Part shown: piece after piece, positions 1-64,000 of the stretch | Position numbering within the stretch: position 1 is the first letter of the stretch | How the letters are laid out: every line of letters starts with the position of its first letter | Assembly: GCF_001428365.1 (NCBI RefSeq) | Contig: NZ_LMSH01000002.1 | Coordinates: forward strand, 558,132-622,131 | Direction: 5' to 3' | Length of the DNA stretch: 64,000 nucleotides | From: Arthrobacter sp. Soil763 | GTDB lineage: Bacteria; Actinomycetota; Actinomycetes; Actinomycetales; Micrococcaceae | The notes under the pieces: generated by a model | Databases searched by the model: none | What the model saw: only the letters and a program-made list of their open reading frames with translations | What the model was told of the DNA's origin: nothing | Position numbers and translations under genes: made by a program

Positions 1-482
1 CGCGCGAATACATCCCGTCTGTTGACGCGGGTATCCAGGATGCACTGAACGACGGCGTCCTGGCCGGTTACCCGGTCGTCGGCATCAAGGCAACGCTGAT
101 TGACGGCGCTTACCACGATGTTGACTCCTCGGAAATGGCGTTCAAGATCGCCGGCCGTATGGCTTTCAAGGAAGCCGCACGCAAGGCGAACCCTGTCCTG
201 CTTGAACCGCTGATGGATGTCGAGGTCCGCACCCCTGAGGAATACATGGGTGAAGTTATCGGTGACCTCAACTCCCGCCGTGGCCAGATGCAGTCCATGG
301 AAGATGCCCAGGGCGTCAAGGTCATCCGCGCGCACGTTCCGCTGTCCGGCATGTTCGGCTACATCGGTGACCTGCGTTCGAAGACCCAGGGCCGCGCTGT
401 GTACTCCATGACGTTCAACAGCTACGCCGAGGTCCCGAAGGCAGTTGCCGACGAGATCATCCAGAAGAGCCGCGGCGAGTAG
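1..482 (+). CDS. fusA: Elongation factor G, C-terminal part (5' end outside window)
   Basis: This is the last 160 or so codons of the translocase EF-G, the GTPase that moves tRNA and mRNA through the ribosome. Reading in the frame of bases 3-5 gives an uninterrupted protein with the EF-G domain IV/V signature: [30 protein letters not shown] and the domain V stretch [17 protein letters not shown]. It ends at TAG 480-482. The GTPase domain lies upstream of the window. Position directly before tuf is the classic str-operon arrangement (rpsL-rpsG-fusA-tuf). Identification is secure; only the 5' boundary is missing. Confidence 0.97.
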
Positions 483-545
483 TCTCCGGACTGCACGCAG
501 CAACTTCATAACTCGGGTGCGTTTCCTCCACAGGGAATTCACCTG

Positions 546-605
546 GCGCTGGCGGCCGGATTCCGGTCGGCTGCAGTCCGGCCAGGCCGGGCCGGCCGCC
601 AGCGC
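546..605. repeat. Long inverted repeat between fusA and tuf
   Basis: A perfect 14-bp inverted repeat pairs GCGCTGGCGGCCGG (546-559) with CCGGCCGCCAGCGC (592-605) across a 32-base loop. There is no T-run after it, so it is not a typical intrinsic terminator. It lies upstream of the likely tuf promoter and could weaken read-through from fusA, stabilise the fusA mRNA 3' end, or be a repeat remnant. Function is inferred only. Confidence 0.6.
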
Positions 606-648
606 GAACAGGCGCTAGGCACTAGTATTAGTTCCTGACTCTGCAATT

Positions 649-677
649 TCACCAAACCAAAGCCCCCCAAGTAGACT
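649..677 (+). promoter_or_regulatory. Candidate tuf promoter
   Basis: TAGACT at 672-677 is a good actinobacterial -10 hexamer. The hexamer 17 bases upstream (TCACCA, 649-654) matches TTGACA at only three positions. The start would give a leader of about 60 bases ending in AGGAGG before the GTG of tuf. Similar TAGACT boxes precede secY and truA in this window. Not proven. Confidence 0.4.
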
Positions 678-746
678 TGCTGGAGTTTCGGCCGCGACAA
701 GCGCGGGCGAAGGGCAAGTCATTTGAAAACGTTCTAGGAGGAACCT

Positions 747-1937
747 GTGGCAAAGGCAAAGTTCGAGCGGACTAAGCCGCACGTTAACATCGGTACCATT
801 GGTCACGTTGACCACGGTAAGACGACGCTGACGGCCGCCATTTCCAAGGTACTGTACGACAAGTACCCGTCTCTCAACGAAAAGCGTGACTTCGCGTCGA
901 TCGACTCTGCACCCGAAGAGCGTCAGCGCGGCATTACCATCAACATCTCCCACGTTGAGTACCAGACCGAGAAGCGCCACTACGCCCACGTAGACGCCCC
1001 GGGTCACGCTGACTACATCAAGAACATGATCACCGGTGCTGCCCAGATGGACGGTGCAATCCTCGTGGTTGCCGCCACTGACGGCCCGATGGCCCAGACC
1101 CGCGAGCACGTTCTGCTCGCCCGCCAGGTTGGCGTTCCCTACCTGCTGGTCGCGCTGAACAAGGCTGACATGGTTGAGGACGAGGAACTCCTCGACCTCG
1201 TCGAAATGGAAGTTCGTGAGCTGCTCAGCTCGCAGGGCTTCGATGGCGACAACGCCCCGGTCATCCGCGTTTCCGGCCTCAAGGCCCTGGAAGGCGACCC
1301 GGAGTGGGTCAAGTCCATCGAGGACCTCATGGAAGCCGTCGACGAGTCCGTTCCGGACCCCGTACGTGACCGTGACAAGCCGTTCCTGATGCCGATCGAA
1401 GACGTCTTCACGATCACCGGCCGTGGCACCGTTGTTACGGGCCGCGCCGAGCGTGGAACCCTCGCCATCAACTCCGAGGTCGAGATCGTCGGCATCCGCC
1501 CGGTCCAGAAGACCACGGTTACCGGTATCGAGATGTTCCACAAGCAGCTCGACGAAGCATGGGCCGGCGAGAACTGTGGCCTCCTGCTCCGCGGTCTGAA
1601 GCGCGACGATGTCGAGCGTGGCCAGGTTGTCGTCAAGCCGGGTTCCATCACCCCGCACACCGACTTCGAGGCCAACGTCTACATCCTCTCCAAGGACGAA
1701 GGCGGACGTCACAACCCGTTCTACTCCAACTACCGCCCGCAGTTCTACTTCCGCACCACGGACGTGACCGGCGTTATCACCCTGCCGGAAGGCACGGAAA
1801 TGGTTATGCCCGGTGACAACACCGAGATGACCGTTGCGCTGATCCAGCCGATCGCTATGGAAGAGGGCCTCGGCTTCGCTATCCGCGAAGGCGGCCGCAC
1901 CGTTGGTTCGGGACGCGTCACCAAGATCATCAAGTAA
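747..1937 (+). CDS. tuf: Elongation factor Tu
   Basis: EF-Tu is the cytoplasmic GTPase that carries aminoacyl-tRNA to the ribosomal A site. The 396-residue length is normal for the family. Visible GTP-binding motifs are GHVDHGKT (residues 19-26), DAPGH (about 81-85) and NKAD (about 137-140); domains 2 and 3 follow (GRGTVVTGR, and the C-terminal [12 protein letters not shown]). The GTG start at 747 has an AGGAGG ribosome-binding site a few bases upstream. It sits 264 bases after fusA with its own likely promoter and is followed by a strong terminator, so it can be transcribed alone. Confidence 0.98.
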
Positions 1938-1999
1938 TTCTTGCTGATCAGAGCTTGATCCCCGCCCGGTTGGCCGTCTGACGGCCGCCGAATGGGTAG

Positions 2000-2037
2000 G
2001 AACAGCCCCGCTGCACCGCAGCGGGGCTGTTCTGTTT
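2000..2037 (+). terminator. Intrinsic terminator after tuf
   Basis: A perfect 15-bp stem (GAACAGCCCCGCTGC, 2000-2014, with its complement at 2018-2032) and a 3-base loop, followed by TGTTT. It closes the tuf transcript. Confidence 0.85.
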
Positions 2038-2077
2038 AAAGCCCTGCTACGGTTGCAGGAGGAGAGAGGAGTCCGGC

Positions 2078-2203
2078 ATGGAATGGATCATTTTCCTGGT
2101 GGTGGCGGTAGCTGTCGCCGGGGGAGGCCTGTGGGCCAGGAAGTACTTCCGGCATGAGATCGAGCGGGCAAAGCGGATCAACCGCGCCAACAAGAACCGG
2201 TAG
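2078..2203 (+). CDS. Small single-pass membrane protein, 41 residues
   Basis: An ATG at 2078 is preceded by a very strong purine-rich ribosome-binding site (AGGAGGAGAGAGGA) and opens a 41-codon frame ending at TAG 2201-2203. The protein has a hydrophobic stretch at residues 3-20 (WIIFLVVAVAVAGGGLW) followed by a very basic tail (RKYFRHEIERAKRINRANKNR), the expected form of a small N-out/C-in membrane protein under the positive-inside rule. I do not recognise a family. It lies just after the tuf terminator and converges on the beta-glucosidase gene. The ribosome-binding site and topology support a real gene, but conservation is untested. Confidence 0.6.
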   Translation: MEWIIFLVVAVAVAGGGLWARKYFRHEIERAKRINRANKNR

Positions 2204-2240
2204 GCAGCGCCGCCGCCGGTGTCAGGGTACGAACCCCGGG

Positions 2241-3668
2241 CTACCGCCATCGCGCCCGGCTGAGCGCCTGGTACCAGTAGAAGGACTCCTTCGGGGTCCT
2301 GGCCTGGGTATCAAAATCCACGTGGACCAGGCCGAAGCGCTGCGAGTAGCCGGCGGCCCACTCGAAATTGTCCATCAGCGTCCAGACGTAGTACCCCAGC
2401 AGCTCGACATCCTCGGCGACGCCGCCCGGCGCGGTCGCGGCCAGGGCCTGGTCCAGGTGCGCGGCAAGGTACCCGATCCGGCCGGCGTCGGGCACGGGCC
2501 CCTCCACGTGGTCCGGTTCGGGGAAGCTGGCGCCGCTCTCGGTGATGTAGAGCGGCGGGAGGGAAGCGCCGTACCGGTCCTTCATCTCCCGCAGCAGCGG
2601 ACCCAGGTGGTCCGGGGCTACCGGCCAGCCAAAGCCCGTGGTTTCGTACTCCGGGTAGGCGGCAAAGTGGAACGGCAGCCGCGCCATCGCCTCCGCGGTG
2701 CCGACGGGGCTCTCCGCGGTTCCGTGGCCCGCGGCCACCTTTACCGGGTAGTAGTAGTTCAGCCCGTAGAAGTCCAGCGGCTGGTGGATGGTGCGCAGGT
2801 CGGCGTCGGAGATCCGGTTCAGGAACCGGAACCAGGGGCGCGCGGCGAGGGGCGGCTTTGGATAACTGCCGAGCAGGACCGGGTCCGCGTAGATGCGGTT
2901 CAGTCCCAGGTCGAAGACCTTCGCCAGCAGCCTGTCCGCGATCGAGCCGCTGGCCGGCCGCACCGGCGAGTGCAGGTTGGTCACGCCGACCGCACCCGAG
3001 ACGCCGGCGGCGCGGAGCGCCTGGACCGCCAGGCCGTGGGCCAGCAGTTGGTGGTGGACCGAGGGCAGGGCATCGAAGAGCAGGTCGTGGCCGGGCGCGT
3101 GGACGCCGAGGGCATAGCCGTTCAGGGTCACCGAGGCGGGCTCGTTCAGCGTCACCCACTGCGTCACGCGGTCGCCGAACCGGGCGGCGGCCGCGGCGCT
3201 GTAGTCGGCGAACCGATCCGCCGTCGAACGGTTCAGCCAGCCGCCCCGGTGCTCCAGGGGCAGCGGCGTGTCCCAGTGGTACAGCGTCGCCATCGGCGCG
3301 ATCCCGGCTTCGAGCAGCCGGTCGATGAGCCGGTCGTAGAAGTCCAGCCCCTCGGGGTTGAACGCTCCGGTCCCGTCCGGCTGGATCCGCGGCCAGGAGA
3401 TGGAGAAACGGTAGGAATCGATCCCCAGTTCGCGCATCAGGTCGACGTCTTCGTCCGCCCGGTTGTAGTGGTCGCAGGCGACGGCGGGGGAGTGGCCGTC
3501 CCGGATGGTCCCGGGCTTCTCCGCAAAGGCATCCCAGCCGGAGGGGCCGCGGCCGCCGGCCGCGAGCGAACCTTCGATCTGGAACGCTGCGGACGCCACC
3601 CCCAGCACGAAGCCCGGCCGCAGCCGGGCGGCAAGGGGCCGGACATCCGGGGAATCCTGCACGGTCAT
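2241..3668 (-). CDS. GH1 family beta-glucosidase
   Basis: A glycoside hydrolase family 1 enzyme that cleaves terminal beta-linked glucose or related sugars, probably from imported beta-glucosides, in the cytoplasm (no signal peptide seen). With the ATG at 3668 it has 475 residues, normal for GH1. Motifs: ASAAFQIEGS near the N-terminus, the acid/base TLNEP (Glu about 176) and the nucleophile YITESG (Glu about 377), plus the C-terminal WTLMDNFEWAAGYSQRFG sugar-binding region. A GTG at 3707 would add 13 residues; neither start has a good ribosome-binding site, and 3668 is chosen because the domain begins shortly after. It stands alone between tuf and the S10 operon, with a possible LacI-type site upstream. 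Confidence 0.92.
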   Translation of the reverse strand: MTVQDSPDVRPLAARLRPGFVLGVASAAFQIEGSLAAGGRGPSGWDAFAEKPGTIRDGHSPAVACDHYNRADEDVDLMRELGIDSYRFSISWPRIQPDGTGAFNPEGLDFYDRLIDRLLEAGIAPMATLYHWDTPLPLEHRGGWLNRSTADRFADYSAAAAARFGDRVTQWVTLNEPASVTLNGYALGVHAPGHDLLFDALPSVHHQLLAHGLAVQALRAAGVSGAVGVTNLHSPVRPASGSIADRLLAKVFDLGLNRIYADPVLLGSYPKPPLAARPWFRFLNRISDADLRTIHQPLDFYGLNYYYPVKVAAGHGTAESPVGTAEAMARLPFHFAAYPEYETTGFGWPVAPDHLGPLLREMKDRYGASLPPLYITESGASFPEPDHVEGPVPDAGRIGYLAAHLDQALAATAPGGVAEDVELLGYYVWTLMDNFEWAAGYSQRFGLVHVDFDTQARTPKESFYWYQALSRARWR

Positions 3669-3707
3669 GCCCCTATCTTCGTCCCGGCCGTTGCCGAAGG
3701 CAATCAC

Positions 3708-4064
3708 GACGGCGGCCCGGGCCGGGGGCTGATTCGCTTCTGCGGATTTATTCCGGCATACTAGATGAGTTGTTCAAGCGCTCTTTCGCGTCCCGATCCG
3801 GATAATGCCGGGTGGCAGGGTCCAGGTAAGAGCCCAAACATAACCCACATCCCAAGGAATTGCGGACGAGTACGTGCACCATGCGCGACACGCCCGACCG
3901 CGGGGGTCGGTTGGCCGGCAGGTTGAGGAACCCGGATTCATCCGGATTCAGCTTGTGCGGCTGATGGTAGTTACGACTTCAAATGCTTCGGCAGCCATAC
4001 AACGAGTAAGTGAACAGGGCAGCCCTAACCAGGGGAAGCACAGACTGAAAGAGAGTCAGGCGAC
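3708..4064. other. Intergenic region upstream of rpsJ
   Basis: This gap holds the divergent control regions of the beta-glucosidase gene and the S10 operon. I see a palindromic AGCGCT core near its left side (see the separate entry), a GATAAT box at 3801-3806 without a clear -35, and a small hairpin CCGACC/GGTCGG (3894-3899 and 3905-3910). A long S10 leader is plausible, but no convincing promoter or known leader motif is visible. No coding potential was recognised. Confidence 0.4.
3773..3786. promoter_or_regulatory. Possible LacI-family operator upstream of beta-glucosidase
   Basis: The palindromic core AGCGCT at 3777-3782 sits inside TTCAAGCGCTCTTT. LacI-family repressors of sugar genes in actinobacteria (for example CebR, whose site also centres on AGCGCT) use this kind of core. 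On the minus strand a TAGTAT box, reverse complement of 3760-3765, follows shortly. No LacI-type regulator gene is adjacent, so this is a weak inference. Confidence 0.3.
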
Positions 4065-4373
4065 ATGGCGGGACAAAAAATCCGCATCCGGCTGAAGTCA
4101 TACGACCACGAGGTCATTGACGTTTCAGCCCGGAAGATCGTTGAGACGGTCACGCGCGCAGGCGCAACTGTAGTTGGCCCCGTGCCGCTGCCGACGGAGA
4201 AGAACGTGTACTGCGTTATCCGCTCTCCGCACAAGTACAAGGACAGCCGCGAGCACTTTGAAATGCGCACGCACAAGCGTCTTATCGACATCATCGATCC
4301 CACGCCCAAGGCCGTCGACTCGCTCATGCGTCTCGACCTGCCGGCCGACGTGAACATCGAAATCAAGCTGTAG
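4065..4373 (+). CDS. rpsJ: 30S ribosomal protein S10
   Basis: First gene of the S10 operon. The 102-residue protein carries the S10 signature ([19 protein letters not shown] at the start, [21 protein letters not shown] in the middle, and the C-terminal [11 protein letters not shown]). S10 binds the 30S head and also NusB in antitermination in other bacteria. The ATG at 4065 follows a 350-base leader, and rplC starts 17 bases downstream. Length is normal. Confidence 0.98.
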
Positions 4374-4390
4374 GGAGGTGCTGAGAGACT

Positions 4391-5041
4391 ATGACCGCAA
4401 CCCGTAACGTAAAGGGCCTGCTGGGCACGAAGCTCGGCATGACCCAGGTCTGGGACGAGAACAACAAGCTCATCCCCGTCACTGTGGTCCAGGCAGACTC
4501 GAACGTCATCACGCAGCTGCGCAACGCAGAGACTGATGGCTACGTCGCCGTTCAGATCGGCTACGGCCAGATCGATCCCCGCAAGGTCACCAAGCCGCTG
4601 GCTGGTCACTTTGAAAAGGCAGGCGTCACGCCTCGCCGCCACGTCGTAGAACTGCGCACCGCAGATGCTGACTCTTACGAGCTGGGCCAGGAGCTCTCCG
4701 TTGAGCTCTTCGAAGCCGGCCAGAAGATCGACGTCGTTGGCACCACCAAGGGTAAGGGCTTCGCCGGTGTTATGAAGCGTCACGGCTTCCACGGCGTTGG
4801 AGCTTCCCACGGTGCCCACAAGAACCACCGTAAGCCCGGTTCCATCGGTGGCGCATCCACCCCGAGCCGCGTCTTCAAGGGCATGAAAATGGCCGGCCGC
4901 ATGGGCGCCGTGCGTCACACCACGCTGAACCTCACGGTCCACGCGGTTGACGTCGAGAAGTCGCTGCTCCTGATCAAGGGTGCCGTCCCCGGCGCCCGCG
5001 GCCAGGTCGTACTCGTACGCACCGCCGTGAAGGGAGCCTAG
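4391..5041 (+). CDS. rplC: 50S ribosomal protein L3
   Basis: L3 nucleates 50S assembly near the peptidyl transferase centre. The 216-residue protein shows [14 protein letters not shown] near the N-terminus and the long central loop [17 protein letters not shown], which reaches toward the catalytic centre in known ribosomes. The ATG at 4391 follows GGAGG. The stop is directly followed by rplD with a 4-base gap, as expected for one polycistronic mRNA. Confidence 0.98.
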
Positions 5042-5045
5042 TTCA

Positions 5046-5666
5046 ATGACTAGCACTGTCAAGGTTGACCTGCCTGCAGAGATCTTCGACGTTCAGACCA
5101 ACGTGCCGCTGCTGCACCAGGTCGTCGTTGCCCAGCTCGCTGCTGCTCGCCAGGGTACCCACAAGACCAAGACCCGCGCCGAGGTTTCCGGTGCAGGTCG
5201 CAAGCCGTTCAAGCAGAAGGGCACCGGCCGCGCCCGTCAGGGTTCCATCCGTGCTCCTCACATGACCGGTGGTGGCATCGTCCACGGCCCGACGCCGCGT
5301 GACTACAGCCAGCGCACCCCCAAGAAGATGATTGCTGCTGCCCTGCGCGGCGCTCTCTCTGACCGCGCCCGCAACGGCCGCATCCACGTCATTGCTGAAC
5401 TGGTCGCCGGCACCAAGCCGTCCTCCCGTGAAGCACTGGCTGCGCTGCGTGGCGTCTCCGAGCGTAAGAACCTGCTCGTTGTCATCGACCGCGCCGAGGA
5501 CGTTGCCGCACTGTCCGTGCGCAACCTCCAGGATGTTCACGTTCTGTACGCAGACCAGCTGAACACCTACGACGTGCTCGTTTCGGACGACGTAGTCTTC
5601 ACCAAGGCTGCCTACGAAGCATTCGTTGCTGGCAAGGCTGCAAAGAACGAGGAGGATGCCAAGTGA
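5046..5666 (+). CDS. rplD: 50S ribosomal protein L4
   Basis: L4 lines the peptide exit tunnel; in enteric bacteria it also represses its own operon. The 206-residue protein has the tunnel-loop motif [25 protein letters not shown] and [14 protein letters not shown]. The ATG is at 5046. Its TGA overlaps the GTG of rplW (GTGA), so the two are translationally coupled. No E. coli-type L4 attenuator was recognised in the operon leader. Confidence 0.97.
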
Positions 5667-5968
5667 GTGCAGCCACCATCAAGGACCCGCGCGACGTCGT
5701 GCTTGCACCCGTCGTCTCGGAAAAGAGCTACGGCCTGATCGACGAGGGCAAGTACACCTTCCTGGTGGACCCCCGGTCGAACAAGACCGAGATCAAGCTG
5801 GCCGTGGAGAAGATCTTCTCCGTCAAGGTCGAATCGATCAACACCATCAACCGTGCCGGTAAGCGCAAGCGCACCAAATTCGGATGGGGTACCCGCAAGA
5901 ACACCAAGCGTGCCATTGTGACCCTCAAAGAAGGCACTATCGACATCTTCGGCGGTCCGCTCGCGTAG
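5663..5968 (+). CDS. rplW: 50S ribosomal protein L23
   Basis: L23 forms the docking site at the tunnel exit for trigger factor and signal recognition particle. The 101-residue protein contains [31 protein letters not shown] and [10 protein letters not shown], all typical. The GTG start overlaps the rplD stop and has GAGGAGG about 8 bases upstream. Length is normal. Confidence 0.97.
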
Positions 5969-5997
5969 CGGAGACCACTTTAACGAGGAAATAAATT

Positions 5998-6837
<840 letters not shown>

Positions 6838-6849
6838 GAGCCTGGACAC

Positions 6850-7131
6850 ATGCCACGCAGCCTGAAAAAAGGTCCTTTCGTTGACCAGCACCTCTTTGTG
6901 AAGGTAGCCAGGGAAAACGAAAAGGGCACCAAGAACGTCATCAAGACCTGGTCCCGCCGTTCGATGATCGTCCCCGACATGCTCGGCCACACGATCGCCG
7001 TGCACGACGGACGCAAGCACATCCCGGTGTTTGTCACTGAGTCGATGGTCGGGCACAAGCTCGGCGAATTCGCTCCCACGCGGACTTTCCGCGGCCATGT
7101 CAAGGACGACCGTAAGGGCAAGCGCCGCTAG
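6850..7131 (+). CDS. rpsS: 30S ribosomal protein S19
   Basis: S19 sits in the 30S head next to S13 and contacts the large subunit. The 93-residue protein begins [11 protein letters not shown] and carries [24 protein letters not shown] and the terminal [12 protein letters not shown]. It starts 12 bases after rplB with GGAG upstream. Normal length. Confidence 0.98.
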
Positions 7132-7169
7132 GCGCCTGCGCTTACGTCAAAGACGAGAGAAGGAAAGCA

Positions 7170-7535
7170 ATGGAAGCCAAGGCTATTGCGCGCCACATCC
7201 GCGTAACGCCTATGAAGGCCCGGCGCGTCGTCAACCTTGTTCGTGGGAAGCAAGCGAACGAGGCTCTGGCAATTCTGAAGTTTGCCCCGCAGGCAGCTTC
7301 GGAGCCGGTATTCAAGGTAGTTCAGTCGGCAATCGCCAACGCCCGGGTCCTCGCGGACCGCGACGGCGTCGCGTTTGACGAAGGTGACCTCATCATCAGC
7401 GAAGCGTTTGTTGATGAAGGCCCGACCATGAAGCGGTTCCAGCCGCGTGCCCAGGGTCGCGCATTTCAGATCAAGAAGCGCACGAGCCACATCACCGTGG
7501 TAGTCGCTACCCCGGAGAAAGAGGAGGCTCGCTAA
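7170..7535 (+). CDS. rplV: 50S ribosomal protein L22
   Basis: L22 extends a hairpin into the peptide exit tunnel, the site where macrolide-resistance changes arise in other species. The 121-residue protein contains [18 protein letters not shown] and the C-terminal [18 protein letters not shown] hairpin region. The ATG at 7170 has AGAAAGGAAAG upstream. The stop abuts the GTG of rpsC. Confidence 0.97.
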
Positions 7536-8366
7536 GTGGGACAGAAAGTAAACCCGCACGGGTTCCGACTCGGTATCACCACCGATCACGTATCGCACTG
7601 GTTCGCCGACAGCACCAAGTCCGGCCAGCGGTACAAGGACTTCGTTCGCGAAGACATCCGCATCCGCCAGCTCATGTCCACGGGCATGGAGCGCGCCGGC
7701 ATCGCCAAGGTTGAGATCGAGCGCACCCGCGACCGTGTCCGCGTGGATATCCACACGGCACGTCCGGGCATCGTTATCGGCCGCCGCGGCGCCGAAGCAG
7801 ACCGCATCCGCGGCGAGCTCGAAAAGCTCACCGGCAAGCAGGTTCAGCTGAACATCCTCGAGGTCAAGAACCCCGAGATGGAAGCACAGCTTGTTGCCCA
7901 GGGCGTTGCCGAGCAGCTGACTTCCCGCGTGGCTTTCCGCCGCGCGATGAAGAAGGCAATGCAGTCCGCGCAGCGCGCTGGTGCCAAGGGCATCCGTATC
8001 GCTTGCTCGGGTCGACTGGGTGGCGCTGAAATGTCCCGCTCGGAGTTCTACCGCGAAGGCCGTGTGCCCCTGCACACCCTCCGCGCGAACATCGACTACG
8101 GCTTCTACGAGGCCAAGACCACCTTCGGCCGCATCGGCGTGAAGGTCTGGATCTACAAGGGTGACGTCACCGCCAAGGAACTGGCTCAGCAGGCAGCTGC
8201 TGCTCCGTCCCGCGGCCGTGGCGGCGATCGTCCGGGCCGCCCGGGTGGCCCCGACCGTGGTGACCGCCGTCGTCGTAACGACCGTCCGGCCGCCGACGCA
8301 GCACCTGCTGCCGAAGCACCGGCAGCTGAGGCGGCTCCTGCCGCTGTAGAAGGAGGACAGGCTTAA
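7536..8366 (+). CDS. rpsC: 30S ribosomal protein S3 with RG/Ala-rich C-terminal tail
   Basis: S3 forms part of the mRNA entry channel with S4 and S5. The conserved part contains [13 protein letters not shown], the KH-type GxxG-bearing [11 protein letters not shown], and the C-terminal domain [10 protein letters not shown]. The 276-residue protein is longer than the E. coli form (233): after residue 220 or so it has an [22 protein letters not shown] stretch and an Ala/Glu/Pro tail. GTG start abuts the rplV stop; rplP follows with no gap. The tail is discussed under findings. Confidence 0.97.
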
Positions 8367-8783
8367 ATGCTTATCCCACGTCGAGTCAAGCACCGTAAGC
8401 AGCACCACCCGGGTCGTTCCGGCGCTGCCACGGGCGGCACCGAGGTTTCGTTCGGCGAGTGGGGTATCCAGGCTCTGAGCCCGGCATACGTCACCAACCG
8501 GCAGATCGAATCCGCCCGTATCGCGATGACCCGCCACATCAAGCGTGGCGGCAAGGTCTGGATCAACATCTACCCGGACCGTCCGCTGACCAAGAAGCCG
8601 GCCGAAACCCGCATGGGTTCCGGTAAGGGTTCTCCGGAATGGTGGGTCTCAAACGTCAAGCCGGGCCGGGTTCTCTTCGAACTCTCCGGTGTTAATGAAG
8701 AGGTAGCTCGCGAGGCCCTGCGCCTGGCAATCCACAAGCTCCCGTTGAAGGCACGCATTGTGCGTCGCGAAGGTGGTGAATAG
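8367..8783 (+). CDS. rplP: 50S ribosomal protein L16
   Basis: L16 organises the A-site tRNA region of the 50S subunit. The 138-residue protein shows [16 protein letters not shown], the central ITNRQIE-like [21 protein letters not shown], and [17 protein letters not shown]. The ATG at 8367 abuts the rpsC stop; rpmC follows 2 bases after the stop. Normal length and gene order. Confidence 0.98.
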
Positions 8784-8785
8784 AA

Positions 8786-9115
8786 ATGGCAGTAGGGTCG
8801 AAGGATCTCGCACCCGCACAGCTGGACGGTTTCGACAACGAGCGTCTCGTTGAAGAACTCCGCAAGTCCAAGGAAGAGCTGTTCAACCTGCGTTTCCAGT
8901 CCGCCACCGGCCAGCTGGAGAACCACGGTCGCCTGCGCGCGGTAAAGAAGGACATCGCACGCATCTACACCGTTCTTCGTGAGCGCGAGCTGGGCATTCG
9001 TGCCGAGGTTGCCGCACCGGTTGTGGAAGCCAAGGAAGAGAAGAAGTCCAAGAAGGCTGCAACCAAGAAGGCTGACAAGGCTGAAACGGTTGAGACCGAG
9101 GAGGACGCCAAGTGA
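8786..9115 (+). CDS. rpmC: 50S ribosomal protein L29 with Lys/Glu-rich tail
   Basis: L29 lies next to L23 at the tunnel exit. The family domain (residues about 5-75) has the helix pair [21 protein letters not shown] and [19 protein letters not shown]. The protein is 109 residues instead of the usual 60-80 because of a charged low-complexity tail ([15 protein letters not shown] then acidic). The stop overlaps the GTG of rpsQ. The start ATG at 8786 is close after rplP. Confidence 0.96.
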
Positions 9116-9420
9116 GTGAAAAGGACGAGAACGTGACGGAAACTGTTTCCGACGCAGCCAAGGCTGACGAGCGCGGTTACCGTAAGACGAAGCGCGGTTA
9201 CGTCGTCTCGGACAAGATGGAAAAGACCATCGTTGTCCAGGTCGAAGACCGTGTGAAGCACGCCCTCTACGGCAAGGTCATGCGCCGCAACACGAAGATC
9301 AAGGCTCACGACGAAGAGAACAGCGCCGGCATCGGCGACCTGGTTCTCCTCGCCGAGACCCGCCCGCTCTCCGCTACCAAGCGGTGGCGCCTGGTGGAGA
9401 TCCTCGAGAAGGCCAAGTAA
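9112..9420 (+). CDS. rpsQ: 30S ribosomal protein S17
   Basis: S17 binds the 5' domain of 16S rRNA. The OB-fold part contains [32 protein letters not shown] and the C-terminal [19 protein letters not shown]. The 102-residue length includes about 25 acidic extra residues at the N-terminus. The GTG start overlaps the rpmC stop (GTGA). It is the last gene of this transcript: a strong terminator follows instead of rplN. Confidence 0.97.
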
Positions 9421-9452
9421 CACCTGCAGCATCCCCTCCGGGACGCTGAACC

Positions 9453-9490
9453 GAAACCCCCGTTCCCTTCTGGGAGCGGGGGTTTCGCCG
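9453..9490 (+). terminator. Strong terminator ending the S10 operon
   Basis: A 15-bp stem with one G-U pair joins GAAACCCCCGTTCCC (9453-9467) to GGGAGCGGGGGTTTC (9472-9486) with loop TTCT. The T-run is only TTTC at the end of the stem. Located 32 bases after the rpsQ stop, it separates the S10 and spc gene blocks. Confidence 0.8.
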
Positions 9491-9510
9491 TTCCCGGGAC
9501 GCTGCACCAC

Positions 9511-9689
9511 GCGCGAACGTACACTTGAGGCCCCTTCCCGCCGGTTCCTCAATGCGCGAACGTACACTTGCGGCCCGCTTCCCGCCGGCTCCAGGGCTTC
9601 AAGTGTCCGTTCGCGCTTTGGGGCGGCGCTGGGGCTGGCGAGTCGCGGGCCTGAAGTGTCCGTTCGCGCTTTGGGGCGGGGCTGGGGGA
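9511..9689. repeat. Four-copy direct and inverted repeat array
   Basis: Two direct copies of GCGCGAACGTACACTTG followed by a related GGCCC..TTCCCGCCGG flank lie at 9511-9548 and 9554-9592. Two copies in the opposite orientation (CAAGTGTCCGTTCGCGC and GAAGTGTCCGTTCGCGC, each followed by TTTGGGGCGG.GCTGGGG) lie at about 9600-9634 and 9653-9689. Copy 2 and copy 3 can pair over 17 bases with one mismatch. No ORF with recognisable product covers the array. The rest of the gap 9690-9976 holds the rplN leader. Confidence 0.85.
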
Positions 9690-9731
9690 GGGTCTGTGGT
9701 AAGGGCCGATTCTACGGAGGGGCCCCGTCCG

Positions 9732-9740
9732 TGCTAAGAT
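9732..9740 (+). promoter_or_regulatory. Candidate extended -10 promoter for the rplN operon
   Basis: TGCTAAGAT (9732-9740) fits an extended -10 (TGn plus TAAGAT). No TTGACA-like -35 is present. It would give a leader of about 230 bases before the GTG of rplN. A new promoter is needed here because a terminator and repeats separate rplN from rpsQ, but the exact site is inferred. Confidence 0.4.
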
Positions 9741-9976
9741 TTTGAGTTTGTATGGCGCCTTTCGTGTGCCATCGTCAACCTCGTAAACAATCGTGCCACG
9801 GCATAGTGCCCCCTCGCGCCCCGCGCGCCCGGGAAGCAACTGTTTTTGGCACGGGCGTTTAGGCCTGGTCTGGCAAAATCCAGTCAGGTCAAGAGACACC
9901 CCGATCAACCGTTCCGCAAGGCTCATTCCGTAGCGAGACCACGGCCTGAGAACCGGCGCGACGCAAGGAGTAAATA

Positions 9977-10345
9977 GTGATTCAGCAGGAGTCGCGACTC
10001 AAGGTCGCCGACAACACGGGTGCTAAGGAAATCCTTACCATTCGCGTTCTCGGTGGATCCGGCCGTCGCTACGCAGGCATTGGCGACGTGATCGTCGCTA
10101 CCGTCAAGGACGCAATTCCGGGCGGCAACGTAAAGAAGGGCGACGTCGTCAAGGCTGTCATCGTCCGTACCAAGAAGGAACGCCGCCGTGCGGATGGTTC
10201 CTACATCAAGTTTGACGAGAACGCAGCTGTGATCCTGAAGAACGACGGTGACCCCCGCGGTACCCGTATCTTCGGACCGGTTGGTCGTGAACTTCGCGAC
10301 AAGAAGTTCATGAAGATCGTTTCCCTGGCTCCGGAGGTGCTCTAG
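9977..10345 (+). CDS. rplN: 50S ribosomal protein L14
   Basis: L14 lies at the subunit interface and binds the silencing factor RsfS in other bacteria. The 122-residue protein begins [17 protein letters not shown] and contains [19 protein letters not shown] and the C-terminal [12 protein letters not shown]. The GTG start at 9977 has AAGGAG 8 bases upstream. First gene of a second ribosomal transcript; rplX follows after 3 bases. Confidence 0.98.
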
Positions 10346-10348
10346 TCC

Positions 10349-10708
10349 ATGGCTAAGATCAAGAAGGGTGACCTCGTTCAGGTCATCACTGGCGCCAAGG
10401 CTGAGCGCGGCGGCGACCGTGGCAAGCAGGGCAAGGTTCTGCGCGTTTTCCCGGAGACCAACCGCGTGCTGGTCGAAGGCATCAACCGCGTAACCAAGCA
10501 CACCCGCGTCGGTCAGTCGCAGCGCGGCACCAAGACCGGTGGCATCGAGGTCGTCGAGGCTTCAATCCACATCTCCAACGTGGCTCTGGTTGACCCGTCC
10601 ACCAAGAAGCCCACCCGCGTCGGTTTCCGCACCGAGACCGTTGAGCGCAATGGCGTGAAGCGTGAAGTGCGTGTCCGCGTGGCCAAGAGCTCAGGGAAGG
10701 ACATCTAA
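10349..10708 (+). CDS. rplX: 50S ribosomal protein L24
   Basis: L24 is an assembly initiator near the tunnel exit. The 119-residue protein starts with a KOW motif ([12 protein letters not shown]) and has [15 protein letters not shown] and the C-terminal [18 protein letters not shown]. Its TAA shares one base with the ATG of rplE, so the pair is coupled. Confidence 0.97.
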
Positions 10709-11289
10709 TGACTGAGACTCTCGAGACTCCGGCAAGCAAGATCGTTCCTCGTCTGAAGACCAAGTACGCGGATTCCATCAAGAGCGCGCTCGTTGAGGAA
10801 TTCAAGTACGAGAACGTCAACCAGGTTCCCCGTCTGGTGAAGGTCGTTGTGAACATGGGTGTTGGAGATGCCGCCAAGGACTCCAAGCTGATCGACGGCG
10901 CTGTCCGCGATCTGACCCTGATCACCGGCCAGAAGCCGCAGGTAACCAAGGCCCGCAAGTCGATCGCCCAGTTCAAGCTGCGCGAAGGCATGCCGATCGG
11001 TGCGCACGCAACTCTGCGTGGGGACCGCATGTGGGAATTCCTGGACCGTCTGGTCACGCTGGCACTGCCGCGTATCCGCGACTTCCGGGGCCTCAGCGGC
11101 AAGCAGTTCGACGGCAACGGCAACTACACCTTCGGTCTGACCGAGCAGGTTATGTTCCACGAGATCGACCAGGATTCCATTGACCGCGTTCGCGGTATGG
11201 ACATCACCGTCGTGACCACTGCCAAGACCGACGACGAAGGCCGCGCGCTGCTCAAGGCGCTTGGCTTCCCGTTCAAGACCGAAGACTAA
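10708..11289 (+). CDS. rplE: 50S ribosomal protein L5
   Basis: L5 carries 5S rRNA into the central protuberance. The 193-residue protein contains [42 protein letters not shown] and the terminal [27 protein letters not shown]. Downstream, 94 bases contain no gene; rpsN/rpsZ, which often follows rplE, is absent. Confidence 0.98.
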
Positions 11290-11383
11290 TCTAACTACGT
11301 AAAAGGTCCGGCTGTGCCGCTTTCCGACAGTGTTCGGGACGCCGCCGCAGCGGAAACCGTTATGAGGAAGGGCAAGAGCCCAC

Positions 11384-11782
11384 ATGACTATGACAGATCC
11401 TGTCGCAGATATGCTCACGCGTCTGCGCAACGCTAACTCGGCATACCACGATTCCGTGTCCATGCCGTACAGCAAGCTCAAGGCACGCGTTGCCGACATC
11501 CTGAAGGCCGAAGGCTTCATCGCCTCCTGGAAGGAAGAAGACGCGGAGGTTGGCAAGAAGCTGACCCTCGAGCTCAAGTTCGGTCCGAACCGCGAGCGTT
11601 CCATCGCTGGCGTTCGTCGTATTTCCAAGCCGGGTCTCCGCGTTTACGCGAAGTCCACCAACCTGCCGCACGTGCTGGGTGGCCTGGGTATCGCAATCCT
11701 GTCCACCTCTTCCGGCCTCCTGACTGACAAGCAGGCCGGCAAGAAGGGCGTGGGCGGCGAAGTCCTCGCGTACGTCTGGTAA
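11384..11782 (+). CDS. rpsH: 30S ribosomal protein S8
   Basis: S8 is a primary 16S rRNA binder and, in E. coli, the repressor of the spc operon. The 132-residue protein contains [32 protein letters not shown], and a C-terminal [10 protein letters not shown]-type region with [12 protein letters not shown] at 11384 with GGAAGGG upstream; an in-frame ATG two codons later is possible. rplE ends 94 bases before. Confidence 0.97.
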
Positions 11783-11800
11783 CGGGAAAGGAAGAGAATA

Positions 11801-12337
11801 ATGTCACGTATTGGACGTCTCCCCATCACCGTTCCTGCCGGCGTTGAGGTCAAGGTTGACGGCTCTGTCGTCACCGTCAAGGGTTCCAAGGGCGAGCTGA
11901 GCCACACTGTGGCCAGCCCGATCGAGGTCACCCTGGAAGACGGCACCCTGACTGTCGCCCGCCCGAACGACGAGCGCGCCTCCCGTTCGCTGCACGGCCT
12001 GACCCGCACCCTGATCGCCAACATGATCCAGGGTGTCACCGCAGGCTACGAGAAGAAGCTTGAGATTGTCGGTACCGGTTACCGCGTCCAGGCCAAGGGT
12101 TCTGACCTGGAGTTCGCTCTGGGCTACAGCCACCCGGTCAACGTCTCGGCTCCGAACGGCATCACCTTTGCAGTAGAGACCCCGACCAAGCTCTCTGTCT
12201 CAGGCATTTCCAAGCAGCAGGTCGGCGAGGTTGCTGCCAACATTCGCAAGCTGCGGAAGCCGGACCCCTACAAGGGCAAGGGCATCCGTTACGCCGGCGA
12301 AGTCATCCGCCGCAAGGTCGGAAAGGCTGGTAAGTAA
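11801..12337 (+). CDS. rplF: 50S ribosomal protein L6
   Basis: L6 lies near the factor-binding site of the 50S subunit. The 178-residue protein shows [20 protein letters not shown] and the C-terminal motif [27 protein letters not shown] that defines the family. ATG at 11801 follows AAAGGAAGAG. rplR starts 2 bases after its stop. Confidence 0.98.
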
Positions 12338-12339
12338 CC

Positions 12340-12723
12340 ATGGCCATCGCAATTAACAAGAAGCGTACGAACAAGAGCAAGTCTGCCCAGCGCAGCCGCC
12401 GCCAGCTTCGTATCCGCAAGCGCATTTCCGGTACGGCTGTTCGTCCGCGTCTGGTCGTCAACCGTTCCGCCCGCCACGTATTCGTCCAGGTTGTCGATGA
12501 CACCAAGGGCCTGACCGTAGCGAGCGCGTCCACTCTGGAAGCCGACCTTCGTGCATTCGACGGTGACAAGACCGCCAAGGCCAAGCGCGTTGGCGAGCTC
12601 GTTGCCGAGCGTGCCAAGGCTGCAGGCATCGAAGCTGTTGTCTTCGACCGCGGTGGCAACAAGTACCACGGCCGGATCGCCGCCGTCGCCGACGGCGCAC
12701 GTGAAGGTGGGCTGGCACTGTGA
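12340..12723 (+). CDS. rplR: 50S ribosomal protein L18
   Basis: L18 binds 5S rRNA together with L5. The 127-residue protein has a basic N-terminus ([22 protein letters not shown]) and typical [18 protein letters not shown] and [25 protein letters not shown]. Its TGA overlaps the GTG of rpsE. Confidence 0.98.
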
Positions 12724-13430
12724 CCGAAAATAACGAAAAGGACATTCAGGTGACTGAAGCTGTAGCTGCTCCGGCAACTGAGACCGCTGCGCCTGCTACC
12801 ACCGACGACCGCCGCGGCGGTGCCCGTCGTGGTGAGCGTGGCGACCGCGGCCAGGGCCGTGGCGACCGTGGCGGCCGTGGTGGCCGTGACGGCGGCCGCG
12901 AAGCCGAGAAGAGCCAGTTCGTAGAGCGCGTCGTAACCATCAACCGTGTCTCCAAGGTCGTCAAGGGTGGTCGTCGCTTCAGCTTCACCGCCCTCGTCGT
13001 CGTCGGTGACGGCAACGGCATGGTCGGCGTCGGCTACGGCAAGGCTAAGGAAGTTCCCGCCGCCATCGCGAAGGGCGTTGAAGAGGCCAAGAAGTCCTTC
13101 TTCCGCGTTCCCCGCGTCGGCAGCACCATCCCGCACCGCGTTCAGGGTGAGGCCGCCGCAGGCGTCGTCATGCTGCGTCCGGCTTCCGCCGGTACCGGTG
13201 TTATCGCCGGCGGTCCGGTCCGTGCAGTACTGGAGTGCGTGGGCATCCACGACATCCTCTCCAAGTCGCTCGGTTCCTCCAACGCCATCAACATCGTTCA
13301 CGCGACTGTTGACGCGCTGAAGCGCCTCGAAGAGCCGGCATCCGTGGCAGCACGCCGCGGCCTGCCGCTGGACGAGGTTGCTCCGCAGGCCCTGGTGCGC
13401 GCACTGCTCAACCAGAAGGCAGGTGTCTGA
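12720..13430 (+). CDS. rpsE: 30S ribosomal protein S5 with RG-rich N-terminal extension
   Basis: S5 lines the mRNA entry pore and affects decoding accuracy. The core starts near residue 65 ([21 protein letters not shown]) and runs through [38 protein letters not shown] and the C-terminal RGLPLDEV. Total length is 236 against about 165 in E. coli. The extra N-terminus is Ala/Thr-rich followed by repeated RGD/RGG units ([20 protein letters not shown]). The GTG at 12720 overlaps the rplR stop; a second GTG at 12750 could also serve but would keep the RG tract. Confidence 0.96.
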
Positions 13431-13433
13431 GTC

Positions 13434-13640
13434 ATGGCTAAGAACCTGATTCCCTCCGACGCTCAGTTGGAGATCACTCAGATCAAGTCCGCCATTGGCG
13501 GCAAGCAGAACCAGCGCGACACCCTTCGGTCCCTCGGCCTGAAGCGGATCGGACACACCGTTGTCCGCACCGCCGACGCCGTGACCGTGGGAATGCTCAA
13601 CACGGTTCCGCACCTGGTAAAGGTAGAGGAGGCGAAGTAA
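13434..13640 (+). CDS. rpmD: 50S ribosomal protein L30
   Basis: A 68-residue protein with the L30 pattern: [33 protein letters not shown] and a C-terminal VKVEEAK. ATG at 13434, 3 bases after the rpsE stop, and its own stop is directly followed by the ATG of rplO. Normal length for the short bacterial form. Confidence 0.97.
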
Positions 13641-14132
13641 ATGGCAGAGAAGAACACCGCCGACAAGGCACAGGGCGCCGCTGAGAAGCAGAACGCACTG
13701 AAGGTTCACCACCTGCGTCCCGCCCCGGGTGCCAAGACCGCCAAGACCCGCGTTGGTCGTGGTGAAGGCTCCAAGGGTAAGACCGCCGGTCGTGGCACGA
13801 AGGGCACTGCAGCCCGCTACCAGGTCAAGGCTGGCTTTGCCGGCGGCCAGCTGCCGCTGCACATGCGCCTGCCGAAGCTGCGCGGCTTCAAGAACCCGTT
13901 CCGGGTTGAGTACCAGGTGGTAAACTTGGACAAGCTCAACGAGCTGTTCCCGGAAGGTGGCGCAGTCACCGTGGAGAACCTGGTCGAGAAGGGTGCCGTT
14001 CGCAAGAACCAGCCCGTCAAGATCCTGGGTACCGGCGATATCACCGTCAAGGTTGACGTCACCGTCCACGCATTCTCGGCCAGCGCCGCAGAAAAGATTG
14101 CCGCAGCGGGCGGCAGCACCACCGCGCTCTAA
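13641..14132 (+). CDS. rplO: 50S ribosomal protein L15
   Basis: L15 is a late-assembly 50S protein. The 163-residue sequence has [35 protein letters not shown], then [16 protein letters not shown], with a C-terminal domain ending in the AEKIAAAGG motif. There are about 15 extra N-terminal residues compared with E. coli. It abuts rpmD and is followed by a terminator 30 bases downstream. Confidence 0.98.
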
Positions 14133-14161
14133 GGAGCCGGCGGGGCAGACGCCCGTTGTTG

Positions 14162-14209
14162 AAACTCCCGGTTCCGGGGCCCTTGGCCCTGGGGCCGGGA
14201 GTTTTTTCT
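14162..14209 (+). terminator. Intrinsic terminator after rplO
   Basis: Stem AAACTCCCGG (14162-14171) with CCGGGAGTTT (14195-14204), a GC-rich inner segment (CCGGGGCC / GGCCCTGG) and a run of six Ts from 14202. A textbook intrinsic terminator that separates the ribosomal block from secY. Confidence 0.9.
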
Positions 14210-14228
14210 TGCCCCGGGGGCCCGTCGA

Positions 14229-14259
14229 TTGTTCGCCGGGCGCATCCACCCGTTAGACT
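14229..14259 (+). promoter_or_regulatory. Candidate secY promoter
   Basis: TAGACT (14254-14259) as -10 and TTGTTC (14229-14234) as -35 with a 19-base spacer, which is slightly long. It lies right after the rplO terminator, where a new promoter for secY-adk is expected. Confidence 0.4.
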
Positions 14260-14318
14260 CGGTTGTTGGGTTTATTTGACCTATCTCACACGACTTTACT
14301 TATTACTCAGGAGGACGC

Positions 14319-15629
14319 TTGCTTAGCGCATTTGGCCGGGCCTTTCGCACGCCTGATCTGCGACGCAAGTTGTTGTTCACGCTGGGAATCATCACAATCT
14401 TCCGCTTGGGTGCCTTCATCCCCTCGCCTGGTGTGAACTACCAGAATGTCCAGCAATGTTTGCAGAACGGTCAGACCACGGGCGGGATCTACCAGCTCGT
14501 CAACCTGTTCAGCGGCGGCGCCTTGCTGCAGGTCTCGATCTTCGCGCTCGGGATCATGCCGTACATCACGGCCAGCATCATCGTCCAGCTGCTCCGCGTG
14601 GTCATTCCCCGCTTCCAGCAGCTCTACGACGAAGGCGCCGCGGGCCAGTCCAAGCTGACGCAGTACACCCGGTACCTGACCATCGCCCTGGGCCTGCTGA
14701 ACGCCACGACGCTGGTCTCGCTCGCGCGTTCGGGCCAGCTGTTGCCGAACTGCCAGCTGCCGATCATTCCTGATTCCAGCATCATCACCACGATCCTTAT
14801 CATCATCACCCTGACGGCCGGCACCGGCCTGATCATGTGGATGGGCGAACTCGTGACGGAGAAGGGCGTCGGCAACGGCATGTCCCTGCTCATCTTCACC
14901 TCCATTGCCGCAGGCTTCCCGACCTCCCTCGGGGCGATCTGGAGCGCCCAGGGCCCGGGCACCTTCTTCATGGTGCTCGCGATCGGCCTGCTGACCGTGG
15001 CCCTCGTGGTCTTCGTGGAGCAGTCCCAGCGCCGCATTCCGGTCCAGTACGCCAAGCGCATGATTGGCCGCCGCACCGTGGGCGGCACCAGCACGTACAT
15101 CCCGATCAAGGTGAACATGGCCGGCGTCGTGCCCGTCATCTTCGCGTCCTCGATGCTGTACCTGCCGGGCCTGATCGCGCAGTTCAACCAGCCCAAGCCG
15201 GGCGAGCCCGTGGCGCCGTGGGTCGAATGGATCAACAACAACCTGACCCGGGGCGACCACCCGATCTACATGGCCCTGTACTTCGCCATGATTGTGTTCT
15301 TCACTTACTTCTATGTTGCGATCACTTTCAACCCTGAGGAAGTTTCTGACAACATGAAGAAGTACGGCGGCTTCATTCCGGGCATCCGTGCCGGCAAGCC
15401 GACCGCGGACTACCTGCAGTATGTGCTTTCCAGGATTACCTTGCCCGGAGCGATTTACCTGGGCTTCGTGGCCCTGATCCCGCTGATCGCCTTGGTCCTG
15501 ATCAATGCCAACCAGAACTTCCCGTTCGGCGGCACCTCGATCCTGATCATGGTCGGCGTCGGTTTGGAGACCGTCAAGCAGATTGATGCGCAGCTACAGC
15601 AGCGTCACTACGAAGGGCTTTTGCGATGA
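14319..15629 (+). CDS. secY: Protein translocase subunit SecY
   Basis: SecY is the membrane channel of the Sec protein export and insertion pathway, working with SecE, SecG and SecA. The 436-residue protein shows the N-terminal LSAFGRAFRTPDLRRKLLFT, about ten hydrophobic segments, and the conserved cytoplasmic loops RYLTIALG, MWMGELVTEKGVGNGMSLLIF and FFTYFYVAITFNPEEVSDNMKKYGGFIPGIRAG. The start is a TTG at 14319 with a strong AGGAGG 5 bases upstream; no ATG nearby fits. Its stop overlaps the ATG of adk. Confidence 0.97.
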   Translation: MLSAFGRAFRTPDLRRKLLFTLGIITIFRLGAFIPSPGVNYQNVQQCLQNGQTTGGIYQLVNLFSGGALLQVSIFALGIMPYITASIIVQLLRVVIPRFQQLYDEGAAGQSKLTQYTRYLTIALGLLNATTLVSLARSGQLLPNCQLPIIPDSSIITTILIIITLTAGTGLIMWMGELVTEKGVGNGMSLLIFTSIAAGFPTSLGAIWSAQGPGTFFMVLAIGLLTVALVVFVEQSQRRIPVQYAKRMIGRRTVGGTSTYIPIKVNMAGVVPVIFASSMLYLPGLIAQFNQPKPGEPVAPWVEWINNNLTRGDHPIYMALYFAMIVFFTYFYVAITFNPEEVSDNMKKYGGFIPGIRAGKPTADYLQYVLSRITLPGAIYLGFVALIPLIALVLINANQNFPFGGTSILIMVGVGLETVKQIDAQLQQRHYEGLLR

Positions 15630-16204
15630 CGAGAATGTTGATTATCGGACCTCCCGGTTCCGGCAAGGGAACGCAGGCGGAGCGCATTTCGGAGCGCCTC
15701 GGCGTCGTTGCGATCTCCACCGGCGATATTTTCCGCGCCAACGTCAAGGGTGAGACGCCGCTCGGCATCGAAGCCAAGAAGTACATGGACGCGGGGGACT
15801 TCGTTCCGGACAGCGTGACGAACAAGATGGTCCGGGACCGGCTCACCGAAGACGACGTCGAAGTCGGCTTCCTGCTCGACGGTTACCCGCGCACCACGGC
15901 GCAGGTCGACTACCTAGACGCGATCCTGGCCGACGGCGACCAGAAGCTCGACGTCGTCCTGCAGCTCACCGCCGACGACGAAGAACTGGTCAAGCGCCTC
16001 CTGGGCCGGGCCAAGGAAACCGGCCGCAGCGATGACAACGAAGCCGTCATCCGGCACCGGCTGGACCTGTACCACGGCCAGACCGAGGCCGTCGTGGCCA
16101 AGTATGCCGACCGCGGCATCCTCACCCAGGTCGACGGCATCGGCGGCATCGACGAGGTCACCGACCGCGTCATGCAAGCCATCAAAGCGGCGCAGTCCGC
16201 CTGA
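15626..16204 (+). CDS. adk: Adenylate kinase
   Basis: Adenylate kinase interconverts ATP + AMP and 2 ADP. The 192-residue protein has the P-loop IGPPGSGKGTQA at the N-terminus, the AMP-site STGDIFR and the LDGYPRT motif. It is the short form without the long LID insertion. ATG overlaps the secY stop (ATGA), so both are coupled; secY-adk-map order is widespread in bacteria. Confidence 0.97.
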   Translation: MTRMLIIGPPGSGKGTQAERISERLGVVAISTGDIFRANVKGETPLGIEAKKYMDAGDFVPDSVTNKMVRDRLTEDDVEVGFLLDGYPRTTAQVDYLDAILADGDQKLDVVLQLTADDEELVKRLLGRAKETGRSDDNEAVIRHRLDLYHGQTEAVVAKYADRGILTQVDGIGGIDEVTDRVMQAIKAAQSA

Positions 16205-16222
16205 CCGGCCCCGCAACTGTTA

Positions 16223-16254
16223 GAGGCTCCTCCCGCTGTGCCGGGAGGAGCCTC
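16223..16254. terminator. Hairpin between adk and map
   Basis: A perfect 13-bp stem, GAGGCTCCTCCCG (16223-16235) with CGGGAGGAGCCTC (16242-16254), loop CTGTGC. No T-run follows on either strand, so it may be a weak terminator, an attenuator or an mRNA-stabilising element that tunes map relative to secY-adk. Confidence 0.6.
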
Positions 16255-16306
16255 AGCCATTTCTCCGCAGCCCCGCCGCTGCGGCACCACCGAAAGGACG
16301 CTGAGC

Positions 16307-17134
16307 ATGGCATTCGGCCAGCCCCGCATTGAATACAAGACCAACGCCCAGATGCGCACGATGCACGAGGCGGGACTGGTCCTGTCCCGTGCTCTGGACG
16401 CCGCCGTTGCCGCCGCCGCCCCCGGGGTGACCACCCGTGAACTCGACGCCGTTTTCGCCGGCGTGCTGCAGGAAGCCGGTGCGAAGTCCAACTTCCTCGG
16501 GTACCACGGCTTCCCGGCCACCATCTGCACCTCGGTGAACGAGGAGGTCGTGCACGGCATCCCCGGTGACCGGGTGCTGCACGACGGCGACATCATCTCG
16601 ATCGACGGCGGTGCGATCGTGGACGGCTGGCACTCCGACTCGGCCCGGACCGTGATCGTGGGCACCGCCGATCCCGAGGACCAGCGGCTCTCCGACGTGA
16701 CCGAGGCCGCCATGTGGCACGGTATCGCCGCGCTGGCGACCGGCAAGTTCGTCGGCGACATCGGTAACGCCGTCGATGACTACGTCTCCTCGGTACCGGG
16801 CAAACCGCTGGGGATCCTGGAGGATTACGTCGGCCACGGGATCGGCTCCGAAATGCACATGCCGCCGGACGTGCTGAACTACCGGACGAGCCACCGCGGC
16901 CCCAAGATCCGCCCGGGCCTGTGCCTGGCGATCGAGCCGATGCTGGTCCGCGGCAGCATCGACACCGTCGTCCTCGAGGACGACTGGACCGTCGTGACCA
17001 CGGACGGGAAGCGCTCCTGCCAGTGGGAACACTCCGTCGCGGTGCACGAGAAGGGCATCTGGGTGCTCTCCGCCCCCGACGGGGGTGCCGCGAAACTGGC
17101 GCCGCTCGGCGTCGTACCCGTCCCGATCCCGTAA
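16307..17134 (+). CDS. map: Methionine aminopeptidase, type I
   Basis: Removes the initiator methionine from new proteins. With the ATG at 16307 (GAAAGGA ribosome-binding site) the protein has 275 residues. Metal ligands of the pita-bread fold are visible: DIISIDGGAIVDGWHSDSART (two Asp), GHGIGSEMH (His), AIEPM (Glu) and WEHSVAV (Glu). A start at GTG 16238 would sit in the loop of the adk-map hairpin and is unlikely. A bidirectional terminator follows. Confidence 0.95.
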   Translation: MAFGQPRIEYKTNAQMRTMHEAGLVLSRALDAAVAAAAPGVTTRELDAVFAGVLQEAGAKSNFLGYHGFPATICTSVNEEVVHGIPGDRVLHDGDIISIDGGAIVDGWHSDSARTVIVGTADPEDQRLSDVTEAAMWHGIAALATGKFVGDIGNAVDDYVSSVPGKPLGILEDYVGHGIGSEMHMPPDVLNYRTSHRGPKIRPGLCLAIEPMLVRGSIDTVVLEDDWTVVTTDGKRSCQWEHSVAVHEKGIWVLSAPDGGAAKLAPLGVVPVPIP

Positions 17135-17176
17135 CGACCGGGAAGTGCAGTCGCGGGACAATCGTCCCGGGCACAA

Positions 17177-17220
17177 AAAATCCCTGGCACCGCCGGAATA
17201 CCGGCCGTGCCAGGGATTTT
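17177..17220. terminator. Bidirectional terminator between map and the ABC importer operon
   Basis: AAAATCCCTGGCAC (17177-17190) pairs perfectly with GTGCCAGGGATTTT (17207-17220), and the interior GCCGG/CCGGC adds a second stem section with loop AATA. A-run on the left and T-run on the right make it work for both converging transcripts. Confidence 0.9.
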
Positions 17221-17236
17221 GCCTTTCGTGGGCGCG

Positions 17237-18583
17237 TCAGCTCTTGAGCTTCGGCTTCACGTCCTTGGTGTAGATGCCCTCGAGGGTACCCTTCAGCTCC
17301 GTCATGGTGGCCTTCACGTCGCCCTGCTGGGTGAGGATCTTTGCGGCGGCCTTGGCCATCTCCTGGTCGGCGCCTGGCAGGAAGACGCGGGCGTTGTCCT
17401 GCACCCGGGTAACGGCGAGCTGGTCGATGGCGGTCTTGATCTGCGGCGTCTTGGACAGCACGGCGGACATGTCCGCGGACGTGCGCGAGGGCATGTAGCC
17501 GGTGGCGGCGGAGAACGCCGCGGTGTTCTCCGGCTCGGTCATGAACTTCAGGAACGTCGCGGCGGCCAGCTGGACCTCCTTGCTGACACCGCTCGGGATG
17601 CCCAGGCCGGCGCCGCCCGTCGGGCAGACTCCGGTCTCGTTCTTTGGCCCGCCCGGCAGGAAGCCGACGCCGACGTTGAACTTGGCCGACTTCAGGACAC
17701 CGAGCAGGGACCCGGTGGAGGCGATCGTGGCGGACGTGATGCCGGCGGAAAAGTCGTCGGCGGCCTCCTTGGAGGAGACGCCCGCCCATTTGTCCTTGTA
17801 GATCGAATCCTGCGCCCACTGCAGGGCCGCGACGGATTCGGCGGAATCGCAGTTCATGGTCCACTCGTTGGACCAGCTGCCGCCCCAGCCCCACAGCATG
17901 TTCTGCAGGGTCCAGCCCGCGTAGCCGGCCAGGGCCGGGTAGATGTACGCGTACTGCGCCCCGGAGGCGGCCTTGAGCTTGGGGGCCCACTCGCCGAACT
18001 CCTGCCACGTCTTCGGCGCCCGGTCCGGCAGCCCGGCGGCCTTGAAGTGGTCCTTGTTGTAGTAGAAGAGCGGGGTGGAACGGCCGTAGGGGAGTGCCCA
18101 CTGCTTGTCCGCGTACTTGTAGTCCGCAACGAGTGACTTCTGGAAGTCGTCGACCTTGATGTCCAGCTGCTTGATCAGGCTGTCGAGGGGGATGATGTTG
18201 CCGTTGGTGTAGTAGCGGAACCACCAGACGTCGGAGAGCACCACAAGGCCCGGCAGCGCCGACTTGGCGGCCTGGGAGGTCTGGAACTTCTGCGCGATTT
18301 CCTCGTAGTTGGCCCCGGCGGTGACCAGGTTGACCTTGATCTCCGGGTACTTGGCCTGGAACTTCTCGATAATCGCCTTCTCGACGTCCTGGGACTTGCC
18401 CGGGTGGTTCGTCCAGAAGTCGATCGAGGAGGCCGGCTTCACGCCGCTGAAGTCGATGTCGGCCGCGCCGGACCCGGCGGTGCCGCCCCCGGTGGACGGT
18501 CCGCCGCAGGCAGCCAGGGCTGCGGCACCGGCTCCGGCGCCGGCCAGGCCAAGGAAGTGTCGGCGGTCAAGGTTTCTTGCCAT
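17237..18583 (-). CDS. ABC importer substrate-binding lipoprotein (UgpB-like)
   Basis: An extracellular solute-binding protein, family 1, anchored as a lipoprotein. The N-terminus has a twin-arginine-like RNLDRRHFLGL, a hydrophobic stretch and a lipobox LAAC at about residues 27-30. The mature part resembles UgpB (glycerol-3-phosphate or phosphodiester binding): KSQDVEKAIIEKFQAKYPEIKV and VVLSDVWWFRYYTNG. The ATG at 18583 has GAGAGGA upstream; 448 residues is normal. It is the last gene of a minus-strand operon with two permeases. Substrate is inferred and could be another sugar. Confidence 0.85.
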   Translation of the reverse strand: MARNLDRRHFLGLAGAGAGAAALAACGGPSTGGGTAGSGAADIDFSGVKPASSIDFWTNHPGKSQDVEKAIIEKFQAKYPEIKVNLVTAGANYEEIAQKFQTSQAAKSALPGLVVLSDVWWFRYYTNGNIIPLDSLIKQLDIKVDDFQKSLVADYKYADKQWALPYGRSTPLFYYNKDHFKAAGLPDRAPKTWQEFGEWAPKLKAASGAQYAYIYPALAGYAGWTLQNMLWGWGGSWSNEWTMNCDSAESVAALQWAQDSIYKDKWAGVSSKEAADDFSAGITSATIASTGSLLGVLKSAKFNVGVGFLPGGPKNETGVCPTGGAGLGIPSGVSKEVQLAAATFLKFMTEPENTAAFSAATGYMPSRTSADMSAVLSKTPQIKTAIDQLAVTRVQDNARVFLPGADQEMAKAAAKILTQQGDVKATMTELKGTLEGIYTKDVKPKLKS

Positions 18584-18649
18584 GGTGGATCCTCTCAAGG
18601 GTGCTGACTTGTTGTGACGGTGGAAATGGTTGGAGGGGGCAGCCGTGCC

Positions 18650-19576
18650 CTAGCCCGTAACGCTGCCCTGGGTCAGGCCAGCGACGATGTAGCGCTGCAG
18701 TGCGGCGAAGACCAGCAGGATCGGCACGATGACCAGCACCGCGCCGGCCATCAGGATGCCCCAGCCGGAACCGTTGCCCTCGGAGTTCTGCAGCAGGGTC
18801 AGCCCGACCGGCAGGGTCATCGTCTCCGGCCGGTCCGTGATGATCAGCGGCCAGATGTAGTCGTTCCATTCGCTGACCACGGTCACCAGGGCCACCGTGG
18901 CGATGGAGGGGCCGGAGACCGGCACGACGACCTGCCACAGCCGCCGCCAGTGCCCGGCGCCGTCGATCTCGGCGGCCTCCAGGATGGAGCCGGGCAGCGT
19001 GAGGAAGTGCTGGCGCAGCAGGAACGTGCCGAAGGCGGTGCCGAGGCCGGGAAGGATGATGCCCCAGAGCGTGTTCTTCCCGCCCAGTCCCGCGATCAGG
19101 ATGTAGTTGGGCAGGATGGACACCTGCGGCGGGACCATGAGCGCGACCAGGATGATGATGAAAATGGCGTTCTTGAAGGGAAACCGGACGAAGACCAGCG
19201 CGTAGGCGGTCAGGATGGCCAGGATGACCTTCACCGTGGAGCCCACCGTGGTGACGATCAGGCTGTTCACGAAGAACTGGGCGAACGGCACCGTCGTCAT
19301 GGCGACGCGGTAGTTATCCAGGTTCACGCTCTCCGGCAGGATCTTCAGGTCGGTGGTGACAATCTCGCCGGGCTGCTTGAAGGAGCTCAGCACCATCCAG
19401 AGCAGCGGAAGGACGACGACGAGGGTCGCGAGCAGGAGCGGGACGTAGCCGCCGGCGATCGTCTGGACTAGGTTGGCGCGGGACAGCGGGCGCGGCCGCT
19501 GCGGCGGCACGTCCGGCCCGGTGGCGGGCCCGGCGTTGGCGGCAGGATCGGGGTTGACGGGGGAGAGCGTGCTCAC
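18650..19576 (-). CDS. ABC sugar/glycerol-phosphate permease, MalG/UgpE type
   Basis: Inner-membrane permease of a carbohydrate-type ABC importer. The 308-residue protein has about six hydrophobic segments and the EAA loop ILEAAEIDGAGHWRRLWQVVVPVSGPS that docks the ATPase, plus WNDYIWPLI. The GTG at 19576 overlaps the stop of the upstream permease (GTGA), showing translational coupling. The first 35 residues are Pro/Ala-rich and cytoplasmic. No ATPase gene is in the cluster, so a shared MsmX/UgpC-type ATPase encoded elsewhere is expected. Confidence 0.9.
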   Translation of the reverse strand: MSTLSPVNPDPAANAGPATGPDVPPQRPRPLSRANLVQTIAGGYVPLLLATLVVVLPLLWMVLSSFKQPGEIVTTDLKILPESVNLDNYRVAMTTVPFAQFFVNSLIVTTVGSTVKVILAILTAYALVFVRFPFKNAIFIIILVALMVPPQVSILPNYILIAGLGGKNTLWGIILPGLGTAFGTFLLRQHFLTLPGSILEAAEIDGAGHWRRLWQVVVPVSGPSIATVALVTVVSEWNDYIWPLIITDRPETMTLPVGLTLLQNSEGNGSGWGILMAGAVLVIVPILLVFAALQRYIVAGLTQGSVTG

Positions 19577-20523
19577 GAGTAGTGCACCTTCCGTTCGACG
19601 AACCGGACCTGAAGCACGGTAATGACCAGGAGGATGGCGAAGAGGACCACCGAGATCGACGCGGAGTATCCGGCCCGGTTGAAGGCGCCGAAGGCCTGCA
19701 GGTATGCCTCGTAAATCAGGGTGGACGTGCCGTTGCCCAGCGGAGTCATGATCCGGATCAGGTCGAAGGCCTGGAGGGAGCTGAGCATGGTGGTGATCAG
19801 CAGGAAGAACGTGGTGGGGGAGAGCAGCGGAATCGCCATGCTGACAAAGCGGCGGAACCCGCTGGCGCCGTCGAGCGACGCCGCCTCCATTACGTCCTGG
19901 GGCAGGGACTGGAGCCCGGCGAGGTAGACCACGGCGCAGTAGCCGAGGTTCTTCCAGATGTAGACGACGATGACCATCACCAGGGACAGCTGCGGGTCGT
20001 TGATCCATTGCGGGCTCTGCTGGCCGATGCCCCGCAGCAGCCAGGACAGCACCCCGTAGCCGGGATCGAAGATGAACAGCCAGACCAGCCCGACGCCGAC
20101 GCCGCTGAGGACGTAGGGGGCGAAGACGGCGGACCGGGCGAAGGTGGTGCCGCGGACCTCGGAGTTCAGCGCCAGGGCCACCAGCAGGCCCAGGACCATG
20201 GAGCCGCCGACGGTGACCAGCGTGAAGACAGCCGTGGTGCCGAGCACCTTCGGGGCGTCGGCGCTGGTGAAGAAGTTGATGTAGTTGTCGAAGCCGACGA
20301 CGGTGGCCGAGGCGGAGCCGAGGGTCCAGTCCAGGGTGGAGTAGTACATGTTGTTGATCAGCGGCAGGTAGGTGAACACTGCGATCAGTGCGAGGTTCGG
20401 CAGCGCCAGGGCGAGGAAGACGATAAAGTCCCGGCGGGTCCTGGCGGACCAGCGTCCCCTGCGCCGGTCCGAGGCGACGGTCCCGGCGGCAGCCGCGGGA
20501 CGGTCGGTCAGTTGTCTAGTCAT
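19573..20523 (-). CDS. ABC sugar/glycerol-phosphate permease, MalF/UgpA type
   Basis: Partner permease of the importer. The 316-residue protein has six hydrophobic segments (FIVFLALALPNLALIAVFTYLP first) and an EAA loop VMEAASLDGASGFRRFVSMAIPLLSPT. ATG at 20523; the ribosome-binding site is weak. It is the first gene of the operon (permease, permease, binding protein), read away from the P1 peptidase gene. The 248-base divergent gap upstream has no clear promoter or operator. Confidence 0.9.
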   Translation of the reverse strand: MTRQLTDRPAAAAGTVASDRRRGRWSARTRRDFIVFLALALPNLALIAVFTYLPLINNMYYSTLDWTLGSASATVVGFDNYINFFTSADAPKVLGTTAVFTLVTVGGSMVLGLLVALALNSEVRGTTFARSAVFAPYVLSGVGVGLVWLFIFDPGYGVLSWLLRGIGQQSPQWINDPQLSLVMVIVVYIWKNLGYCAVVYLAGLQSLPQDVMEAASLDGASGFRRFVSMAIPLLSPTTFFLLITTMLSSLQAFDLIRIMTPLGNGTSTLIYEAYLQAFGAFNRAGYSASISVVLFAILLVITVLQVRFVERKVHYS

Positions 20524-20771
20524 AGGGTCTCTAACGGATCCGGGCCTGCAGCGGGCAGGCGGTTGGGCGGGGGATCAATAACACTTCACCACACGGGCGG
20601 TGGGCGGAACCCCGCACAAGGCATTGTCAGAGCTTTGTTATGCCAGGCTTCCTTGCCCGTTTACCTCTTGTTGGTTGCAGTATTCCACACCGTTTGCCTG
20701 CCGTCGGGGAAGGGGCGGCGCTTTCCGGGGACCGGCTGCCGGCCGGGTCCGGGGTGGCCCACAATGGAGCC

Positions 20772-21836
20772 ATGACTGCTATCACGGACGTGCAAGGAAT
20801 CCGGGTGGGCCAGGCCTCCCGGACGGGGGAGGGGTGGCTGACCGGTGTCACCGTGGTCCTGCCGCCGCCGGGCACCGTCGGCTCCGTCGATGTGCGCGGC
20901 GGCGGCCCCGGCACGCACGAGACGGACGCGCTGGATCCGACCACCCTGAGCACCGCCGTCGACGCGGTGGTGCTGACCGGCGGCAGCGCCTTTGGGCTCG
21001 CAGCCGCGCACGGCGCCCAGCGCTGGTGCGAAGAAAACGGCCGCGGGTTTGCCGTGCCCGGCGGCGTGGTGCCGATCGTACCGGCCGCCGCCATCTTCGA
21101 CCTCGGCCGCGGCGGCGACTTCGGCGCCCGCCCCGACGCCGCCATGGGGTACGCGGCCGCCGCCGACGCCGCCTCCCGCCAGGCCGGGCACGACGTCGAC
21201 CGCGGCACCACCGGCGCCGGCACCGGAGCCCTCATCGGCCGGGGCCAATACAAAGGCGGCCTAGGCACCGCCTCCATCACCCTGGACACCATCTCCCCAG
21301 ACGGCCCGGTCGTCGTTGGCGCCCTAGCCGTAGTAAACGCAATCGGTCTGCCCTTCAGCACGTCACCACCGCGGGCGGAAACCGGCAGCGTGGCAGAACC
21401 GGAGCAGGCGGCACATCCGGAACCCGGCAGCGTGCGTCTAAGCGACGAAGGAGGGAGCACGCAGAGGGTTTCGGATGCGCCGCCCACCGAACTAGGCGGG
21501 CCGCCAACCCTCAACACAACGCTTGTCGTCGTGGCGACCAACGCCATCCTGGACAAGGCCGAGTGCAAACGGACGGCGTCGGCAGCCCACGCCGGCCTCG
21601 CCCGGGCGCTGAACCCCAGCCACACCCTGGCCGACGGGGACACTGTCTTTTGCCTTGCCACGGGCGCCGTCGCGCTGGACCGCGGCACCGACGCTGCGCG
21701 GCAATTGAGCCTGATCACGCTGCAAAGCGCGGCAGCCGATGCTGTGCGGCTGGCTATCCTCGACGGGATAGCGGCCGCGTCGGATGTGGAGACGCCGGCG
21801 GGGCGTTTCCGTGCATACCCGGACGAGGTGCGCTAG
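20772..21836 (+). CDS. P1 family (S58) peptidase, DmpA/BapA-like
   Basis: A member of the self-processing N-terminal-nucleophile family that includes D-aminopeptidase DmpA and beta-peptidyl aminopeptidases. Evidence: TDVQGIRVGQAS at the start, GTVGSVDVRGGGPGTHETDAL, VVLTGGSAFGLAAA, and the LNTTLVVVATNA stretch where Thr249 or Thr250 would be the nucleophile after autocleavage. With the ATG at 20772 it has 354 residues. About 50 residues just before the nucleophile (roughly 197-246) are low-complexity and look like an insertion in the cleavage linker. Physiological substrate is unknown. It runs toward infA with its own transcription unit. Confidence 0.85.
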   Translation: MTAITDVQGIRVGQASRTGEGWLTGVTVVLPPPGTVGSVDVRGGGPGTHETDALDPTTLSTAVDAVVLTGGSAFGLAAAHGAQRWCEENGRGFAVPGGVVPIVPAAAIFDLGRGGDFGARPDAAMGYAAAADAASRQAGHDVDRGTTGAGTGALIGRGQYKGGLGTASITLDTISPDGPVVVGALAVVNAIGLPFSTSPPRAETGSVAEPEQAAHPEPGSVRLSDEGGSTQRVSDAPPTELGGPPTLNTTLVVVATNAILDKAECKRTASAAHAGLARALNPSHTLADGDTVFCLATGAVALDRGTDAARQLSLITLQSAAADAVRLAILDGIAAASDVETPAGRFRAYPDEVR

Positions 21837-22005
21837 CATGGCTGGATTTAACATTCGGCCCGCAATGCCGTAGTGTTGACTGTTGGTTGTCTGCCCTGTT
21901 GTGCCCTTTTGTGGCCTGGTGGCTGCAGCCAAGCAATCAAAAAGCGTCCGCAGTGGCCACCGGTGCGAGCCGGAGGGGCTGTGGCAACAACAGTTAGCGG
22001 AGGGT

Positions 22006-22227
22006 ATGGCCAAGAAGGACGGGGTCATTGAGATCGAGGGCGTTGTGACCGAGGCGCTGCCTAACGCGATGTTTCGCGTTGAGCTCACCAACAAGCACAT
22101 CGTTCTGGCACACATCTCTGGAAAGATGCGCCAGCACTACATCAGGATTCTCCCTGAGGACCGCGTAGTGGTGGAGCTGAGCCCTTACGACCTGACGCGT
22201 GGTCGTATCGTCTACCGCTACAAGTAA
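22006..22227 (+). CDS. infA: Translation initiation factor IF-1
   Basis: IF-1 blocks the A site during initiation. The 73-residue OB-fold protein reads [20 protein letters not shown], with [20 protein letters not shown] and the terminal [15 protein letters not shown] at 22006 with GGAGGGT upstream; longer in-frame starts upstream have no family match. A TTGACT at about 21872 has no good -10 partner, so the promoter is unresolved. First gene of the infA-rpmJ-rpsM-rpsK-rpoA-rplQ block. Confidence 0.98.
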
Positions 22228-22296
22228 ACACTGGGCGGCCGCGGCAACAGCCGGCGGCCGGTCCAGCTGACCAACTGCAACACGCAAAGGAACGCC

Positions 22297-22410
22297 ATGA
22301 AGGTCAAGCCGAGCGTCAAGCAGATCTGCGAAAAGTGCAAAGTGATCCGCCGTAATGGCCGGGTCATGGTGATCTGCGAGAACCCGCGCCACAAGCAGCG
22401 CCAGGGCTAA
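22297..22410 (+). CDS. rpmJ: 50S ribosomal protein L36 (zinc-binding form)
   Basis: A 37-residue protein reading [20 protein letters not shown] and then [17 protein letters not shown]. It keeps the zinc ribbon ligands Cys11, Cys14, Cys27 and His32, so it is the C+ (zinc) form. ATG at 22297 with AAAGGA upstream, 69 bases after infA. Normal length and order. Confidence 0.98.
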
Positions 22411-22593
22411 TTTCCTTCACCGGAAAACCCTGGGTTGCTAACCCACGCAAGTAAATAAAGGCAGCACAAGCTGATCTGGGACACTAAGCATGAACGAGTC
22501 CGGACAGCTAACCCCCGGTCGGAGGCTGGGGCCGTACGGATTGTGCGGGTGTACTGCCTACGACCTCCGGTTTATTCAAGGAGCACTGCCACT

Positions 22594-22971
22594 ATGGCTC
22601 GTCTCGCTGGCGTAGACATTCCCCGCGAAAAGCGGCTGGAAATTGCGCTTACTTACATCTACGGCGTGGGCAAGACCCGTGCACACGAAACCCTGGCTGC
22701 CACCGGCATCAGCGCTGACGTTCGGGTCAAGGACCTGACGGACGCCGAGCTGGTCCAGCTGCGTGACTACATTGAAGGCAACTACAAGGTTGAGGGTGAC
22801 CTTCGCCGCGAGGTAGCCGCCGACATCCGCCGCAAGGTCGAGATCGGCAGCTACGAAGGCCTGCGCCACCGCAAGGGCCTGCCCGTACGCGGCCAGCGTA
22901 CGAAGACCAACGCCCGTACCCGCAAGGGTCCGAAGCGTACCGTCGCCGGCAAGAAGAAGGCCGGACGCTAG
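22594..22971 (+). CDS. rpsM: 30S ribosomal protein S13
   Basis: S13 contacts the P-site tRNA and bridges to the 50S subunit. The 125-residue protein reads [25 protein letters not shown] and ends in the basic [27 protein letters not shown] tail. ATG at 22594 with AAGGAG upstream. A 183-base gap from rpmJ holds no recognised gene. Confidence 0.98.
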
Positions 22972-23016
22972 AAATAGCGTTCTCCCTTCCCCCAATAACT
23001 TTCTGTAGGAGAAATA

Positions 23017-23418
23017 ATGCCCCCGAAGACTCGTGGTGCGGTCCGCAAGCCGCGTAAGAAGGACAAGAAGAATATCGCGCTGGGTCAGGCGCACATCAAG
23101 AGCACTTTCAACAACACCATCGTGTCCATCACGGACCCGACCGGTGCTGTCATCTCCTGGGCTTCGTCCGGTGAGGTTGGCTTCAAGGGCTCCCGCAAGT
23201 CCACCCCGTTCGCTGCCCAGATGGCCGCCGAAGCCGCTGCGAAGCGTGCACAGGAGCACGGCATGCGCAAGGTTGACGTGTTCGTCAAGGGACCGGGATC
23301 CGGACGCGAGACCGCCATCCGTTCGCTGCAGGCCGCTGGCCTCGAGGTGGGTTCCATCCAGGACGTCACCCCCAGCGCGCACAACGGCTGCCGCCCGCCG
23401 AAGCGCCGCCGCGTCTAA
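23017..23418 (+). CDS. rpsK: 30S ribosomal protein S11
   Basis: S11 lies on the 30S platform at the mRNA exit. The 133-residue protein shows [31 protein letters not shown] and the C-terminal [21 protein letters not shown] at 23017 with GTAGGAGA upstream. rpsD, which commonly sits between rpsK and rpoA, is absent here. Confidence 0.98.
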
Positions 23419-23434
23419 TTTCTTGACCGGAGCT

Positions 23435-23460
23435 TGCCCGGATCCTCACGGGTCCGGGCA
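23435..23460. other. Hairpin between rpsK and rpoA
   Basis: An 11-bp stem with one G-U pair joins TGCCCGGATCC (23435-23445) and GGGTCCGGGCA (23450-23460), loop TCAC. There is no T-run. It may reduce read-through into rpoA or protect the upstream mRNA. Confidence 0.55.
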
Positions 23461-23546
23461 GGCCCCCGCCGCGTTAAGCCATTAGACCGATCTTTCCACC
23501 ACCTGTGTTGCGTCATATAGCGGATGCTCGCCGAAAGGAAACCTAA

Positions 23547-24557
23547 GTGCTCATTGCACAGCGCCCCACCCTCTCCGAAGAGGTCGTCTCCGATAACCGC
23601 TCCCGTTTCATCATTGAACCGCTGGAGCCGGGCTTCGGTTACACCCTCGGAAACTCCCTCCGCCGTACCCTGCTCTCCTCCATCCCCGGTGCCTCTGTCA
23701 CGAGCATCCGGATCGATGGCGTGCTGCACGAGTTCACGACGGTTCCGGGTGTCAAGGAAGATGTCACCGAGATCATCCTGAACATCAAGAACCTGTCGGT
23801 CTCCTCCGAGCACGACGAGCCGGTTGTTGCTTACCTGCGCAAGCAGGGCCCGGGAGTCGTCACCGCCGCGGACATCGCTCCGCCGGCCGGCGTCGAATTC
23901 CACAACCCGGATCTGCACATTGCCACGCTGAACTCGAAGGGCAAGTTCGAACTCGAACTGACCATCGAGCGCGGCCGCGGCTATGTTTCGGCAGCTCAGA
24001 ACAAGTCCGGCGACTCCGAGATCGGCCGCATCCCGGTCGACTCGATCTACTCGCCGGTCCTGAAGGTTACTTTCCGCGTGGAAGCTACCCGTGTTGAGCA
24101 GCGCACCGACTTCGACAAGCTCATTGTCGACGTCGAGACCAAGCAGGCCATCGCCCCGCGCGATGCGGTTGCTTCGGCAGGCACCACCCTGGTGGAACTG
24201 TTCGGTCTGGCCCGCGAGCTGAACACCGCAGCTGAAGGTATCGAGATCGGCCCGTCGCCGACGGACGCTGCCCTGGCAGCAGACATGGCGCTTCCGATCG
24301 AGGATCTGGACCTCACCGTCCGTTCCTACAACTGCCTCAAGCGTGAGGGCATCCACACCGTGGGTGAACTCGTTGCCCGCTCCGAGGCTGACCTGATGGA
24401 CATCCGCAACTTCGGTGCGAAGTCCATCGATGAGGTCAAGGCGAAGCTCGTCGAACTGGGTCTGTCCCTCAAGGACTCCCCTCCCGGTTTCGATCTCGCA
24501 GCCCGCGCCGCAGCCATCGAAGAGGACGACGCCGCGTTCAGCGACGACGAGCTCTAA
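23547..24557 (+). CDS. rpoA: RNA polymerase alpha subunit
   Basis: Alpha assembles the polymerase core and its C-terminal domain contacts UP elements and activators. The 336-residue protein has the N-terminal [29 protein letters not shown] and the C-terminal domain [27 protein letters not shown] with [13 protein letters not shown]. An acidic tail of about 25 residues follows. GTG start at 23547 with GAAAGGAAA upstream. rplQ follows after 75 bases, with no promoter evident. Confidence 0.98.
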
Positions 24558-24632
24558 AACAGATCTTGGCCAGCAGGCTGGACGCACCGCAGCGTGCACA
24601 GCCCGCCGGCTTCCATATGAGGAGAAATAGTT

Positions 24633-25214
24633 ATGCCTACCCCCACTAAGGGTCCGCGCCTCGGTGGCGGCCCGGCTCACGAGCGTCTCATGCTCGCGAA
24701 CCTGGCAGCCGCACTGTTCGAGCACAAGCGGATCACCACCACGGTGACCAAGGCCAAGCGACTGAAGCCCTACGCAGAGCGTCTGGTGACCTTCGCCAAG
24801 CGCGGCGACCTGGCTTCCCGCCGCCGCGTGCTCGGCCTGATCAGCAACAAGGGCGTCGTCCACGAGCTGTTCACCGACATCGCCCAGGCAGTCGAGAACC
24901 GCGACGGCGGCTACACCCGCATCACCAAGATCGGCAACCGCAAGGGCGACAACGCTCCCATGGCTGTTATCGAACTGGTCCTTGAGCCGGTTTCCGCCAA
25001 GCAGGCCGTCGTAGCCGAGGCTACCTCCGCTGCACAGCGCGATGCCGAGAAGAAGGACGCCGACAAGGCTGAAGCAGCTCCGGTCGCCGAGACCGAAGCC
25101 GCCGAGACCGAAGAGGCTCCCGAGGCTGAGGCCGCTGAGACCGAAGCCGCTGCAACCGAAGAGGCTCCGGCCGCCGAGGAAGCTGCCGCGGAGTCCGAGA
25201 AGGACGCCAAGTAG
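24633..25214 (+). CDS. rplQ: 50S ribosomal protein L17 with acidic Ala/Glu tail
   Basis: L17 lies around the exit tunnel. The conserved part (residues 1-120) has [39 protein letters not shown] and [25 protein letters not shown] low-complexity Ala/Glu/Thr tail extends it to 193 residues against about 120-130 usually. ATG at 24633 with GAGGAGA upstream. The transcript appears to end at a terminator that lies inside the start of truA. Confidence 0.97.
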
Positions 25215-25231
25215 TTCCCACCGCGTTCTTA

Positions 25232-25237
25232 TAGACT
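25232..25237 (+). promoter_or_regulatory. Candidate -10 box of a leaderless truA transcript
   Basis: TAGACT ends 7 bases before the ATG at 25245, the distance expected when transcription starts at or near the A of the start codon. No Shine-Dalgarno sequence lies between. No good -35 is visible. The box is also one arm of TAGAC-TTAG-GTCTA (25232-25245 region). Confidence 0.35.
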
Positions 25238-25244
25238 TAGGTCT

Positions 25245-26135
25245 ATGAACGAGCTCAAACCCGCTGCCCCCGATTTGGGGGGCGGCGGGTTTTTGCGTAT
25301 CCGTTTGGACCTGTCCTACGACGGCGGCCCGTTCAACGGCTGGGCCCTGCAGCCCGGGCTCCGCACCGTGCAGGGAGCCCTGGAGGAAGCCCTCGCGCTG
25401 CTGATCCGCCGGCCGGTCCGGGTGACCGTTGCGGGCCGCACCGACGCCGGTGTGCACGCCCGCGGCCAGGTGGTCCACCTGGACCTGAGCGAGGCGGAGT
25501 GGCTGGGGCTGGGCCGCAGCTCCGCCCTTGACCCGGCGTCGTCGCTGCTCCGGCGGCTCCGCGGAGCACTGGGCCGGGTACTCGGAAATCTGGGCGGCGC
25601 GGTCGAGGTCCACGGCGCCGCGCTGGCACCGGAAGGATTCGATGCGCGTTTCTCGGCGCTCTGGCGCCGCTACAGCTACCGGATCGCGGACGGCCCGGCG
25701 CTCTGGGACCCGCTTGGCCGGCACTCGACCCTCTGGCACAAGGAGCAACTCGATACGGCGCTGTTGAACGAGGGCGCCTCCCGCCTCCTGGGGCTGCAGG
25801 ACTTCCGGAGCTACTGCAAACCCCGCGAGGGCGCCACGACCATCCGGGAACTGCAGCGGTTCGACTTCTCCCGCGGCGCCGACGGCGTTATCGTCGCCAC
25901 CGTCCAGGCGGACGCTTTCTGCCACAACATGGTCCGCTCGCTCGTCGGTTCGGCCCTCTACGTCGGAGCCGGGGCGGAACCTCCCGGCTGGCTGTACGAG
26001 CGGCTGATCGCCCGGCAGCGGGACGCCCGGTCCGTGCTCGCTGCCCCGCACCCCCTGGTCCTGGAAGAGGTGGCCTATCCGTCTGCGGAGGGCCTGCTGG
26101 CACGCGCCGAACTGACCAGGGCGCGCCGGGTCTAG
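25245..26135 (+). CDS. truA: tRNA pseudouridine synthase A
   Basis: Makes pseudouridine at tRNA positions 38-40. The family pattern is clear: RIRLDLSYDGGPFNGWALQPG, VAGRTDAGVHA with catalytic Asp (about residue 67), the RRYSYRI region, and VQADAFCHNMVRSLVGSAL. With the ATG at 25245 it has 296 residues. The start is uncertain: bases 25257-25292 form a terminator hairpin, and a TTG at 25293 would give a start MRIRLDL typical of the family. Against that, no good ribosome-binding site serves the TTG. The gene follows rplQ as in many bacteria. Confidence 0.9.
   Translation: MNELKPAAPDLGGGGFLRIRLDLSYDGGPFNGWALQPGLRTVQGALEEALALLIRRPVRVTVAGRTDAGVHARGQVVHLDLSEAEWLGLGRSSALDPASSLLRRLRGALGRVLGNLGGAVEVHGAALAPEGFDARFSALWRRYSYRIADGPALWDPLGRHSTLWHKEQLDTALLNEGASRLLGLQDFRSYCKPREGATTIRELQRFDFSRGADGVIVATVQADAFCHNMVRSLVGSALYVGAGAEPPGWLYERLIARQRDARSVLAAPHPLVLEEVAYPSAEGLLARAELTRARRV
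25257..25294 (+). terminator. Intrinsic terminator overlapping the 5' end of truA
   Basis: A 15-bp stem with one G-U pair joins AAACCCGCTGCCCCC (25257-25271) and GGGGGCGGCGGGTTT (25278-25292), loop GATTTG, followed at once by further Ts (five Ts at 25290-25294). It ends the rplQ operon but lies within codons 5-17 of truA as read from ATG 25245. Confidence 0.75.
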
Positions 26136-26157
26136 CCCTTCCGCCGGCCGCTGTGCC

Positions 26158-27849
26158 CTAGAACGCGGGCGGCGTGCCGTCCGCAGGCAGTTCGACCGTG
26201 AAGGTGCTGCCGCGGCCCGGCCGCGTGCTGCAGCTGATCGAACCGCCGTGGCCTTCCACGATCGCTTTGGTGATGGACAGGCCGAGCCCGGCGCCCGGGA
26301 TGGCGCCGTCACGGACTGCCGGACTGCGGAAGAACCTGGTGAACACCTTCTCCGCGTCCGCGGCGGTCATCCCGATGCCGGAGTCCTGCACCCGTAACAG
26401 CAGCCGCCCGTCGCACGCCCGCGCCGAGACGGTCACCGCGCCCCCGTCGGGGGAGTACTTGATGGCGTTGGAGACAAGGTTGTCAAGGGCCTGGCTGATC
26501 CGCAGCGGGTCAACGTTCGCCCACAGCGGCGCCGGCACGTCCATTGCCAGGGACACCCCGGCGCAGTGGGCGTGGGCCTGGGCCGAGCCGAGGCTGGCCT
26601 CGACCAGCCCGGCGAGGTCCGTGCGGCGCGGCTGGACGTGAACGGCGGCGCTGGCCGACATCAGCAGGTCCGAGACGAGCGCCAGCAGGCGCTCGGCGTT
26701 CCGCTGCGCCACCTCGAGCCGGCGCAGCACCGCCTGCGGCAGCTCCTCGCCCAGGACCAGGTCGAGGTTGCCGATGATGGAGGTCAGCGGGGTCCTGAAC
26801 TCGTGTGAGACGGTCGCGACGACGTCCTCCTTGGCGGCGAGGGCGTTGACCAGGCCGGTCACCTCGTTGTAAACGACGACGGCGCCATGGAAGCCGCCGT
26901 CGTCGTTGCGCAGCGGCTGCGCGGCGGTGGAGACGACGCGACTCCCGGGCGGCGTCCCAAAGCAGACCAGGTGGTCGGCGAAGGGCCCGCCCTCCAGCGC
27001 GCGGCGGAGCGGGCGCCGGTCGACGGGCAGCGGCGTTGACCGGTCCAGGCCGGTCAGCAGCAGGTTCGCTTCCCCCACCTGGTCCCCGGCAGCACCGTCC
27101 GCTGCGGGGACAGCCGGGGCGGCGGACGCCTCGAGCCGGGACTGCCAGCTGTTGGTGAGCAGGCGCCGTCCGTCCGCTCCGACGGCGACAATACCGACGT
27201 CGACCGTGTCCAGGATGGTGTTCAGCAGCCGTTCGCGTTCCCGGCTCTGCGCGAGCAGGGCCTGCAGCTGGGCTTCCTTGGCCGCGATCTTGGCCTGCTG
27301 GCGCCGCAGTTGCGCGCGGCCGACCTGGATGGCGAGCGAGACCGCCGCAGTCATCAGGGCAAGAAGGAGGATGGTGGGGATCCGTTTCCCGGCTTCCCCC
27401 GCGGGGGCGGACAGGATCCACGGCAGTCCGGCCAGCACGGGCCCAAGGAATCCGGTTGCGACCACCACCGCCGGGGAAAGCCGGGAGGCCGCGATCCAGA
27501 CGATGGGAAGCACGGTCAGCACGCCGAGGCCGGGGAGTTCCTCTGCTGCCGCGGCCCGGCTGAGCCCGATAGCGGCCAGGTCCAGGAAGGGGATCACCAG
27601 CGGGGCCGAGCGGGCGAGGCGCTGCCACGGGATGAATGCGGAGGAGAGCAGGAGCGCGGCATGAAGGGCGAGGGCGGCCTGGCCCCAAGCGGTGTCCACG
27701 TGCAGGGTCCAGGCGGGCGGGGCCGCGGCCAGGCCGGCGGCGAAGAGCAGAGTCAGCGGCGCCTGGCGCGCCAGCACACGGAAACGCGGGGGCAGGTCTG
27801 CCACCCGGCGGGCCATGCCCGCGCCGCGGCCCAACCGCCATTCATCCAC
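26158..27849 (-). CDS. Membrane sensor histidine kinase
   Basis: A two-component sensor kinase of 563 residues. The N-terminal 180 residues hold about five to six hydrophobic membrane segments with short loops, so the signal is probably sensed in or near the membrane. A coiled linker (about 180-210) and a PAS-like segment (about 210-330) follow. The kinase core is complete: H-box VSHEFRTPL (His349), N-box DNLVSNAIKYS, G1 DSGIGM, F-box FTRFFR and G2 GAGLGLSI. GTG start at 27849 with a distant GAGGAAGGGG; an ATG at residue 12 is possible. It is divergent from the response regulator 159 bases away, a likely partner. Confidence 0.93.
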   Translation of the reverse strand: MDEWRLGRGAGMARRVADLPPRFRVLARQAPLTLLFAAGLAAAPPAWTLHVDTAWGQAALALHAALLLSSAFIPWQRLARSAPLVIPFLDLAAIGLSRAAAAEELPGLGVLTVLPIVWIAASRLSPAVVVATGFLGPVLAGLPWILSAPAGEAGKRIPTILLLALMTAAVSLAIQVGRAQLRRQQAKIAAKEAQLQALLAQSRERERLLNTILDTVDVGIVAVGADGRRLLTNSWQSRLEASAAPAVPAADGAAGDQVGEANLLLTGLDRSTPLPVDRRPLRRALEGGPFADHLVCFGTPPGSRVVSTAAQPLRNDDGGFHGAVVVYNEVTGLVNALAAKEDVVATVSHEFRTPLTSIIGNLDLVLGEELPQAVLRRLEVAQRNAERLLALVSDLLMSASAAVHVQPRRTDLAGLVEASLGSAQAHAHCAGVSLAMDVPAPLWANVDPLRISQALDNLVSNAIKYSPDGGAVTVSARACDGRLLLRVQDSGIGMTAADAEKVFTRFFRSPAVRDGAIPGAGLGLSITKAIVEGHGGSISCSTRPGRGSTFTVELPADGTPPAF

Positions 27850-27887
27850 TGCGCCAGCCCCTTCCTCGCAACTGGAGTTTACATCCC

Positions 27888-27905
27888 TGTCACGTCAAGT
27901 TGACA
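27888..27905. promoter_or_regulatory. Palindromic site between kinase and response regulator genes
   Basis: TGTCA (27888-27892) and TGACA (27901-27905) form an inverted repeat, and the inner GTCAAGTTGAC (27894-27904) is itself a perfect 11-base palindrome. It contains TTGACA, which could be a -35 for the response regulator, though the -10 is weak. A symmetric site in a divergent two-component gap is a candidate operator for the regulator. Inferred. Confidence 0.4.
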
Positions 27906-28008
27906 CAAAACATACTAGTGTTGGCGGTGTTACTGCGCCGTACCCCGAAATGGTGTCCTGGCGCGGGTAAGGTGACAGAACGTGTGCAGCATCGGATGTG
28001 AGGGTGGC

Positions 28009-28770
28009 ATGACTGACCTAGGGGTGGCCGTCGTCGTTGAGGACGATGCGGATGTGCGCAACCTGGTGGAGGGCGTACTGCGGCAGGCCGGTTTCGAGGT
28101 CCATTCCGCCGCCGAGGGCCGGGAGGGCGTTGACGTCGTCCGGCAACGGGACGCCAGCGTGGTCACGCTGGATGTTGGCCTGCCCGACATTGACGGCTTC
28201 GAAGTGCTGCGGCGGATCCGGCAGTTCAGTGACGCGTATATCGTCATGTTGACCGCGCGCACCGACGAGCTCGACACCCTGACCGCGCTGCACACCGGGG
28301 CGGATGACTTCCTTACCAAACCGTTCCGGCCGCGCGAACTCAGGGCCCGGGTGGCTGCGATGATGCGCCGGCCCCGGCGGCCGGGGCAGGTCGCCCCGGG
28401 CAGCGCCGCACAGCGGCCGCAGGCGGACGCCGCCCCGGACAACGTGCTGCGCCACAACGGACTGGCGCTCAACCCGGACATGCGCTCCGTGGCAGTCGAC
28501 GGCGAAGCGCTCGCCCTGACCCGCAGCGAGTTCGACCTCCTGCATGCGCTGCTCAAGGGCGCCGGAGCGGTCCGGTCCAAGACGGAACTGGTACGGGTGG
28601 TGCGCGGGGAGTACTACCGCGCCGATGCCTACATCAGCGAATCTGATGAACGTGCCGTTGAGGTGCACATCGGCAACCTGCGGAGAAAGCTGCAGGAGGA
28701 CCCGGTGCAGCCGCGCTGGTTGCAGACCGTACGCGGCGTGGGCTACCGGCTGGCGCCGGAGCGGTCCTAG
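28009..28770 (+). CDS. OmpR-family response regulator
   Basis: A DNA-binding response regulator of 253 residues. The receiver domain (1-120) shows the acidic pair EDD (11-13), phosphoacceptor Asp55 in TLDVGLPDIDG, the switch Thr in MLTARTDE and Lys in LTKPFRPREL. After a Pro/Ala-rich linker the winged-helix domain (about 150-250) has LTRSEFDLLHALL, SDERAVEVHIGNLRRKL and VRGVGYRLAPE. ATG at 28009 with GAGGGTGG upstream; the longer frame from 27982 lacks support. It is divergent from the kinase gene and its stop codon overlaps that of the Hpt-like gene on the other strand. Confidence 0.95.
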   Translation: MTDLGVAVVVEDDADVRNLVEGVLRQAGFEVHSAAEGREGVDVVRQRDASVVTLDVGLPDIDGFEVLRRIRQFSDAYIVMLTARTDELDTLTALHTGADDFLTKPFRPRELRARVAAMMRRPRRPGQVAPGSAAQRPQADAAPDNVLRHNGLALNPDMRSVAVDGEALALTRSEFDLLHALLKGAGAVRSKTELVRVVRGEYYRADAYISESDERAVEVHIGNLRRKLQEDPVQPRWLQTVRGVGYRLAPERS

Positions 28771-29363
28771 CCGTCCCAGAGGATGTAGCTGAACTCCAGC
28801 TCCGCCACGGTTTCCCCGCCGCGGGCAGCGAGCTCGGGCAGCCGGGAGGCGGCGTGCTCCAGGTCCCCGCGCCGGATCGCCTCTTCAAGTTCGCCGGCGA
28901 GCCCGGCCAGCCGCAGGCCGCCGACCATCGACGAGGACGTTTTCAGGCTCAGCACGGCGTCGAGGGCTGCCCCCTGCTCGCGGCGGTCCAGGGCGTCGGC
29001 GAGGGAACCGTAGCGCTGCTCCCACATCTGCGAGAAGTCCCGGGCGAACCCCTTGGCCAGTGCGGCGCTGTTGACCTGCTCGCCCAGCTCCTGCAGGGCG
29101 GCCGGGTCCACCAGGGGCGCCGTTTCTGCCGCCGCCGGCGCGCCTGCGCCCGCGGGTGAAACGGTGGCGGATACGGGGCCGGCGTTCCCCTCGTCGGGGC
29201 AGGCAGCTAAAAGAGACATGCCACTACGGTACCCGCTCTTCGAACCCGTGCCGGAGGCGGCGGGGGATCCTGCGGAAACCCTGCGGCTATCCTTCCGCCC
29301 GATATCTGCCGGTCTTTTGGAGGCGGTTTCGGCGGCCGTTTTGGCGGTTTCCGGGGTTGTCAT
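28767..29363 (-). CDS. Hpt-domain-like protein lacking the phospho-accepting histidine
   Basis: A 198-residue protein whose C-terminal 115 residues look like a histidine phosphotransfer (Hpt) four-helix domain. In the canonical motif H-x-L-K-G-S-S the sequence here is LSLKTSSS (138-145), so the His is Leu138 and the Gly is Thr. It therefore probably cannot carry phosphate but could bind a receiver domain. The N-terminal 85 residues are Ala/Pro-rich and disordered. The ATG at 29363 shares a base with the stop of tadC (TAATG), which makes it the last gene of the first tad operon; an internal ATG at 29219 is an alternative. The stop overlaps that of the response regulator tail to tail. Confidence 0.65.
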   Translation of the reverse strand: MTTPETAKTAAETASKRPADIGRKDSRRVSAGSPAASGTGSKSGYRSGMSLLAACPDEGNAGPVSATVSPAGAGAPAAAETAPLVDPAALQELGEQVNSAALAKGFARDFSQMWEQRYGSLADALDRREQGAALDAVLSLKTSSSMVGGLRLAGLAGELEEAIRRGDLEHAASRLPELAARGGETVAELEFSYILWDG

Positions 29364-30244
29364 TACTGGCCGCTGAAGGTGTTGATGGCGTTGATGACCG
29401 CAGGTCCCAGGATCGCGATGAAGAGCACCGGGAAGATGAAGAAGAGCAGCGGAAACAGGATGGTGACGGGCAGCTTCATGGCCTTCTCCTCGGCGCGCTG
29501 CCGTCGCTTGACGCGCATCACCTTGGCCTGGATCCGCAGCACCCTGCTGATCGCAATGCCGTAGGTGTCGGCCTGCACGACGGCCTGGACGAAGCTGCGC
29601 AGCTCCGGGATGCTGGTTCGTTCGGCCAGGGCCTGGTAGGACTCGCGGCGGCTCCTTCCCACCTGCATGTCCTGCAGGGTGCGGACCAGTTCCTCGGCCA
29701 GCGGCCCCTTGCCGTTCTCGCCGGCCCGTGCCATGGCACCTTCAAAACCAAGGCCCGCTTCGACCGAAATCAGCATCTGGTCCAGGGTGTTGGCCAGTTC
29801 CAGCTGCATGAGCTTCTGCCGTTCCTGGCCCTTGCTGTAGAGCAGCAGGTCGGGGATGAAGTAGCCCAGCAGCATCACGAACAGGCCCACGAGCTTTAAC
29901 ACCGGTGCCGGGGTGCCGGCCAGCCACAGGCCAAGCAGCGCTCCGGCGAGTCCCAGCAACGGCTTGGCAGCCAGCACGCGGCCGAGGGGGAGCGAGGCCG
30001 GGCGGCCGGCCAGGGACAGCAGCCGGTCGAGTTTCCGCGCGTAGGCCGGGGGCGTCAGCGCGTAGCCGACCCGGTCCAGCAGGGCCGACTGCCGGGGTGC
30101 GGCGGCCTCGGCGGGACCGGTGCCCTGCCGCAGCATCTGCCGGATGGCCCGTTGGGATTTCCGGTCCACGGAGAGCAGGGACCAGGTGAAGTACGCCGTC
30201 GGCATGCAGATCAGGAGCAATGCGGAAAGGATCAGGGGACTCAT
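29363..30244 (-). CDS. tadC: Tad pilus inner-membrane platform protein TadC (locus 1)
   Basis: TadC is one of two GspF-like (T2SSF) membrane proteins that, with TadB, form the platform on which the TadA ATPase builds Flp pili. The 293-residue protein has an N-terminal membrane segment, a pair around residues 90-130, the cytoplasmic T2SSF domain (DQMLISVEAGLGFEGAMARAG, TLQDMQVGRSRRESYQALAER, FVQAVVQADTYGIAIS) and a C-terminal hydrophobic segment. ATG at 30244, 7 bases after tadB. It closely resembles the TadC of locus 2. Confidence 0.9.
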   Translation of the reverse strand: MSPLILSALLLICMPTAYFTWSLLSVDRKSQRAIRQMLRQGTGPAEAAAPRQSALLDRVGYALTPPAYARKLDRLLSLAGRPASLPLGRVLAAKPLLGLAGALLGLWLAGTPAPVLKLVGLFVMLLGYFIPDLLLYSKGQERQKLMQLELANTLDQMLISVEAGLGFEGAMARAGENGKGPLAEELVRTLQDMQVGRSRRESYQALAERTSIPELRSFVQAVVQADTYGIAISRVLRIQAKVMRVKRRQRAEEKAMKLPVTILFPLLFFIFPVLFIAILGPAVINAINTFSGQ

Positions 30245-30250
30245 GGCGCC

Positions 30251-31183
30251 TCAGAATTTCAAGTCGATGATCTTGCGCATCCACAGGCCGCCGATCGTCA
30301 TCAGGATCACGGAGGCCGCGATCATGCCCCAGCCCAGCGGGTTGGTGAACATGACGTTCATGTAGCCGGGATTGACCAGCATCAGCATGAGGACGATTCC
30401 CACCGGCATGGCCATCAGGATGTATGCGGAGAACTTCCCTTCGGCGGCGAGGGACCTGATGTGGCCTTTGATCTCGCTGCGCTCGCGGATGGTTTCGTTC
30501 ACCTGGTCCAGCACCTCGGCAAGGTTGCCGCCCACTTCGCGGTTGATCTGGATGGCCTGGGCAACCCAGACGAAGTCCTCGTTCCGCATCCGTTCGGCGG
30601 TGTCGTTGAGCGAGGCCAACAGGTCCCGGCCCAGTGAGGTTTCGGTAATGACGCGGCGCATCTCTTCGGCCGTGGGGCTCTGCGATTCGCTGCCGGCGGC
30701 GTCGATGGCCCGCAGGATGCTGTGCCCGGCGCGCAGGCCGCCGGAGAGCAGTTGCAGGGTGTCGCCGAGTTGCTCGTCGAACTTGGCGCGGCGCTTGCCC
30801 GCGAGGACCGTGAGGACGAGATGGCCGGCTACCGGCGCCAGCAGCACCAGCAGGAAGGCAAGCAGCGGGCCGCCGACGACGAAGCCGGCGAGGGCGCCGA
30901 CGAACGCGCCGACCAGCAGCAGCACGTAAAAGTCGCCCTGTCCTAGGCGCAGGCCGGCCTGTTCCAGCGCCTCCCGGTTGAAGAGCCGGATCTTCCGCCG
31001 TGCGAAGAAGGTGTCCGCCAGCTGGACCGCCGAGCCGGCGACGCGGCTGAGCGAGGAATCAGGCGAAACCTCGACGGGTCGGCGCCGGTCCAAGGGAACG
31101 CGTGCGGCTCCCGGTGCGAGGACGGCGACGGTGAACAGCAGCAGCGCAGCGGCCAGGAAGGCGGTGCCGAGGGTGAGGTTCAT
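30251..31183 (-). CDS. tadB: Tad pilus inner-membrane platform protein TadB (locus 1)
   Basis: Partner platform protein of TadC. The 310-residue protein has an N-terminal membrane helix, two in the middle (FYVLLLVGAFVGALAGFVVGG), and the T2SSF domain with LQLLSGGLRAGHSILRAIDAAG, FVWVAQAIQINREVGGNLAEVLDQV and RSEIKGHIRSLAAEGK, then C-terminal helices. The ATG at 31183 follows GAGGTT-type purines and is 7 bases from the end of tadA; earlier in-frame starts lie inside tadA. Confidence 0.9.
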   Translation of the reverse strand: MNLTLGTAFLAAALLLFTVAVLAPGAARVPLDRRRPVEVSPDSSLSRVAGSAVQLADTFFARRKIRLFNREALEQAGLRLGQGDFYVLLLVGAFVGALAGFVVGGPLLAFLLVLLAPVAGHLVLTVLAGKRRAKFDEQLGDTLQLLSGGLRAGHSILRAIDAAGSESQSPTAEEMRRVITETSLGRDLLASLNDTAERMRNEDFVWVAQAIQINREVGGNLAEVLDQVNETIRERSEIKGHIRSLAAEGKFSAYILMAMPVGIVLMLMLVNPGYMNVMFTNPLGWGMIAASVILMTIGGLWMRKIIDLKF

Positions 31184-31190
31184 GGCCGGA

Positions 31191-32714
31191 TCACGCCCTG
31201 CCGGCCGGGGCGGGCGCCGCGAAGACGTTCGGGGACACGTAAATGCCCATGTCCTCGAAGCGGTCGATGAACCGCGGCCGGATCCCCGTCGCCACGGGCC
31301 TGCCCAGGAAACGGCCATGGGCGTCGACACCGGCGGAATAATCGAACACGAAGGCGTCCTGGAGGGTGACGATGTCGCCTTCCATGCCCTGCACCTCGGT
31401 CACATGGGTGATGCGCCGCGTCCCGTCCCGCAGCCGGGAGATCTGGACGATCAGGTTCACGGCGGACGCGATCTGCTCACGGATCGCGCGCAGGGGCAAG
31501 TCCATCCCGGCCATCAGCACCAGCGTTTCAAGGCGGGCGACGGCGTCGCGCGGCGAGTTCGAGTGCACGGTCGACAGCGAACCGTCATGGCCGGTGTTCA
31601 TGGCCTGGAGCATGTCCAGCGACTCCCCCCCGCGGACCTCGCCGACGACGATCCGGTCCGGGCGCATGCGCAGCGAGTTCCGCAGCAGGTCCCGGATCGT
31701 GACCTCGCCCTTGCCTTCCGTGTTCGGCGGCCGGCTTTCGAGCCGCACCACATGTTCCTGCTGGATCTGCAGCTCGACCGCGTCCTCGATGGTGACGATG
31801 CGTTCATCGTGCGGCAGGAAGGACGACAGCACGTTCAGCAGTGTGGTCTTGCCGGTGCCAGTGCCGCCGGAGACGATGATGTTCAGCTTGGCCCGGACGC
31901 AGGCGTTGAGCAGCTCGGCCATCTCCGGGGTCAGCGTGCCGAAGTCGATCAGGTTGCGGACGGTCAGGGGGACCTTGCTGAACTTGCGGATGGTCAGCGA
32001 GGAGCCGCCGACGGCGAGCGGCGGGATGACCGCGTTAACGCGCGAGCCGTCCTCGAGCCGGGCGTCGACCAGCGGTGAGGACTCATCGATCCGGCGGCCC
32101 ACCTTGGACACGATCCGCTCGATCACCTTGCGCAGGTGGTCCTCGGAGCTGAACCGCGAGTCGGTCAGGGTGAGCTGGCCCTTTCGTTCTACGTAGATCT
32201 GGTCCATCCGGTTGACCATGATCTCGGTGACCGCCGGATCGTCCAGCAGCCGCTGGAGCGGACCGTAACCGAGCACGTCGTCGGCGACATCGCGGACCAG
32301 CCGGGTGCGCTCCTCGGTGGACAGCGGTACCTGTTCGGCGTCAATGATGCGGATCAGTTCATCGCGTGCCGTGGCGCGCAGTTCTTCTTCCTTGACCGCG
32401 GAGTCGCTGAACCGCGTGCCCATCCGTTCGAACAGGGCGGTGGCGGCGCGTTCCTTCAGCGCCGCGAAGGCGTCGACCGGGTGCTGGGCCCTGGCACGGG
32501 CATCGTGGGTATCGGGGAACGACGGCGCGGCCGCGGCCAGGCGCGAAGGCTCGGGGCGCTGCCGGTTGGCAGTTGCTGCGTCCGCGGCTGAGGCGGGCGC
32601 GGGTGCCTGGGCGGCCGCCGTCGTCACCGTTGTGGCCCGCGACGGCGGCGCCGGCCGAGTTGGCTGCGTCGGCGCGCCGGTCTCCGCGGCGGAAAGGCGC
32701 TCGGAGAGCTTCAC
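31191..32714 (-). CDS. tadA: Tad pilus assembly ATPase TadA/CpaF (locus 1)
   Basis: Secretion ATPase that powers Flp pilus assembly. The 507-residue protein has a Pro/Ala-rich N-terminus (1-80), an N-terminal domain, and a RecA-like core with Walker [11 protein letters not shown] (about 282-291), Asp box TIEDAVEL, Walker [12 protein letters not shown] and the His box TGHDGSLSTVHSNSPRDA. ATG at 32714 abuts the cpaE stop. The core is strongly similar to TadA of locus 2 (MVNR..QIYVER.GQL.LTD), while the N-terminus differs. Confidence 0.95.
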   Translation of the reverse strand: MKLSERLSAAETGAPTQPTRPAPPSRATTVTTAAAQAPAPASAADAATANRQRPEPSRLAAAAPSFPDTHDARARAQHPVDAFAALKERAATALFERMGTRFSDSAVKEEELRATARDELIRIIDAEQVPLSTEERTRLVRDVADDVLGYGPLQRLLDDPAVTEIMVNRMDQIYVERKGQLTLTDSRFSSEDHLRKVIERIVSKVGRRIDESSPLVDARLEDGSRVNAVIPPLAVGGSSLTIRKFSKVPLTVRNLIDFGTLTPEMAELLNACVRAKLNIIVSGGTGTGKTTLLNVLSSFLPHDERIVTIEDAVELQIQQEHVVRLESRPPNTEGKGEVTIRDLLRNSLRMRPDRIVVGEVRGGESLDMLQAMNTGHDGSLSTVHSNSPRDAVARLETLVLMAGMDLPLRAIREQIASAVNLIVQISRLRDGTRRITHVTEVQGMEGDIVTLQDAFVFDYSAGVDAHGRFLGRPVATGIRPRFIDRFEDMGIYVSPNVFAAPAPAGRA

Positions 32715-33908
32715 TTACACCACCACCCGTCGGTGCAGCTTCTTCTGGGCACTGGCCCGCCAGGCCGGGTCAAAGCGCGTCACGAGCTGCCGCAGCCCCT
32801 TCACCGCGGGGTCGCGGCGGCCGTCCTGCAGGACCGGGATGCCCCGGTTCGTGGAGTACGCCACAGCCTTGGACCGCGGAATGCTCACGTCCACCGGTGC
32901 GCCGATCGTTGCCTCAACGTCCTGGACGCTGAGCCCGGACTTGGCGTCGGCCATGTTCAGCACCACGTGGCGGGTCTCGGGGAGCAGGTCCAGCCGGCGC
33001 AGGATCTCTAGTCCGGAGCGCAGTCCCCGGATGCTGGGCACGTCCATGCCACTGACCCAGACGACGTCGGTGCACTGCTCCATCGCGGCCAGGCCCACCT
33101 CGGGGAGGCCGGGGGCGGTGTCGACGACGACGTACTGGAACTGCTCGGCGAGCTGTTCCAGCAGCCGGCTGACCTGCTGGGGAGTGATGTCGTCGGCTTC
33201 CACGGGGGTCCGGGGAGCGCAGAGGGCGTAGATGCTGCTCGGGTGCACGGTAAGGAAGGCCTTGAGTACCAGCGAGTCCTGGCTGGCCGAGGCCGAGACG
33301 GCGTCAGTGACGGTGTGCTCCGGGTTCAGGTACAGCCCGGATGCGACGTCGCCGAACTGCAGATCCAGGTCCACGATCACGACGCCCATCGGGGCGACCT
33401 GGCCCAGGCCGATGGCTATGTTGGTGGCGATGGTGGTCTTGCCCACCCCGCCCTTGGGCGAGAAGACGCCGATGACCAGGCCCTTGGGGCTCTTGTCCGG
33501 CTGCTGGACGGCCGTGGCCCGGGTGCGGCTGGCGTAAGACTGACACGCACGTTCCAGCAGCACCCTGATCTGGGCCGGGTCCGAGCCGGGGCTGAGGATG
33601 TCCCGGATGCCGGCGCGCATCGCCAGGAGCACAAAGTCCGGGTCGGGCTCCCCGACCAGGATCACGCTGAGCTCGGGCAGCTGGACGTCGAAGACCGTGG
33701 CGAGCCGCAGGGCGTCCTCCACGGGGATGTCCGGGCCCAGGATCAGGACCTCGGGCCGCTCCTGGTTGAGGTTGGCGAAAAGTTCGCCGGGATCGGCGGG
33801 ATTGATGTACGCGAAGGTCTGGACGCCGCCCGGCAGGCCGCCTGCAACCGCCTGCCGGAGCCGCGCGTCGAAATCGGTGTTGGGGGTGATGAGGACAAAG
33901 CGGCTCAC
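32715..33908 (-). CDS. cpaE: Tad pilus protein CpaE/TadZ, MinD-like ATPase (locus 1)
   Basis: CpaE/TadZ proteins are MinD/ParA-type ATPases that place the Tad machine in the cell. The 397-residue protein has an N-terminal receiver-like domain (residues 1-130: SRFVLITPNTDFDARL, VLILGPDIPVEDALRLA) and a C-terminal ATPase with deviant Walker A FSPKGGVGKTT (about 150-160) and VIVDLDLQFGD. The GTG at 33908 overlaps the cpaB stop (GTGA). The receiver-like domain lacks an obvious phosphorylatable Asp. Confidence 0.9.
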   Translation of the reverse strand: MSRFVLITPNTDFDARLRQAVAGGLPGGVQTFAYINPADPGELFANLNQERPEVLILGPDIPVEDALRLATVFDVQLPELSVILVGEPDPDFVLLAMRAGIRDILSPGSDPAQIRVLLERACQSYASRTRATAVQQPDKSPKGLVIGVFSPKGGVGKTTIATNIAIGLGQVAPMGVVIVDLDLQFGDVASGLYLNPEHTVTDAVSASASQDSLVLKAFLTVHPSSIYALCAPRTPVEADDITPQQVSRLLEQLAEQFQYVVVDTAPGLPEVGLAAMEQCTDVVWVSGMDVPSIRGLRSGLEILRRLDLLPETRHVVLNMADAKSGLSVQDVEATIGAPVDVSIPRSKAVAYSTNRGIPVLQDGRRDPAVKGLRQLVTRFDPAWRASAQKKLHRRVVV

Positions 33909-34666
33909 TTGTAGACCTCCGGTTTGGTGATGATGCCGGGCCGGCCGCTGTCCTTTGCGTCGAGGGGCTCGCGGCTGAGCCACAACTTCTCGAACTCGGC
34001 GGCGTAGACGATCTTGGCGGCGTCGACGTCGTTGACGGCGACAGTGACGATCAGCATCCCGGTGGGGAGCGAGGTGTCCTCCGTCGGCTCCGTGGACCCG
34101 TCCGACGCTGCTTTGGGTGTTGCCACGGGTGCGCGCTGGACCGCTGTCACGAGGGCCTTGTGAACCGTCAACTGCGTGGTCGACTTCTCCGGTTTGGCCT
34201 CCAGCCCGCCTTCCTTGAGGTTGATGAAGACCCCCACGTGGTCGCCCGGTGCCAGACGACCGCCGACGACGCGCTGGGGTTCGAGCTGGAAGGACACCTC
34301 CTGCAATCCCTTGGGGACCTGCACGGATCCACTGGCCTTAAGTTCCTTCGGCTCCACCAGCCGCTCGGCCACGAGCTGCTCGCCGGGCACCAGGTCGACG
34401 GCGGTGACCTTGCCGGCCTCCTTGTCCAGGGTCTTCAGCGCTGAAGCGGAGACGGCCTTGTCGGGGAGTTCCTGGCTGGTGACAAAAGCCTTAAGCGTTT
34501 CCACCGGGGTGCCGGCCGGGACAGCCCGCTGCACCACGAGGACAGTGACTGGTTGGAGGTTCTGAACGGCACGGGTGTCGGCGCCCTGGGCGTAGCTGAC
34601 AACGAGGATGGCACCGAGGATGGCCAGCACGACGGCGGCCAGCCCTGCCAATAAGCGTGACTTCAA
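33905..34666 (-). CDS. cpaB: Tad pilus assembly protein CpaB/RcpC (locus 1)
   Basis: CpaB/RcpC proteins carry SAF domains and support Flp pilus assembly outside the membrane. The 253-residue protein starts with one membrane anchor (LLAGLAAVVLAILGAILVVSYA), then a SAF-like region (VLVVQRAVPAGTPVETLKAF and VDLVPGEQLVAERLV) and the motif GGRLAPGDHVGVFINLKEG. ATG at 34666; stop overlaps cpaE. Secretin RcpA is missing, as expected without an outer membrane. Confidence 0.88.
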   Translation of the reverse strand: MKSRLLAGLAAVVLAILGAILVVSYAQGADTRAVQNLQPVTVLVVQRAVPAGTPVETLKAFVTSQELPDKAVSASALKTLDKEAGKVTAVDLVPGEQLVAERLVEPKELKASGSVQVPKGLQEVSFQLEPQRVVGGRLAPGDHVGVFINLKEGGLEAKPEKSTTQLTVHKALVTAVQRAPVATPKAASDGSTEPTEDTSLPTGMLIVTVAVNDVDAAKIVYAAEFEKLWLSREPLDAKDSGRPGIITKPEVYK

Positions 34667-34708
34667 AAACTGCTCCTGAACCGGTTGGGGGACTGCGGGT
34701 ACAAAGTG

Positions 34709-35746
34709 TTATTGGGTGAGTCGAACGATCGTGGCGCCGTTGGCGTCGACGGGGCCGAGGGTGAATCCGTCGGCCAGGGAGACGTACTTGATGAAACTCC
34801 CGATGATGCCGCGGCAATTGCCGTCGCACGCCACGGAGGACGGGACGGTGGGCGCGGTGTTCCGGAAGGCATCGGGCAGGGTGCTGTTGCCGCTGAACTT
34901 CCAGCCCGCCACCTTGAAGGCGGCGAAGGACGTCAGGCCATAAACGGCGCCGTTGCCGGTGCCCGTCACGCGGTCAAAGACCGGGAGCAGCACGACGACC
35001 TCTTTGCCGGCCGTGAGGTCGGAGGCCCAGCGGTTCAGCGTGGCCGCGCAGTTGGCGGGGGAGCTGTTGCCGGGGTCGCTGCCGCCCTCGCTCACCGCAA
35101 GGTCGATCAGGCCACCGCATACGCCGGGGTCGCTGACCAGCCAGCCGAAACCGCCCTCGACGGGCGCGCCGGAGGGCCCGTAGTTGCAGTCCGGGTTGGC
35201 GTTGCTGCCGTGGTTCTGCAGCAACTGGAGGCTGCCGTCGACGTGTCCGCGAACCTGGCAGACGGAGAAGGCGACGGGAAACGCCGTTGGCCCCTTCACC
35301 GGACTGCCCCACGTGACGGCTGAGGTGGCCAGCACATCTGTGGAGTTGATGCCCATCGCCCGGGCGAGGAACAGCGAAACCTGGTTCGGCGTCTTGCCCG
35401 GTTCCTGGGCTCCGGCGGTAACCGTGACGGTGCGGTTAGCCTTGTCAAGCAGCAGCGCGGCGACGTTGCTCGCGCCGTCGCCGGCGTTGCCGTTGGCGAG
35501 CCCTCGCGCGAGGGTGGAGGCGGCCGAGCAGTCAGCGTCGTTGATGTCTTTGGCACACTTTTGCGCGACGGCCAGGGCGGCCGCGTCCGAGCCGTTGCGC
35601 AGCTGGGTGCGCTCCGCGTAGAGCATGCCGACGTCGACGGCGAGGGCAGCAAACCCGAGCAGGGCGACCATGAGGATGGCTACGACGACGGCGATGCCGC
35701 CGCGCTCGCGGTCACCGCCGGCAACAGGACTGCCTAGCCGCCGCAC
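34709..35746 (-). CDS. TadG-like pilus-associated protein (locus 1)
   Basis: A 345-residue protein with a pseudopilin-like N-terminus: short basic leader, RERG then GIAVVVAILMVALLGFAALAVDVGMLYAERTQLRNGSDAAALAVAQ, the pattern of the TadE/TadG-like (Tad domain) family. The long exported part has at least eight Cys (CAKDINDADC, CQVRGH, NPDCNY, DPGVCGG, ANCAATL, VACDGNCRGI), suggesting disulfides. The GTG at 35746 has AAAGGAG upstream and overlaps tadE by 13 bases. Length and the C-terminal CRGIIGSFIK match the locus 2 partner. Confidence 0.8.
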   Translation of the reverse strand: MRRLGSPVAGGDRERGGIAVVVAILMVALLGFAALAVDVGMLYAERTQLRNGSDAAALAVAQKCAKDINDADCSAASTLARGLANGNAGDGASNVAALLLDKANRTVTVTAGAQEPGKTPNQVSLFLARAMGINSTDVLATSAVTWGSPVKGPTAFPVAFSVCQVRGHVDGSLQLLQNHGSNANPDCNYGPSGAPVEGGFGWLVSDPGVCGGLIDLAVSEGGSDPGNSSPANCAATLNRWASDLTAGKEVVVLLPVFDRVTGTGNGAVYGLTSFAAFKVAGWKFSGNSTLPDAFRNTAPTVPSSVACDGNCRGIIGSFIKYVSLADGFTLGPVDANGATIVRLTQ

Positions 35747-36108
35747 AGCATGACTCCTTTGCCTTCCATCGGGAACGGTCCGGCGATGCCGGTCATCGTG
35801 GAGAGGGTGTAGGTGATCTTGACCGTCACCTGGGCGCCGGAGGTGCACGGGGTTGGCCCGACCGTGATGTTCGAGTCCGTGAGGGCCGGCTGCAAGCCGG
35901 CTGTTGCGTTCTTCACCGCCGTGCGCGCCGCGGAGGCGCTGTTGTTAATGGCCATCACCCGGACGCCCTCCCGGGCGGCGCTTGAAAGCGATATCTGTAC
36001 GTTGTAGGCGCGGCCAAACTCCATGATTCCCAGCAGGACCATGATCAGGACCGGCGCCAGAAGGGCGAACTCCACGGCGACGGCGCCCCGCTCGTTTGTC
36101 TTGGACAT
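35734..36108 (-). CDS. tadE: TadE-like minor pseudopilin (locus 1)
   Basis: A 124-residue TadE-family protein: NERG/AVAVEFALLAPVLIMVLLGIMEFGRAYN, a prepilin-like cleavage site after Gly with Glu at position +5, followed by a short exported domain with Cys residues (GPTPCTSG, VMLCGG). ATG at 36108 with GGAG-type purines upstream. It is processed by the prepilin peptidase and assists Flp pilus assembly. 102 bases separate it from the pilin gene. Confidence 0.85.
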   Translation of the reverse strand: MSKTNERGAVAVEFALLAPVLIMVLLGIMEFGRAYNVQISLSSAAREGVRVMAINNSASAARTAVKNATAGLQPALTDSNITVGPTPCTSGAQVTVKITYTLSTMTGIAGPFPMEGKGVMLCGG

Positions 36109-36210
36109 GGGGACCGCCTCTCTGGGAGCGCTGTGGAATGGCGCGGGAACCAGCGAGGGTTGGGAAAGGCCGGAGCCTTCCCCAACCCTCTCTGGTGGAT
36201 CGCGGGAGTA

Positions 36211-36450
36211 CTACTTAGAGCAGGTACCGGGTGTAGTCGTACCGTCGACCGTGGTCGCGGCGGACATGGTGCCACCCTTGACGCTGCACGCGACGTTGTC
36301 GAACGTGGACTTCAAGTTTCCGCCGAGCATGGTGACCGCGACGATGATGACGACGGCGATGAGGGAGACCATGATGCCGTATTCGACGGCGGTCGCGCCG
36401 CGCTGGTCGCGGCGAAGGCGGTTTGCGATGGTGGAGAAGAAGGAACGCAT
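36211..36450 (-). CDS. flp: Flp-type major pilin (locus 1)
   Basis: The pilus subunit. The 79-residue precursor has a basic leader RSFFSTIANRLRRDQRG, a cleavage site before ATAVEYG (Glu +5), one hydrophobic helix (IMVSLIAVVIIVAVTMLGG) and a C-terminal tail with two Cys (NVACSVKGG and PGTCSK). The tail is longer than in classic Flp pilins and could form a disulfide loop. ATG at 36450 with AGGAGT upstream. First gene of the tad 1 operon with its own promoter. Confidence 0.92.
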   Translation of the reverse strand: MRSFFSTIANRLRRDQRGATAVEYGIMVSLIAVVIIVAVTMLGGNLKSTFDNVACSVKGGTMSAATTVDGTTTPGTCSK

Positions 36451-36501
36451 TGGTGACTCCTGAGCGAGTTGGGCGGCTGGCCCTGCACCAGCACTGAAAG
36501 G

Positions 36502-36529
36502 AACTTAGCAACGGCCGACACGCCGTCAA
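36502..36529 (-). promoter_or_regulatory. Candidate promoter of tad locus 1
   Basis: On the minus strand TTGACG (complement of 36524-36529) and TAAGTT (complement of 36502-36507) are separated by 16 bases, giving a start about 45 bases upstream of the Flp ATG. Good match for a sigma-A-type promoter. The rest of the gap 36451-36727 shows only the hairpin listed next. Confidence 0.5.
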
Positions 36530-36662
36530 TCCGTTTTTCGCTCATCCTGTGCCAAGGCTTCCTAAACTGTCCCTTTCCTGTCCTTTCCCTGCGCAGATCC
36601 TGCGCTCAGGCCCGCTCCGGCGCCGGGAAGCCGCGGATCGTACCGGGGGTCCGGACATAGGA

Positions 36663-36695
36663 GGACCCCCTTGGCTCTGGGTACCAAGGGGGTCC
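36663..36695. terminator. Hairpin after tad locus 2
   Basis: A perfect 12-bp stem, GGACCCCCTTGG (36663-36674) with CCAAGGGGGTCC (36684-36695), 9-base loop. No T-run on the minus strand. It lies 32 bases past the tadC stop of locus 2 and probably separates the two tad transcripts. Confidence 0.6.
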
Positions 36696-36727
36696 GGTCT
36701 AGGGGCGGCCCGAAGGCGGGCCGCGGG

Positions 36728-37609
36728 TTATTTATTGGTGAAAACCTCCGCGATGCTCATCACGGTCGGGCCCAGCACCACGATGAACAGGGTCGGCAGG
36801 ATCGTGAAGATCAGCGGAAACAGCATCTTGACCGGCATCTTCATGGCGTGTTCTTCGGCCCGCTGGCGGCGTTTCGTGCGCATATCCTTCGCCTGGGCGT
36901 TCAACACGTTCGCGATCGCGATTCCGTATGCATCGGCCTGGACCACGGCGCGGACGAAGGACCGCAGATCCGGCACGTCCACGCGCTGGGACATCGCCAG
37001 GTACGCTTCCTTGCGGGAACGGCCCACCTGGATGTCCTGCAATGTCCGGATCAGTTCCTCGGCCAGCGGGCCGTTTCCGTTCTGACCGGCCCGGGCCATG
37101 GCGGTTTCGAAGCCCAGCCCGGCCTGGACCGAGATGAGCATCTGGTCCAGCGCGTCCGGCAGGTCAAGCTTGATCCGCTGGCGACGCTTTTGGGCGTGAT
37201 TCCGAAGGAGAATGTCCGGGACAAAGTAGGCGAGCGCGGTCACGGCGACCATGAGGAGGACGTTGCCGGTGGTGGGCTTTCCGGCCACGACGAAGATGCC
37301 GAGCATTGCCCCGGCAAGGGCCAGCAGGGGCTTGACCATGATGACGCGGCCGAGCGGCCACTCCTTGGGCCGACCCGCGCCGGCGAGCTGCTTGTCCAGC
37401 CAAGCGGTGTATCCCTTGGGCGTTATCTTCCGGGTCAGGGCCGCGAACTGGCCCGAAGCGGACAGGGCCGAACCGGCGTCCTGCGGGCCGCGGCCGAGGT
37501 TCGCTTGCACGTTGCGCAATCCGGCCCGGTCCCCGGTGAACGCGAGCCAGGTCATGATCGACAGCGGGGCGACAACTGCCAGGATTGCTGCATAAGCAAT
37601 GGTTTGCAC
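36728..37609 (-). CDS. tadC: Tad pilus inner-membrane platform protein TadC (locus 2)
   Basis: Second TadC copy, 293 residues, the same length as the locus 1 protein. Shared features: ALDQMLISVQAGLGFETAMARAGQNGNGPLAEELIRTLQDIQVGRSRKEAY and FVRAVVQADAYGIAIANVL, with C-terminal helix LIFTILPTLFIVVLGPTVM (motifs split across residues about 155-290). The GTG at 37609 has AAGGAG upstream, 13 bases after the tadB stop. Last gene of locus 2. Confidence 0.9.
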   Translation of the reverse strand: MQTIAYAAILAVVAPLSIMTWLAFTGDRAGLRNVQANLGRGPQDAGSALSASGQFAALTRKITPKGYTAWLDKQLAGAGRPKEWPLGRVIMVKPLLALAGAMLGIFVVAGKPTTGNVLLMVAVTALAYFVPDILLRNHAQKRRQRIKLDLPDALDQMLISVQAGLGFETAMARAGQNGNGPLAEELIRTLQDIQVGRSRKEAYLAMSQRVDVPDLRSFVRAVVQADAYGIAIANVLNAQAKDMRTKRRQRAEEHAMKMPVKMLFPLIFTILPTLFIVVLGPTVMSIAEVFTNK

Positions 37610-37622
37610 GGTGTCTCCTTCC

Positions 37623-38576
37623 TCAGAACTTCGGCTTGATGAGTCGGCTGAGCCAGAAGCCACCGGCTGCCAGCAGGAGCAGGGCTGCAGCGATCATCAG
37701 GTAGCCCGGGAGAGTCGTTAGGAAAACTTTCGAGTACAGCGGGTTGAAAAGAGTCAGCACCGTGAACATCAGGACAGGCAGCGCCATGAGGACGATGGCG
37801 GACATCCGTCCCTCCGCGCTCAGGGCCCTGACCTGGCCCCGGACCTGATTGCGGTCCCGGATGGTCTCGCCCACGTGGTCGAGGACCTGGGCGAGGTCGC
37901 CGCCCACTTCCCGGTGGATCTCAATGGCCCGCGTGATGGAGGCGAAGTCCTCATTGTCGGTCCGCCGCGAGACGTCAGCGAGAGCTTCGCCGAGGTCCCT
38001 GCCGATCCGCGTTTCGTTGACAACCCGGTTGAGCTCCTCCTTCATGGGGGCTTCCGACTCCTCGGCTGCGGCATCTACCGACCGCAGGAGGCTGTGGCCC
38101 GCCCGGAGGCCACCGGCCAACATCTGCAGCGAGTCGGGCACCTGTTCGTCGAACTTCTTCCGCCGCCTGGCGGCCAGAAAGTTGAGCAACAAAACCAGGC
38201 CTACCGGGGTCACAACCGCCAGCAGGACCGCCAAAGCAGGCCCGGCGAGGAGGAACCCCAGCACCGCCGCCACGAAAGTGAACGCACCGGCCATCAGGAG
38301 GTAGTCCCCGGGCTGCTTCTTCAGTCCGGCGCTGTCGAGCTTCTCGCGGCTCAGGAAACCCGGGCCCCGGCTCCGCAGCCCTTGGTTCAGGGTGCTGACG
38401 GCCTGGTCCGTGAGCCGGGTAAGGCCGGAGGAAGGGACATGGACGGCGTCGGGGCGGCGCCGCGACAACGGCACCGACTCTGACTTGAGTACGACGCCGA
38501 CCAGGATGGCCAGGGACGCATAAGCCAGGACCAGCCCGGCGACGAAGGCGAGCGGCGACTGCTCCAGCATGGTCAC
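37623..38576 (-). CDS. tadB: Tad pilus inner-membrane platform protein TadB (locus 2)
   Basis: Second TadB copy, 317 residues. N-terminal membrane segment, LLMAGAFTFVAAVLGFLLAG, and T2SSF motifs LQMLAGGLRAGHSLLRSVDAA and EIHREVGGDLAQVLDHVGETI; C-terminal helices end in SRLIKPKF. The GTG at 38576 overlaps the tadA stop (GTGA); an ATG two codons later is possible. Similar along its length to TadB of locus 1. Confidence 0.9.
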   Translation of the reverse strand: MTMLEQSPLAFVAGLVLAYASLAILVGVVLKSESVPLSRRRPDAVHVPSSGLTRLTDQAVSTLNQGLRSRGPGFLSREKLDSAGLKKQPGDYLLMAGAFTFVAAVLGFLLAGPALAVLLAVVTPVGLVLLLNFLAARRRKKFDEQVPDSLQMLAGGLRAGHSLLRSVDAAAEESEAPMKEELNRVVNETRIGRDLGEALADVSRRTDNEDFASITRAIEIHREVGGDLAQVLDHVGETIRDRNQVRGQVRALSAEGRMSAIVLMALPVLMFTVLTLFNPLYSKVFLTTLPGYLMIAAALLLLAAGGFWLSRLIKPKF

Positions 38577-40042
38577 CGCCCCCTGACGGGGCCGGCACCG
38601 AACACGGCCGGTGAAATCGCAATGCCGAGTTCGGCGAAGCGGTCCGTGAAGCGGGGCCGAACGCCGGTGGGGATGGGCTTGCCGAGGAAGCGGCCCTGGG
38701 CATCGACGCCGGCTGAGTAGTCGAACACGAACGCGTCCTGGAGGGTGACGATGTCCCCTTCCATGCCCTGGACCTCCGTGATGTGGGTGACCCGGCGCGA
38801 TCCGTCCCGCAGGCGGGAGATGTGCACGATCAGGTTCACGGCCGAGGCCACTTGTTCCCGGATAGCGCGCAGGGGCAAGTCCATGCCGGCCATCAGCACC
38901 AACGTTTCCAGCCGGGCAATGGCGTCCCGGGGGGAGTTCGCGTGGACGGTGGAGATGGAGCCGTCATGTCCGGTGTTCATGGCCTGCAGCATGTCCAGGC
39001 ATTCACCGCCGCGGACTTCGCCGACGACGATGCGGTCCGGCCGCATGCGCAGCGAGTTGCGCACGAGGTCACGGATGGAGATTTCGCCCTTCCCCTCGAT
39101 GTTCGGCGGCCGGCTCTCCAGCCTGACCACGTGATCCTGCTGCAGCTGCAGTTCCACAGCGTCCTCGATGGTCACGATCCGGTCAGCGCCCGGAATGAAG
39201 GAGGACAGGACGTTCAGCAGTGTGGTCTTGCCGGTGCCCGTACCGCCCGAAACGATGATGTTCAGCCGGGCCTGCACGCAGGCCTGCAACAGCTCCGCCA
39301 TCTCTGGCGAGAGGCTGCCCATCGAAATGAGGTCGTGGACGGTCAGCGGATCGCGGCCGAACTTCCGGATGGTCAAGGCGGCGCCGTTGACGGCCAGCGG
39401 CGGGATGATGGCGTTGACGCGCGAACCGTCCGACAGCCGGGCATCCACCAAGGGGGAGGACTCGTCAATGCGGCGCCCGACGTTGGAAACGATCCGCTCG
39501 ATGACCCGCCGCAGAGCGTCGTCCGAGGTGAACTTCGCGTCCGTGAGCTGGAGCTGCCCCTGGCGTTCCACGTAGATCTGGTTGAAGCGGTTGACCATGA
39601 CCTCGGTGACTGTGGGGTCGTCCAGGAAGCGCTGGATCGGGCCGTGGCCCAGCACGTCGTCGATAATCTCCCGGATCAGCCGCTGCCGCTCGACCGAAGT
39701 GAGCGGAATCTGCTCCTCATCGACGACCGCTTTAAGCTCGTCCTTGACCGTCTGGTGGAGCTCCGTTTCGTCGACCGAGGAATCCGTGATGCGCGATCCG
39801 AGCCGTTCGAAGAGTGCCTGGCTGGCACGTTCCTTGAGGGCGGTCAGCGCCTCACTGGCGACAGCGTCGGTCTGCTGGAGGTCGTCGAACCCCGGCTGTG
39901 CCCCTGCGGCGGTCTTCGCCTCGAGGATCCGCCCCAGGGTGACCGGTGGGGCGTAAGAGGCGAAGACGTCCTCGCCGGGGGTCGTCCGGGGCGGAGCGGG
40001 GGTGCCTCCGCGCAGCTGCTGGAAACGATCGGTGAGGCTCAC
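38573..40042 (-). CDS. tadA: Tad pilus assembly ATPase TadA/CpaF (locus 2)
   Basis: Second TadA ATPase, 489 residues from the GTG at 40042, which overlaps the cpaE stop (GTGA). Motifs: Walker [30 protein letters not shown] and [18 protein letters not shown]. From about residue 60 on it runs in parallel with the locus 1 protein with many identities, while the N-terminal 60 residues differ. All catalytic residues are present, so both loci should be able to power assembly independently. Confidence 0.95.
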
Positions 40043-41241
40043 TGGACTACCGCCCTTCGGTGCAGTTGCTTGTGCGGTCGGGCGTCCCACTCCGGCTTGA
40101 AGCGTTCAACCAGTTGGCGCAGGCCTTTCAGCGCGGCGTCCCGGCTGCCGTCCTGGAGGACGGGCACCCCCTTGTTGGTCGAGAACGGCAACGTCCGGGA
40201 CCGCGGCAGAACCACGTCCACCGGGGCGCCCACGGTGGCCTCGACATCCTTCAGAGTCAGCCCCGCGCGCCGGTCCGCCATGTTCAGCACGATGTGCCGG
40301 TGGGCCGGGACCAGGTTGAGCTCGTCAAGAATTCCGAAGCCGGTCCGCATTCCCCTGATGCTGGGGACGTCCATCCCGCAGATCCAGACTGCATCGGTGG
40401 CCTGTTCCAGCGTGGCCAGGACATGCTCGCCCAGCCCGGGGGCGGTATCAACCACGACGTAGCGGAACTCCTTCCGCAACTGCTCCAGCAGGTGGGAGAC
40501 GTGAGCCGCGCTGATCCGGTCCATTTCCACCGGCGTGCGCGGGGCGCACAGGGCATAGATACCGGCCGGGTGGACGGTCAGGTAGGTTTTCAGCACCATG
40601 GAGTCCTGACTGGCCGCTCCCATGACAGCGTCGGTGATGGTGAATTCCGGTTCCAGCAGCAAACCGCTGGCCACGTCGCCGAACTGCAGGTCGAGATCGA
40701 CAATCACCACGCCCATCGGGGCGCTCTTGCCCAGCCCAACCGCGATGTTGGTGGCGACGGTGGTTTTGCCGACGCCGCCCTTGGGTGACATCACGGCAAT
40801 GACCCGCCCGGCGCCGTGGTCGGCGTGTTCGGTGGCCTGCGGGCCGAGTCCGCGGCGCCTGCCGGCGGCGGCAAGGCTGGCCCGCTCGAGCATGACCCGG
40901 ATAGTGTCCGGGTCTGCTCCGGGATCCAGCAGATCGCGCACGCCGGCGCGCATTGCCTGGACCACTGTCTCCGGGTCTGCCGTGACGGCCAGGACAACGC
41001 TGATCTCCGGGTACTGCAGGTCCACCACAGCGGCCAGCTTCAGCGAGTCGGCCACGGGGACGCCTGGCCCAAGGATCAGGACCTCGGGGGGCTCGCCGAC
41101 CATCTGACGCATGATGTCGGCCGGACCCTCCGGCAGGTAGTCGGCTTTGAAGGCGTGGAGTTCGCCGTGCATGCCGCTGACGGCGAGCCGTACCAGCCGC
41201 TCGAAGTCGGCGTTGGGCGTGATCAGAACGAAGCGGCTCAT
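40039..41241 (-). CDS. cpaE: Tad pilus protein CpaE/TadZ, MinD-like ATPase (locus 2)
   Basis: 400 residues with receiver-like N-terminal domain (SRFVLITPNADFERLVRLAVSG, EVLILGPGVPVADSLKLA) and MinD-like ATPase with MSPKGGVGKTT and VIVDLDLQFGD. The ATG at 41241 overlaps the cpaB stop (ATGA). Same domain arrangement as in locus 1, with a different linker (GRRRGLGPQATEHADHGAG). Confidence 0.9.
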   Translation of the reverse strand: MSRFVLITPNADFERLVRLAVSGMHGELHAFKADYLPEGPADIMRQMVGEPPEVLILGPGVPVADSLKLAAVVDLQYPEISVVLAVTADPETVVQAMRAGVRDLLDPGADPDTIRVMLERASLAAAGRRRGLGPQATEHADHGAGRVIAVMSPKGGVGKTTVATNIAVGLGKSAPMGVVIVDLDLQFGDVASGLLLEPEFTITDAVMGAASQDSMVLKTYLTVHPAGIYALCAPRTPVEMDRISAAHVSHLLEQLRKEFRYVVVDTAPGLGEHVLATLEQATDAVWICGMDVPSIRGMRTGFGILDELNLVPAHRHIVLNMADRRAGLTLKDVEATVGAPVDVVLPRSRTLPFSTNKGVPVLQDGSRDAALKGLRQLVERFKPEWDARPHKQLHRRAVVQ

Positions 41242-42023
41242 CGGAACAACCTCGACGGATCCACGTAGCTGGCACCGGTTTCGGCCGCGTTCTGCGGCTC
41301 CTTGGAGAGGTAGACCTTTCCAAACTCTGCGGCGAACACAATCCGCTCGGCGTCAGCTGCGTTGCGGGCGATGGTGATCAGATAGGTGCGGTCGCTCGGG
41401 ACCTTGGTGCTGGTGCTGCCCGTCGTCGACGCGGCCTGGGTGGTGCCGGCTGTCCCGGCGGCGGTCTGCGCGGCAGCGCCGTCACTGAACTGGGCCGCGG
41501 TGACCAGGACCTTGTGGAAGCTCAGCTGCGTCTTGCTCACCTTCTGCCCGTTCGCTCCGGCGGAGACTGATTCCAGGGAGAGGAAGACGCCGACAGTGTC
41601 ACCGGCGTTCACCTTCCCGCCAGCCACCCGTTCGATCGGGAGTTTCAGGGTGATTTCCTGCAGTCCAGCAGGGACCTGGACCCTGGAGGGGCCGAGGAAC
41701 GACTGTTCGTCCACCATGCGGCTGGAGAGCAGCTGCTCGCCGGGTACCAGGGTGACGGCTGCGACCTTTGAGCCAAGCGAAGCGAGGTCCGTGACTGTGT
41801 TGCTGGCCAGTGCGGCCTTCGGTACTTCTTTCCTGGTAACGGAGGAGGCAATCTTATCCGCCGTTGCGCCGGCCGGGATGGCCTGCTGCACGACATAAAC
41901 TGTTTCCGTTTCCGTCCCGGCCATTGCACGTTTATCAGCATTCTGTACATAAGAGACCAATAAGACAGTTCCAATAATAGCCACAATAAGTGCGGCGATG
42001 CCCCCCAGCAGGCGTGTTTTCAT
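41238..42023 (-). CDS. cpaB: Tad pilus assembly protein CpaB/RcpC (locus 2)
   Basis: A 261-residue CpaB with an N-terminal anchor (LLGGIAALIVAIIGTVLLVSYV), SAF-like VYVVQQAIPAGATADKI, LVPGEQLLSSRMVD and GGKVNAGDTVGVFLSLE. A Thr/Ala/Ser-rich insert lies near residues 190-215. The first 50 codons use unusually AT-rich codons (for example ata, tta, aat) compared with neighbours, a local composition shift. ATG at 42023. Confidence 0.88.
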   Translation of the reverse strand: MKTRLLGGIAALIVAIIGTVLLVSYVQNADKRAMAGTETETVYVVQQAIPAGATADKIASSVTRKEVPKAALASNTVTDLASLGSKVAAVTLVPGEQLLSSRMVDEQSFLGPSRVQVPAGLQEITLKLPIERVAGGKVNAGDTVGVFLSLESVSAGANGQKVSKTQLSFHKVLVTAAQFSDGAAAQTAAGTAGTTQAASTTGSTSTKVPSDRTYLITIARNAADAERIVFAAEFGKVYLSKEPQNAAETGASYVDPSRLFR

Positions 42024-42044
42024 TTCTACCCCTTAGAAATATTG

Positions 42045-43061
42045 CTATTTGATGAGCCGGATATTCACTGTTCCGAGGTCCGGGCCGGTACCCGGGGTTC
42101 CCCCTACCTCGCCGATGGATTCGAAGCGGATGAATTGGCCGATGATGCCCCGGCAGCTTCCGGTGCAGGCATTGGCGGGAGTGCCGACCCAGGGCATCGT
42201 TGCCCGGAAGACCTCCGGCGTCCCTCCGCCGGAGAAAGCCCAGCCGATGATCTTGAAGGTCGCGTAGCCGCGGATGTGGAACCACCCGCCGTGGCCGGTG
42301 CCGCCGGCGTCGTCATAGACCGGGACCGTCGCCTCCACGGTGCCGCCGGCGAGGATTGTGTCCCGCCAGGCGGTGACAATCGCGGTGCAGCTGCCCGGGA
42401 AGCTCGCGCCGGTGTCGGTACTGGCGATGTCCCCGGAGTCGGTGGTGGCCGTGCAGGCCCCGCCATCATCCAGCCAGCCGAAGCCGCCAGGAATGACGTG
42501 CCCAGAGGTGGACGTGCAGGTTCCGGTGCCGGGCTTGTACTTGATCAGCTGGATATCGCCGCTCTCCTCCGCGCCGGAGAGGTCGTACTGGCAATCAGAG
42601 ATGGCCAAGGGAAACGCCGTCGCTCCGCCGAGCGGTTCGATCACGGCAGTGGCGCGGGCCCCGACCGTCACCGGGGGAGCGTTCAGCGCACTGGCGAACA
42701 GTTGGGTGAGGAAGCCGGCACCGCTGGTTCCGTTGCGGGTGGACGTGGCTACGGTGACCTGGCCCGGCACGGCAAGGTCCACGGAGTCCACCGTCGTGGC
42801 GCCATCGTTGGAGTTTCCGGCGGTCATGTCCTGGGCCCAGGTAAGAGCCTGTGCCGTGCAATCGCCCGGCGCACGGTGGCACTGCTGTGCGGCAGCCATG
42901 GCCCCTGCATCCGCGGCGTTCTGTAGTTGGGCCCGTTCGGCATAGATCTGGCCGACGTCCACCGCCATGGCGCCGGCCCCGATGAGGACCAGCATCATGA
43001 CCGCGACCAGGACGCCGGCGGCGCCGCGCTCCTTCTCGCGTTTGTCGATCAGCCGCCGCAT
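42045..43061 (-). CDS. TadG-like pilus-associated protein (locus 2)
   Basis: 338 residues from the ATG at 43061 (GTAGGAG upstream). N-terminus KERG/AAGVLVAVMMLVLIGAGAMAVDVGQIYAERAQLQNAADAGAMAAAQQC is the TadE/G-like pattern. Exported part is Cys-rich (CHRAPGDC, CQYDLSG, GTGTCTS, GGACTAT, GSCTAI, NACTGSCRGI). The C-terminal CRGIIGQFIRFESI matches locus 1. Overlaps tadE by 13 bases, exactly as in locus 1. Confidence 0.8.
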   Translation of the reverse strand: MRRLIDKREKERGAAGVLVAVMMLVLIGAGAMAVDVGQIYAERAQLQNAADAGAMAAAQQCHRAPGDCTAQALTWAQDMTAGNSNDGATTVDSVDLAVPGQVTVATSTRNGTSGAGFLTQLFASALNAPPVTVGARATAVIEPLGGATAFPLAISDCQYDLSGAEESGDIQLIKYKPGTGTCTSTSGHVIPGGFGWLDDGGACTATTDSGDIASTDTGASFPGSCTAIVTAWRDTILAGGTVEATVPVYDDAGGTGHGGWFHIRGYATFKIIGWAFSGGGTPEVFRATMPWVGTPANACTGSCRGIIGQFIRFESIGEVGGTPGTGPDLGTVNIRLIK

Positions 43062-43447
43062 CGCATGGCTCCTACGCCGGTCATGGTCAGCGTGCCGCCC
43101 AACAGTCCGGTAAGGGTGTTGGCGGTATAGGTGACGGTGACATTCGCGGTCAGCCCCTCGGCGCAGGCGCCCGGAGCAAAGGCGAAGGTGAAGGAGCCGG
43201 GATTCAGGCCGGGGGCCCCGGCGATGGCGGCGGTCCGGGCGAGAGCCTGGTCGTTCTCGATGGCCATGGTGCGGGCCGCCTCGCGGGCGGCCTGAGTGAC
43301 CGAGATCTGCAGGTTGTAGGCGTGAGAAAACTCGACGATGCCGCCCACCAAGGCCAGCAGGACAGGTGCGACGAGGGCGAACTCGACGGCGGCGGCCCCC
43401 CGCTCCGACCGGCCGGTGGCCGGTGGCCGTGCAGTGCTGCGCTTCAT
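43049..43447 (-). CDS. tadE: TadE-like minor pseudopilin (locus 2)
   Basis: 132 residues from the ATG at 43447 (GGGGGAAG upstream). SERG/AAAVEFALVAPVLLALVGGIVEFSHAYN shows the pseudopilin cleavage site and Glu +5. Two Cys (PGACAEG, MRCGG) in the exported part, at places similar to TadE of locus 1. A longer frame from 43492 is less likely. Confidence 0.85.
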   Translation of the reverse strand: MKRSTARPPATGRSERGAAAVEFALVAPVLLALVGGIVEFSHAYNLQISVTQAAREAARTMAIENDQALARTAAIAGAPGLNPGSFTFAFAPGACAEGLTANVTVTYTANTLTGLLGGTLTMTGVGAMRCGG

Positions 43448-43589
43448 TGCTTCCCCCCAGGGATCGATGCAGCTGGTGTTGAGAAAAATCAATCAAGGAA
43501 CACGTGTGCCGCGTCCGCGCTTGGCGGACGCGGCACATCGGGTGGTGCAGAGACCCCGGCCGGGAGACCTCCGGCCGCCAGGCGGTTCG

Positions 43590-43799
43590 CTACGGAGCGC
43601 GCCAGGTGTTGACCTCGTTTGCCAGAGCCGTGAACCAGTTGCTGAGCGACTGCCCGAACAGAGTGGCCCCGCCGATGACCAGGAACGCGATGAAGGCGAC
43701 GAGCAGCGAGTATTCCGTTGCGGTGGCGCCCTTTTCGGATTCGAACTTGTCCTTGACGCCGGCGACGAACGCGAGCATTGAAACCATGAGACCAGTCAT
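43590..43799 (-). CDS. flp: Flp-type major pilin (locus 2)
   Basis: 69-residue pilin precursor from ATG 43799 (AAAGGA upstream). Leader TGLMVSMLAFVAGVKDKFESEKG, cleavage before ATATEYSLLVAFIAFLVIGG (Glu +5), and a short tail (LSNWFTALANEVNTWRAP) without Cys. It is a more classic Flp length than the locus 1 pilin. The 142-base gap to tadE contains no gene; the 270-base gap upstream (43800-44070) has no clear promoter that I can defend. Confidence 0.92.
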   Translation of the reverse strand: MTGLMVSMLAFVAGVKDKFESEKGATATEYSLLVAFIAFLVIGGATLFGQSLSNWFTALANEVNTWRAP

Positions 43800-44070
43800 T
43801 GAATTAATCCTTTTCCAGAGTTTTGAATGAACTACGGAATTCCAGCAAATCCCCTTATTGCTAACCCCCTGGACTTCCGCTGGGACAACAGTTGCACGGC
43901 CATTTGAGGCGCGGCAACGCATTGCACTACTCGTCTTTTGGGGGCCGAAAGGGGCGAATCACCTAGGGCTAATTTCGGCGGTACTCAGTCGGGGCCCCGG
44001 AGCGGACGCGGACTACTTGGTTTGATGCGGCTGCTTACTAATGTGAGCCGAGATGAGGCGGTGGCTCCTG

Positions 44071-44736
44071 TTACGGGAGTAGCAGAATGACAGCCAGGCC
44101 GGCGGCGAGCATGGAGGGGCCGTAGGCCACCTCTTGGGGCTTGTTTCCGCGGTTCTTCAGCATCAGGATCACGGAGGTCAGGCCACCCGCCACGAAGGCG
44201 AAAGCTCCGCCGTAGAAGAGCTGCGTCCAGCCTAGGTAGCCTAAGTACAGCCCAAGTGGTGCGGCCAGCTTCACGTCACCCATTCCGAGGCCGTTCCGGC
44301 TGGTTAAAGCCAAAAAAAGATAGAAAAAGAACAAGATTCCGGACCCGGCGGCTCCGCGAAGCACGTCTCCGGCCGACCCCTGGAACCAGGCGGCAACACT
44401 GAGGAGGGCCAGGCCGGCAACCAGCAGCGGGCCCACCAGTCGGTTCGGCAGCAGGTGGTGCGCGATGTCGATCCGCGCCAGTTGCACCGCGAAGACCCCG
44501 AGCAGGACATAGGCGGGCAGTTCCGGGGCGCTGCCGAACCGCCAAGCGAGCAGCATGGAAACCGCCGCCGTGGTTGCCGCCATTACCGCCAGCTGGCGGG
44601 CGGACGTGCTGCCGGCGAGGCGGGGGAGGACGCGCCGGATCACGGGCTCTGCGATGAGCGCAAGGCATGCACCGGCGAGGGCGGCCCCGGCGATCAGGAG
44701 CAGCGGTGCGGGGCCTGGGAAGGTGGGAAGGAGCAC
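44071..44736 (-). CDS. tadV: Prepilin peptidase, TadV/CpaA type (A24)
   Basis: A membrane aspartic protease that cleaves prepilins; here presumably Flp, TadE and TadG of both loci, since no second copy is visible. 221 residues from the GTG at 44736 (GGAGG upstream). Active-site motifs: Asp in RIDIAHHLLPN and GMGDVKLAAP. About six to seven hydrophobic segments, no N-terminal Cys domain. The alternative ATG at 44805 would overlap the rplM promoter and has no ribosome-binding site. A run of seven Ts in the coding strand (about 44310-44320) is a possible slippage tract. Confidence 0.88.
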   Translation of the reverse strand: MLLPTFPGPAPLLLIAGAALAGACLALIAEPVIRRVLPRLAGSTSARQLAVMAATTAAVSMLLAWRFGSAPELPAYVLLGVFAVQLARIDIAHHLLPNRLVGPLLVAGLALLSVAAWFQGSAGDVLRGAAGSGILFFFYLFLALTSRNGLGMGDVKLAAPLGLYLGYLGWTQLFYGGAFAFVAGGLTSVILMLKNRGNKPQEVAYGPSMLAAGLAVILLLP

Positions 44737-45041
44737 GGTACCTCCGAGGACGCTGCGGACCGGGATCGGGCGGCCGGCGGATTGAAACCGGACCGCGCAC
44801 CCCATTTTGACCCACGCGCAGGGCTTCCGCTATTCTTGGTAGTCGTTGTGCGTGTCCTATCTCGATGACGCGTGCCGATTGAGAATCCGGTTGCAGGATA
44901 ACTACTCAACGTGCACGTTCGAGACCACAGGATGACTGGTTACATAGAGCCCTCACCTCTGTTCCGGTAGCGCATAGATAGTAGGCGCACCTCGCGTGAC
45001 GCCTAAAACAAGAACGCCAGAACAAGAACGAGGCAAACACC
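44737..45041. other. Divergent intergenic region and rplM leader
   Basis: This gap holds the start region of the prepilin peptidase gene and the rplM promoter (separate entry) with a leader of about 200 bases. Near its end TAGGCG and CGCCTA (about 44980-45004) can pair as a hairpin enclosing CACCTCGCGTG; this could be a translational control site. No gene is recognised in it. Confidence 0.45.
44807..44836 (+). promoter_or_regulatory. Promoter of rplM-rpsI
   Basis: TTGACC (44807-44812) and TATTCT (44831-44836) with an 18-base spacer form a near-consensus actinobacterial housekeeping promoter, giving a leader of roughly 200 bases before rplM. The best promoter match in the window. Confidence 0.7.
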
Positions 45042-45485
45042 GTGCGTACGTACACCCCGAAGCCCGGCGATATCAACCGCCAGTGGCACGTCATTGACGC
45101 CACCGACGTTGTCCTTGGTCGTCTTGCCAGCCAGACCGCAATCCTGCTGCGCGGCAAGCACAAGGCCACCTTTGCGTCCCACATGGACATGGGCGACTTC
45201 GTCATCATCATCAACGCTGAGAAGGTTGCCCTCACCGGCGCCAAGCTGGAGCAGAAGCGCGCATACCGCCACTCCGGCTACCCGGGCGGCCTGACGAGCG
45301 TTAACTACGCTGAGCTGCTGGAATCCAACCCGGTCCGCGCCGTGGAGAAGGCCATCAAGGGCATGCTCCCGAAGAACTCGCTCGCTGCACAGCAGCTGGG
45401 CAAGCTGAAGGTTTACCGCGGTGCAGAGCACCCGCACGCCGCCCAGCAGCCCAAGACTTTCGAAATCACCCAGGTCGCCCAGTAG
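45042..45485 (+). CDS. rplM: 50S ribosomal protein L13
   Basis: L13 is an early assembly protein of the 50S subunit. The 147-residue protein starts [19 protein letters not shown] and has the motif [18 protein letters not shown] and a C-terminal [34 protein letters not shown] start at 45042. In E. coli L13 controls its own mRNA; the long leader here leaves room for that. rpsI follows after 38 bases. Confidence 0.98.
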
Positions 45486-45523
45486 TCCTGGCCACCAAGC
45501 AACTTATTAATACAAGGAGAACC

Positions 45524-46030
45524 GTGGCTCAGAACGAAGAGACCACCGAAGCCGTCGAGGCTGAGGAAAACCTGACCAGCTACACCTCGGAGAGCGGTGC
45601 TGCTGACGCGGCCGCCCCGAAGAAGGAACGTCCGGCACTGACCGTCGCCGGCGCAGCTGTTGGCCGCCGCAAGGAAGCCGTTGCACGCGTTCGCGTCGTG
45701 CCGGGCTCCGGCAAGTGGACCATCAACGGCCGCGAGCTGTCGAACTACTTCCCGAACAAGCTGCACCAGCAGGACGTCAACGAGCCCTTCAAGATCCTCG
45801 ATCTCGAAGGCGCCTACGACGTCATCGCCCGCATCCACGGCGGTGGCCCCTCCGGCCAGGCCGGTGCACTGCGTCTCGGCATCGCCCGTTCGCTGAACGA
45901 GATCGACGTCGAGAACAACCGCGCCACCCTGAAGAAGGCCGGCTACCTCACCCGTGACGCCCGCGTCATCGAGCGTAAGAAGGCTGGTCTCAAGAAGGCC
46001 CGCAAGGCTCAGCAGTACTCCAAGCGCTAA
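45524..46030 (+). CDS. rpsI: 30S ribosomal protein S9
   Basis: S9 contacts the P-site tRNA with its C-terminal tail. The conserved part begins near residue 42 ([30 protein letters not shown]) and ends in the expected [15 protein letters not shown] tail. The first 40 residues are acidic and low-complexity, lengthening it to 168 residues against about 130. GTG at 45524 with AAGGAGA upstream. Confidence 0.97.
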
Positions 46031-46063
46031 CCAGCGCCTTCCCGCGCAAGCAGCGCTGGAACC

Positions 46064-46105
46064 GAAGCCCGTCCCGCATTGCGCGGGGCGGGCTTCCGTC
46101 GTTTA
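46064..46105 (+). terminator. Terminator after rpsI
   Basis: A 14-bp stem with one G-U pair, GAAGCCCGTCCCGC (46064-46077) and GCGGGGCGGGCTTC (46083-46096), 5-base loop, followed by CGTCGTTT. It separates rplM-rpsI from glmM. Confidence 0.75.
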
Positions 46106-46150
46106 ACGGGCTTTCGACGCCGCGGAACAGGACAAGAGTGCGCCATCGAC

Positions 46151-46156
46151 TAAACT
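46151..46156 (+). promoter_or_regulatory. Candidate -10 box for leaderless glmM
   Basis: TAAACT ends 8 bases before the glmM ATG, and no Shine-Dalgarno sequence lies between, pointing to a leaderless transcript. A weak AGGACA lies 16 bases upstream as a possible -35. Inferred. Confidence 0.4.
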
Positions 46157-46164
46157 TGGGCACG

Positions 46165-47526
46165 ATGTCTAGATTATTTGGAACAGATGGTGTCCGGGGC
46201 CTGGCAAACGGCCTGCTAACCGCCGAGTTGGCGCTGCAGCTGGCGCAGGCCGCCGCCGTCGTGCTTGGCCACGACCGCAACACCAACGGCACCCGGCCGC
46301 GGGCTGTCGTGGCCCGCGATCCGCGGGCCAGCGGCGAGTTCCTTGCGGCTGCCGTTGAAGCCGGGCTGTCCAGCTCCGGGATCGACGTCTTCGACGCGGG
46401 GGTGCTGCCCACGCCGGCCGCCGCCTACCTCGTGGCGGACCTCAACGCCGACTTCGGCGTGATGATCTCCGCCTCCCACAACCCGGCGCCGGACAACGGC
46501 ATCAAGTTCTTCGCCCGGGGCGGCCAGAAGCTGCCGGACGACGTCGAGGACGCGATCGAGGAACAGCTCGCGAAGGAACCCTTCCGCCCCGTCGGCGGGG
46601 AAGTCGGCCGCATCCAGCGGTTCTCGGACGCCGAGGACCGGTACATCGTGCACCTGCTGCAGACCCTCCCGCACCGCCTGGAGGGTCTCAAGGTCGTCCT
46701 CGACTGCGCCCATGGCGCGGCCAGTGGCTGCTCGCCCCAGGTCTTCAAGCACGCCGGCGCGGACGTCGTCGTCATCGGCGCCGAACCGGACGGGCTCAAC
46801 ATCAACGACGGCGTGGGGTCCACGCACCTGGGTCCGCTGAAGCAGGCAGTCCTTGATCACGGCGCGGACCTCGGGATCGCGCACGACGGCGACGCGGACC
46901 GCTGCCTGGCTGTGGACCACGAAGGCAACGAGGTGGACGGTGACGAGATCATGGCCATCCTCGCTGTGGCGCTCAAAGCTTCCGGCAAGCTCAAGGACGA
47001 CGTGCTTGTGGCCACGGTCATGAGCAACCTCGGGCTCAAAATCGCCCTGCGCGAGGCCGGCATCAGCCTCCGGGAGACTGGGGTGGGAGACCGCTACGTG
47101 CTCGAAGGCATGCGCGACGGCGGCTTCAACCTGGGCGGCGAGCAGTCCGGCCATGTCATCTTCGCCGACTATGCCACCACCGGGGACGGCGTCCTCACCG
47201 GCCTCCAGCTGGCCGCGCAGGTGGCCCTTACCGGCCGTCCGCTCAAGGACCTCGCCACGGTGATGACGAAGCTCCCGCAGGTACTGATCAACGTCAAGGG
47301 CGTCGACCGCACCCGGGTCAAGGGCGACCAGGCCGTGGCGGAAGCCGTGGCCCGGGCCGAGGCCCGGCTGGGCGAAACCGGCCGCGTGCTGCTCCGCCCC
47401 TCCGGCACCGAACCGGTCGTCCGGGTCATGGTGGAGGCAGCGGACCAGGAAACGGCGCAGGAAATCGCCGAGGAGCTTGCCCAGGTGGTCCGCACCGAGC
47501 TCGCCCTCGAGCTGGTCTCCGACTAA
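46165..47526 (+). CDS. glmM: Phosphoglucosamine mutase
   Basis: GlmM converts glucosamine-6-phosphate to glucosamine-1-phosphate on the way to UDP-GlcNAc for peptidoglycan. The 453-residue protein opens with [11 protein letters not shown], has the phosphoserine loop [12 protein letters not shown] (Ser104), the metal loop DGDADRC and the sugar-binding GGEQSGH, and the C-terminal [15 protein letters not shown]. Start at ATG 46165. glmS, which makes its substrate, lies 2.5 kb downstream on the same strand. Confidence 0.97.
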
Positions 47527-47538
47527 GACGCACAACGC

Positions 47539-47574
47539 ACTGTGGCCCGCTTCCAGCCGGAAGCGGGCCACAGT
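47539..47574. terminator. Perfect palindrome between glmM and mscL, related to the 9.5 kb repeats
   Basis: A perfect 16-bp stem (left arm 47539-47554, right arm 47559-47574; ACTGTGGCCCGCTTCC and complement) with loop AGCC lies between converging genes and can terminate both. The left arm closely resembles the repeat copy at 9566-9590: CACT.GTGGCCCGCTTCCAGCCGG against CACTTGCGGCCCGCTTCC then CGCCGG. It may thus be a member of the same repeat family adapted as a terminator. Confidence 0.75.
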
Positions 47575-47587
47575 TCGTTGCGGGGGT

Positions 47588-47974
47588 TTAGCGGGTGCCG
47601 GTGAGGGCATCCCGGATTTCCGTGAGCAGGGCGATCTGCGGATCCTCGGCCGACTCTTCCTTGACGTCCGCGTCGATGCCCAGCTTGCGGTTGCGGCGTT
47701 CGATCATGTGGTTCATCGGCAGCACGACCACAAAGTAGACAGCGGCGGCAATCAGTACGAAGGAAATCACGCTGGATATGACGGAGCCGTACTTGAAGCC
47801 TTCCCACGCCATGTCCTCGATGCCTTTGGCGTTGAACAGCCGGCCGATCAGCGGGGTGAGCAGTCCTTCCACGATGGAGGTCACGACGGCGCCAAAGGCG
47901 GCACCCATGACGACGGCGACGGCAAGGTCCACGACGTTGCCCTTCATGATGAAGTTCTTGAATCCTGTCAGCAT
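47588..47974 (-). CDS. mscL: Large-conductance mechanosensitive channel
   Basis: A pentameric channel that opens under high membrane tension to release solutes after osmotic downshift. The 128-residue protein shows the N-terminal helix and TM1 FIMKGNVVDLAVAVVMGAAFG, TM2 SFVLIAAAVYFVVVLPMNHM and a charged C-terminal helix. ATG at 47974 (GTG at 47983 possible). It converges on glmM. It may complement the trehalose genes nearby in osmotic adaptation, which is an inference. Confidence 0.95.
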   Translation of the reverse strand: MLTGFKNFIMKGNVVDLAVAVVMGAAFGAVVTSIVEGLLTPLIGRLFNAKGIEDMAWEGFKYGSVISSVISFVLIAAAVYFVVVLPMNHMIERRNRKLGIDADVKEESAEDPQIALLTEIRDALTGTR

Positions 47975-48004
47975 GCTGCCCACGCTAGCCCGGCAGGGCA
48001 GGAT

Positions 48005-48931
48005 TCAGCGGTAGGCTGGCGCCGCTTCGAGCCCAAAGTACGCCTCGAGGGTGGTGATGCCCCGGGCGCGCATGTCACCGGCGGCCTCGACCCCGACGTA
48101 GCGGAGGTGCCACGGCTCGTAGTAGTAGCCGGTCGTGGGATGCTCCATCCAGGGGTAGCGGACCACGAAGCCGAAGCGGTAGGCGTTGGCCTTGACCCAG
48201 ACTGCTGCGGGCTGCTGGGCGAAGCAGGGCTGGAAGCTGCAGGCGCCGCCGCCGTCGCCGATGTCGAAGGACCAGCCCGTCTGGTGCTCCGAGTATCCCG
48301 GCCGGGCGGAGGCCGTGTCGGCCTCGGCGCGTCCCCGGGAATTGACGTAGCCGTTGTACGTCGCCGTCTGGGTGGCGAAGGAACGGTAACCGCTGGCCAG
48401 CGTCAGGACGACGCCGGCGGCCGCCGCCGCGGCGAACATACGCCCGGCAGCGGCCGCCGTCGTGCTGTTCAGCAGCGCTGCCTCACCGGAAACCGCCAGC
48501 CGGACCGGCGGCTGCACCAGATCCTTCGGCACATAGGTGATGGGGGACAGCGGGCGGTGCTTGTTGACCACGTCCCACGGGCTGGCCGGATCCGTCAGCG
48601 AGTACTTCCTGCCGGGCGCCGAACTGGCTGGCGCCGAAGGGGACGGCGCCGAAGGGAACGGTGCCGGCGCGGACGCCGTGGGGCTGGCCGTGGCGGTCTT
48701 CCCCGAGGCGCCGGTCGCAGGCGCGGTGGCGGTGGGCGATCCGCTCAACGGTCCGGCGGGAGCGTACGGGCTCGCAGTTGGCACACCCGTGCCGGAGCCC
48801 GGCGCCGCCCGGGGCGGGGCCGGGTCGCAGGCGGTCAGCGCCGCCAGCGCGGATCCCGCTGCGAGGAACATGCCGAACGCCCTCCGGCTGGGCGGCCGTC
48901 CGGGCAGGTCAGGGCCGGCGTCGTGGCACAC
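48005..48931 (-). CDS. VanY-like D-alanyl-D-alanine carboxypeptidase lipoprotein (M15B)
   Basis: A cell-envelope zinc peptidase that trims the terminal D-Ala of peptidoglycan stem peptides in related proteins. The 308-residue protein has a signal peptide with lipobox LTAC (about residues 32-35), a Pro/Ala/Ser/Thr-rich spacer of about 80 residues, and the M15B domain with SGYRSFATQ, the zinc motif SEHQTGWSFDIGD (His and Asp) and EPWHLRYVG (His). The GTG at 48931 starts 5 bases after the coaA stop, so the pair is co-transcribed. All zinc ligands are present. Confidence 0.9.
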   Translation of the reverse strand: MCHDAGPDLPGRPPSRRAFGMFLAAGSALAALTACDPAPPRAAPGSGTGVPTASPYAPAGPLSGSPTATAPATGASGKTATASPTASAPAPFPSAPSPSAPASSAPGRKYSLTDPASPWDVVNKHRPLSPITYVPKDLVQPPVRLAVSGEAALLNSTTAAAAGRMFAAAAAAGVVLTLASGYRSFATQTATYNGYVNSRGRAEADTASARPGYSEHQTGWSFDIGDGGGACSFQPCFAQQPAAVWVKANAYRFGFVVRYPWMEHPTTGYYYEPWHLRYVGVEAAGDMRARGITTLEAYFGLEAAPAYR

Positions 48932-48936
48932 CTGGG

Positions 48937-49902
48937 CTAGACCTTGCGCAGCAGCATGCGGCGGATGGAGTGGTCGGCGTCCTTGGTCAGCACCAGCTGG
49001 GCGCGGCCCCGGGTGGGGAGGACGTTTTCTTCCAGGTTCGGCTCATTGATCCGCTTCCAGATGTCCCGGGCGGTCTGTTCGGCTTCGCTGTCGGACAGCG
49101 TCGCGTAGCGGTGGAAGTAGGACTCCGGCTGGGCGAACGCCGTGGTCCGCAGCTTGCGGAACCGGTCCACGTACCACTCCTCGATGTAGGAGGTCTTCGC
49201 GTCCACATAGATCGAGAAGTCGAAGAAGTCGCTCAGCGCCAGGCCCTGCCGGCCGTCATGCCGGGGCCGTGCCGGCGCCAGCACGTTCAGGCCCTCGACG
49301 ATCAGCACGTCCGGCCGGCGGACCACGACTTCCCGGCCCGGCACGATGTCATAGGTGACGTGGGAGTACCACGGTGCGCGTACTTCCTCCGCGCCGCTCT
49401 TGACCTCGCTGACAAACCGGAGAAGGGCCCGGCGGTCGTAGGACTCCGGGAAACCCTTGCGGTCCAGCAGCTGGCGGCGTTTGAGTTCGGCGAGCGGGTA
49501 CAGGAAGCCGTCGGTGGTGATCAGTTCCACGTTCGGAGTGCCGGGCCAGCGCCGGAGCATCTCGCGCAGCACGCGGGCAATAGTGGACTTGCCGACCGCC
49601 ACCGAACCGGCGACGCCGATCACGAAAGGGGTGCGCTGGGTCTGCTCGCCCAGGAAGGTCGTCGTGGCAGCGTGCAGCTGGTTGGCGGCCTCGACGTAGA
49701 GGTGCAGCAGCCGGGACAGCGGGAGATAGACCTCGCGGACCTCCTTCATGTCCAAGGGGTCGCCAAGGCCACGGAGGCGGAGCACGTCCTCTTCATTGAG
49801 GGGCTGCTCCATCTGGGCAGCGAGCCGGGACCAGGTCTGCCGGTCCAGCTCGACGAACGGGGAGGCCCCCTCGCCGTTCGCGTCGTTGCGTTGCAAAGTC
49901 AC
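48937..49902 (-). CDS. coaA: Pantothenate kinase, type I
   Basis: Phosphorylates pantothenate, the first and regulated step of coenzyme A synthesis. The 321-residue protein has the P-loop [12 protein letters not shown] (about 97-108), [25 protein letters not shown] and VEGLNVL, all typical of the bacterial CoaA. GTG start at 49902. It is divergent from glmS, 113 bases away, and lies upstream of the VanY-like gene. Confidence 0.97.
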
Positions 49903-50015
49903 CCTAGAGATTCTGCCCTTGACATCGCCCAGAGCGAAATGGAAGCGCCGTCCGGCCGCCGCCGGACTTGGTCACCGGACGCCGGATGGCCGGGAAACCA
50001 GTTAGGCTTGTGTCC

Positions 50016-51908
50016 ATGTGTGGAATCGTTGGATATGTAGGCCACTCGGCGGGCCGGGGAAATACTGAACACAAGGCCTTGGACGTGGTCCTGGAGGGAC
50101 TGCGGCGGCTCGAGTACCGCGGCTATGACTCCGCAGGGATCGCCGTCGTCGCCGACGGCACCATCTCCTCGCGCAAGAAGTCAGGCAAACTGAGCAACCT
50201 GATCGCCGAGCTGGAGGCCCACCCGCTGCCCGACGCCGTGACCGGCATCGGCCACACGCGCTGGGCGACCCACGGCGGCCCCACGGACATGAACGCGCAC
50301 CCGCACCTGTCCGACGGCGGCAAGCTGGCGCTCATCCACAACGGCATCATCGAAAACTTCGCCGAGCTCAAGCAGGAACTGACGGCCAAGGGCGTGACGT
50401 TCCTCTCCGAGACCGACACGGAGGTGGCCGCCGCGCTGATCGGCGATCTCTACCGCAACCACCTCGGCGGCGACAACGCCAACGGCGGCCTGACCAAGGC
50501 CATGGAGCTCGCCTGCCAGCGCCTCGAGGGCGCCTTCACGCTGCTCGCCGTGCACGCGGACCAGCCCGACGTCGTCGTGGCCGCCCGCCGCAACTCCCCG
50601 CTCGTGGTGGGCCTGGGCGAGGGCGAGAACTTCCTCGGCTCCGACGTCTCCGGCTTCATCGACTACACCCGCCGCGCCGTCGAGCTGGGCCAGGACCAGA
50701 TCGTCACGATCACCGCCGACTCCGTCGCGATCACCGATTTCTTCGGCGCCCCCGCCGAGGGCAAGGAATACTACGTCAACTGGGACCCCGCCTCCGCGGA
50801 AAAGGGCGGCTTCCCGTCCTTCATGGAGAAGGAAATCCACGACCAGCCGGACGCCGTGCTGCAGACCCTGCTGGGCCGCTCCGACGTCGACGGCAAGCTG
50901 ACCCTCGATGAGCTCCGGATCGACACCGACCTGCTCAAGAGCGTCGACAAGATCATTGTCCTGGCCTGCGGCACCTCCGCCTACGCCGGCCAGGTCGCCA
51001 AGTACGCCATCGAGCGCTGGTGCCGGATCCCCACCGAGGTCGAGCTCTCCCACGAGTTCCGGTACCGCGATCCGATCGTGGACGCCAACACCCTGATCGT
51101 CTCCATCTCCCAGTCCGGCGAGACCATGGACACCCTGATGGCCGTCCGCTACGCCAAGGAACAGGGCGCCAAGACGGTCTCCATCTGCAACACCAACGGT
51201 TCCACCATCCCGCGCGAATCCGATGCCGTCCTGTACACGCACGCCGGACCGGAAATCGCGGTGGCCTCCACCAAGGCGTTCCTGGCCCAGATCGCTGCGG
51301 CGTACCTGCTGGGCCTGTACCTCGCCCAGCTGCGGGGGAACAAGTTCCAGGGCGAGATCAAGGACATCCTGGCCGACCTGGGCAAGGTGCCGGCCAAGAT
51401 CCAGGAGATCCTGGACAACGCCGAGCAGATCAAGGAACTCGGCAAGGACATGGCGGACGCCAAGTCGGTGCTGTTCCTGGGCCGCCACGTCGGCTTCCCA
51501 GTGGCCATGGAAGGCGCGCTGAAGCTCAAGGAGCTCGCCTACATCCACGCCGAGGGCTTCGCCGCCGGTGAGCTCAAGCACGGCCCGATCGCGCTGATCG
51601 AGGAGGGCCAGCCCGTATTTGTGGTGGTCCCGTCGCCGCGCGGCCGCGACTCGCTGCACGCCAAGGTTGTCTCCAACATCCAGGAAGTCCGGGCCCGCGG
51701 CGCCAAGACGATCGTGATCGCCGAAGAAGGCGACGAGGCGGTCAAGGCCTACGCCGAGCACGTCATCTACATCCCGGAGACCCCGACCCTCCTGGCCCCG
51801 CTGCTGTCCACCGTCCCGCTGCAGATCTTCGCACTGGCCCTCGCCAGCGCCAAGGGCTACGACGTGGACCAGCCGCGGAACCTGGCCAAGAGCGTGACCG
51901 TAGAATAG
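50016..51908 (+). CDS. glmS: Glutamine-fructose-6-phosphate aminotransferase
   Basis: Makes glucosamine-6-phosphate from fructose-6-phosphate and glutamine. The 630-residue protein must start at ATG 50016 because Cys2 is the glutaminase nucleophile (MCGIVGYVG). The N-terminal domain has [11 protein letters not shown] and HNGIIENF; the two SIS domains have [19 protein letters not shown] and GAELK-type [16 protein letters not shown], ending LAKSVTVE. No Shine-Dalgarno is visible; TAGGCT (50003-50008) ends 7 bases upstream, so a leaderless mRNA is possible. No glmS ribozyme was recognised in the short upstream gap. acpS follows after 4 bases. Confidence 0.97.
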
Positions 51909-51912
51909 CCGC

Positions 51913-52260
51913 ATGATTGTTGGCATCGGCGTTGACGTCGTAGACATTGAGCGGTTCGGCCGGCAGCTCGAGCGCACGCCCGGCCTGCGCGACCGGCTGT
52001 TCGTGCCCGCGGAGCGGGAACTGAATACCCGGTCGCTGGCCGCGCGGTTCGCCGCCAAGGAAGCGGTGGCCAAGGTGCTCGGCGCCCCGGCCGGCATGAA
52101 CTGGCAGGACTGCTGGATCGGCCTGGACCAGAACGGCCCCACGGTCCAGGTCAAAGGCACGGTGCTGGCCGTAGCTGAAGCGAAAGGCGTCAAGCGCTGG
52201 CACCTGTCGATCAGCCACGACGGCGGAATCGCCACCGCCACGGTGATCGCCGAGGGCTAG
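51913..52260 (+). CDS. acpS: Holo-[acyl-carrier-protein] synthase
   Basis: Transfers 4'-phosphopantetheine from CoA to acyl carrier protein. The 115-residue protein has the metal site [11 protein letters not shown] and the helix [13 protein letters not shown], then [18 protein letters not shown] at 51913, 4 bases after the glmS stop, in an operon with nnrD. CoA from CoaA, encoded just upstream on the other strand, is its substrate. Confidence 0.96.
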
Positions 52261-52265
52261 CCACC

Positions 52266-53822
52266 ATGATCAGCGCCTATACCGGAACCCGCATTCGAGA
52301 AACCGAGCAACGCCTTCTCGAAGCCAGCGCGGACCCCGGTATGGGCGCTGTTCTCATGCAGCGCGCAGCGCACGGGCTGGCCAACACCGTGATCCTGGAA
52401 CTGCGCCGCCGCGGACTGCGTCCCTACGGCTCCCGCGCCACCGTGCTCGCCGGCAAGGGCAACAACGGCGGGGACGGGCTCTTCGCCGCGGCGCTGCTGG
52501 CCCGCCGGGGACTGCGGACGACGGCGGTGCTCACCGCCGAAGACGCCCACCCCAAGGCTCTGGCCGCCTTCCGCGCCGCCGGAGGGGAGGACACCGTCCT
52601 CACCGAGGCCAACGCCGGCGATCTGGCCGGGGCCGCCGCCCGTGACGACGCCATTATCGACGCGGTCCTGGGCACCGGCGCGCAGGGCGGCCTCCGCGGC
52701 CCGGCAGCCCGCCTGTTCGACGAACTGCAGCGGGCCACAGATCTGCAGCGGACCCAACCGCGGCGCAGCGGCCGCGGGTTCGTCGTCGCCTGCGACATCC
52801 CCAGCGGCGTCGACGCCGACACAGGCGAGGCCCACGGCCCCGTGCTGGCCGCCGACCTCACGGTGACCTTCGGTGCCGCGAAGGCCGGGCTGCTCGCCGA
52901 CCCCGGCGCGGACTACACCGGCCGGCTGCGCATCATCCCGATCGGCATCGAGGACGCCCTCGGCGGGCCGGAGCTGCGCCGGCTGGAGGCCGCCGACCTG
53001 GCCGCGCTGCTGCCGCACCCCGGCCGGCGCTCCCACAAGTACTCCCGCGGCGTCCTCGGCGTCGTCGCCGGGTCAACGCGCTACCCGGGCGCCGCCGTCC
53101 TCGCCTGCAAGGGCGCCCTCGCCGCCGGCGCCGGCATGGTCCGCTACGTCGGACCGCCCGAGGTCGCCGACCTGGTCCGGCAGTCCTGCCCCGAGGTAGT
53201 GTGCGGTTCCAGCGTCGCCGACGCCCACGTCCAGGCTTGGCTGCTCGGTTCCGGGCTTGACGAGGCCGCCCACGAACAGCTCGAACGGGTCCGCGAGGCG
53301 GCGGCCGCCGGGCTCCCCACCGTGGCCGACGCCGGCGCGCTCCCGGCGCTTCCCCACGCTCTGACGGCCAGCACAATCCTGACCCCGCACGCCGGGGAAC
53401 TGGCCAGGTTGCTGGAGCGGCACGGCGCCGCGCCGGGCCGCTCCGCCGTCGAAGACTCCACCCTGGCCGCCGCCCGGCAGACCAGCGCGCTGACCGGCGC
53501 CACCGTGCTGCTCAAGGGCGCGACGACCCTGGTGGCCGCGCCGTCCGGCGCGGTGTTCAGCCAAGCCGAGGCCAGTCCCTGGATGGCATCGGCCGGCAGC
53601 GGCGACGTCCTGGCCGGGATCCTCGGGGCCCTGCTGGCCCAGCTGGCGGGGGAGCGGAGCGCCTTCGGCCGCCGCGGCATCGACGAACCCGACCACTGGG
53701 CCGCCATCGCGGCGCTGGCTGCCAGCCTGCACGGCCGGGCCGGGACACTGGCCTCGGGGGGCGGCCCGCTGACCGCGTCGGACATCGCCGCACGCCTGCC
53801 GGAGGCCATCGCGGAACCGTAA
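52266..53822 (+). CDS. nnrD: Bifunctional NAD(P)H-hydrate repair enzyme
   Basis: Repairs damaged hydrated NAD(P)H: the N-terminal YjeF-type epimerase (residues about 1-215; GKGNNGGDG and CDIPSGVDADTG) and the C-terminal ribokinase-like ADP/ATP-dependent dehydratase (about 225-515; GVLGVVAGSTRYPGAAVLA, TPHAGELARLL, GSGDVLAGILGALLAQ). The 518-residue fusion is common in actinobacteria and enterics. ATG at 52266, 5 bases after acpS. Both halves keep their motifs. Confidence 0.93.
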   Translation: MISAYTGTRIRETEQRLLEASADPGMGAVLMQRAAHGLANTVILELRRRGLRPYGSRATVLAGKGNNGGDGLFAAALLARRGLRTTAVLTAEDAHPKALAAFRAAGGEDTVLTEANAGDLAGAAARDDAIIDAVLGTGAQGGLRGPAARLFDELQRATDLQRTQPRRSGRGFVVACDIPSGVDADTGEAHGPVLAADLTVTFGAAKAGLLADPGADYTGRLRIIPIGIEDALGGPELRRLEAADLAALLPHPGRRSHKYSRGVLGVVAGSTRYPGAAVLACKGALAAGAGMVRYVGPPEVADLVRQSCPEVVCGSSVADAHVQAWLLGSGLDEAAHEQLERVREAAAAGLPTVADAGALPALPHALTASTILTPHAGELARLLERHGAAPGRSAVEDSTLAAARQTSALTGATVLLKGATTLVAAPSGAVFSQAEASPWMASAGSGDVLAGILGALLAQLAGERSAFGRRGIDEPDHWAAIAALAASLHGRAGTLASGGGPLTASDIAARLPEAIAEP

Positions 53823-53861
53823 CAAAAGCGCGGCCCCGCTCCGCCCGGTCAATTAGTAACC

Positions 53862-53875
53862 CTACTTACAAGTAG
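53862..53875. promoter_or_regulatory. Palindromic site upstream of glgX
   Basis: CTACTT-AC-AAGTAG is a perfect inverted repeat just upstream of, and overlapping, a TAGTCT box (53873-53878) that could be the -10 for the glgX-treY operon. Such placement suits a repressor operator. No matching regulator is encoded nearby. The start codon of glgX is 36 bases after the box. Confidence 0.4.
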
Positions 53876-53913
53876 TCTGTCTAGAGATAGTCCGCCACGC
53901 ACGAGGAGTACAC

Positions 53914-56154
53914 ATGGAAGTCTGGCCCGGAACGGCATACCCGCTGGGAGCCACGTTTGACGGCACCGGTACCAATTTTGCGCTGTTCAGCGAGCAGGCC
54001 GAACGGGTCGAGCTCTGCCTGCTGGCCGACGACCTCACCGAGACGCGGATCGAACTGACTGAGGTGGACGGTTACGTCTGGCACTGTTACCTGCCGCAGA
54101 TCCAGCCCGGCCAGAAGTACGGCTACCGGGTGCACGGACCCTACGATCCTGCGAACGGCAACCGATTCAACCCCAACAAGTTGCTGATGGACCCTTACGC
54201 CAAGGCCATCCAGGGCCAGATCGACTGGGATCCCGCGCTCTTCTCTTACGAGTTCGGCGACCCTGATTCGGTCAACGATGCCGACTCGGCGCCGCACACC
54301 ATGCACGGCGTGGTCATCAACCCGTTCTTTGAGTGGGACGGCGACCGCCAGCTGAAGATCCCGTACCACCAGTCAGTCATCTACGAAGCCCACGTCAAGG
54401 GCCTCACCGAGCTGCACCCCGAGATCCCCGAAGACCAGCGCGGCACCTACGCAGGCGTGGCGCACCCGGCCGTGATCGAGCACCTGAAGAAGCTCGGCGT
54501 CACCGCCATCGAGCTCATGCCCGTGCACCAGTTCGTCAACGACGGCACCCTGGTGGAGAAGGGCCTGAACAACTATTGGGGCTACAACACCATCGGCTTC
54601 TTCGCGCCGCAGAACACCTACAGCGCCACCGGCGACGTGGGGCACCAGGTCCAGGAATTCAAGGCCATGGTCCGTGACCTGCACCGCGCCGGCATCGAAG
54701 TGATCCTCGACGTCGTCTACAACCACACCGCCGAAGGCAACCACCTCGGCCCCACGCTGTCCTTCAAGGGCATCGACAACCAGGCGTACTACCGCCTCGT
54801 CGACGGCGACCAGAAGCACTACATGGACTACACCGGCACGGGCAACTCGCTCAACGTGCGCCACCCGCACTCCCTGCAGCTGCTCATGGACTCCCTGCGC
54901 TACTGGGTGACCGAAATGCACGTCGACGGCTTCCGCTTCGACCTCGCCTCCACCCTGGCCCGCGAGTTCTACGACGTCGACAAGCTCTCGACCTTCTTCG
55001 AACTGATCCAGCAGGACCCGATCGTTTCCCAGGTCAAGCTGATCGCCGAGCCGTGGGACGTCGGCCCCGGCGGCTACCAGGTCGGCAACTTCCCGCCGCA
55101 GTGGACCGAATGGAACGGCAAGTACCGGGACACCGTCCGCGACTTCTGGCGCGGTGAGCCCTCCACCCTGGGCGAGTTCGCGTCCCGGCTGACCGGCTCC
55201 GCCGACCTCTACGAAAGTTCGGCCCGCCGCCCGGTGGCCTCCATCAACTTCGTCACCGCCCACGACGGCTTCACCATGCGGGACCTGGTGTCCTACAACG
55301 AGAAGCACAACGACGCCAACGGTGAAGGCAACAACGACGGCGAATCGCACAACCGCTCGTGGAACTGCGGGGTGGAAGGGGACACCGACGATGAGACCGT
55401 GCTGGCCCTCCGCGCCCGCCAGCAGCGGAACTTCATCGGCACGCTGCTGCTCTCCCAGGGCGTCCCGATGCTGCTGCACGGCGACGAACTGGGCCGCACC
55501 CAGCAGGGCAACAACAACACCTACTGCCAGGACTCCGAACTCAGCTGGATTCACTGGGAAGCCATGGACCAGCCCCTGGTGGAGTTCACCGCGTTCGTGA
55601 ACAAGCTCCGGCACGACCACCCCACCTTCCGCCGCAGCCGCTTCTTCGACGGGCGCCCCGTCCGCCGCGGCGAGGGCGAGAAACTGCCGGACATTGTCTG
55701 GCTGAAGACCGACGGCACGGAAATGCTGCCCGAGGACTGGGGGAGCGGGTTCGGCCGGACCATCGGCGTGTTCTACAACGGCGACGGGATCCAGGAACAG
55801 GATTCCCGCGGCCGCCGGATCACCGACGACAGCTTCCTCATGGCCTTCAACGCCCATGACGATGCCGTGGACTTCTGCATTCCCGCCGAGGAGTTCTCGC
55901 AGTACTGGGAGGTCCAGTTCGACACCGCCGCCCAGGCCGACGACTACGAACCGCTGAAGGCAGGCGCCACGCTGACACTGCAGGCCAAGTCGATGGTGGT
56001 GCTGCGCGCATACTCCGGTCCGGAGGAAGAGGTCGACTACTCCGCTGCCGCCTCCCTGGCGTCGATGGCCGAGCAGGAGGAAGCGCAGGAGGAGATGGTG
56101 GAGGCCCAGACCAGGGCCGCCGAAGCCAGCGAGGCACGGGCCACCGAAGCATGA
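53914..56154 (+). CDS. glgX: Glycogen debranching enzyme GlgX
   Basis: Hydrolyses alpha-1,6 branches of glycogen, releasing linear maltooligosaccharides for TreY. The 746-residue GH13 protein has an N-terminal CBM48-like domain, catalytic motifs [19 protein letters not shown] (nucleophile Asp), LIAEPWD (acid Glu) and FVTAHDGFT (Asp), and a C-terminal beta domain. The last 35 residues form an unusual acidic, Ala/Glu-rich helical tail. ATG at 53914 with GAGGAG upstream; the stop overlaps the ATG of treY, so the pair is coupled. Confidence 0.96.
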
Positions 56155-58475
56155 AAACCCCGGTCTCCACGTACCGCCTCCAGATCCGCAGCGGCTTCAC
56201 CCTGTTCGACGCCGCTAAAAGGGTCCCGTACCTGAAGGACCTCGGCGTGGACTGGGTGTACCTCTCGCCCATCCTCACCGCCGAGCAGGGCTCGGATCAC
56301 GGCTATGACGTGACCGATCCCTCGGTCGTGGACCCTGACCGTGGCGGCCCGGAAGGGCTGCTGGCGCTCTCCACGGCAGCCCGCGAACACGGCATGGGCG
56401 TCCTCGTGGACATCGTGCCCAACCATGTCGGCGTGGCCACCCCGGTCCAGAACCCGTGGTGGTGGTCGCTGCTCAAGGAGGGCCGGCAGTCGCCGTACGC
56501 TCCGGCGTTCGACGTCGACTGGGACTTCGGCGGCGGCCGGATCCGGATCCCGGTCCTGGGCCAGGACTCCGACGTCGACGCCCTCGAGGTCCGCGACGGC
56601 GAGCTGCGCTACTACGACCACCGGTTCCCGCTGGCCGACGGCAGCTACACCGACGGGGATGACCCCCGGGCCGTCCACGACCGGCAGCACTACGAGCTGG
56701 TCGGCTGGCGCCGCGCCGACAATGAGCTGAACTACCGCCGCTTCTTCGCGGTCAACTCCCTCGCCGGGATCCGGGTGGAGGTGCCCGAGGTCTTCGACGA
56801 GGCGCACGAGGAGATCGTCCGCTGGTTCCGCGACGACCTCGTGGACGGGCTGCGGATCGACCACCCGGACGGCCTGGCCGACCCCGAGGGCTACCTGCGC
56901 CGGCTGCGCGAGGCCGCCGGCGGCGCGTACCTGCTGATCGAGAAGATCCTGGAGCCCGGGGAAGTCCTGCCGGCCAGCTTCGAGTGCGAGGGCACCACCG
57001 GCTACGACGCCCTCGCTGACGTGGACCGCGTCTTCGTCGACCCCGACGGACAGACCGGCCTCGATGCGCTGGACAGCGAACTGCGCGGCGGCGAAACCGC
57101 AGACTACGAGGACATGATCCGGGGCACCAAGCGCCGGATCACCGACGGGATCCTGCACTCCGAGATGCTGCGGCTCGCCCGCCTCGTCCCCGCCTCCGCT
57201 GGACTGAGCGTCGAGGCCGCGGCCGACGCGCTCTCCGAGGTCATCGCCGCGTTCCCCGTCTACCGCAGCTACCTGCCCGCGGGCGAGGAGGTGCTGCGCG
57301 AGGCGTGTGCGCTCGCCGTTTCGCGCCGGCCCGAGCTGGAGACGGCCGTGGACGCGCTGTTGCCGCTGCTGCTGCGCGCAGGGCCGGGGGAGGACGAGGA
57401 ACTCGGCCGCCGGTTCCAGCAGACCTCCGGCATGGTGATGGCCAAGGGCGTCGAAGACACCGCCTTCTTCCGCTACACCCGGCTTGGGACCCTGACCGAG
57501 GTCGGCGCGGACCCCACCGAGTTCGCGCTGTCCACGGACGAGTTCCACGCCCGGATGGCCCGCCGCCAGGCCGAGCTGCCGCTGTCCATGACCACCCTGA
57601 GCACCCACGACACCAAGCGCAGCGAGGACACCCGCGCCCGGATCTCGGTGCTCGCCGAACTCGCCCCGGAGTGGACCGCGTCGCTGCGCAGGCTCCAGGA
57701 ACTCGCCCCGCTGCCCGACGGGCCGCTGGCGAACCTGCTGTGGCAGGCCATCGCCGGGGTCTGGCCCGCGGACCGGGAACGGCTGCAGTCCTACGCCCAA
57801 AAAGCCGCCCGCGAGGCCGGTAACTCCACCGACTGGCTCGACCCGAACGAGGACTTCGAAGCCCAGCTGTCGGCCGCCGTCGACGCCGCCTTCGACAACC
57901 CTGCGGTGCGCGCCGAACTCGACGGCCTGGTGGACCTGCTGGACCCGTACGGCACGGCCAACGCCCTGGGCGCCAAGCTCGTCCAGCTCACGATGCCGGG
58001 CGTACCGGACGTCTACCAGGGCACAGAATTCTGGGACCGCTCGCTGACCGACCCGGACAACCGCCGGCCCTTCGACTTCGGGGCCCGCCGCGACGCCCTC
58101 GCAGCGCTGGACGCCGGCGAGCTGCCGGCGTCGTACCGGGATGACGCGGCCAAGCTGCTGGTGACCTCACGGGCCCTCCGGCTGCGCCGGGACCGGCCGG
58201 AGCTGTTCACCGGCTACACCCCGCTGCCGGCCACCGGAGCGGCCGCCGGCCACCTCGTGGCCTTCGACCGCGGCGCCGGGACGCCCGGGGCGGTCACCCT
58301 GGCCACGCGGCTGCCCCGCGGCCTGGAACAGCGGGGAGGCTGGCAGGACACCGCCGTCGACCTTCCCGCAGCCATGACGGACCAGCTCAGCGGCCGGTCC
58401 TTCGGACCGGGACCGGTGAAGCTCGCGGACCTGCTCCGCGACTACCCGGTGGCCCTGCTGGCACCGGCCGGCTAA
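56151..58475 (+). CDS. treY: Maltooligosyl trehalose synthase
   Basis: Converts the reducing end of a maltodextrin to a terminal trehalosyl unit. The 774-residue GH13 protein has [54 protein letters not shown] and [17 protein letters not shown], all TreY hallmarks. The ATG overlaps the glgX stop. The order glgX-treY-treZ fits a glycogen-to-trehalose route in the cytoplasm. Confidence 0.96.
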
Positions 58476-58511
58476 AACGCACCTACGCACGAACCGACGA
58501 GGGGAACGGTA

Positions 58512-60278
58512 ATGACTCTGCCCGCACATGGAATCGCACGCTTCGACCTCTGGGCACCCCAGGCACAGGAGGTCACCCTGGTGGCCGACGGCCGGCGGTA
58601 CCCGATGTCCCGCGCCGCGGGCCCCGGCAGCGACGGCTGGTGGAGCGCGCCGGAGGCTCCGGCTTCCGGCGAGGTCGACTACGGCTACTTGGTGGACGGG
58701 GACACGACGCCGCTGCCGGATCCGCGGTCCCGCCGCCAGCCCGACGGCGTGCACGCGCTTTCGCGCACCTTCGACCCGGCCGGCCACGCCTGGGGTGACG
58801 GGCAGTGGCAGGGCCGGGAGCTGCAGGGCGCGGTGATCTACGAACTGCACCTGGGCACCTTCACCCCCGAAGGGACGCTGGACGCCGCGATCGGCAAGCT
58901 CGGCTACCTGGCGGAGCTGGGCGTCGACTTCGTCGAACTGCTGCCGGTCAACGGCTTCAACGGCACCCACAACTGGGGCTACGACGGCGTCCTCTGGTAC
59001 ACCGTGCACGAGGGCTACGGCGGGCCGGCCGCGTACCAGCGCTTCGTCGACGCGGCCCACGGTGCCGGGCTGGGCGTGATCCAGGACGTCGTCTACAACC
59101 ACCTCGGCCCCAGCGGCAACTACCTGCCCCGGTTCGGCCCGTACCTGAAGTCCGGCGAGGGCAACACCTGGGGCGACTCGGTCAACCTCGACGGCCCCGG
59201 ATCCGACGTCGTCCGCGCCTACATCCTGGACAACGCGGCCATGTGGCTGCGCGACTACCACGTCGATGGGCTCCGGCTCGATGCCGTGCACGCCTTCAAG
59301 GACGAACGCGCCGTCCACCTGCTCGAGGACTTCGGCGCCCTCGCCGACGCCGTCGCGGCCGAAACCGGGCGTCCGGCGTCGATGATCGCCGAGTCGGACC
59401 TGAACAATCCGCGCCTGCTCTACCCGCGGGACGCGAACGGTTACGGCCTGGCCGGGCAGTGGAGCGACGACTTCCACCACGCCGTCCACGTCAACGTCAG
59501 CGGCGAGACCACCGGCTACTACAGCGACTTCGATTCGCTGGCGGCGCTGGCGAAGGTCCTGGAGAAGGGTTTCTTCCACGACGGGAGCTACTCCAGCTTC
59601 CGGGCACGGCACCACGGCCGGCCCATCAACACCGGCCTGGTCCACCCCGCCGCCCTGGTGGTCTGCAGCCAGAACCACGACCAGATCGGCAACCGGGCCA
59701 CCGGAGACCGGCTCTCCCAGACCCTCGGCTACGGGCAGCTGGCGCTCGCCGCCGTCGCCACCCTGACCTCCCCGTTCACCCCGATGCTGTTCATGGGCGA
59801 GGAGTACGGCGCCACCACGCCGTGGCAGTTCTTCACCTCGCACCCCGAGCCGGAGCTCGGCAAGGCCACCGCGGAGGGCCGGATCAAGGAATTCGAGCGG
59901 ATGGGCTGGGACCCCGCCGTCGTGCCGGACCCGCAGGACCCGGAGACGTTCACCCGCTCCAAGCTGGACTGGTCCGAAGCCGCCGACGGGGACCACGCCC
60001 GGCTGCTGGAGCTGTACCGGAACCTGATCGCGCTGCGCCGCACGACGCCGGAGCTCACCGCCGGCGGGTTCGCCGACACCGCCGTCGAATTCGACGAGGC
60101 CGAACGCTGGCTGCTGCTGCGCCGCGGCGCGGTGGAAGTGGCGATGAACTTCTCCGCCGAGCCGCGCCAGCTGCCGGTGGGAGGCACGTCGCTGCTGCTG
60201 GCCACCGAAGACGGGACCGCGCTGACGGCCGGTGGCCTGGGGCTGCCGGGCCACAGCGCCGCCATCCTTACCCGCTGA
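58512..60278 (+). CDS. treZ: Maltooligosyl trehalose trehalohydrolase
   Basis: Releases free trehalose from the product of TreY. The 588-residue protein shows an N-terminal CBM48-like domain ([17 protein letters not shown]), [56 protein letters not shown] and [19 protein letters not shown] at 58512, 36 bases after treY, with GAGGGGAAC upstream. Complete domain set; no oddity seen. Confidence 0.96.
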
Positions 60279-60314
60279 GACCCATCACCCACCAGACCAA
60301 GGCAGGATAGACCC

Positions 60315-61352
60315 ATGACCTACATTGCAGCGGAGAACCGCTACGAGACCATGCCCTACCGCCGCGTCGGGCGCAGCGGCCTGAAGCTTCCGGCGATCTC
60401 GCTGGGCCTGTGGCACAACTTCGGCGACGACAAGCCGTTCGAGGTTCAGCGCGCCATCCTCCGCCGCGCCTTCGACCTGGGCGTGACGCACTTCGACCTC
60501 GCCAACAACTACGGCCCGCCCTACGGCAGCGCCGAAACCAACTTCGGCCGGCACTTCAAGGACGACTTCGCCCCCTACCGGGACGAACTCATCATCTCCA
60601 GCAAGGCCGGCTACGACATGTGGCCCGGACCCTACGGCAATTGGGGCTCGCGGAAGTACCTGCTGGCCAGCCTGGACCAGTCGCTGGGCCGGATGGGCCT
60701 GGACTACGTCGACATCTTCTACAGCCACCGCCCGGACCCGGAGACGCCGCTGGAGGAAACCATGGGCGCCCTGGACCAGGCCGTGCGGTCCGGCAAGGCA
60801 CTCTACGCCGGCATCTCCTCCTACACCCCGGAGCAGACCCTGGAGGCCGCCCGGATCCTCAAGGACCTCGGCACCCCGCTGCTGATCCACCAGCCCAGCT
60901 ACTCGATGCTGAACCGCTGGACCGAGCAGGGCAGCCCCAGCCTGTACGAGGCGCTGGAGCAGGTCGGCGCCGGCGCCATCGCGTTTTCCCCGCTGGCGCA
61001 GGGGATGCTCACGGACCGGTACCTCAACGGCGTCCCGGACGACTCCCGGGCCGCGCAGGACAAGTCCCTGGACCAGGCCATGATCAGCCCCGACAAGCTG
61101 GACCGCGTGCGCGGCCTGAACCGGATCGCCGAGGGCCGCGGCCAGACGCTGGCGCAGCTGGCCATCGCCTGGATCCTGCGCGACCAGCGCAGCGGCACCC
61201 CGGTCACCTCCGCCCTGGTCGGCGCGTCCAGCGTCCGCCAGCTGGAGGACAGCCTGGCCGCGGTCAACAACCTGGACTTCACCGCCGAGGAGCTTGCCGC
61301 GATCGACGAGTTCGCCGTCGACTCCGATATCAACCTCTGGGCGCAGAAGTAG
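60315..61352 (+). CDS. Aldo-keto reductase, YghZ/MgrA type
   Basis: An NADPH-dependent aldo-keto reductase. The 345-residue protein resembles E. coli YghZ (glyceraldehyde-3-phosphate/methylglyoxal reductase): YRRVGRSGLKLPAISLGLWHNFGD, HFDLANNYGPPYGSAE (catalytic Asp and Tyr), IISSKAGYDMWPGPYG, YVDIFYSHRPDPETPLEETM (His). ATG at 60315 with AGGCAGGA-like purines, 36 bases after treZ, perhaps in the same transcript. A role in trehalose metabolism is not shown; it may detoxify carbonyl compounds. Confidence 0.9.
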   Translation: MTYIAAENRYETMPYRRVGRSGLKLPAISLGLWHNFGDDKPFEVQRAILRRAFDLGVTHFDLANNYGPPYGSAETNFGRHFKDDFAPYRDELIISSKAGYDMWPGPYGNWGSRKYLLASLDQSLGRMGLDYVDIFYSHRPDPETPLEETMGALDQAVRSGKALYAGISSYTPEQTLEAARILKDLGTPLLIHQPSYSMLNRWTEQGSPSLYEALEQVGAGAIAFSPLAQGMLTDRYLNGVPDDSRAAQDKSLDQAMISPDKLDRVRGLNRIAEGRGQTLAQLAIAWILRDQRSGTPVTSALVGASSVRQLEDSLAAVNNLDFTAEELAAIDEFAVDSDINLWAQK

Positions 61353-61409
61353 CCCGCGCCCGCTGATCAGCCGGCCGGCCTGAGCGGGCCTGCCGGCTGT
61401 CACAGATTC

Positions 61410-61445
61410 GGTACCGGTACCGGGAACAACCCCGGTCCCGGTACC
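61410..61445. repeat. Inverted repeat upstream of ino1
   Basis: GGTACCGGTACCGGG (61410-61424) and CCCGGTCCCGGTACC (61431-61445) are inverted repeats of 15 bases with one mismatch, loop AACAAC. It lies just upstream of a TAGAAT box, and after the aldo-keto reductase gene. It can act as a terminator for the latter or as an operator for ino1. Confidence 0.6.
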
Positions 61446-61451
61446 GTTGAC

Positions 61452-61457
61452 TAGAAT
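61452..61457 (+). promoter_or_regulatory. Candidate ino1 -10 box
   Basis: TAGAAT (61452-61457) is a near-consensus -10; TTGAC directly precedes it but is too close to be its -35. Upstream lies the inverted repeat. The leader would be about 85 bases. Confidence 0.4.
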
Positions 61458-61548
61458 GCAAGGGCGCCGTATTGTGCTGCGCCAGCCTGCCGCCGTCGCA
61501 TCACGTGCGTCCGCGCCGGTACGTTTGTTTGTTCTCAAAGGGAGTTCC

Positions 61549-62634
61549 GTGTCTTCAAATCCGATTCGTGTTGCAATCGTCGGCGTGGGTAACTGCGCCT
61601 CATCGTTGGTCCAGGGCGTCGAGTACTACCGGGACGCCGATCCCGAGGCCACGATCCCGGGTCTGATGCACGTCCAGTTCGGCAAGTACCACGTCAACGA
61701 CGTGCAGTTCGTTGCCGCGTTCGACGTCGACGGCAAGAAGGTCGGGCAGGACCTGTCCGCCGCGATCCTCGCCAGCGAGAACAACACCATCAAGCTCGCC
61801 GACGTGCCCCCGACCGGCGTCACCGTCCAGCGCGGACCGACCCTCGACGGCCTCGGCAAGTACTACCTCGAGACCATCGAGCAGGCCCCGGAGGAGCCGG
61901 TCGACGTCGTCCAGGCCCTCAAGGACGCCCAGGTCGACGTCATGGTCTGCTACCTGCCCGTCGGTTCCCAGGAAGCTGCCGAGTTCTACGCCCAGTGCGC
62001 CATCGACGCCGGCGTGGCCTTCGTCAACGCGCTCCCGGTCTTCATCGCCGGGACCAAGGAATGGGCGGACAAGTTCACCGCCGCCGGCGTCCCGATCGTC
62101 GGCGACGACATCAAGAGCCAGATCGGCGCCACCATCACGCACCGCGTCATGGCCAAGCTCTTCGAAGACCGCGGCGTCACCCTGGACCGCACCTACCAGC
62201 TGAACGTCGGCGGCAACATGGACTTCAAGAACATGCTGGAACGCGACCGCCTCGAGTCCAAGAAGATCTCCAAGACCCAGGCCGTGACCTCCAACGTCGA
62301 AGCGGACCTCGCGGCCAAGGACGTGCACATCGGCCCGTCCGACTACGTGCAGTGGCTCGATGACCGCAAGTGGGCGTTCGTGCGCCTCGAGGGCCGCAAC
62401 TTCGGCGACGCCCCCGTCTCGCTCGAGTACAAGCTGGAGGTCTGGGACTCGCCCAACTCCGCCGGTGTGATCATCGACGCCGTCCGTGCCGCCAAGATCG
62501 GCCTGGACCGCGGCGTCGGCGGCCCGCTGCTCTCCGCCTCAAGCTACTTCATGAAGTCCCCGCCGGAGCAGTTCAACGACGACCTCGCCCGCGAAAAGGT
62601 CGAGGCCTTCATCCGCGGCGACCTGGAGCGCTAA
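61549..62634 (+). CDS. ino1: Myo-inositol-1-phosphate synthase
   Basis: Makes inositol-1-phosphate from glucose-6-phosphate with NAD+, the entry to phosphatidylinositol and mycothiol in actinobacteria. The 361-residue protein has the NAD-binding [49 protein letters not shown] and [12 protein letters not shown], ending [11 protein letters not shown] start at 61549 with AAGGGAG upstream; earlier in-frame starts have no family match. A perfect palindrome follows 9 bases after the stop. Confidence 0.96.
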
Positions 62635-62643
62635 CCCCCGCCG

Positions 62644-62704
62644 GATGCCCTATCACTTGTGGTCCCCAAACCCCCGGTTTGGGGACCACAAGTGATAGGG
62701 CATC
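62644..62704. repeat. Near-perfect 61-base palindrome
   Basis: Arms of 29 bases each (62644-62672 and 62676-62704) pair perfectly around loop CCC; the left arm begins GATGCCCTATCACTTGTGG and continues TCCCCAAACC. It sits between the converging ino1 and DUF559 genes, 9 bases after the ino1 stop and 6 bases from the DUF559 stop. It is exceptionally long for a terminator and has no T-run. A degraded copy is at 63681-63740. Confidence 0.9.
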
Positions 62705-62710
62705 TGTGGT

Positions 62711-63628
62711 TTAACCGGCGATGAGTGCCGCGCCGACCCTGCGGACCGCGGCACGGAAACCGCCCTGCAGGTCATCGGCGTTGAGCTTGAAATACCGCCA
62801 CCCCGCGGCGATGAAGGCCTCATCGCGTCGGATGTCGCGGGATTGTTGTTCCCGGGTGAGGTGATGACCTCCGTCGTACTGGACAGCGATCCGGCGCTTC
62901 CGGTAGCCCAGGTCCGCGGCGGGGGAGTAGGGGTCGCCGGGCACGATCCGCACCTGCAGTTCCGGTTCCGGCAGCCCGGCCGCGGTCAGTGCCAGACGCA
63001 GGAACGTCTCCGGCGCGGAGTCCGCACCCGCACGGATCAGGTCCGCAGCCAGCCGGGCTTTCACAATGCCCTGCAGCTTCGGGTGCCGCACGAGCATGGC
63101 CTTCAGCTGCGGAACTGTGGCCCACGGCTCCGTGCGCTGCTCCAGGCCGGGTCGCGGCTGGCGCACCAGCTGGTCGCCCACGGCCACGAGGTCCTCCAGC
63201 GGCACCATCCGGGCAAGGTCCAGCCACGTCCGGGCCGGCGTCGAGATCCGGATTCCCTCCCAGACCATGACCTCGTCGGCGAAAGCCAGCACGGTATGGC
63301 CAACGACGCCGGCCCTACGGACCTGGGGCAGCGCTTTCGATTTGCTCAGGTGCAGTTCCCAGCACCCGGCAAACCATGACGGAAGCCACAGTCCGAGCAG
63401 GACGGCCGCGGTCAGGTGCGAGATCCACGCGCCGGGCGTCGCGGCGGAGAGGGCCCGTGCCAGACCACGAAGTTCGAACTCCCAGTCCGTGGGCAGGTAG
63501 AGACCCCGACCGGCGGTGCCGAGGTCCGCTGCCCGGAGCCGGCCCGCGCTCAGACTCGCCGCGCGCGCCTCGTAGACGGTGAACGGCGCAGCGGCGAGGT
63601 GGCGGGGCAAAGGCGCGGGAGCGTGCAT
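62711..63628 (-). CDS. DUF559 (Vsr-like nuclease fold) protein with AbiEi-like N-terminus
   Basis: A 305-residue protein whose C-terminal 80 residues match the DUF559 pattern, a small domain with the fold of very-short-patch-repair/type II nucleases: ADLGYRKRRIAVQYDGGHHLTREQQ (Asp and the DGG-HH stretch at about 249-256), RRDEAFIAAGWRYFKLNADDL. The N-terminal part (1-100) resembles the AbiEi antitoxin-type winged helix seen in many actinobacterial DUF559 proteins. ATG at 63628; longer frames begin inside the adjacent repeat. Function is unknown; it lies downstream of fhs, between two palindromic repeats. Confidence 0.75.
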   Translation of the reverse strand: MHAPAPLPRHLAAAPFTVYEARAASLSAGRLRAADLGTAGRGLYLPTDWEFELRGLARALSAATPGAWISHLTAAVLLGLWLPSWFAGCWELHLSKSKALPQVRRAGVVGHTVLAFADEVMVWEGIRISTPARTWLDLARMVPLEDLVAVGDQLVRQPRPGLEQRTEPWATVPQLKAMLVRHPKLQGIVKARLAADLIRAGADSAPETFLRLALTAAGLPEPELQVRIVPGDPYSPAADLGYRKRRIAVQYDGGHHLTREQQSRDIRRDEAFIAAGWRYFKLNADDLQGGFRAAVRRVGAALIAG

Positions 63629-63664
63629 GCCCACCATTCTCGGCAGAACCGCCCGGCGCTGCAG

Positions 63665-63694
63665 AAAGTATCCACAGGCCGCGCCTGCGCTATC
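63665..63694 (-). promoter_or_regulatory. Candidate promoter of the DUF559 gene inside the repeat
   Basis: On the minus strand CTGATA (complement of 63689-63694, 4/6 match to TTGACA) and GATACT (complement of 63665-63670) are 18 bases apart. The -35 is part of the degraded repeat copy, so the repeat may have supplied a promoter element. Low certainty. Confidence 0.3.
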
Positions 63695-63740
63695 AGTTGT
63701 GGGCCCCACAGCCCCCGAATGGCAGCTGTAAGTGATGGGG
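63681..63740. repeat. Degraded copy of the 62.6 kb palindrome
   Basis: GCGCTATCAGTTGTGGGCCCCA (63685-63706, stated in two parts: GCGCTATCAG and TTGTGGGCCCCA) matches the left arm of the 62,644 palindrome in 19 of 22 positions. The right part (TAAGTGATGGGGCA, 63727-63740) matches its right arm (CAAGTGATAGGGCA) in 12 of 14. The internal pairing has decayed. It lies between fhs and the DUF559 gene. Confidence 0.7.
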
Positions 63741-63749
63741 CAACGGGGG

Positions 63750-64000
63750 TTAGAAGAGGCCGACGGGTTTGCCGTCCGGGCCGACGTCCATCCGCATCGC
63801 TGCCGGCACCTTGGGCAGTCCGGGCATGGTCATCACCGCGCCGGTGAGCGCCACGATGAAGCCCGCCCCGGTCTTGGGAATCAGGTCCCGGACGTGCACG
63901 GTGAAACCCTTCGGCGCGCCGAGCCTGGTGGCGTCGTCGCTGAAGGAATACTGCGTCTTGGCCATGCACACCGGCATGGACGACCAGCCGTTCTTCTCGA
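63750..64000 (-). CDS. fhs: Formate-tetrahydrofolate ligase, C-terminal part (5' end outside window)
   Basis: The last 83 codons of an enzyme making 10-formyl-tetrahydrofolate from formate and ATP. Reading from the right edge: [22 protein letters not shown], then [37 protein letters not shown] and [15 protein letters not shown], ending at the stop complementary to 63750-63752. These residues are typical of the Fhs C-terminus. The 5' portion continues beyond 64000. Confidence 0.93.

Follow-up and report, generated by a model that had tools for sequence, protein, structure and literature searches.

Arthrobacter sp. Soil763 has two tad (Flp pilus) loci, each complete with eight genes, in tandem on the minus strand, with one tadV, between rplM and truA. 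The locus nearer to tadV appears to sit in a slot that has been repeatedly exchanged, where recombination would have replaced a pilus cassette of about 7 kb lying between conserved flanks and left tadV and locus 1 mostly in place (we put the probability of this reading at roughly 0.77). The block may be regarded as two tad modules of differing history. Module 1, i.e., locus 1 together with a histidine kinase, a response regulator and an HPt-like gene, is best explained as a Flp pilus system with mostly vertical inheritance; module 2 would be the slot between tadV and locus 1, filled by a single interchangeable cassette of tad genes, from mature flp to tadC.

All coordinates refer to the window, i.e., the whole analysed stretch of 64,000 nucleotides, in which truA ends at 26135, rplM starts at 45042 and all frames are open across both tad loci. 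Locus 1 is taken as 29363-36450 and locus 2 (the tadV-proximal slot) as 36728-43799, while the limits of the slot-2 cassette were carried over by position from relatives. Position 28767, at which the first-pass annotation began its range, is the edge of the HPt-like gene. From the rplM side to the truA side, the features are as follows:

44071..44805, minus: tadV, A24 prepilin peptidase, adjoining rplM (PF01478, E 8.6e-12)
43790..43940, minus: conserved region upstream of the slot-2 flp, control/leader side (conserved boxes, 61 genomes)
43590..43799, minus: flp2, major prepilin, cleavage motif G/ATATEY (PF04964, E 2e-10)
43049..43447, minus: tadE2 (PF07811, E 1.7e-16)
42045..43061, minus: tadG2, 13-base overlap with tadE2 (PF13400)
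41238..42023, minus: cpaB2/rcpC (PF16976, E 1.9e-9)
40039..41241, minus: cpaE2/tadZ (ParA-like domains; 62% to cpaE1)
38573..40090, minus: tadA2/cpaF ATPase, start codon uncertain (PF00437, genome position C2:596944-597780)
37623..38576, minus: tadB2 (PF00482)
36728..37663, minus: tadC2, start codon uncertain (PF00482)
36580..43730, minus: putative exchangeable slot-2 cassette, approximate extent, mature flp2 to downstream of tadC2 (identity profiles of relatives)
36211..36450, minus: flp1, major prepilin, cleavage motif G/ATAVEY (PF04964, E 4.7e-16)
35734..36108, minus: tadE1 (PF07811, E 2.7e-17)
34709..35746, minus: tadG1, 13-base overlap with tadE1 (PF13400)
33905..34666, minus: cpaB1/rcpC (PF16976)
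32715..33908, minus: cpaE1/tadZ (ParA-like domains)
31191..32714, minus: tadA1/cpaF ATPase (PF00437)
30251..31183, minus: tadB1 (PF00482)
29363..30244, minus: tadC1 (PF00482)
28767..29363, minus: HPt-like protein accompanying locus 1, phospho-accepting His absent (PF01627, E 6.8e-6)
27982..28770, plus: OmpR-type response regulator (PF00072, PF00486)
26158..27849, minus: PAS/HisKA histidine kinase (PF00512, PF02518, PF08448)

The first-pass annotation had described two complete loci of the same gene order with one tadV on the minus strand, and this was confirmed for all eight genes of each. Pfam models for Flp (PF04964, with the G/xxxxEY site), the minor pilins TadE (PF07811) and TadG (PF13400), RcpC/CpaB (PF16976) and the CpaE-type ATPase (ParA-like domains) matched at both loci, and TadV was matched too; genome-wide family searches gave TadA (PF00437) with 235 and 232 bits at the two loci and, for TadB/TadC, four PF00482 matches above the cut-off within the block. 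The RcpA secretin belongs to the diderm form of the Tad locus and is not expected in a monoderm. Also real is the reported 13-base tadE/tadG overlap at both loci (GTGCGGCGGCTAG at locus 1, ATGCGGCGGCTAG at locus 2). BLASTP identities between the loci range from 75% (TadA) through CpaE (62%), TadC (53%), TadB (49%), TadE (48%), CpaB (42%) and TadG (37%) down to 32% for Flp. A search keyed on the cleavage motif itself found a Flp-sized frame carrying it at each locus in 63/63 genomes, and both TadV aspartate motifs were found by pattern in 60/63 (two of the remaining genomes have no tadV in their stretch); the TadE cleavage motif was missed by the pattern search in 14 of the 63 slot-2 TadE.

We searched 101 genomes of the genus, one per species, so swaps between strains fall outside this sample. 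A locus-1-type TadA, counted among the matches listed with at least 812 bits, was present in 74, of which 67 were fetched (G042, G044, G050, G053, G064, G090 and G095 were left out). Both loci stand in tandem in 61 of the 67, in agreement with the earlier view that both copies remained intact and were kept; two have locus 1 only and four are split. The 63 paired genomes comprise the 61 tandem ones and two named records (L012, L013), and the window is the only one of the 63 stretches to reach truA, the others showing the rplM side only. Dropped before the counts were L019, L031 and L015 (zero branch length to L171, L140 and L173, respectively) and L183, the second piece of G009. Of 79 named loci, 29 were used in a first tree and 16 in the tree defining slot types; the rplM-rpsI comparison covers 60 of the 63 genomes, and the rpoB tree 40, hand-chosen and including known discordant pairs.

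Slot 2 holds four deep Tad clades, distributed over the 63 paired genomes as type a in 34, c in 14, b in 11 and d in 4 (types assigned from one tree of tad loci); across the locus-1 and rpoB trees these types are scattered nearly at random. Locus 1 is a single lineage across Arthrobacter and several related genera, and the slot-2 rows are spread over several distinct clades, which contain or border on other genera; a single slot-2 clade is rejected by the AU test with p 0.0004, on a quick LG+G4 tree and with the slot-2 group defined after the first tree. The patristic correlation of locus 1 vs slot 2 is r 0.04 (1953 pairs). Slot type requires 3 changes on slot 2's own tree, 23 on the locus-1 tree (shuffle mean 26.2, with 18/300 as low) and 19 on the rpoB tree of the 40 chosen genomes (shuffle mean 18.7, 221/300 as low). 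In the same 40 genomes, the correlation of rpoB distance is 0.44 with locus 1 (0/500 permutations) and 0.28 with tadV (0/500), the value for slot 2 being -0.04 (403/500), and rplM-rpsI DNA of the 60 genomes gives 0.51 for tadV, 0.37 for locus 1 and 0.02 for slot 2. The rpoB correlations with locus 1 and tadV are only moderate. Between some close relatives locus 1 is almost the same, yet the proteins of their slot-2 cassettes share only about 60% identity.

The edges of the cassette can be seen in DNA identity among relatives, which falls at the flp leader or immediately behind it and recovers near flp1. For seven chosen close cross-type pairs, identity is 82-91% over the rpsI/rplM-tadV part and again 81-91% over most of locus 1 as far as hpt; in between, tadE2-tadC2 either gives no match or reaches 65-73%. 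Averaged over the 20 closest cross-type pairs, identity is 84-93% in bins -210 to -60, 74% at -30 and 62% after the flp cleavage codon, falling to about 40%. Since identity past the cleavage codon also drops in 20 same-type control pairs (84% to 48-69%), part of this drop reflects the usual variability of Flp; flp1 and its neighbourhood are variable too. The region upstream of flp2 is conserved in all slot types, and its presence therefore does not establish retention of the resident control region. No Rfam match to an RNA element was obtained upstream of flp, with positions 26000-46500 giving one match far below the gathering score, at 46031.

To hypothesize, a cassette from another species would enter by homologous recombination in the conserved flanks, and the resident tadV would then serve it, so that the cell might make two Flp fibres with TadV as their common peptidase. 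One fibre, controlled by a two-component system, would be conserved; the other would be variable, and phages or attachment surfaces may maintain the diversity of its surface components (Flp, TadE, TadG). The role of each pilus is inferred. A wider version, to which we give about even odds, is a genus-wide mix-and-match pilus, in which the peptidase, the upstream control region and the conserved pilus stay and a complete second machine, joined at the pilin leader, is exchanged among species, probably via natural transformation, with phages or adhesion as the selective pressure, as a protein-fibre form of O-antigen switching.

Module 1 keeps its company: in the four split genomes, where locus 1 lies elsewhere, the HPt-like gene, regulator and kinase still accompany it. 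In HPt phosphotransfer proteins the phospho-accepting His precedes an LKG motif; here a His stands in the columns before SL(K/R) in 0/79 aligned rows (three duplicate genomes included), and a phosphorelay through this gene was rejected because the His is missing. Locus 1 is not immune to exchange, as its distances conflict with those of rpoB for several close pairs (e.g., L099/L104, rpoB 0.015, locus 1 0.211).

Variable surface cassettes swapped by recombination between conserved flanks are familiar from O-antigen and capsule loci, but here the cassette encodes the machine for a protein fibre instead of a polysaccharide, and a stable paralogue adjoins it. Tad loci, the "widespread colonization island" of Tomich in 2007, are reportedly moved horizontally between bacteria, whereas here exchange would recur at one chromosomal slot with the flanks kept. 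Multiple tad loci per genome, a remote TadV and tad transfer are already known; in the literature consulted, mostly titles and beginnings of abstracts, we recognised no account of this Arthrobacter arrangement or of a tad cassette being repeatedly exchanged at one slot next to a stable paralogue. According to the available parts of two papers (PMC4322843, PMC8467076), the competence Flp pilus of the related actinobacterium Micrococcus luteus is made jointly by tad-1 and tad-2, clusters 1.2 Mb apart that lack tadV, cpaB and tadZ, with one remote prepilin peptidase, and with cpaB and cpaE in an operon with a PAS histidine kinase. A PAS histidine kinase likewise adjoins locus 1 here, although the present clusters are complete and in tandem, with tadV and cpaE inside the block. 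The M. luteus competence clusters are required for DNA uptake; in the present genome ComEC occurs. Vibrio vulnificus has several differently expressed tad loci in one genome (tad1-tad3), yet the accessible portion of that report does not mention a stable locus beside an exchangeable slot (PMC6748444). If our reading is true, in a common soil genus the pilus at one slot switches type about as readily as capsules do elsewhere, the neighbouring pilus changes far less, and species identity is no predictor of pilus-dependent traits in the genus. It would also provide a way to test directly why bacteria maintain two Flp pili, whether TadV accepts very different pilins and whether pilus-binding phages drive exchange.

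That a single TadV would serve both loci, as suggested earlier, is still the best reading of the gene content and fits the genome counts, although the genome does hold a second A24 peptidase gene, on another contig (C4:104144) and not near locus 1. This second enzyme might instead process locus 1, leaving TadV unshared, which we consider unlikely. Two A24 genes occur in 92/101 genus genomes, and the alike cleavage motifs of Flp1 and Flp2 mean that any A24 might cut both. However, G018 and G097, without locus 2, retain tadV beside locus 1 alone; the four split genomes, where the 20 kb fetched gave no tadV match, have two A24 genes in all; G032 and G091, without both large loci, have one A24 each, and that of G091 is a short form like the second A24. 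Outside the window the genome has two further TadA-type ATPases, and its two other tad clusters, which look more like the competence type, show no tadV match in the fetched stretches; in M. luteus, as far as the source extends, a single remote tadV serves the tad-1/tad-2 pilus (PMC4322843). The second A24 is better explained by such competence-type clusters. The 395-aa frame beside its gene has no Pfam match.

Less probable still is that an ancestor had several tandem tad loci, of which lineages retained different ones. All slot-2 types and locus 1 do fall within one larger, mostly Micrococcaceae clade, and G046 has a tadE/tadG remnant behind tadC2, but about 20 independent sortings would be required, with a single copy remaining in the same slot every time; slot 2 is closer than locus 1 by >0.05 in 82 of 1953 genome pairs (the reverse in 1569), and no typed locus holds two slot-2 types (stretches of up to 20 kb, the loci themselves typed). 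The single old tandem duplication proposed in the first-pass annotation, with both copies conserved under one TadV, is very improbable: it would accord with the identical gene order, the 13-base overlap and the tandem state of most genomes, but the slot-2 polyphyly and the near-zero correlation between loci contradict it, and the gene order is no mark of recent duplication because it recurs in Tad loci of other genera (the overlap was checked in this genome).

A plasmid origin was rejected, as 34000-37000 had no near match among plasmids (records close to the window were possibly excluded there). The block had also been described as an insertion into the ribosomal cluster; its place between truA and rplM stands, but the setting is not special to this genome, and a recent lineage-specific insertion was rejected, since other genera of the family share it: of 20 tad loci chosen among the matches and coming from 18 genomes, 14 lie together with truA and/or rplM in a single stretch of 15-20 kb.

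The tad block of the window is bordered by two plus-strand genes:

45042-45485, plus strand: rplM, one border of the block
to 26135, plus strand: truA, the other border

Between them, on the minus strand, tadV is followed by two complete eight-gene tad loci in tandem, both in the order flp-tadE-tadG-cpaB-cpaE-tadA-tadB-tadC (locus 2, the tadV-proximal or slot-2 locus, at 36728-43799 and locus 1 at 29363-36450; suffixes 1 and 2 on gene names denote the locus), and beyond locus 1 lie an HPt-like gene, a divergent OmpR-type response regulator and a histidine kinase. The first-pass annotation had described two complete loci of identical gene order with a single tadV in the block, and both the order and the 13-base tadE/tadG overlap, the same at both loci, were confirmed. 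Identity between the loci falls from TadA (75%) and CpaE (62%) through TadC (53%), TadB (49%), TadE (48%), CpaB (42%) and TadG (37%) to Flp (32%). The HPt-domain gene (28767-29363) lacks the phospho-accepting His in 79/79 aligned rows and conserves an SL(K/R)xSxxMVG motif; it is a conserved pseudo-HPt.

These are two intact loci, one of a stable lineage and one of a variable lineage, with sharp edges. Trees built on concatenated CpaE, TadA, TadB and TadC group locus 1 into a single lineage, joined by loci of other genera, while the slot-2 loci split over four deep clades, which we named types a-d. The window's slot-2 locus is of type a, which has neighbouring loci from other genera, including Sinomonas; type c contains one locus of another genus, and type d was sister to locus 1 in one of these trees. 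In the IQ-TREE tree, types c, d and locus 1 arise from one unresolved fork with a and b apart; a fully supported branch separates locus 1 (16 rows) from the rest, and slot 2 (14 rows) requires four changes. A single slot-2 clade was rejected by the AU test (p 0.0004, lnL difference 391.5) on a quick LG+G4 tree, with the slot-2 group named only after a first tree.

Patristic distance at slot 2 does not track that at locus 1 (r 0.04; 63 genomes with both loci, 1953 pairs). Slot types are nearly random on the locus-1 tree, since their 23 changes were matched by 18/300 shuffles; on an rpoB tree, built for 40 selected genomes, 19 changes are needed against a shuffle mean of 18.7. The rpoB distance correlates with locus 1 (0.44) and with tadV (0.28), each with 0/500 permutations, and shows no correlation with slot 2 (-0.04); rplM-rpsI DNA from 60 genomes gives an agreeing picture. 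Slot type differs in 12 of the 20 rpoB-closest pairs, among which genomes recur, which is about the random expectation, and in the pair L170/L171 the distances are 0.015 for rpoB, 0.025 for locus 1 and 0.399 for slot 2. Several rpoB-close pairs are also divergent at locus 1 (L099/L104 0.211, L104/L160 0.211, L139/L147 0.197, L147/L170 0.206), which counts against a fully vertical locus 1.

The edges were read from seven selected genome pairs that are close at locus 1 and differ in slot type, where DNA identity is 82-91% from rpsI/rplM to tadV, tadE2-tadC2 is unmatched or at 65-73%, and most of locus 1 plus the HPt gene returns to 81-91%; the exception is L144/L160, with 72% or no match around flp1/tadE1 and then 82% again. 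In the mean profile of the 20 closest cross-type pairs (30-base bins around the flp cleavage codon), the bins between 210 and 60 bases ahead of the codon stand at 84-93%, the following bin at 74% and the 30 bases just past the codon at 62%; from 120 bases past it onward, identity is 32-43%. Farther upstream (-450 to -240) it is only 50-81%. The contrast at the codon is partial, because 20 same-type control pairs also drop there, from 84% to 48-69%; the loss of match through tadE-tadC is the sharper edge evidence. At the other edge, identity climbs upstream of flp1. Across 61 genomes, the region upstream of flp2 (43731-44010) shares conserved boxes irrespective of cassette type (the cassette being the unit of about 7 kb, from mature flp through tadC, that is probably exchanged), so that function as well as descent may maintain it; a TCCAGC/GCTGGA inverted pair is among the boxes, and no Rfam family matched the region. 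The 3' part of Flp1 (36211-36450 and relatives) is strongly variable within a conserved locus 1, and flp copies range from 1 to 3 per locus.

TadA matches occur in 101/101 genus genomes searched (one per species), and 74 of these have a locus-1-type TadA by score among the matches listed. The genus is taken to be Arthrobacter, since the tad loci of three genomes coincide in the tree (zero distance) with records of Arthrobacter ipis, A. nitrophenolicus and Arthrobacter sp. OY3WO11. The tandem is present in 61 of the 67 locus-1-type genomes with fetched surroundings, in stretches that cover the rplM side and reach truA in the window's stretch only. In two genomes (G018, G097) tadV and locus 1 are present and locus 2 is missing; set against L092 and L140, the gap extends from around flp2 to the region ahead of flp1. 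Four (G012, G022, G065, G078) have locus 1 with the HPt gene, regulator and kinase elsewhere in the genome, and their truA-rplM interval retains tadV and a slot-2 locus; tadV with a lone slot-2 locus also lies between rplM and truA in some other fetched genomes (e.g., L110, L184-L188). In the family sample, 38/120 genomes, covering 18/32 genera, match TadA1 strongly (E 1e-130 or better). Among 20 other-genus loci from 18 genomes, nine are accompanied by rplM and truA together within the stretch, a further five by truA; since one or both lie near tad in other genera, the position of the block by rplM/truA is old. Three variants were also seen: about 7 kb of additional DNA separates tadC2 from locus 1 in L143/L183 (G009), tadE and tadG remnants lie between tadC2 and truA next to a complete slot-2 locus (L190, G046; 12236-12709), and the truA-rplM interval of L189 (G010; 3715-16412) contains a single tad locus from an outgroup-like clade with the HPt gene, regulator and kinase after it, which may reflect replacement of the whole module.

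The genome has two A24 prepilin peptidases, TadV and one on contig C4, and A24 genes number two in 92, one in 4 and three in 5 of the 101 genus genomes. Two single-A24 genomes (G032, G091) have two TadA matches apiece, both weak (best E 3.8e-76 and 2.8e-77), and the sole A24 of G091 is a 187-residue frame resembling the short second A24 gene here; the other two are 68% complete (G026) or have 6% contamination and split frames (G029). The four genomes with split loci have two A24 genes each, and the 20 kb retrieved around their locus 1 contain no match to tadV. Among Flp frames all picked by the G-xxxx-EY pattern itself, 89/90 at slot 2 read G/ATATEY, G/ATAVEY or G/ATMVEY and 83/87 at locus 1 read G/ATAVEY or G/ATATEY, so the predicted cleavage motifs look alike. 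A single TadV serving both loci fits these counts and motifs, which are compatible with it and short of proof. Such sharing is itself not new, as a single remote tadV serves both tad-1 and tad-2 in M. luteus (PMC4322843).

In the mechanism we propose, each locus would assemble its own Flp fibre, TadV would cleave the Flp of both, and imported cassettes would recombine via the conserved flanks; phages or attachment surfaces might maintain the diversity of the second pilus, which is the weakest step. In Caulobacter, Tad pili play a part in phage adsorption (PMC11067988). Earlier papers already describe several tad loci within one genome (PMC6748444; PMC3244431) and a remote or shared TadV (PMC4322843); in the literature searched, mostly titles and starts of abstracts, no paper recognisably described tad cassettes being exchanged repeatedly at a single slot.

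ComEC is present in the genome, and tad clusters of the competence type are found outside the window. TadA-type ATPases beyond those of the two loci number two (C2:292838 and C2:892463). In one competence-type cluster (C2:892463-911880; L011 8041-11653, L191 about 10100-12300) an element of roughly 17 kb, carrying resolvase-family recombinase genes (PF00239 twice and PF07508), interrupts tadA, and therefore DNA uptake may now be impaired here. This cluster adjoins an epimerase (galE-like) gene, and on the far side of the element lie tadB/tadC plus, by reading, the tadA 3' end. A further tad cluster (C2:291405-299225; L010 7406-15226), with a weak ParA-like gene, TadA and TadB/C, adjoins a DEAD-box helicase with an MrfA zinc domain.
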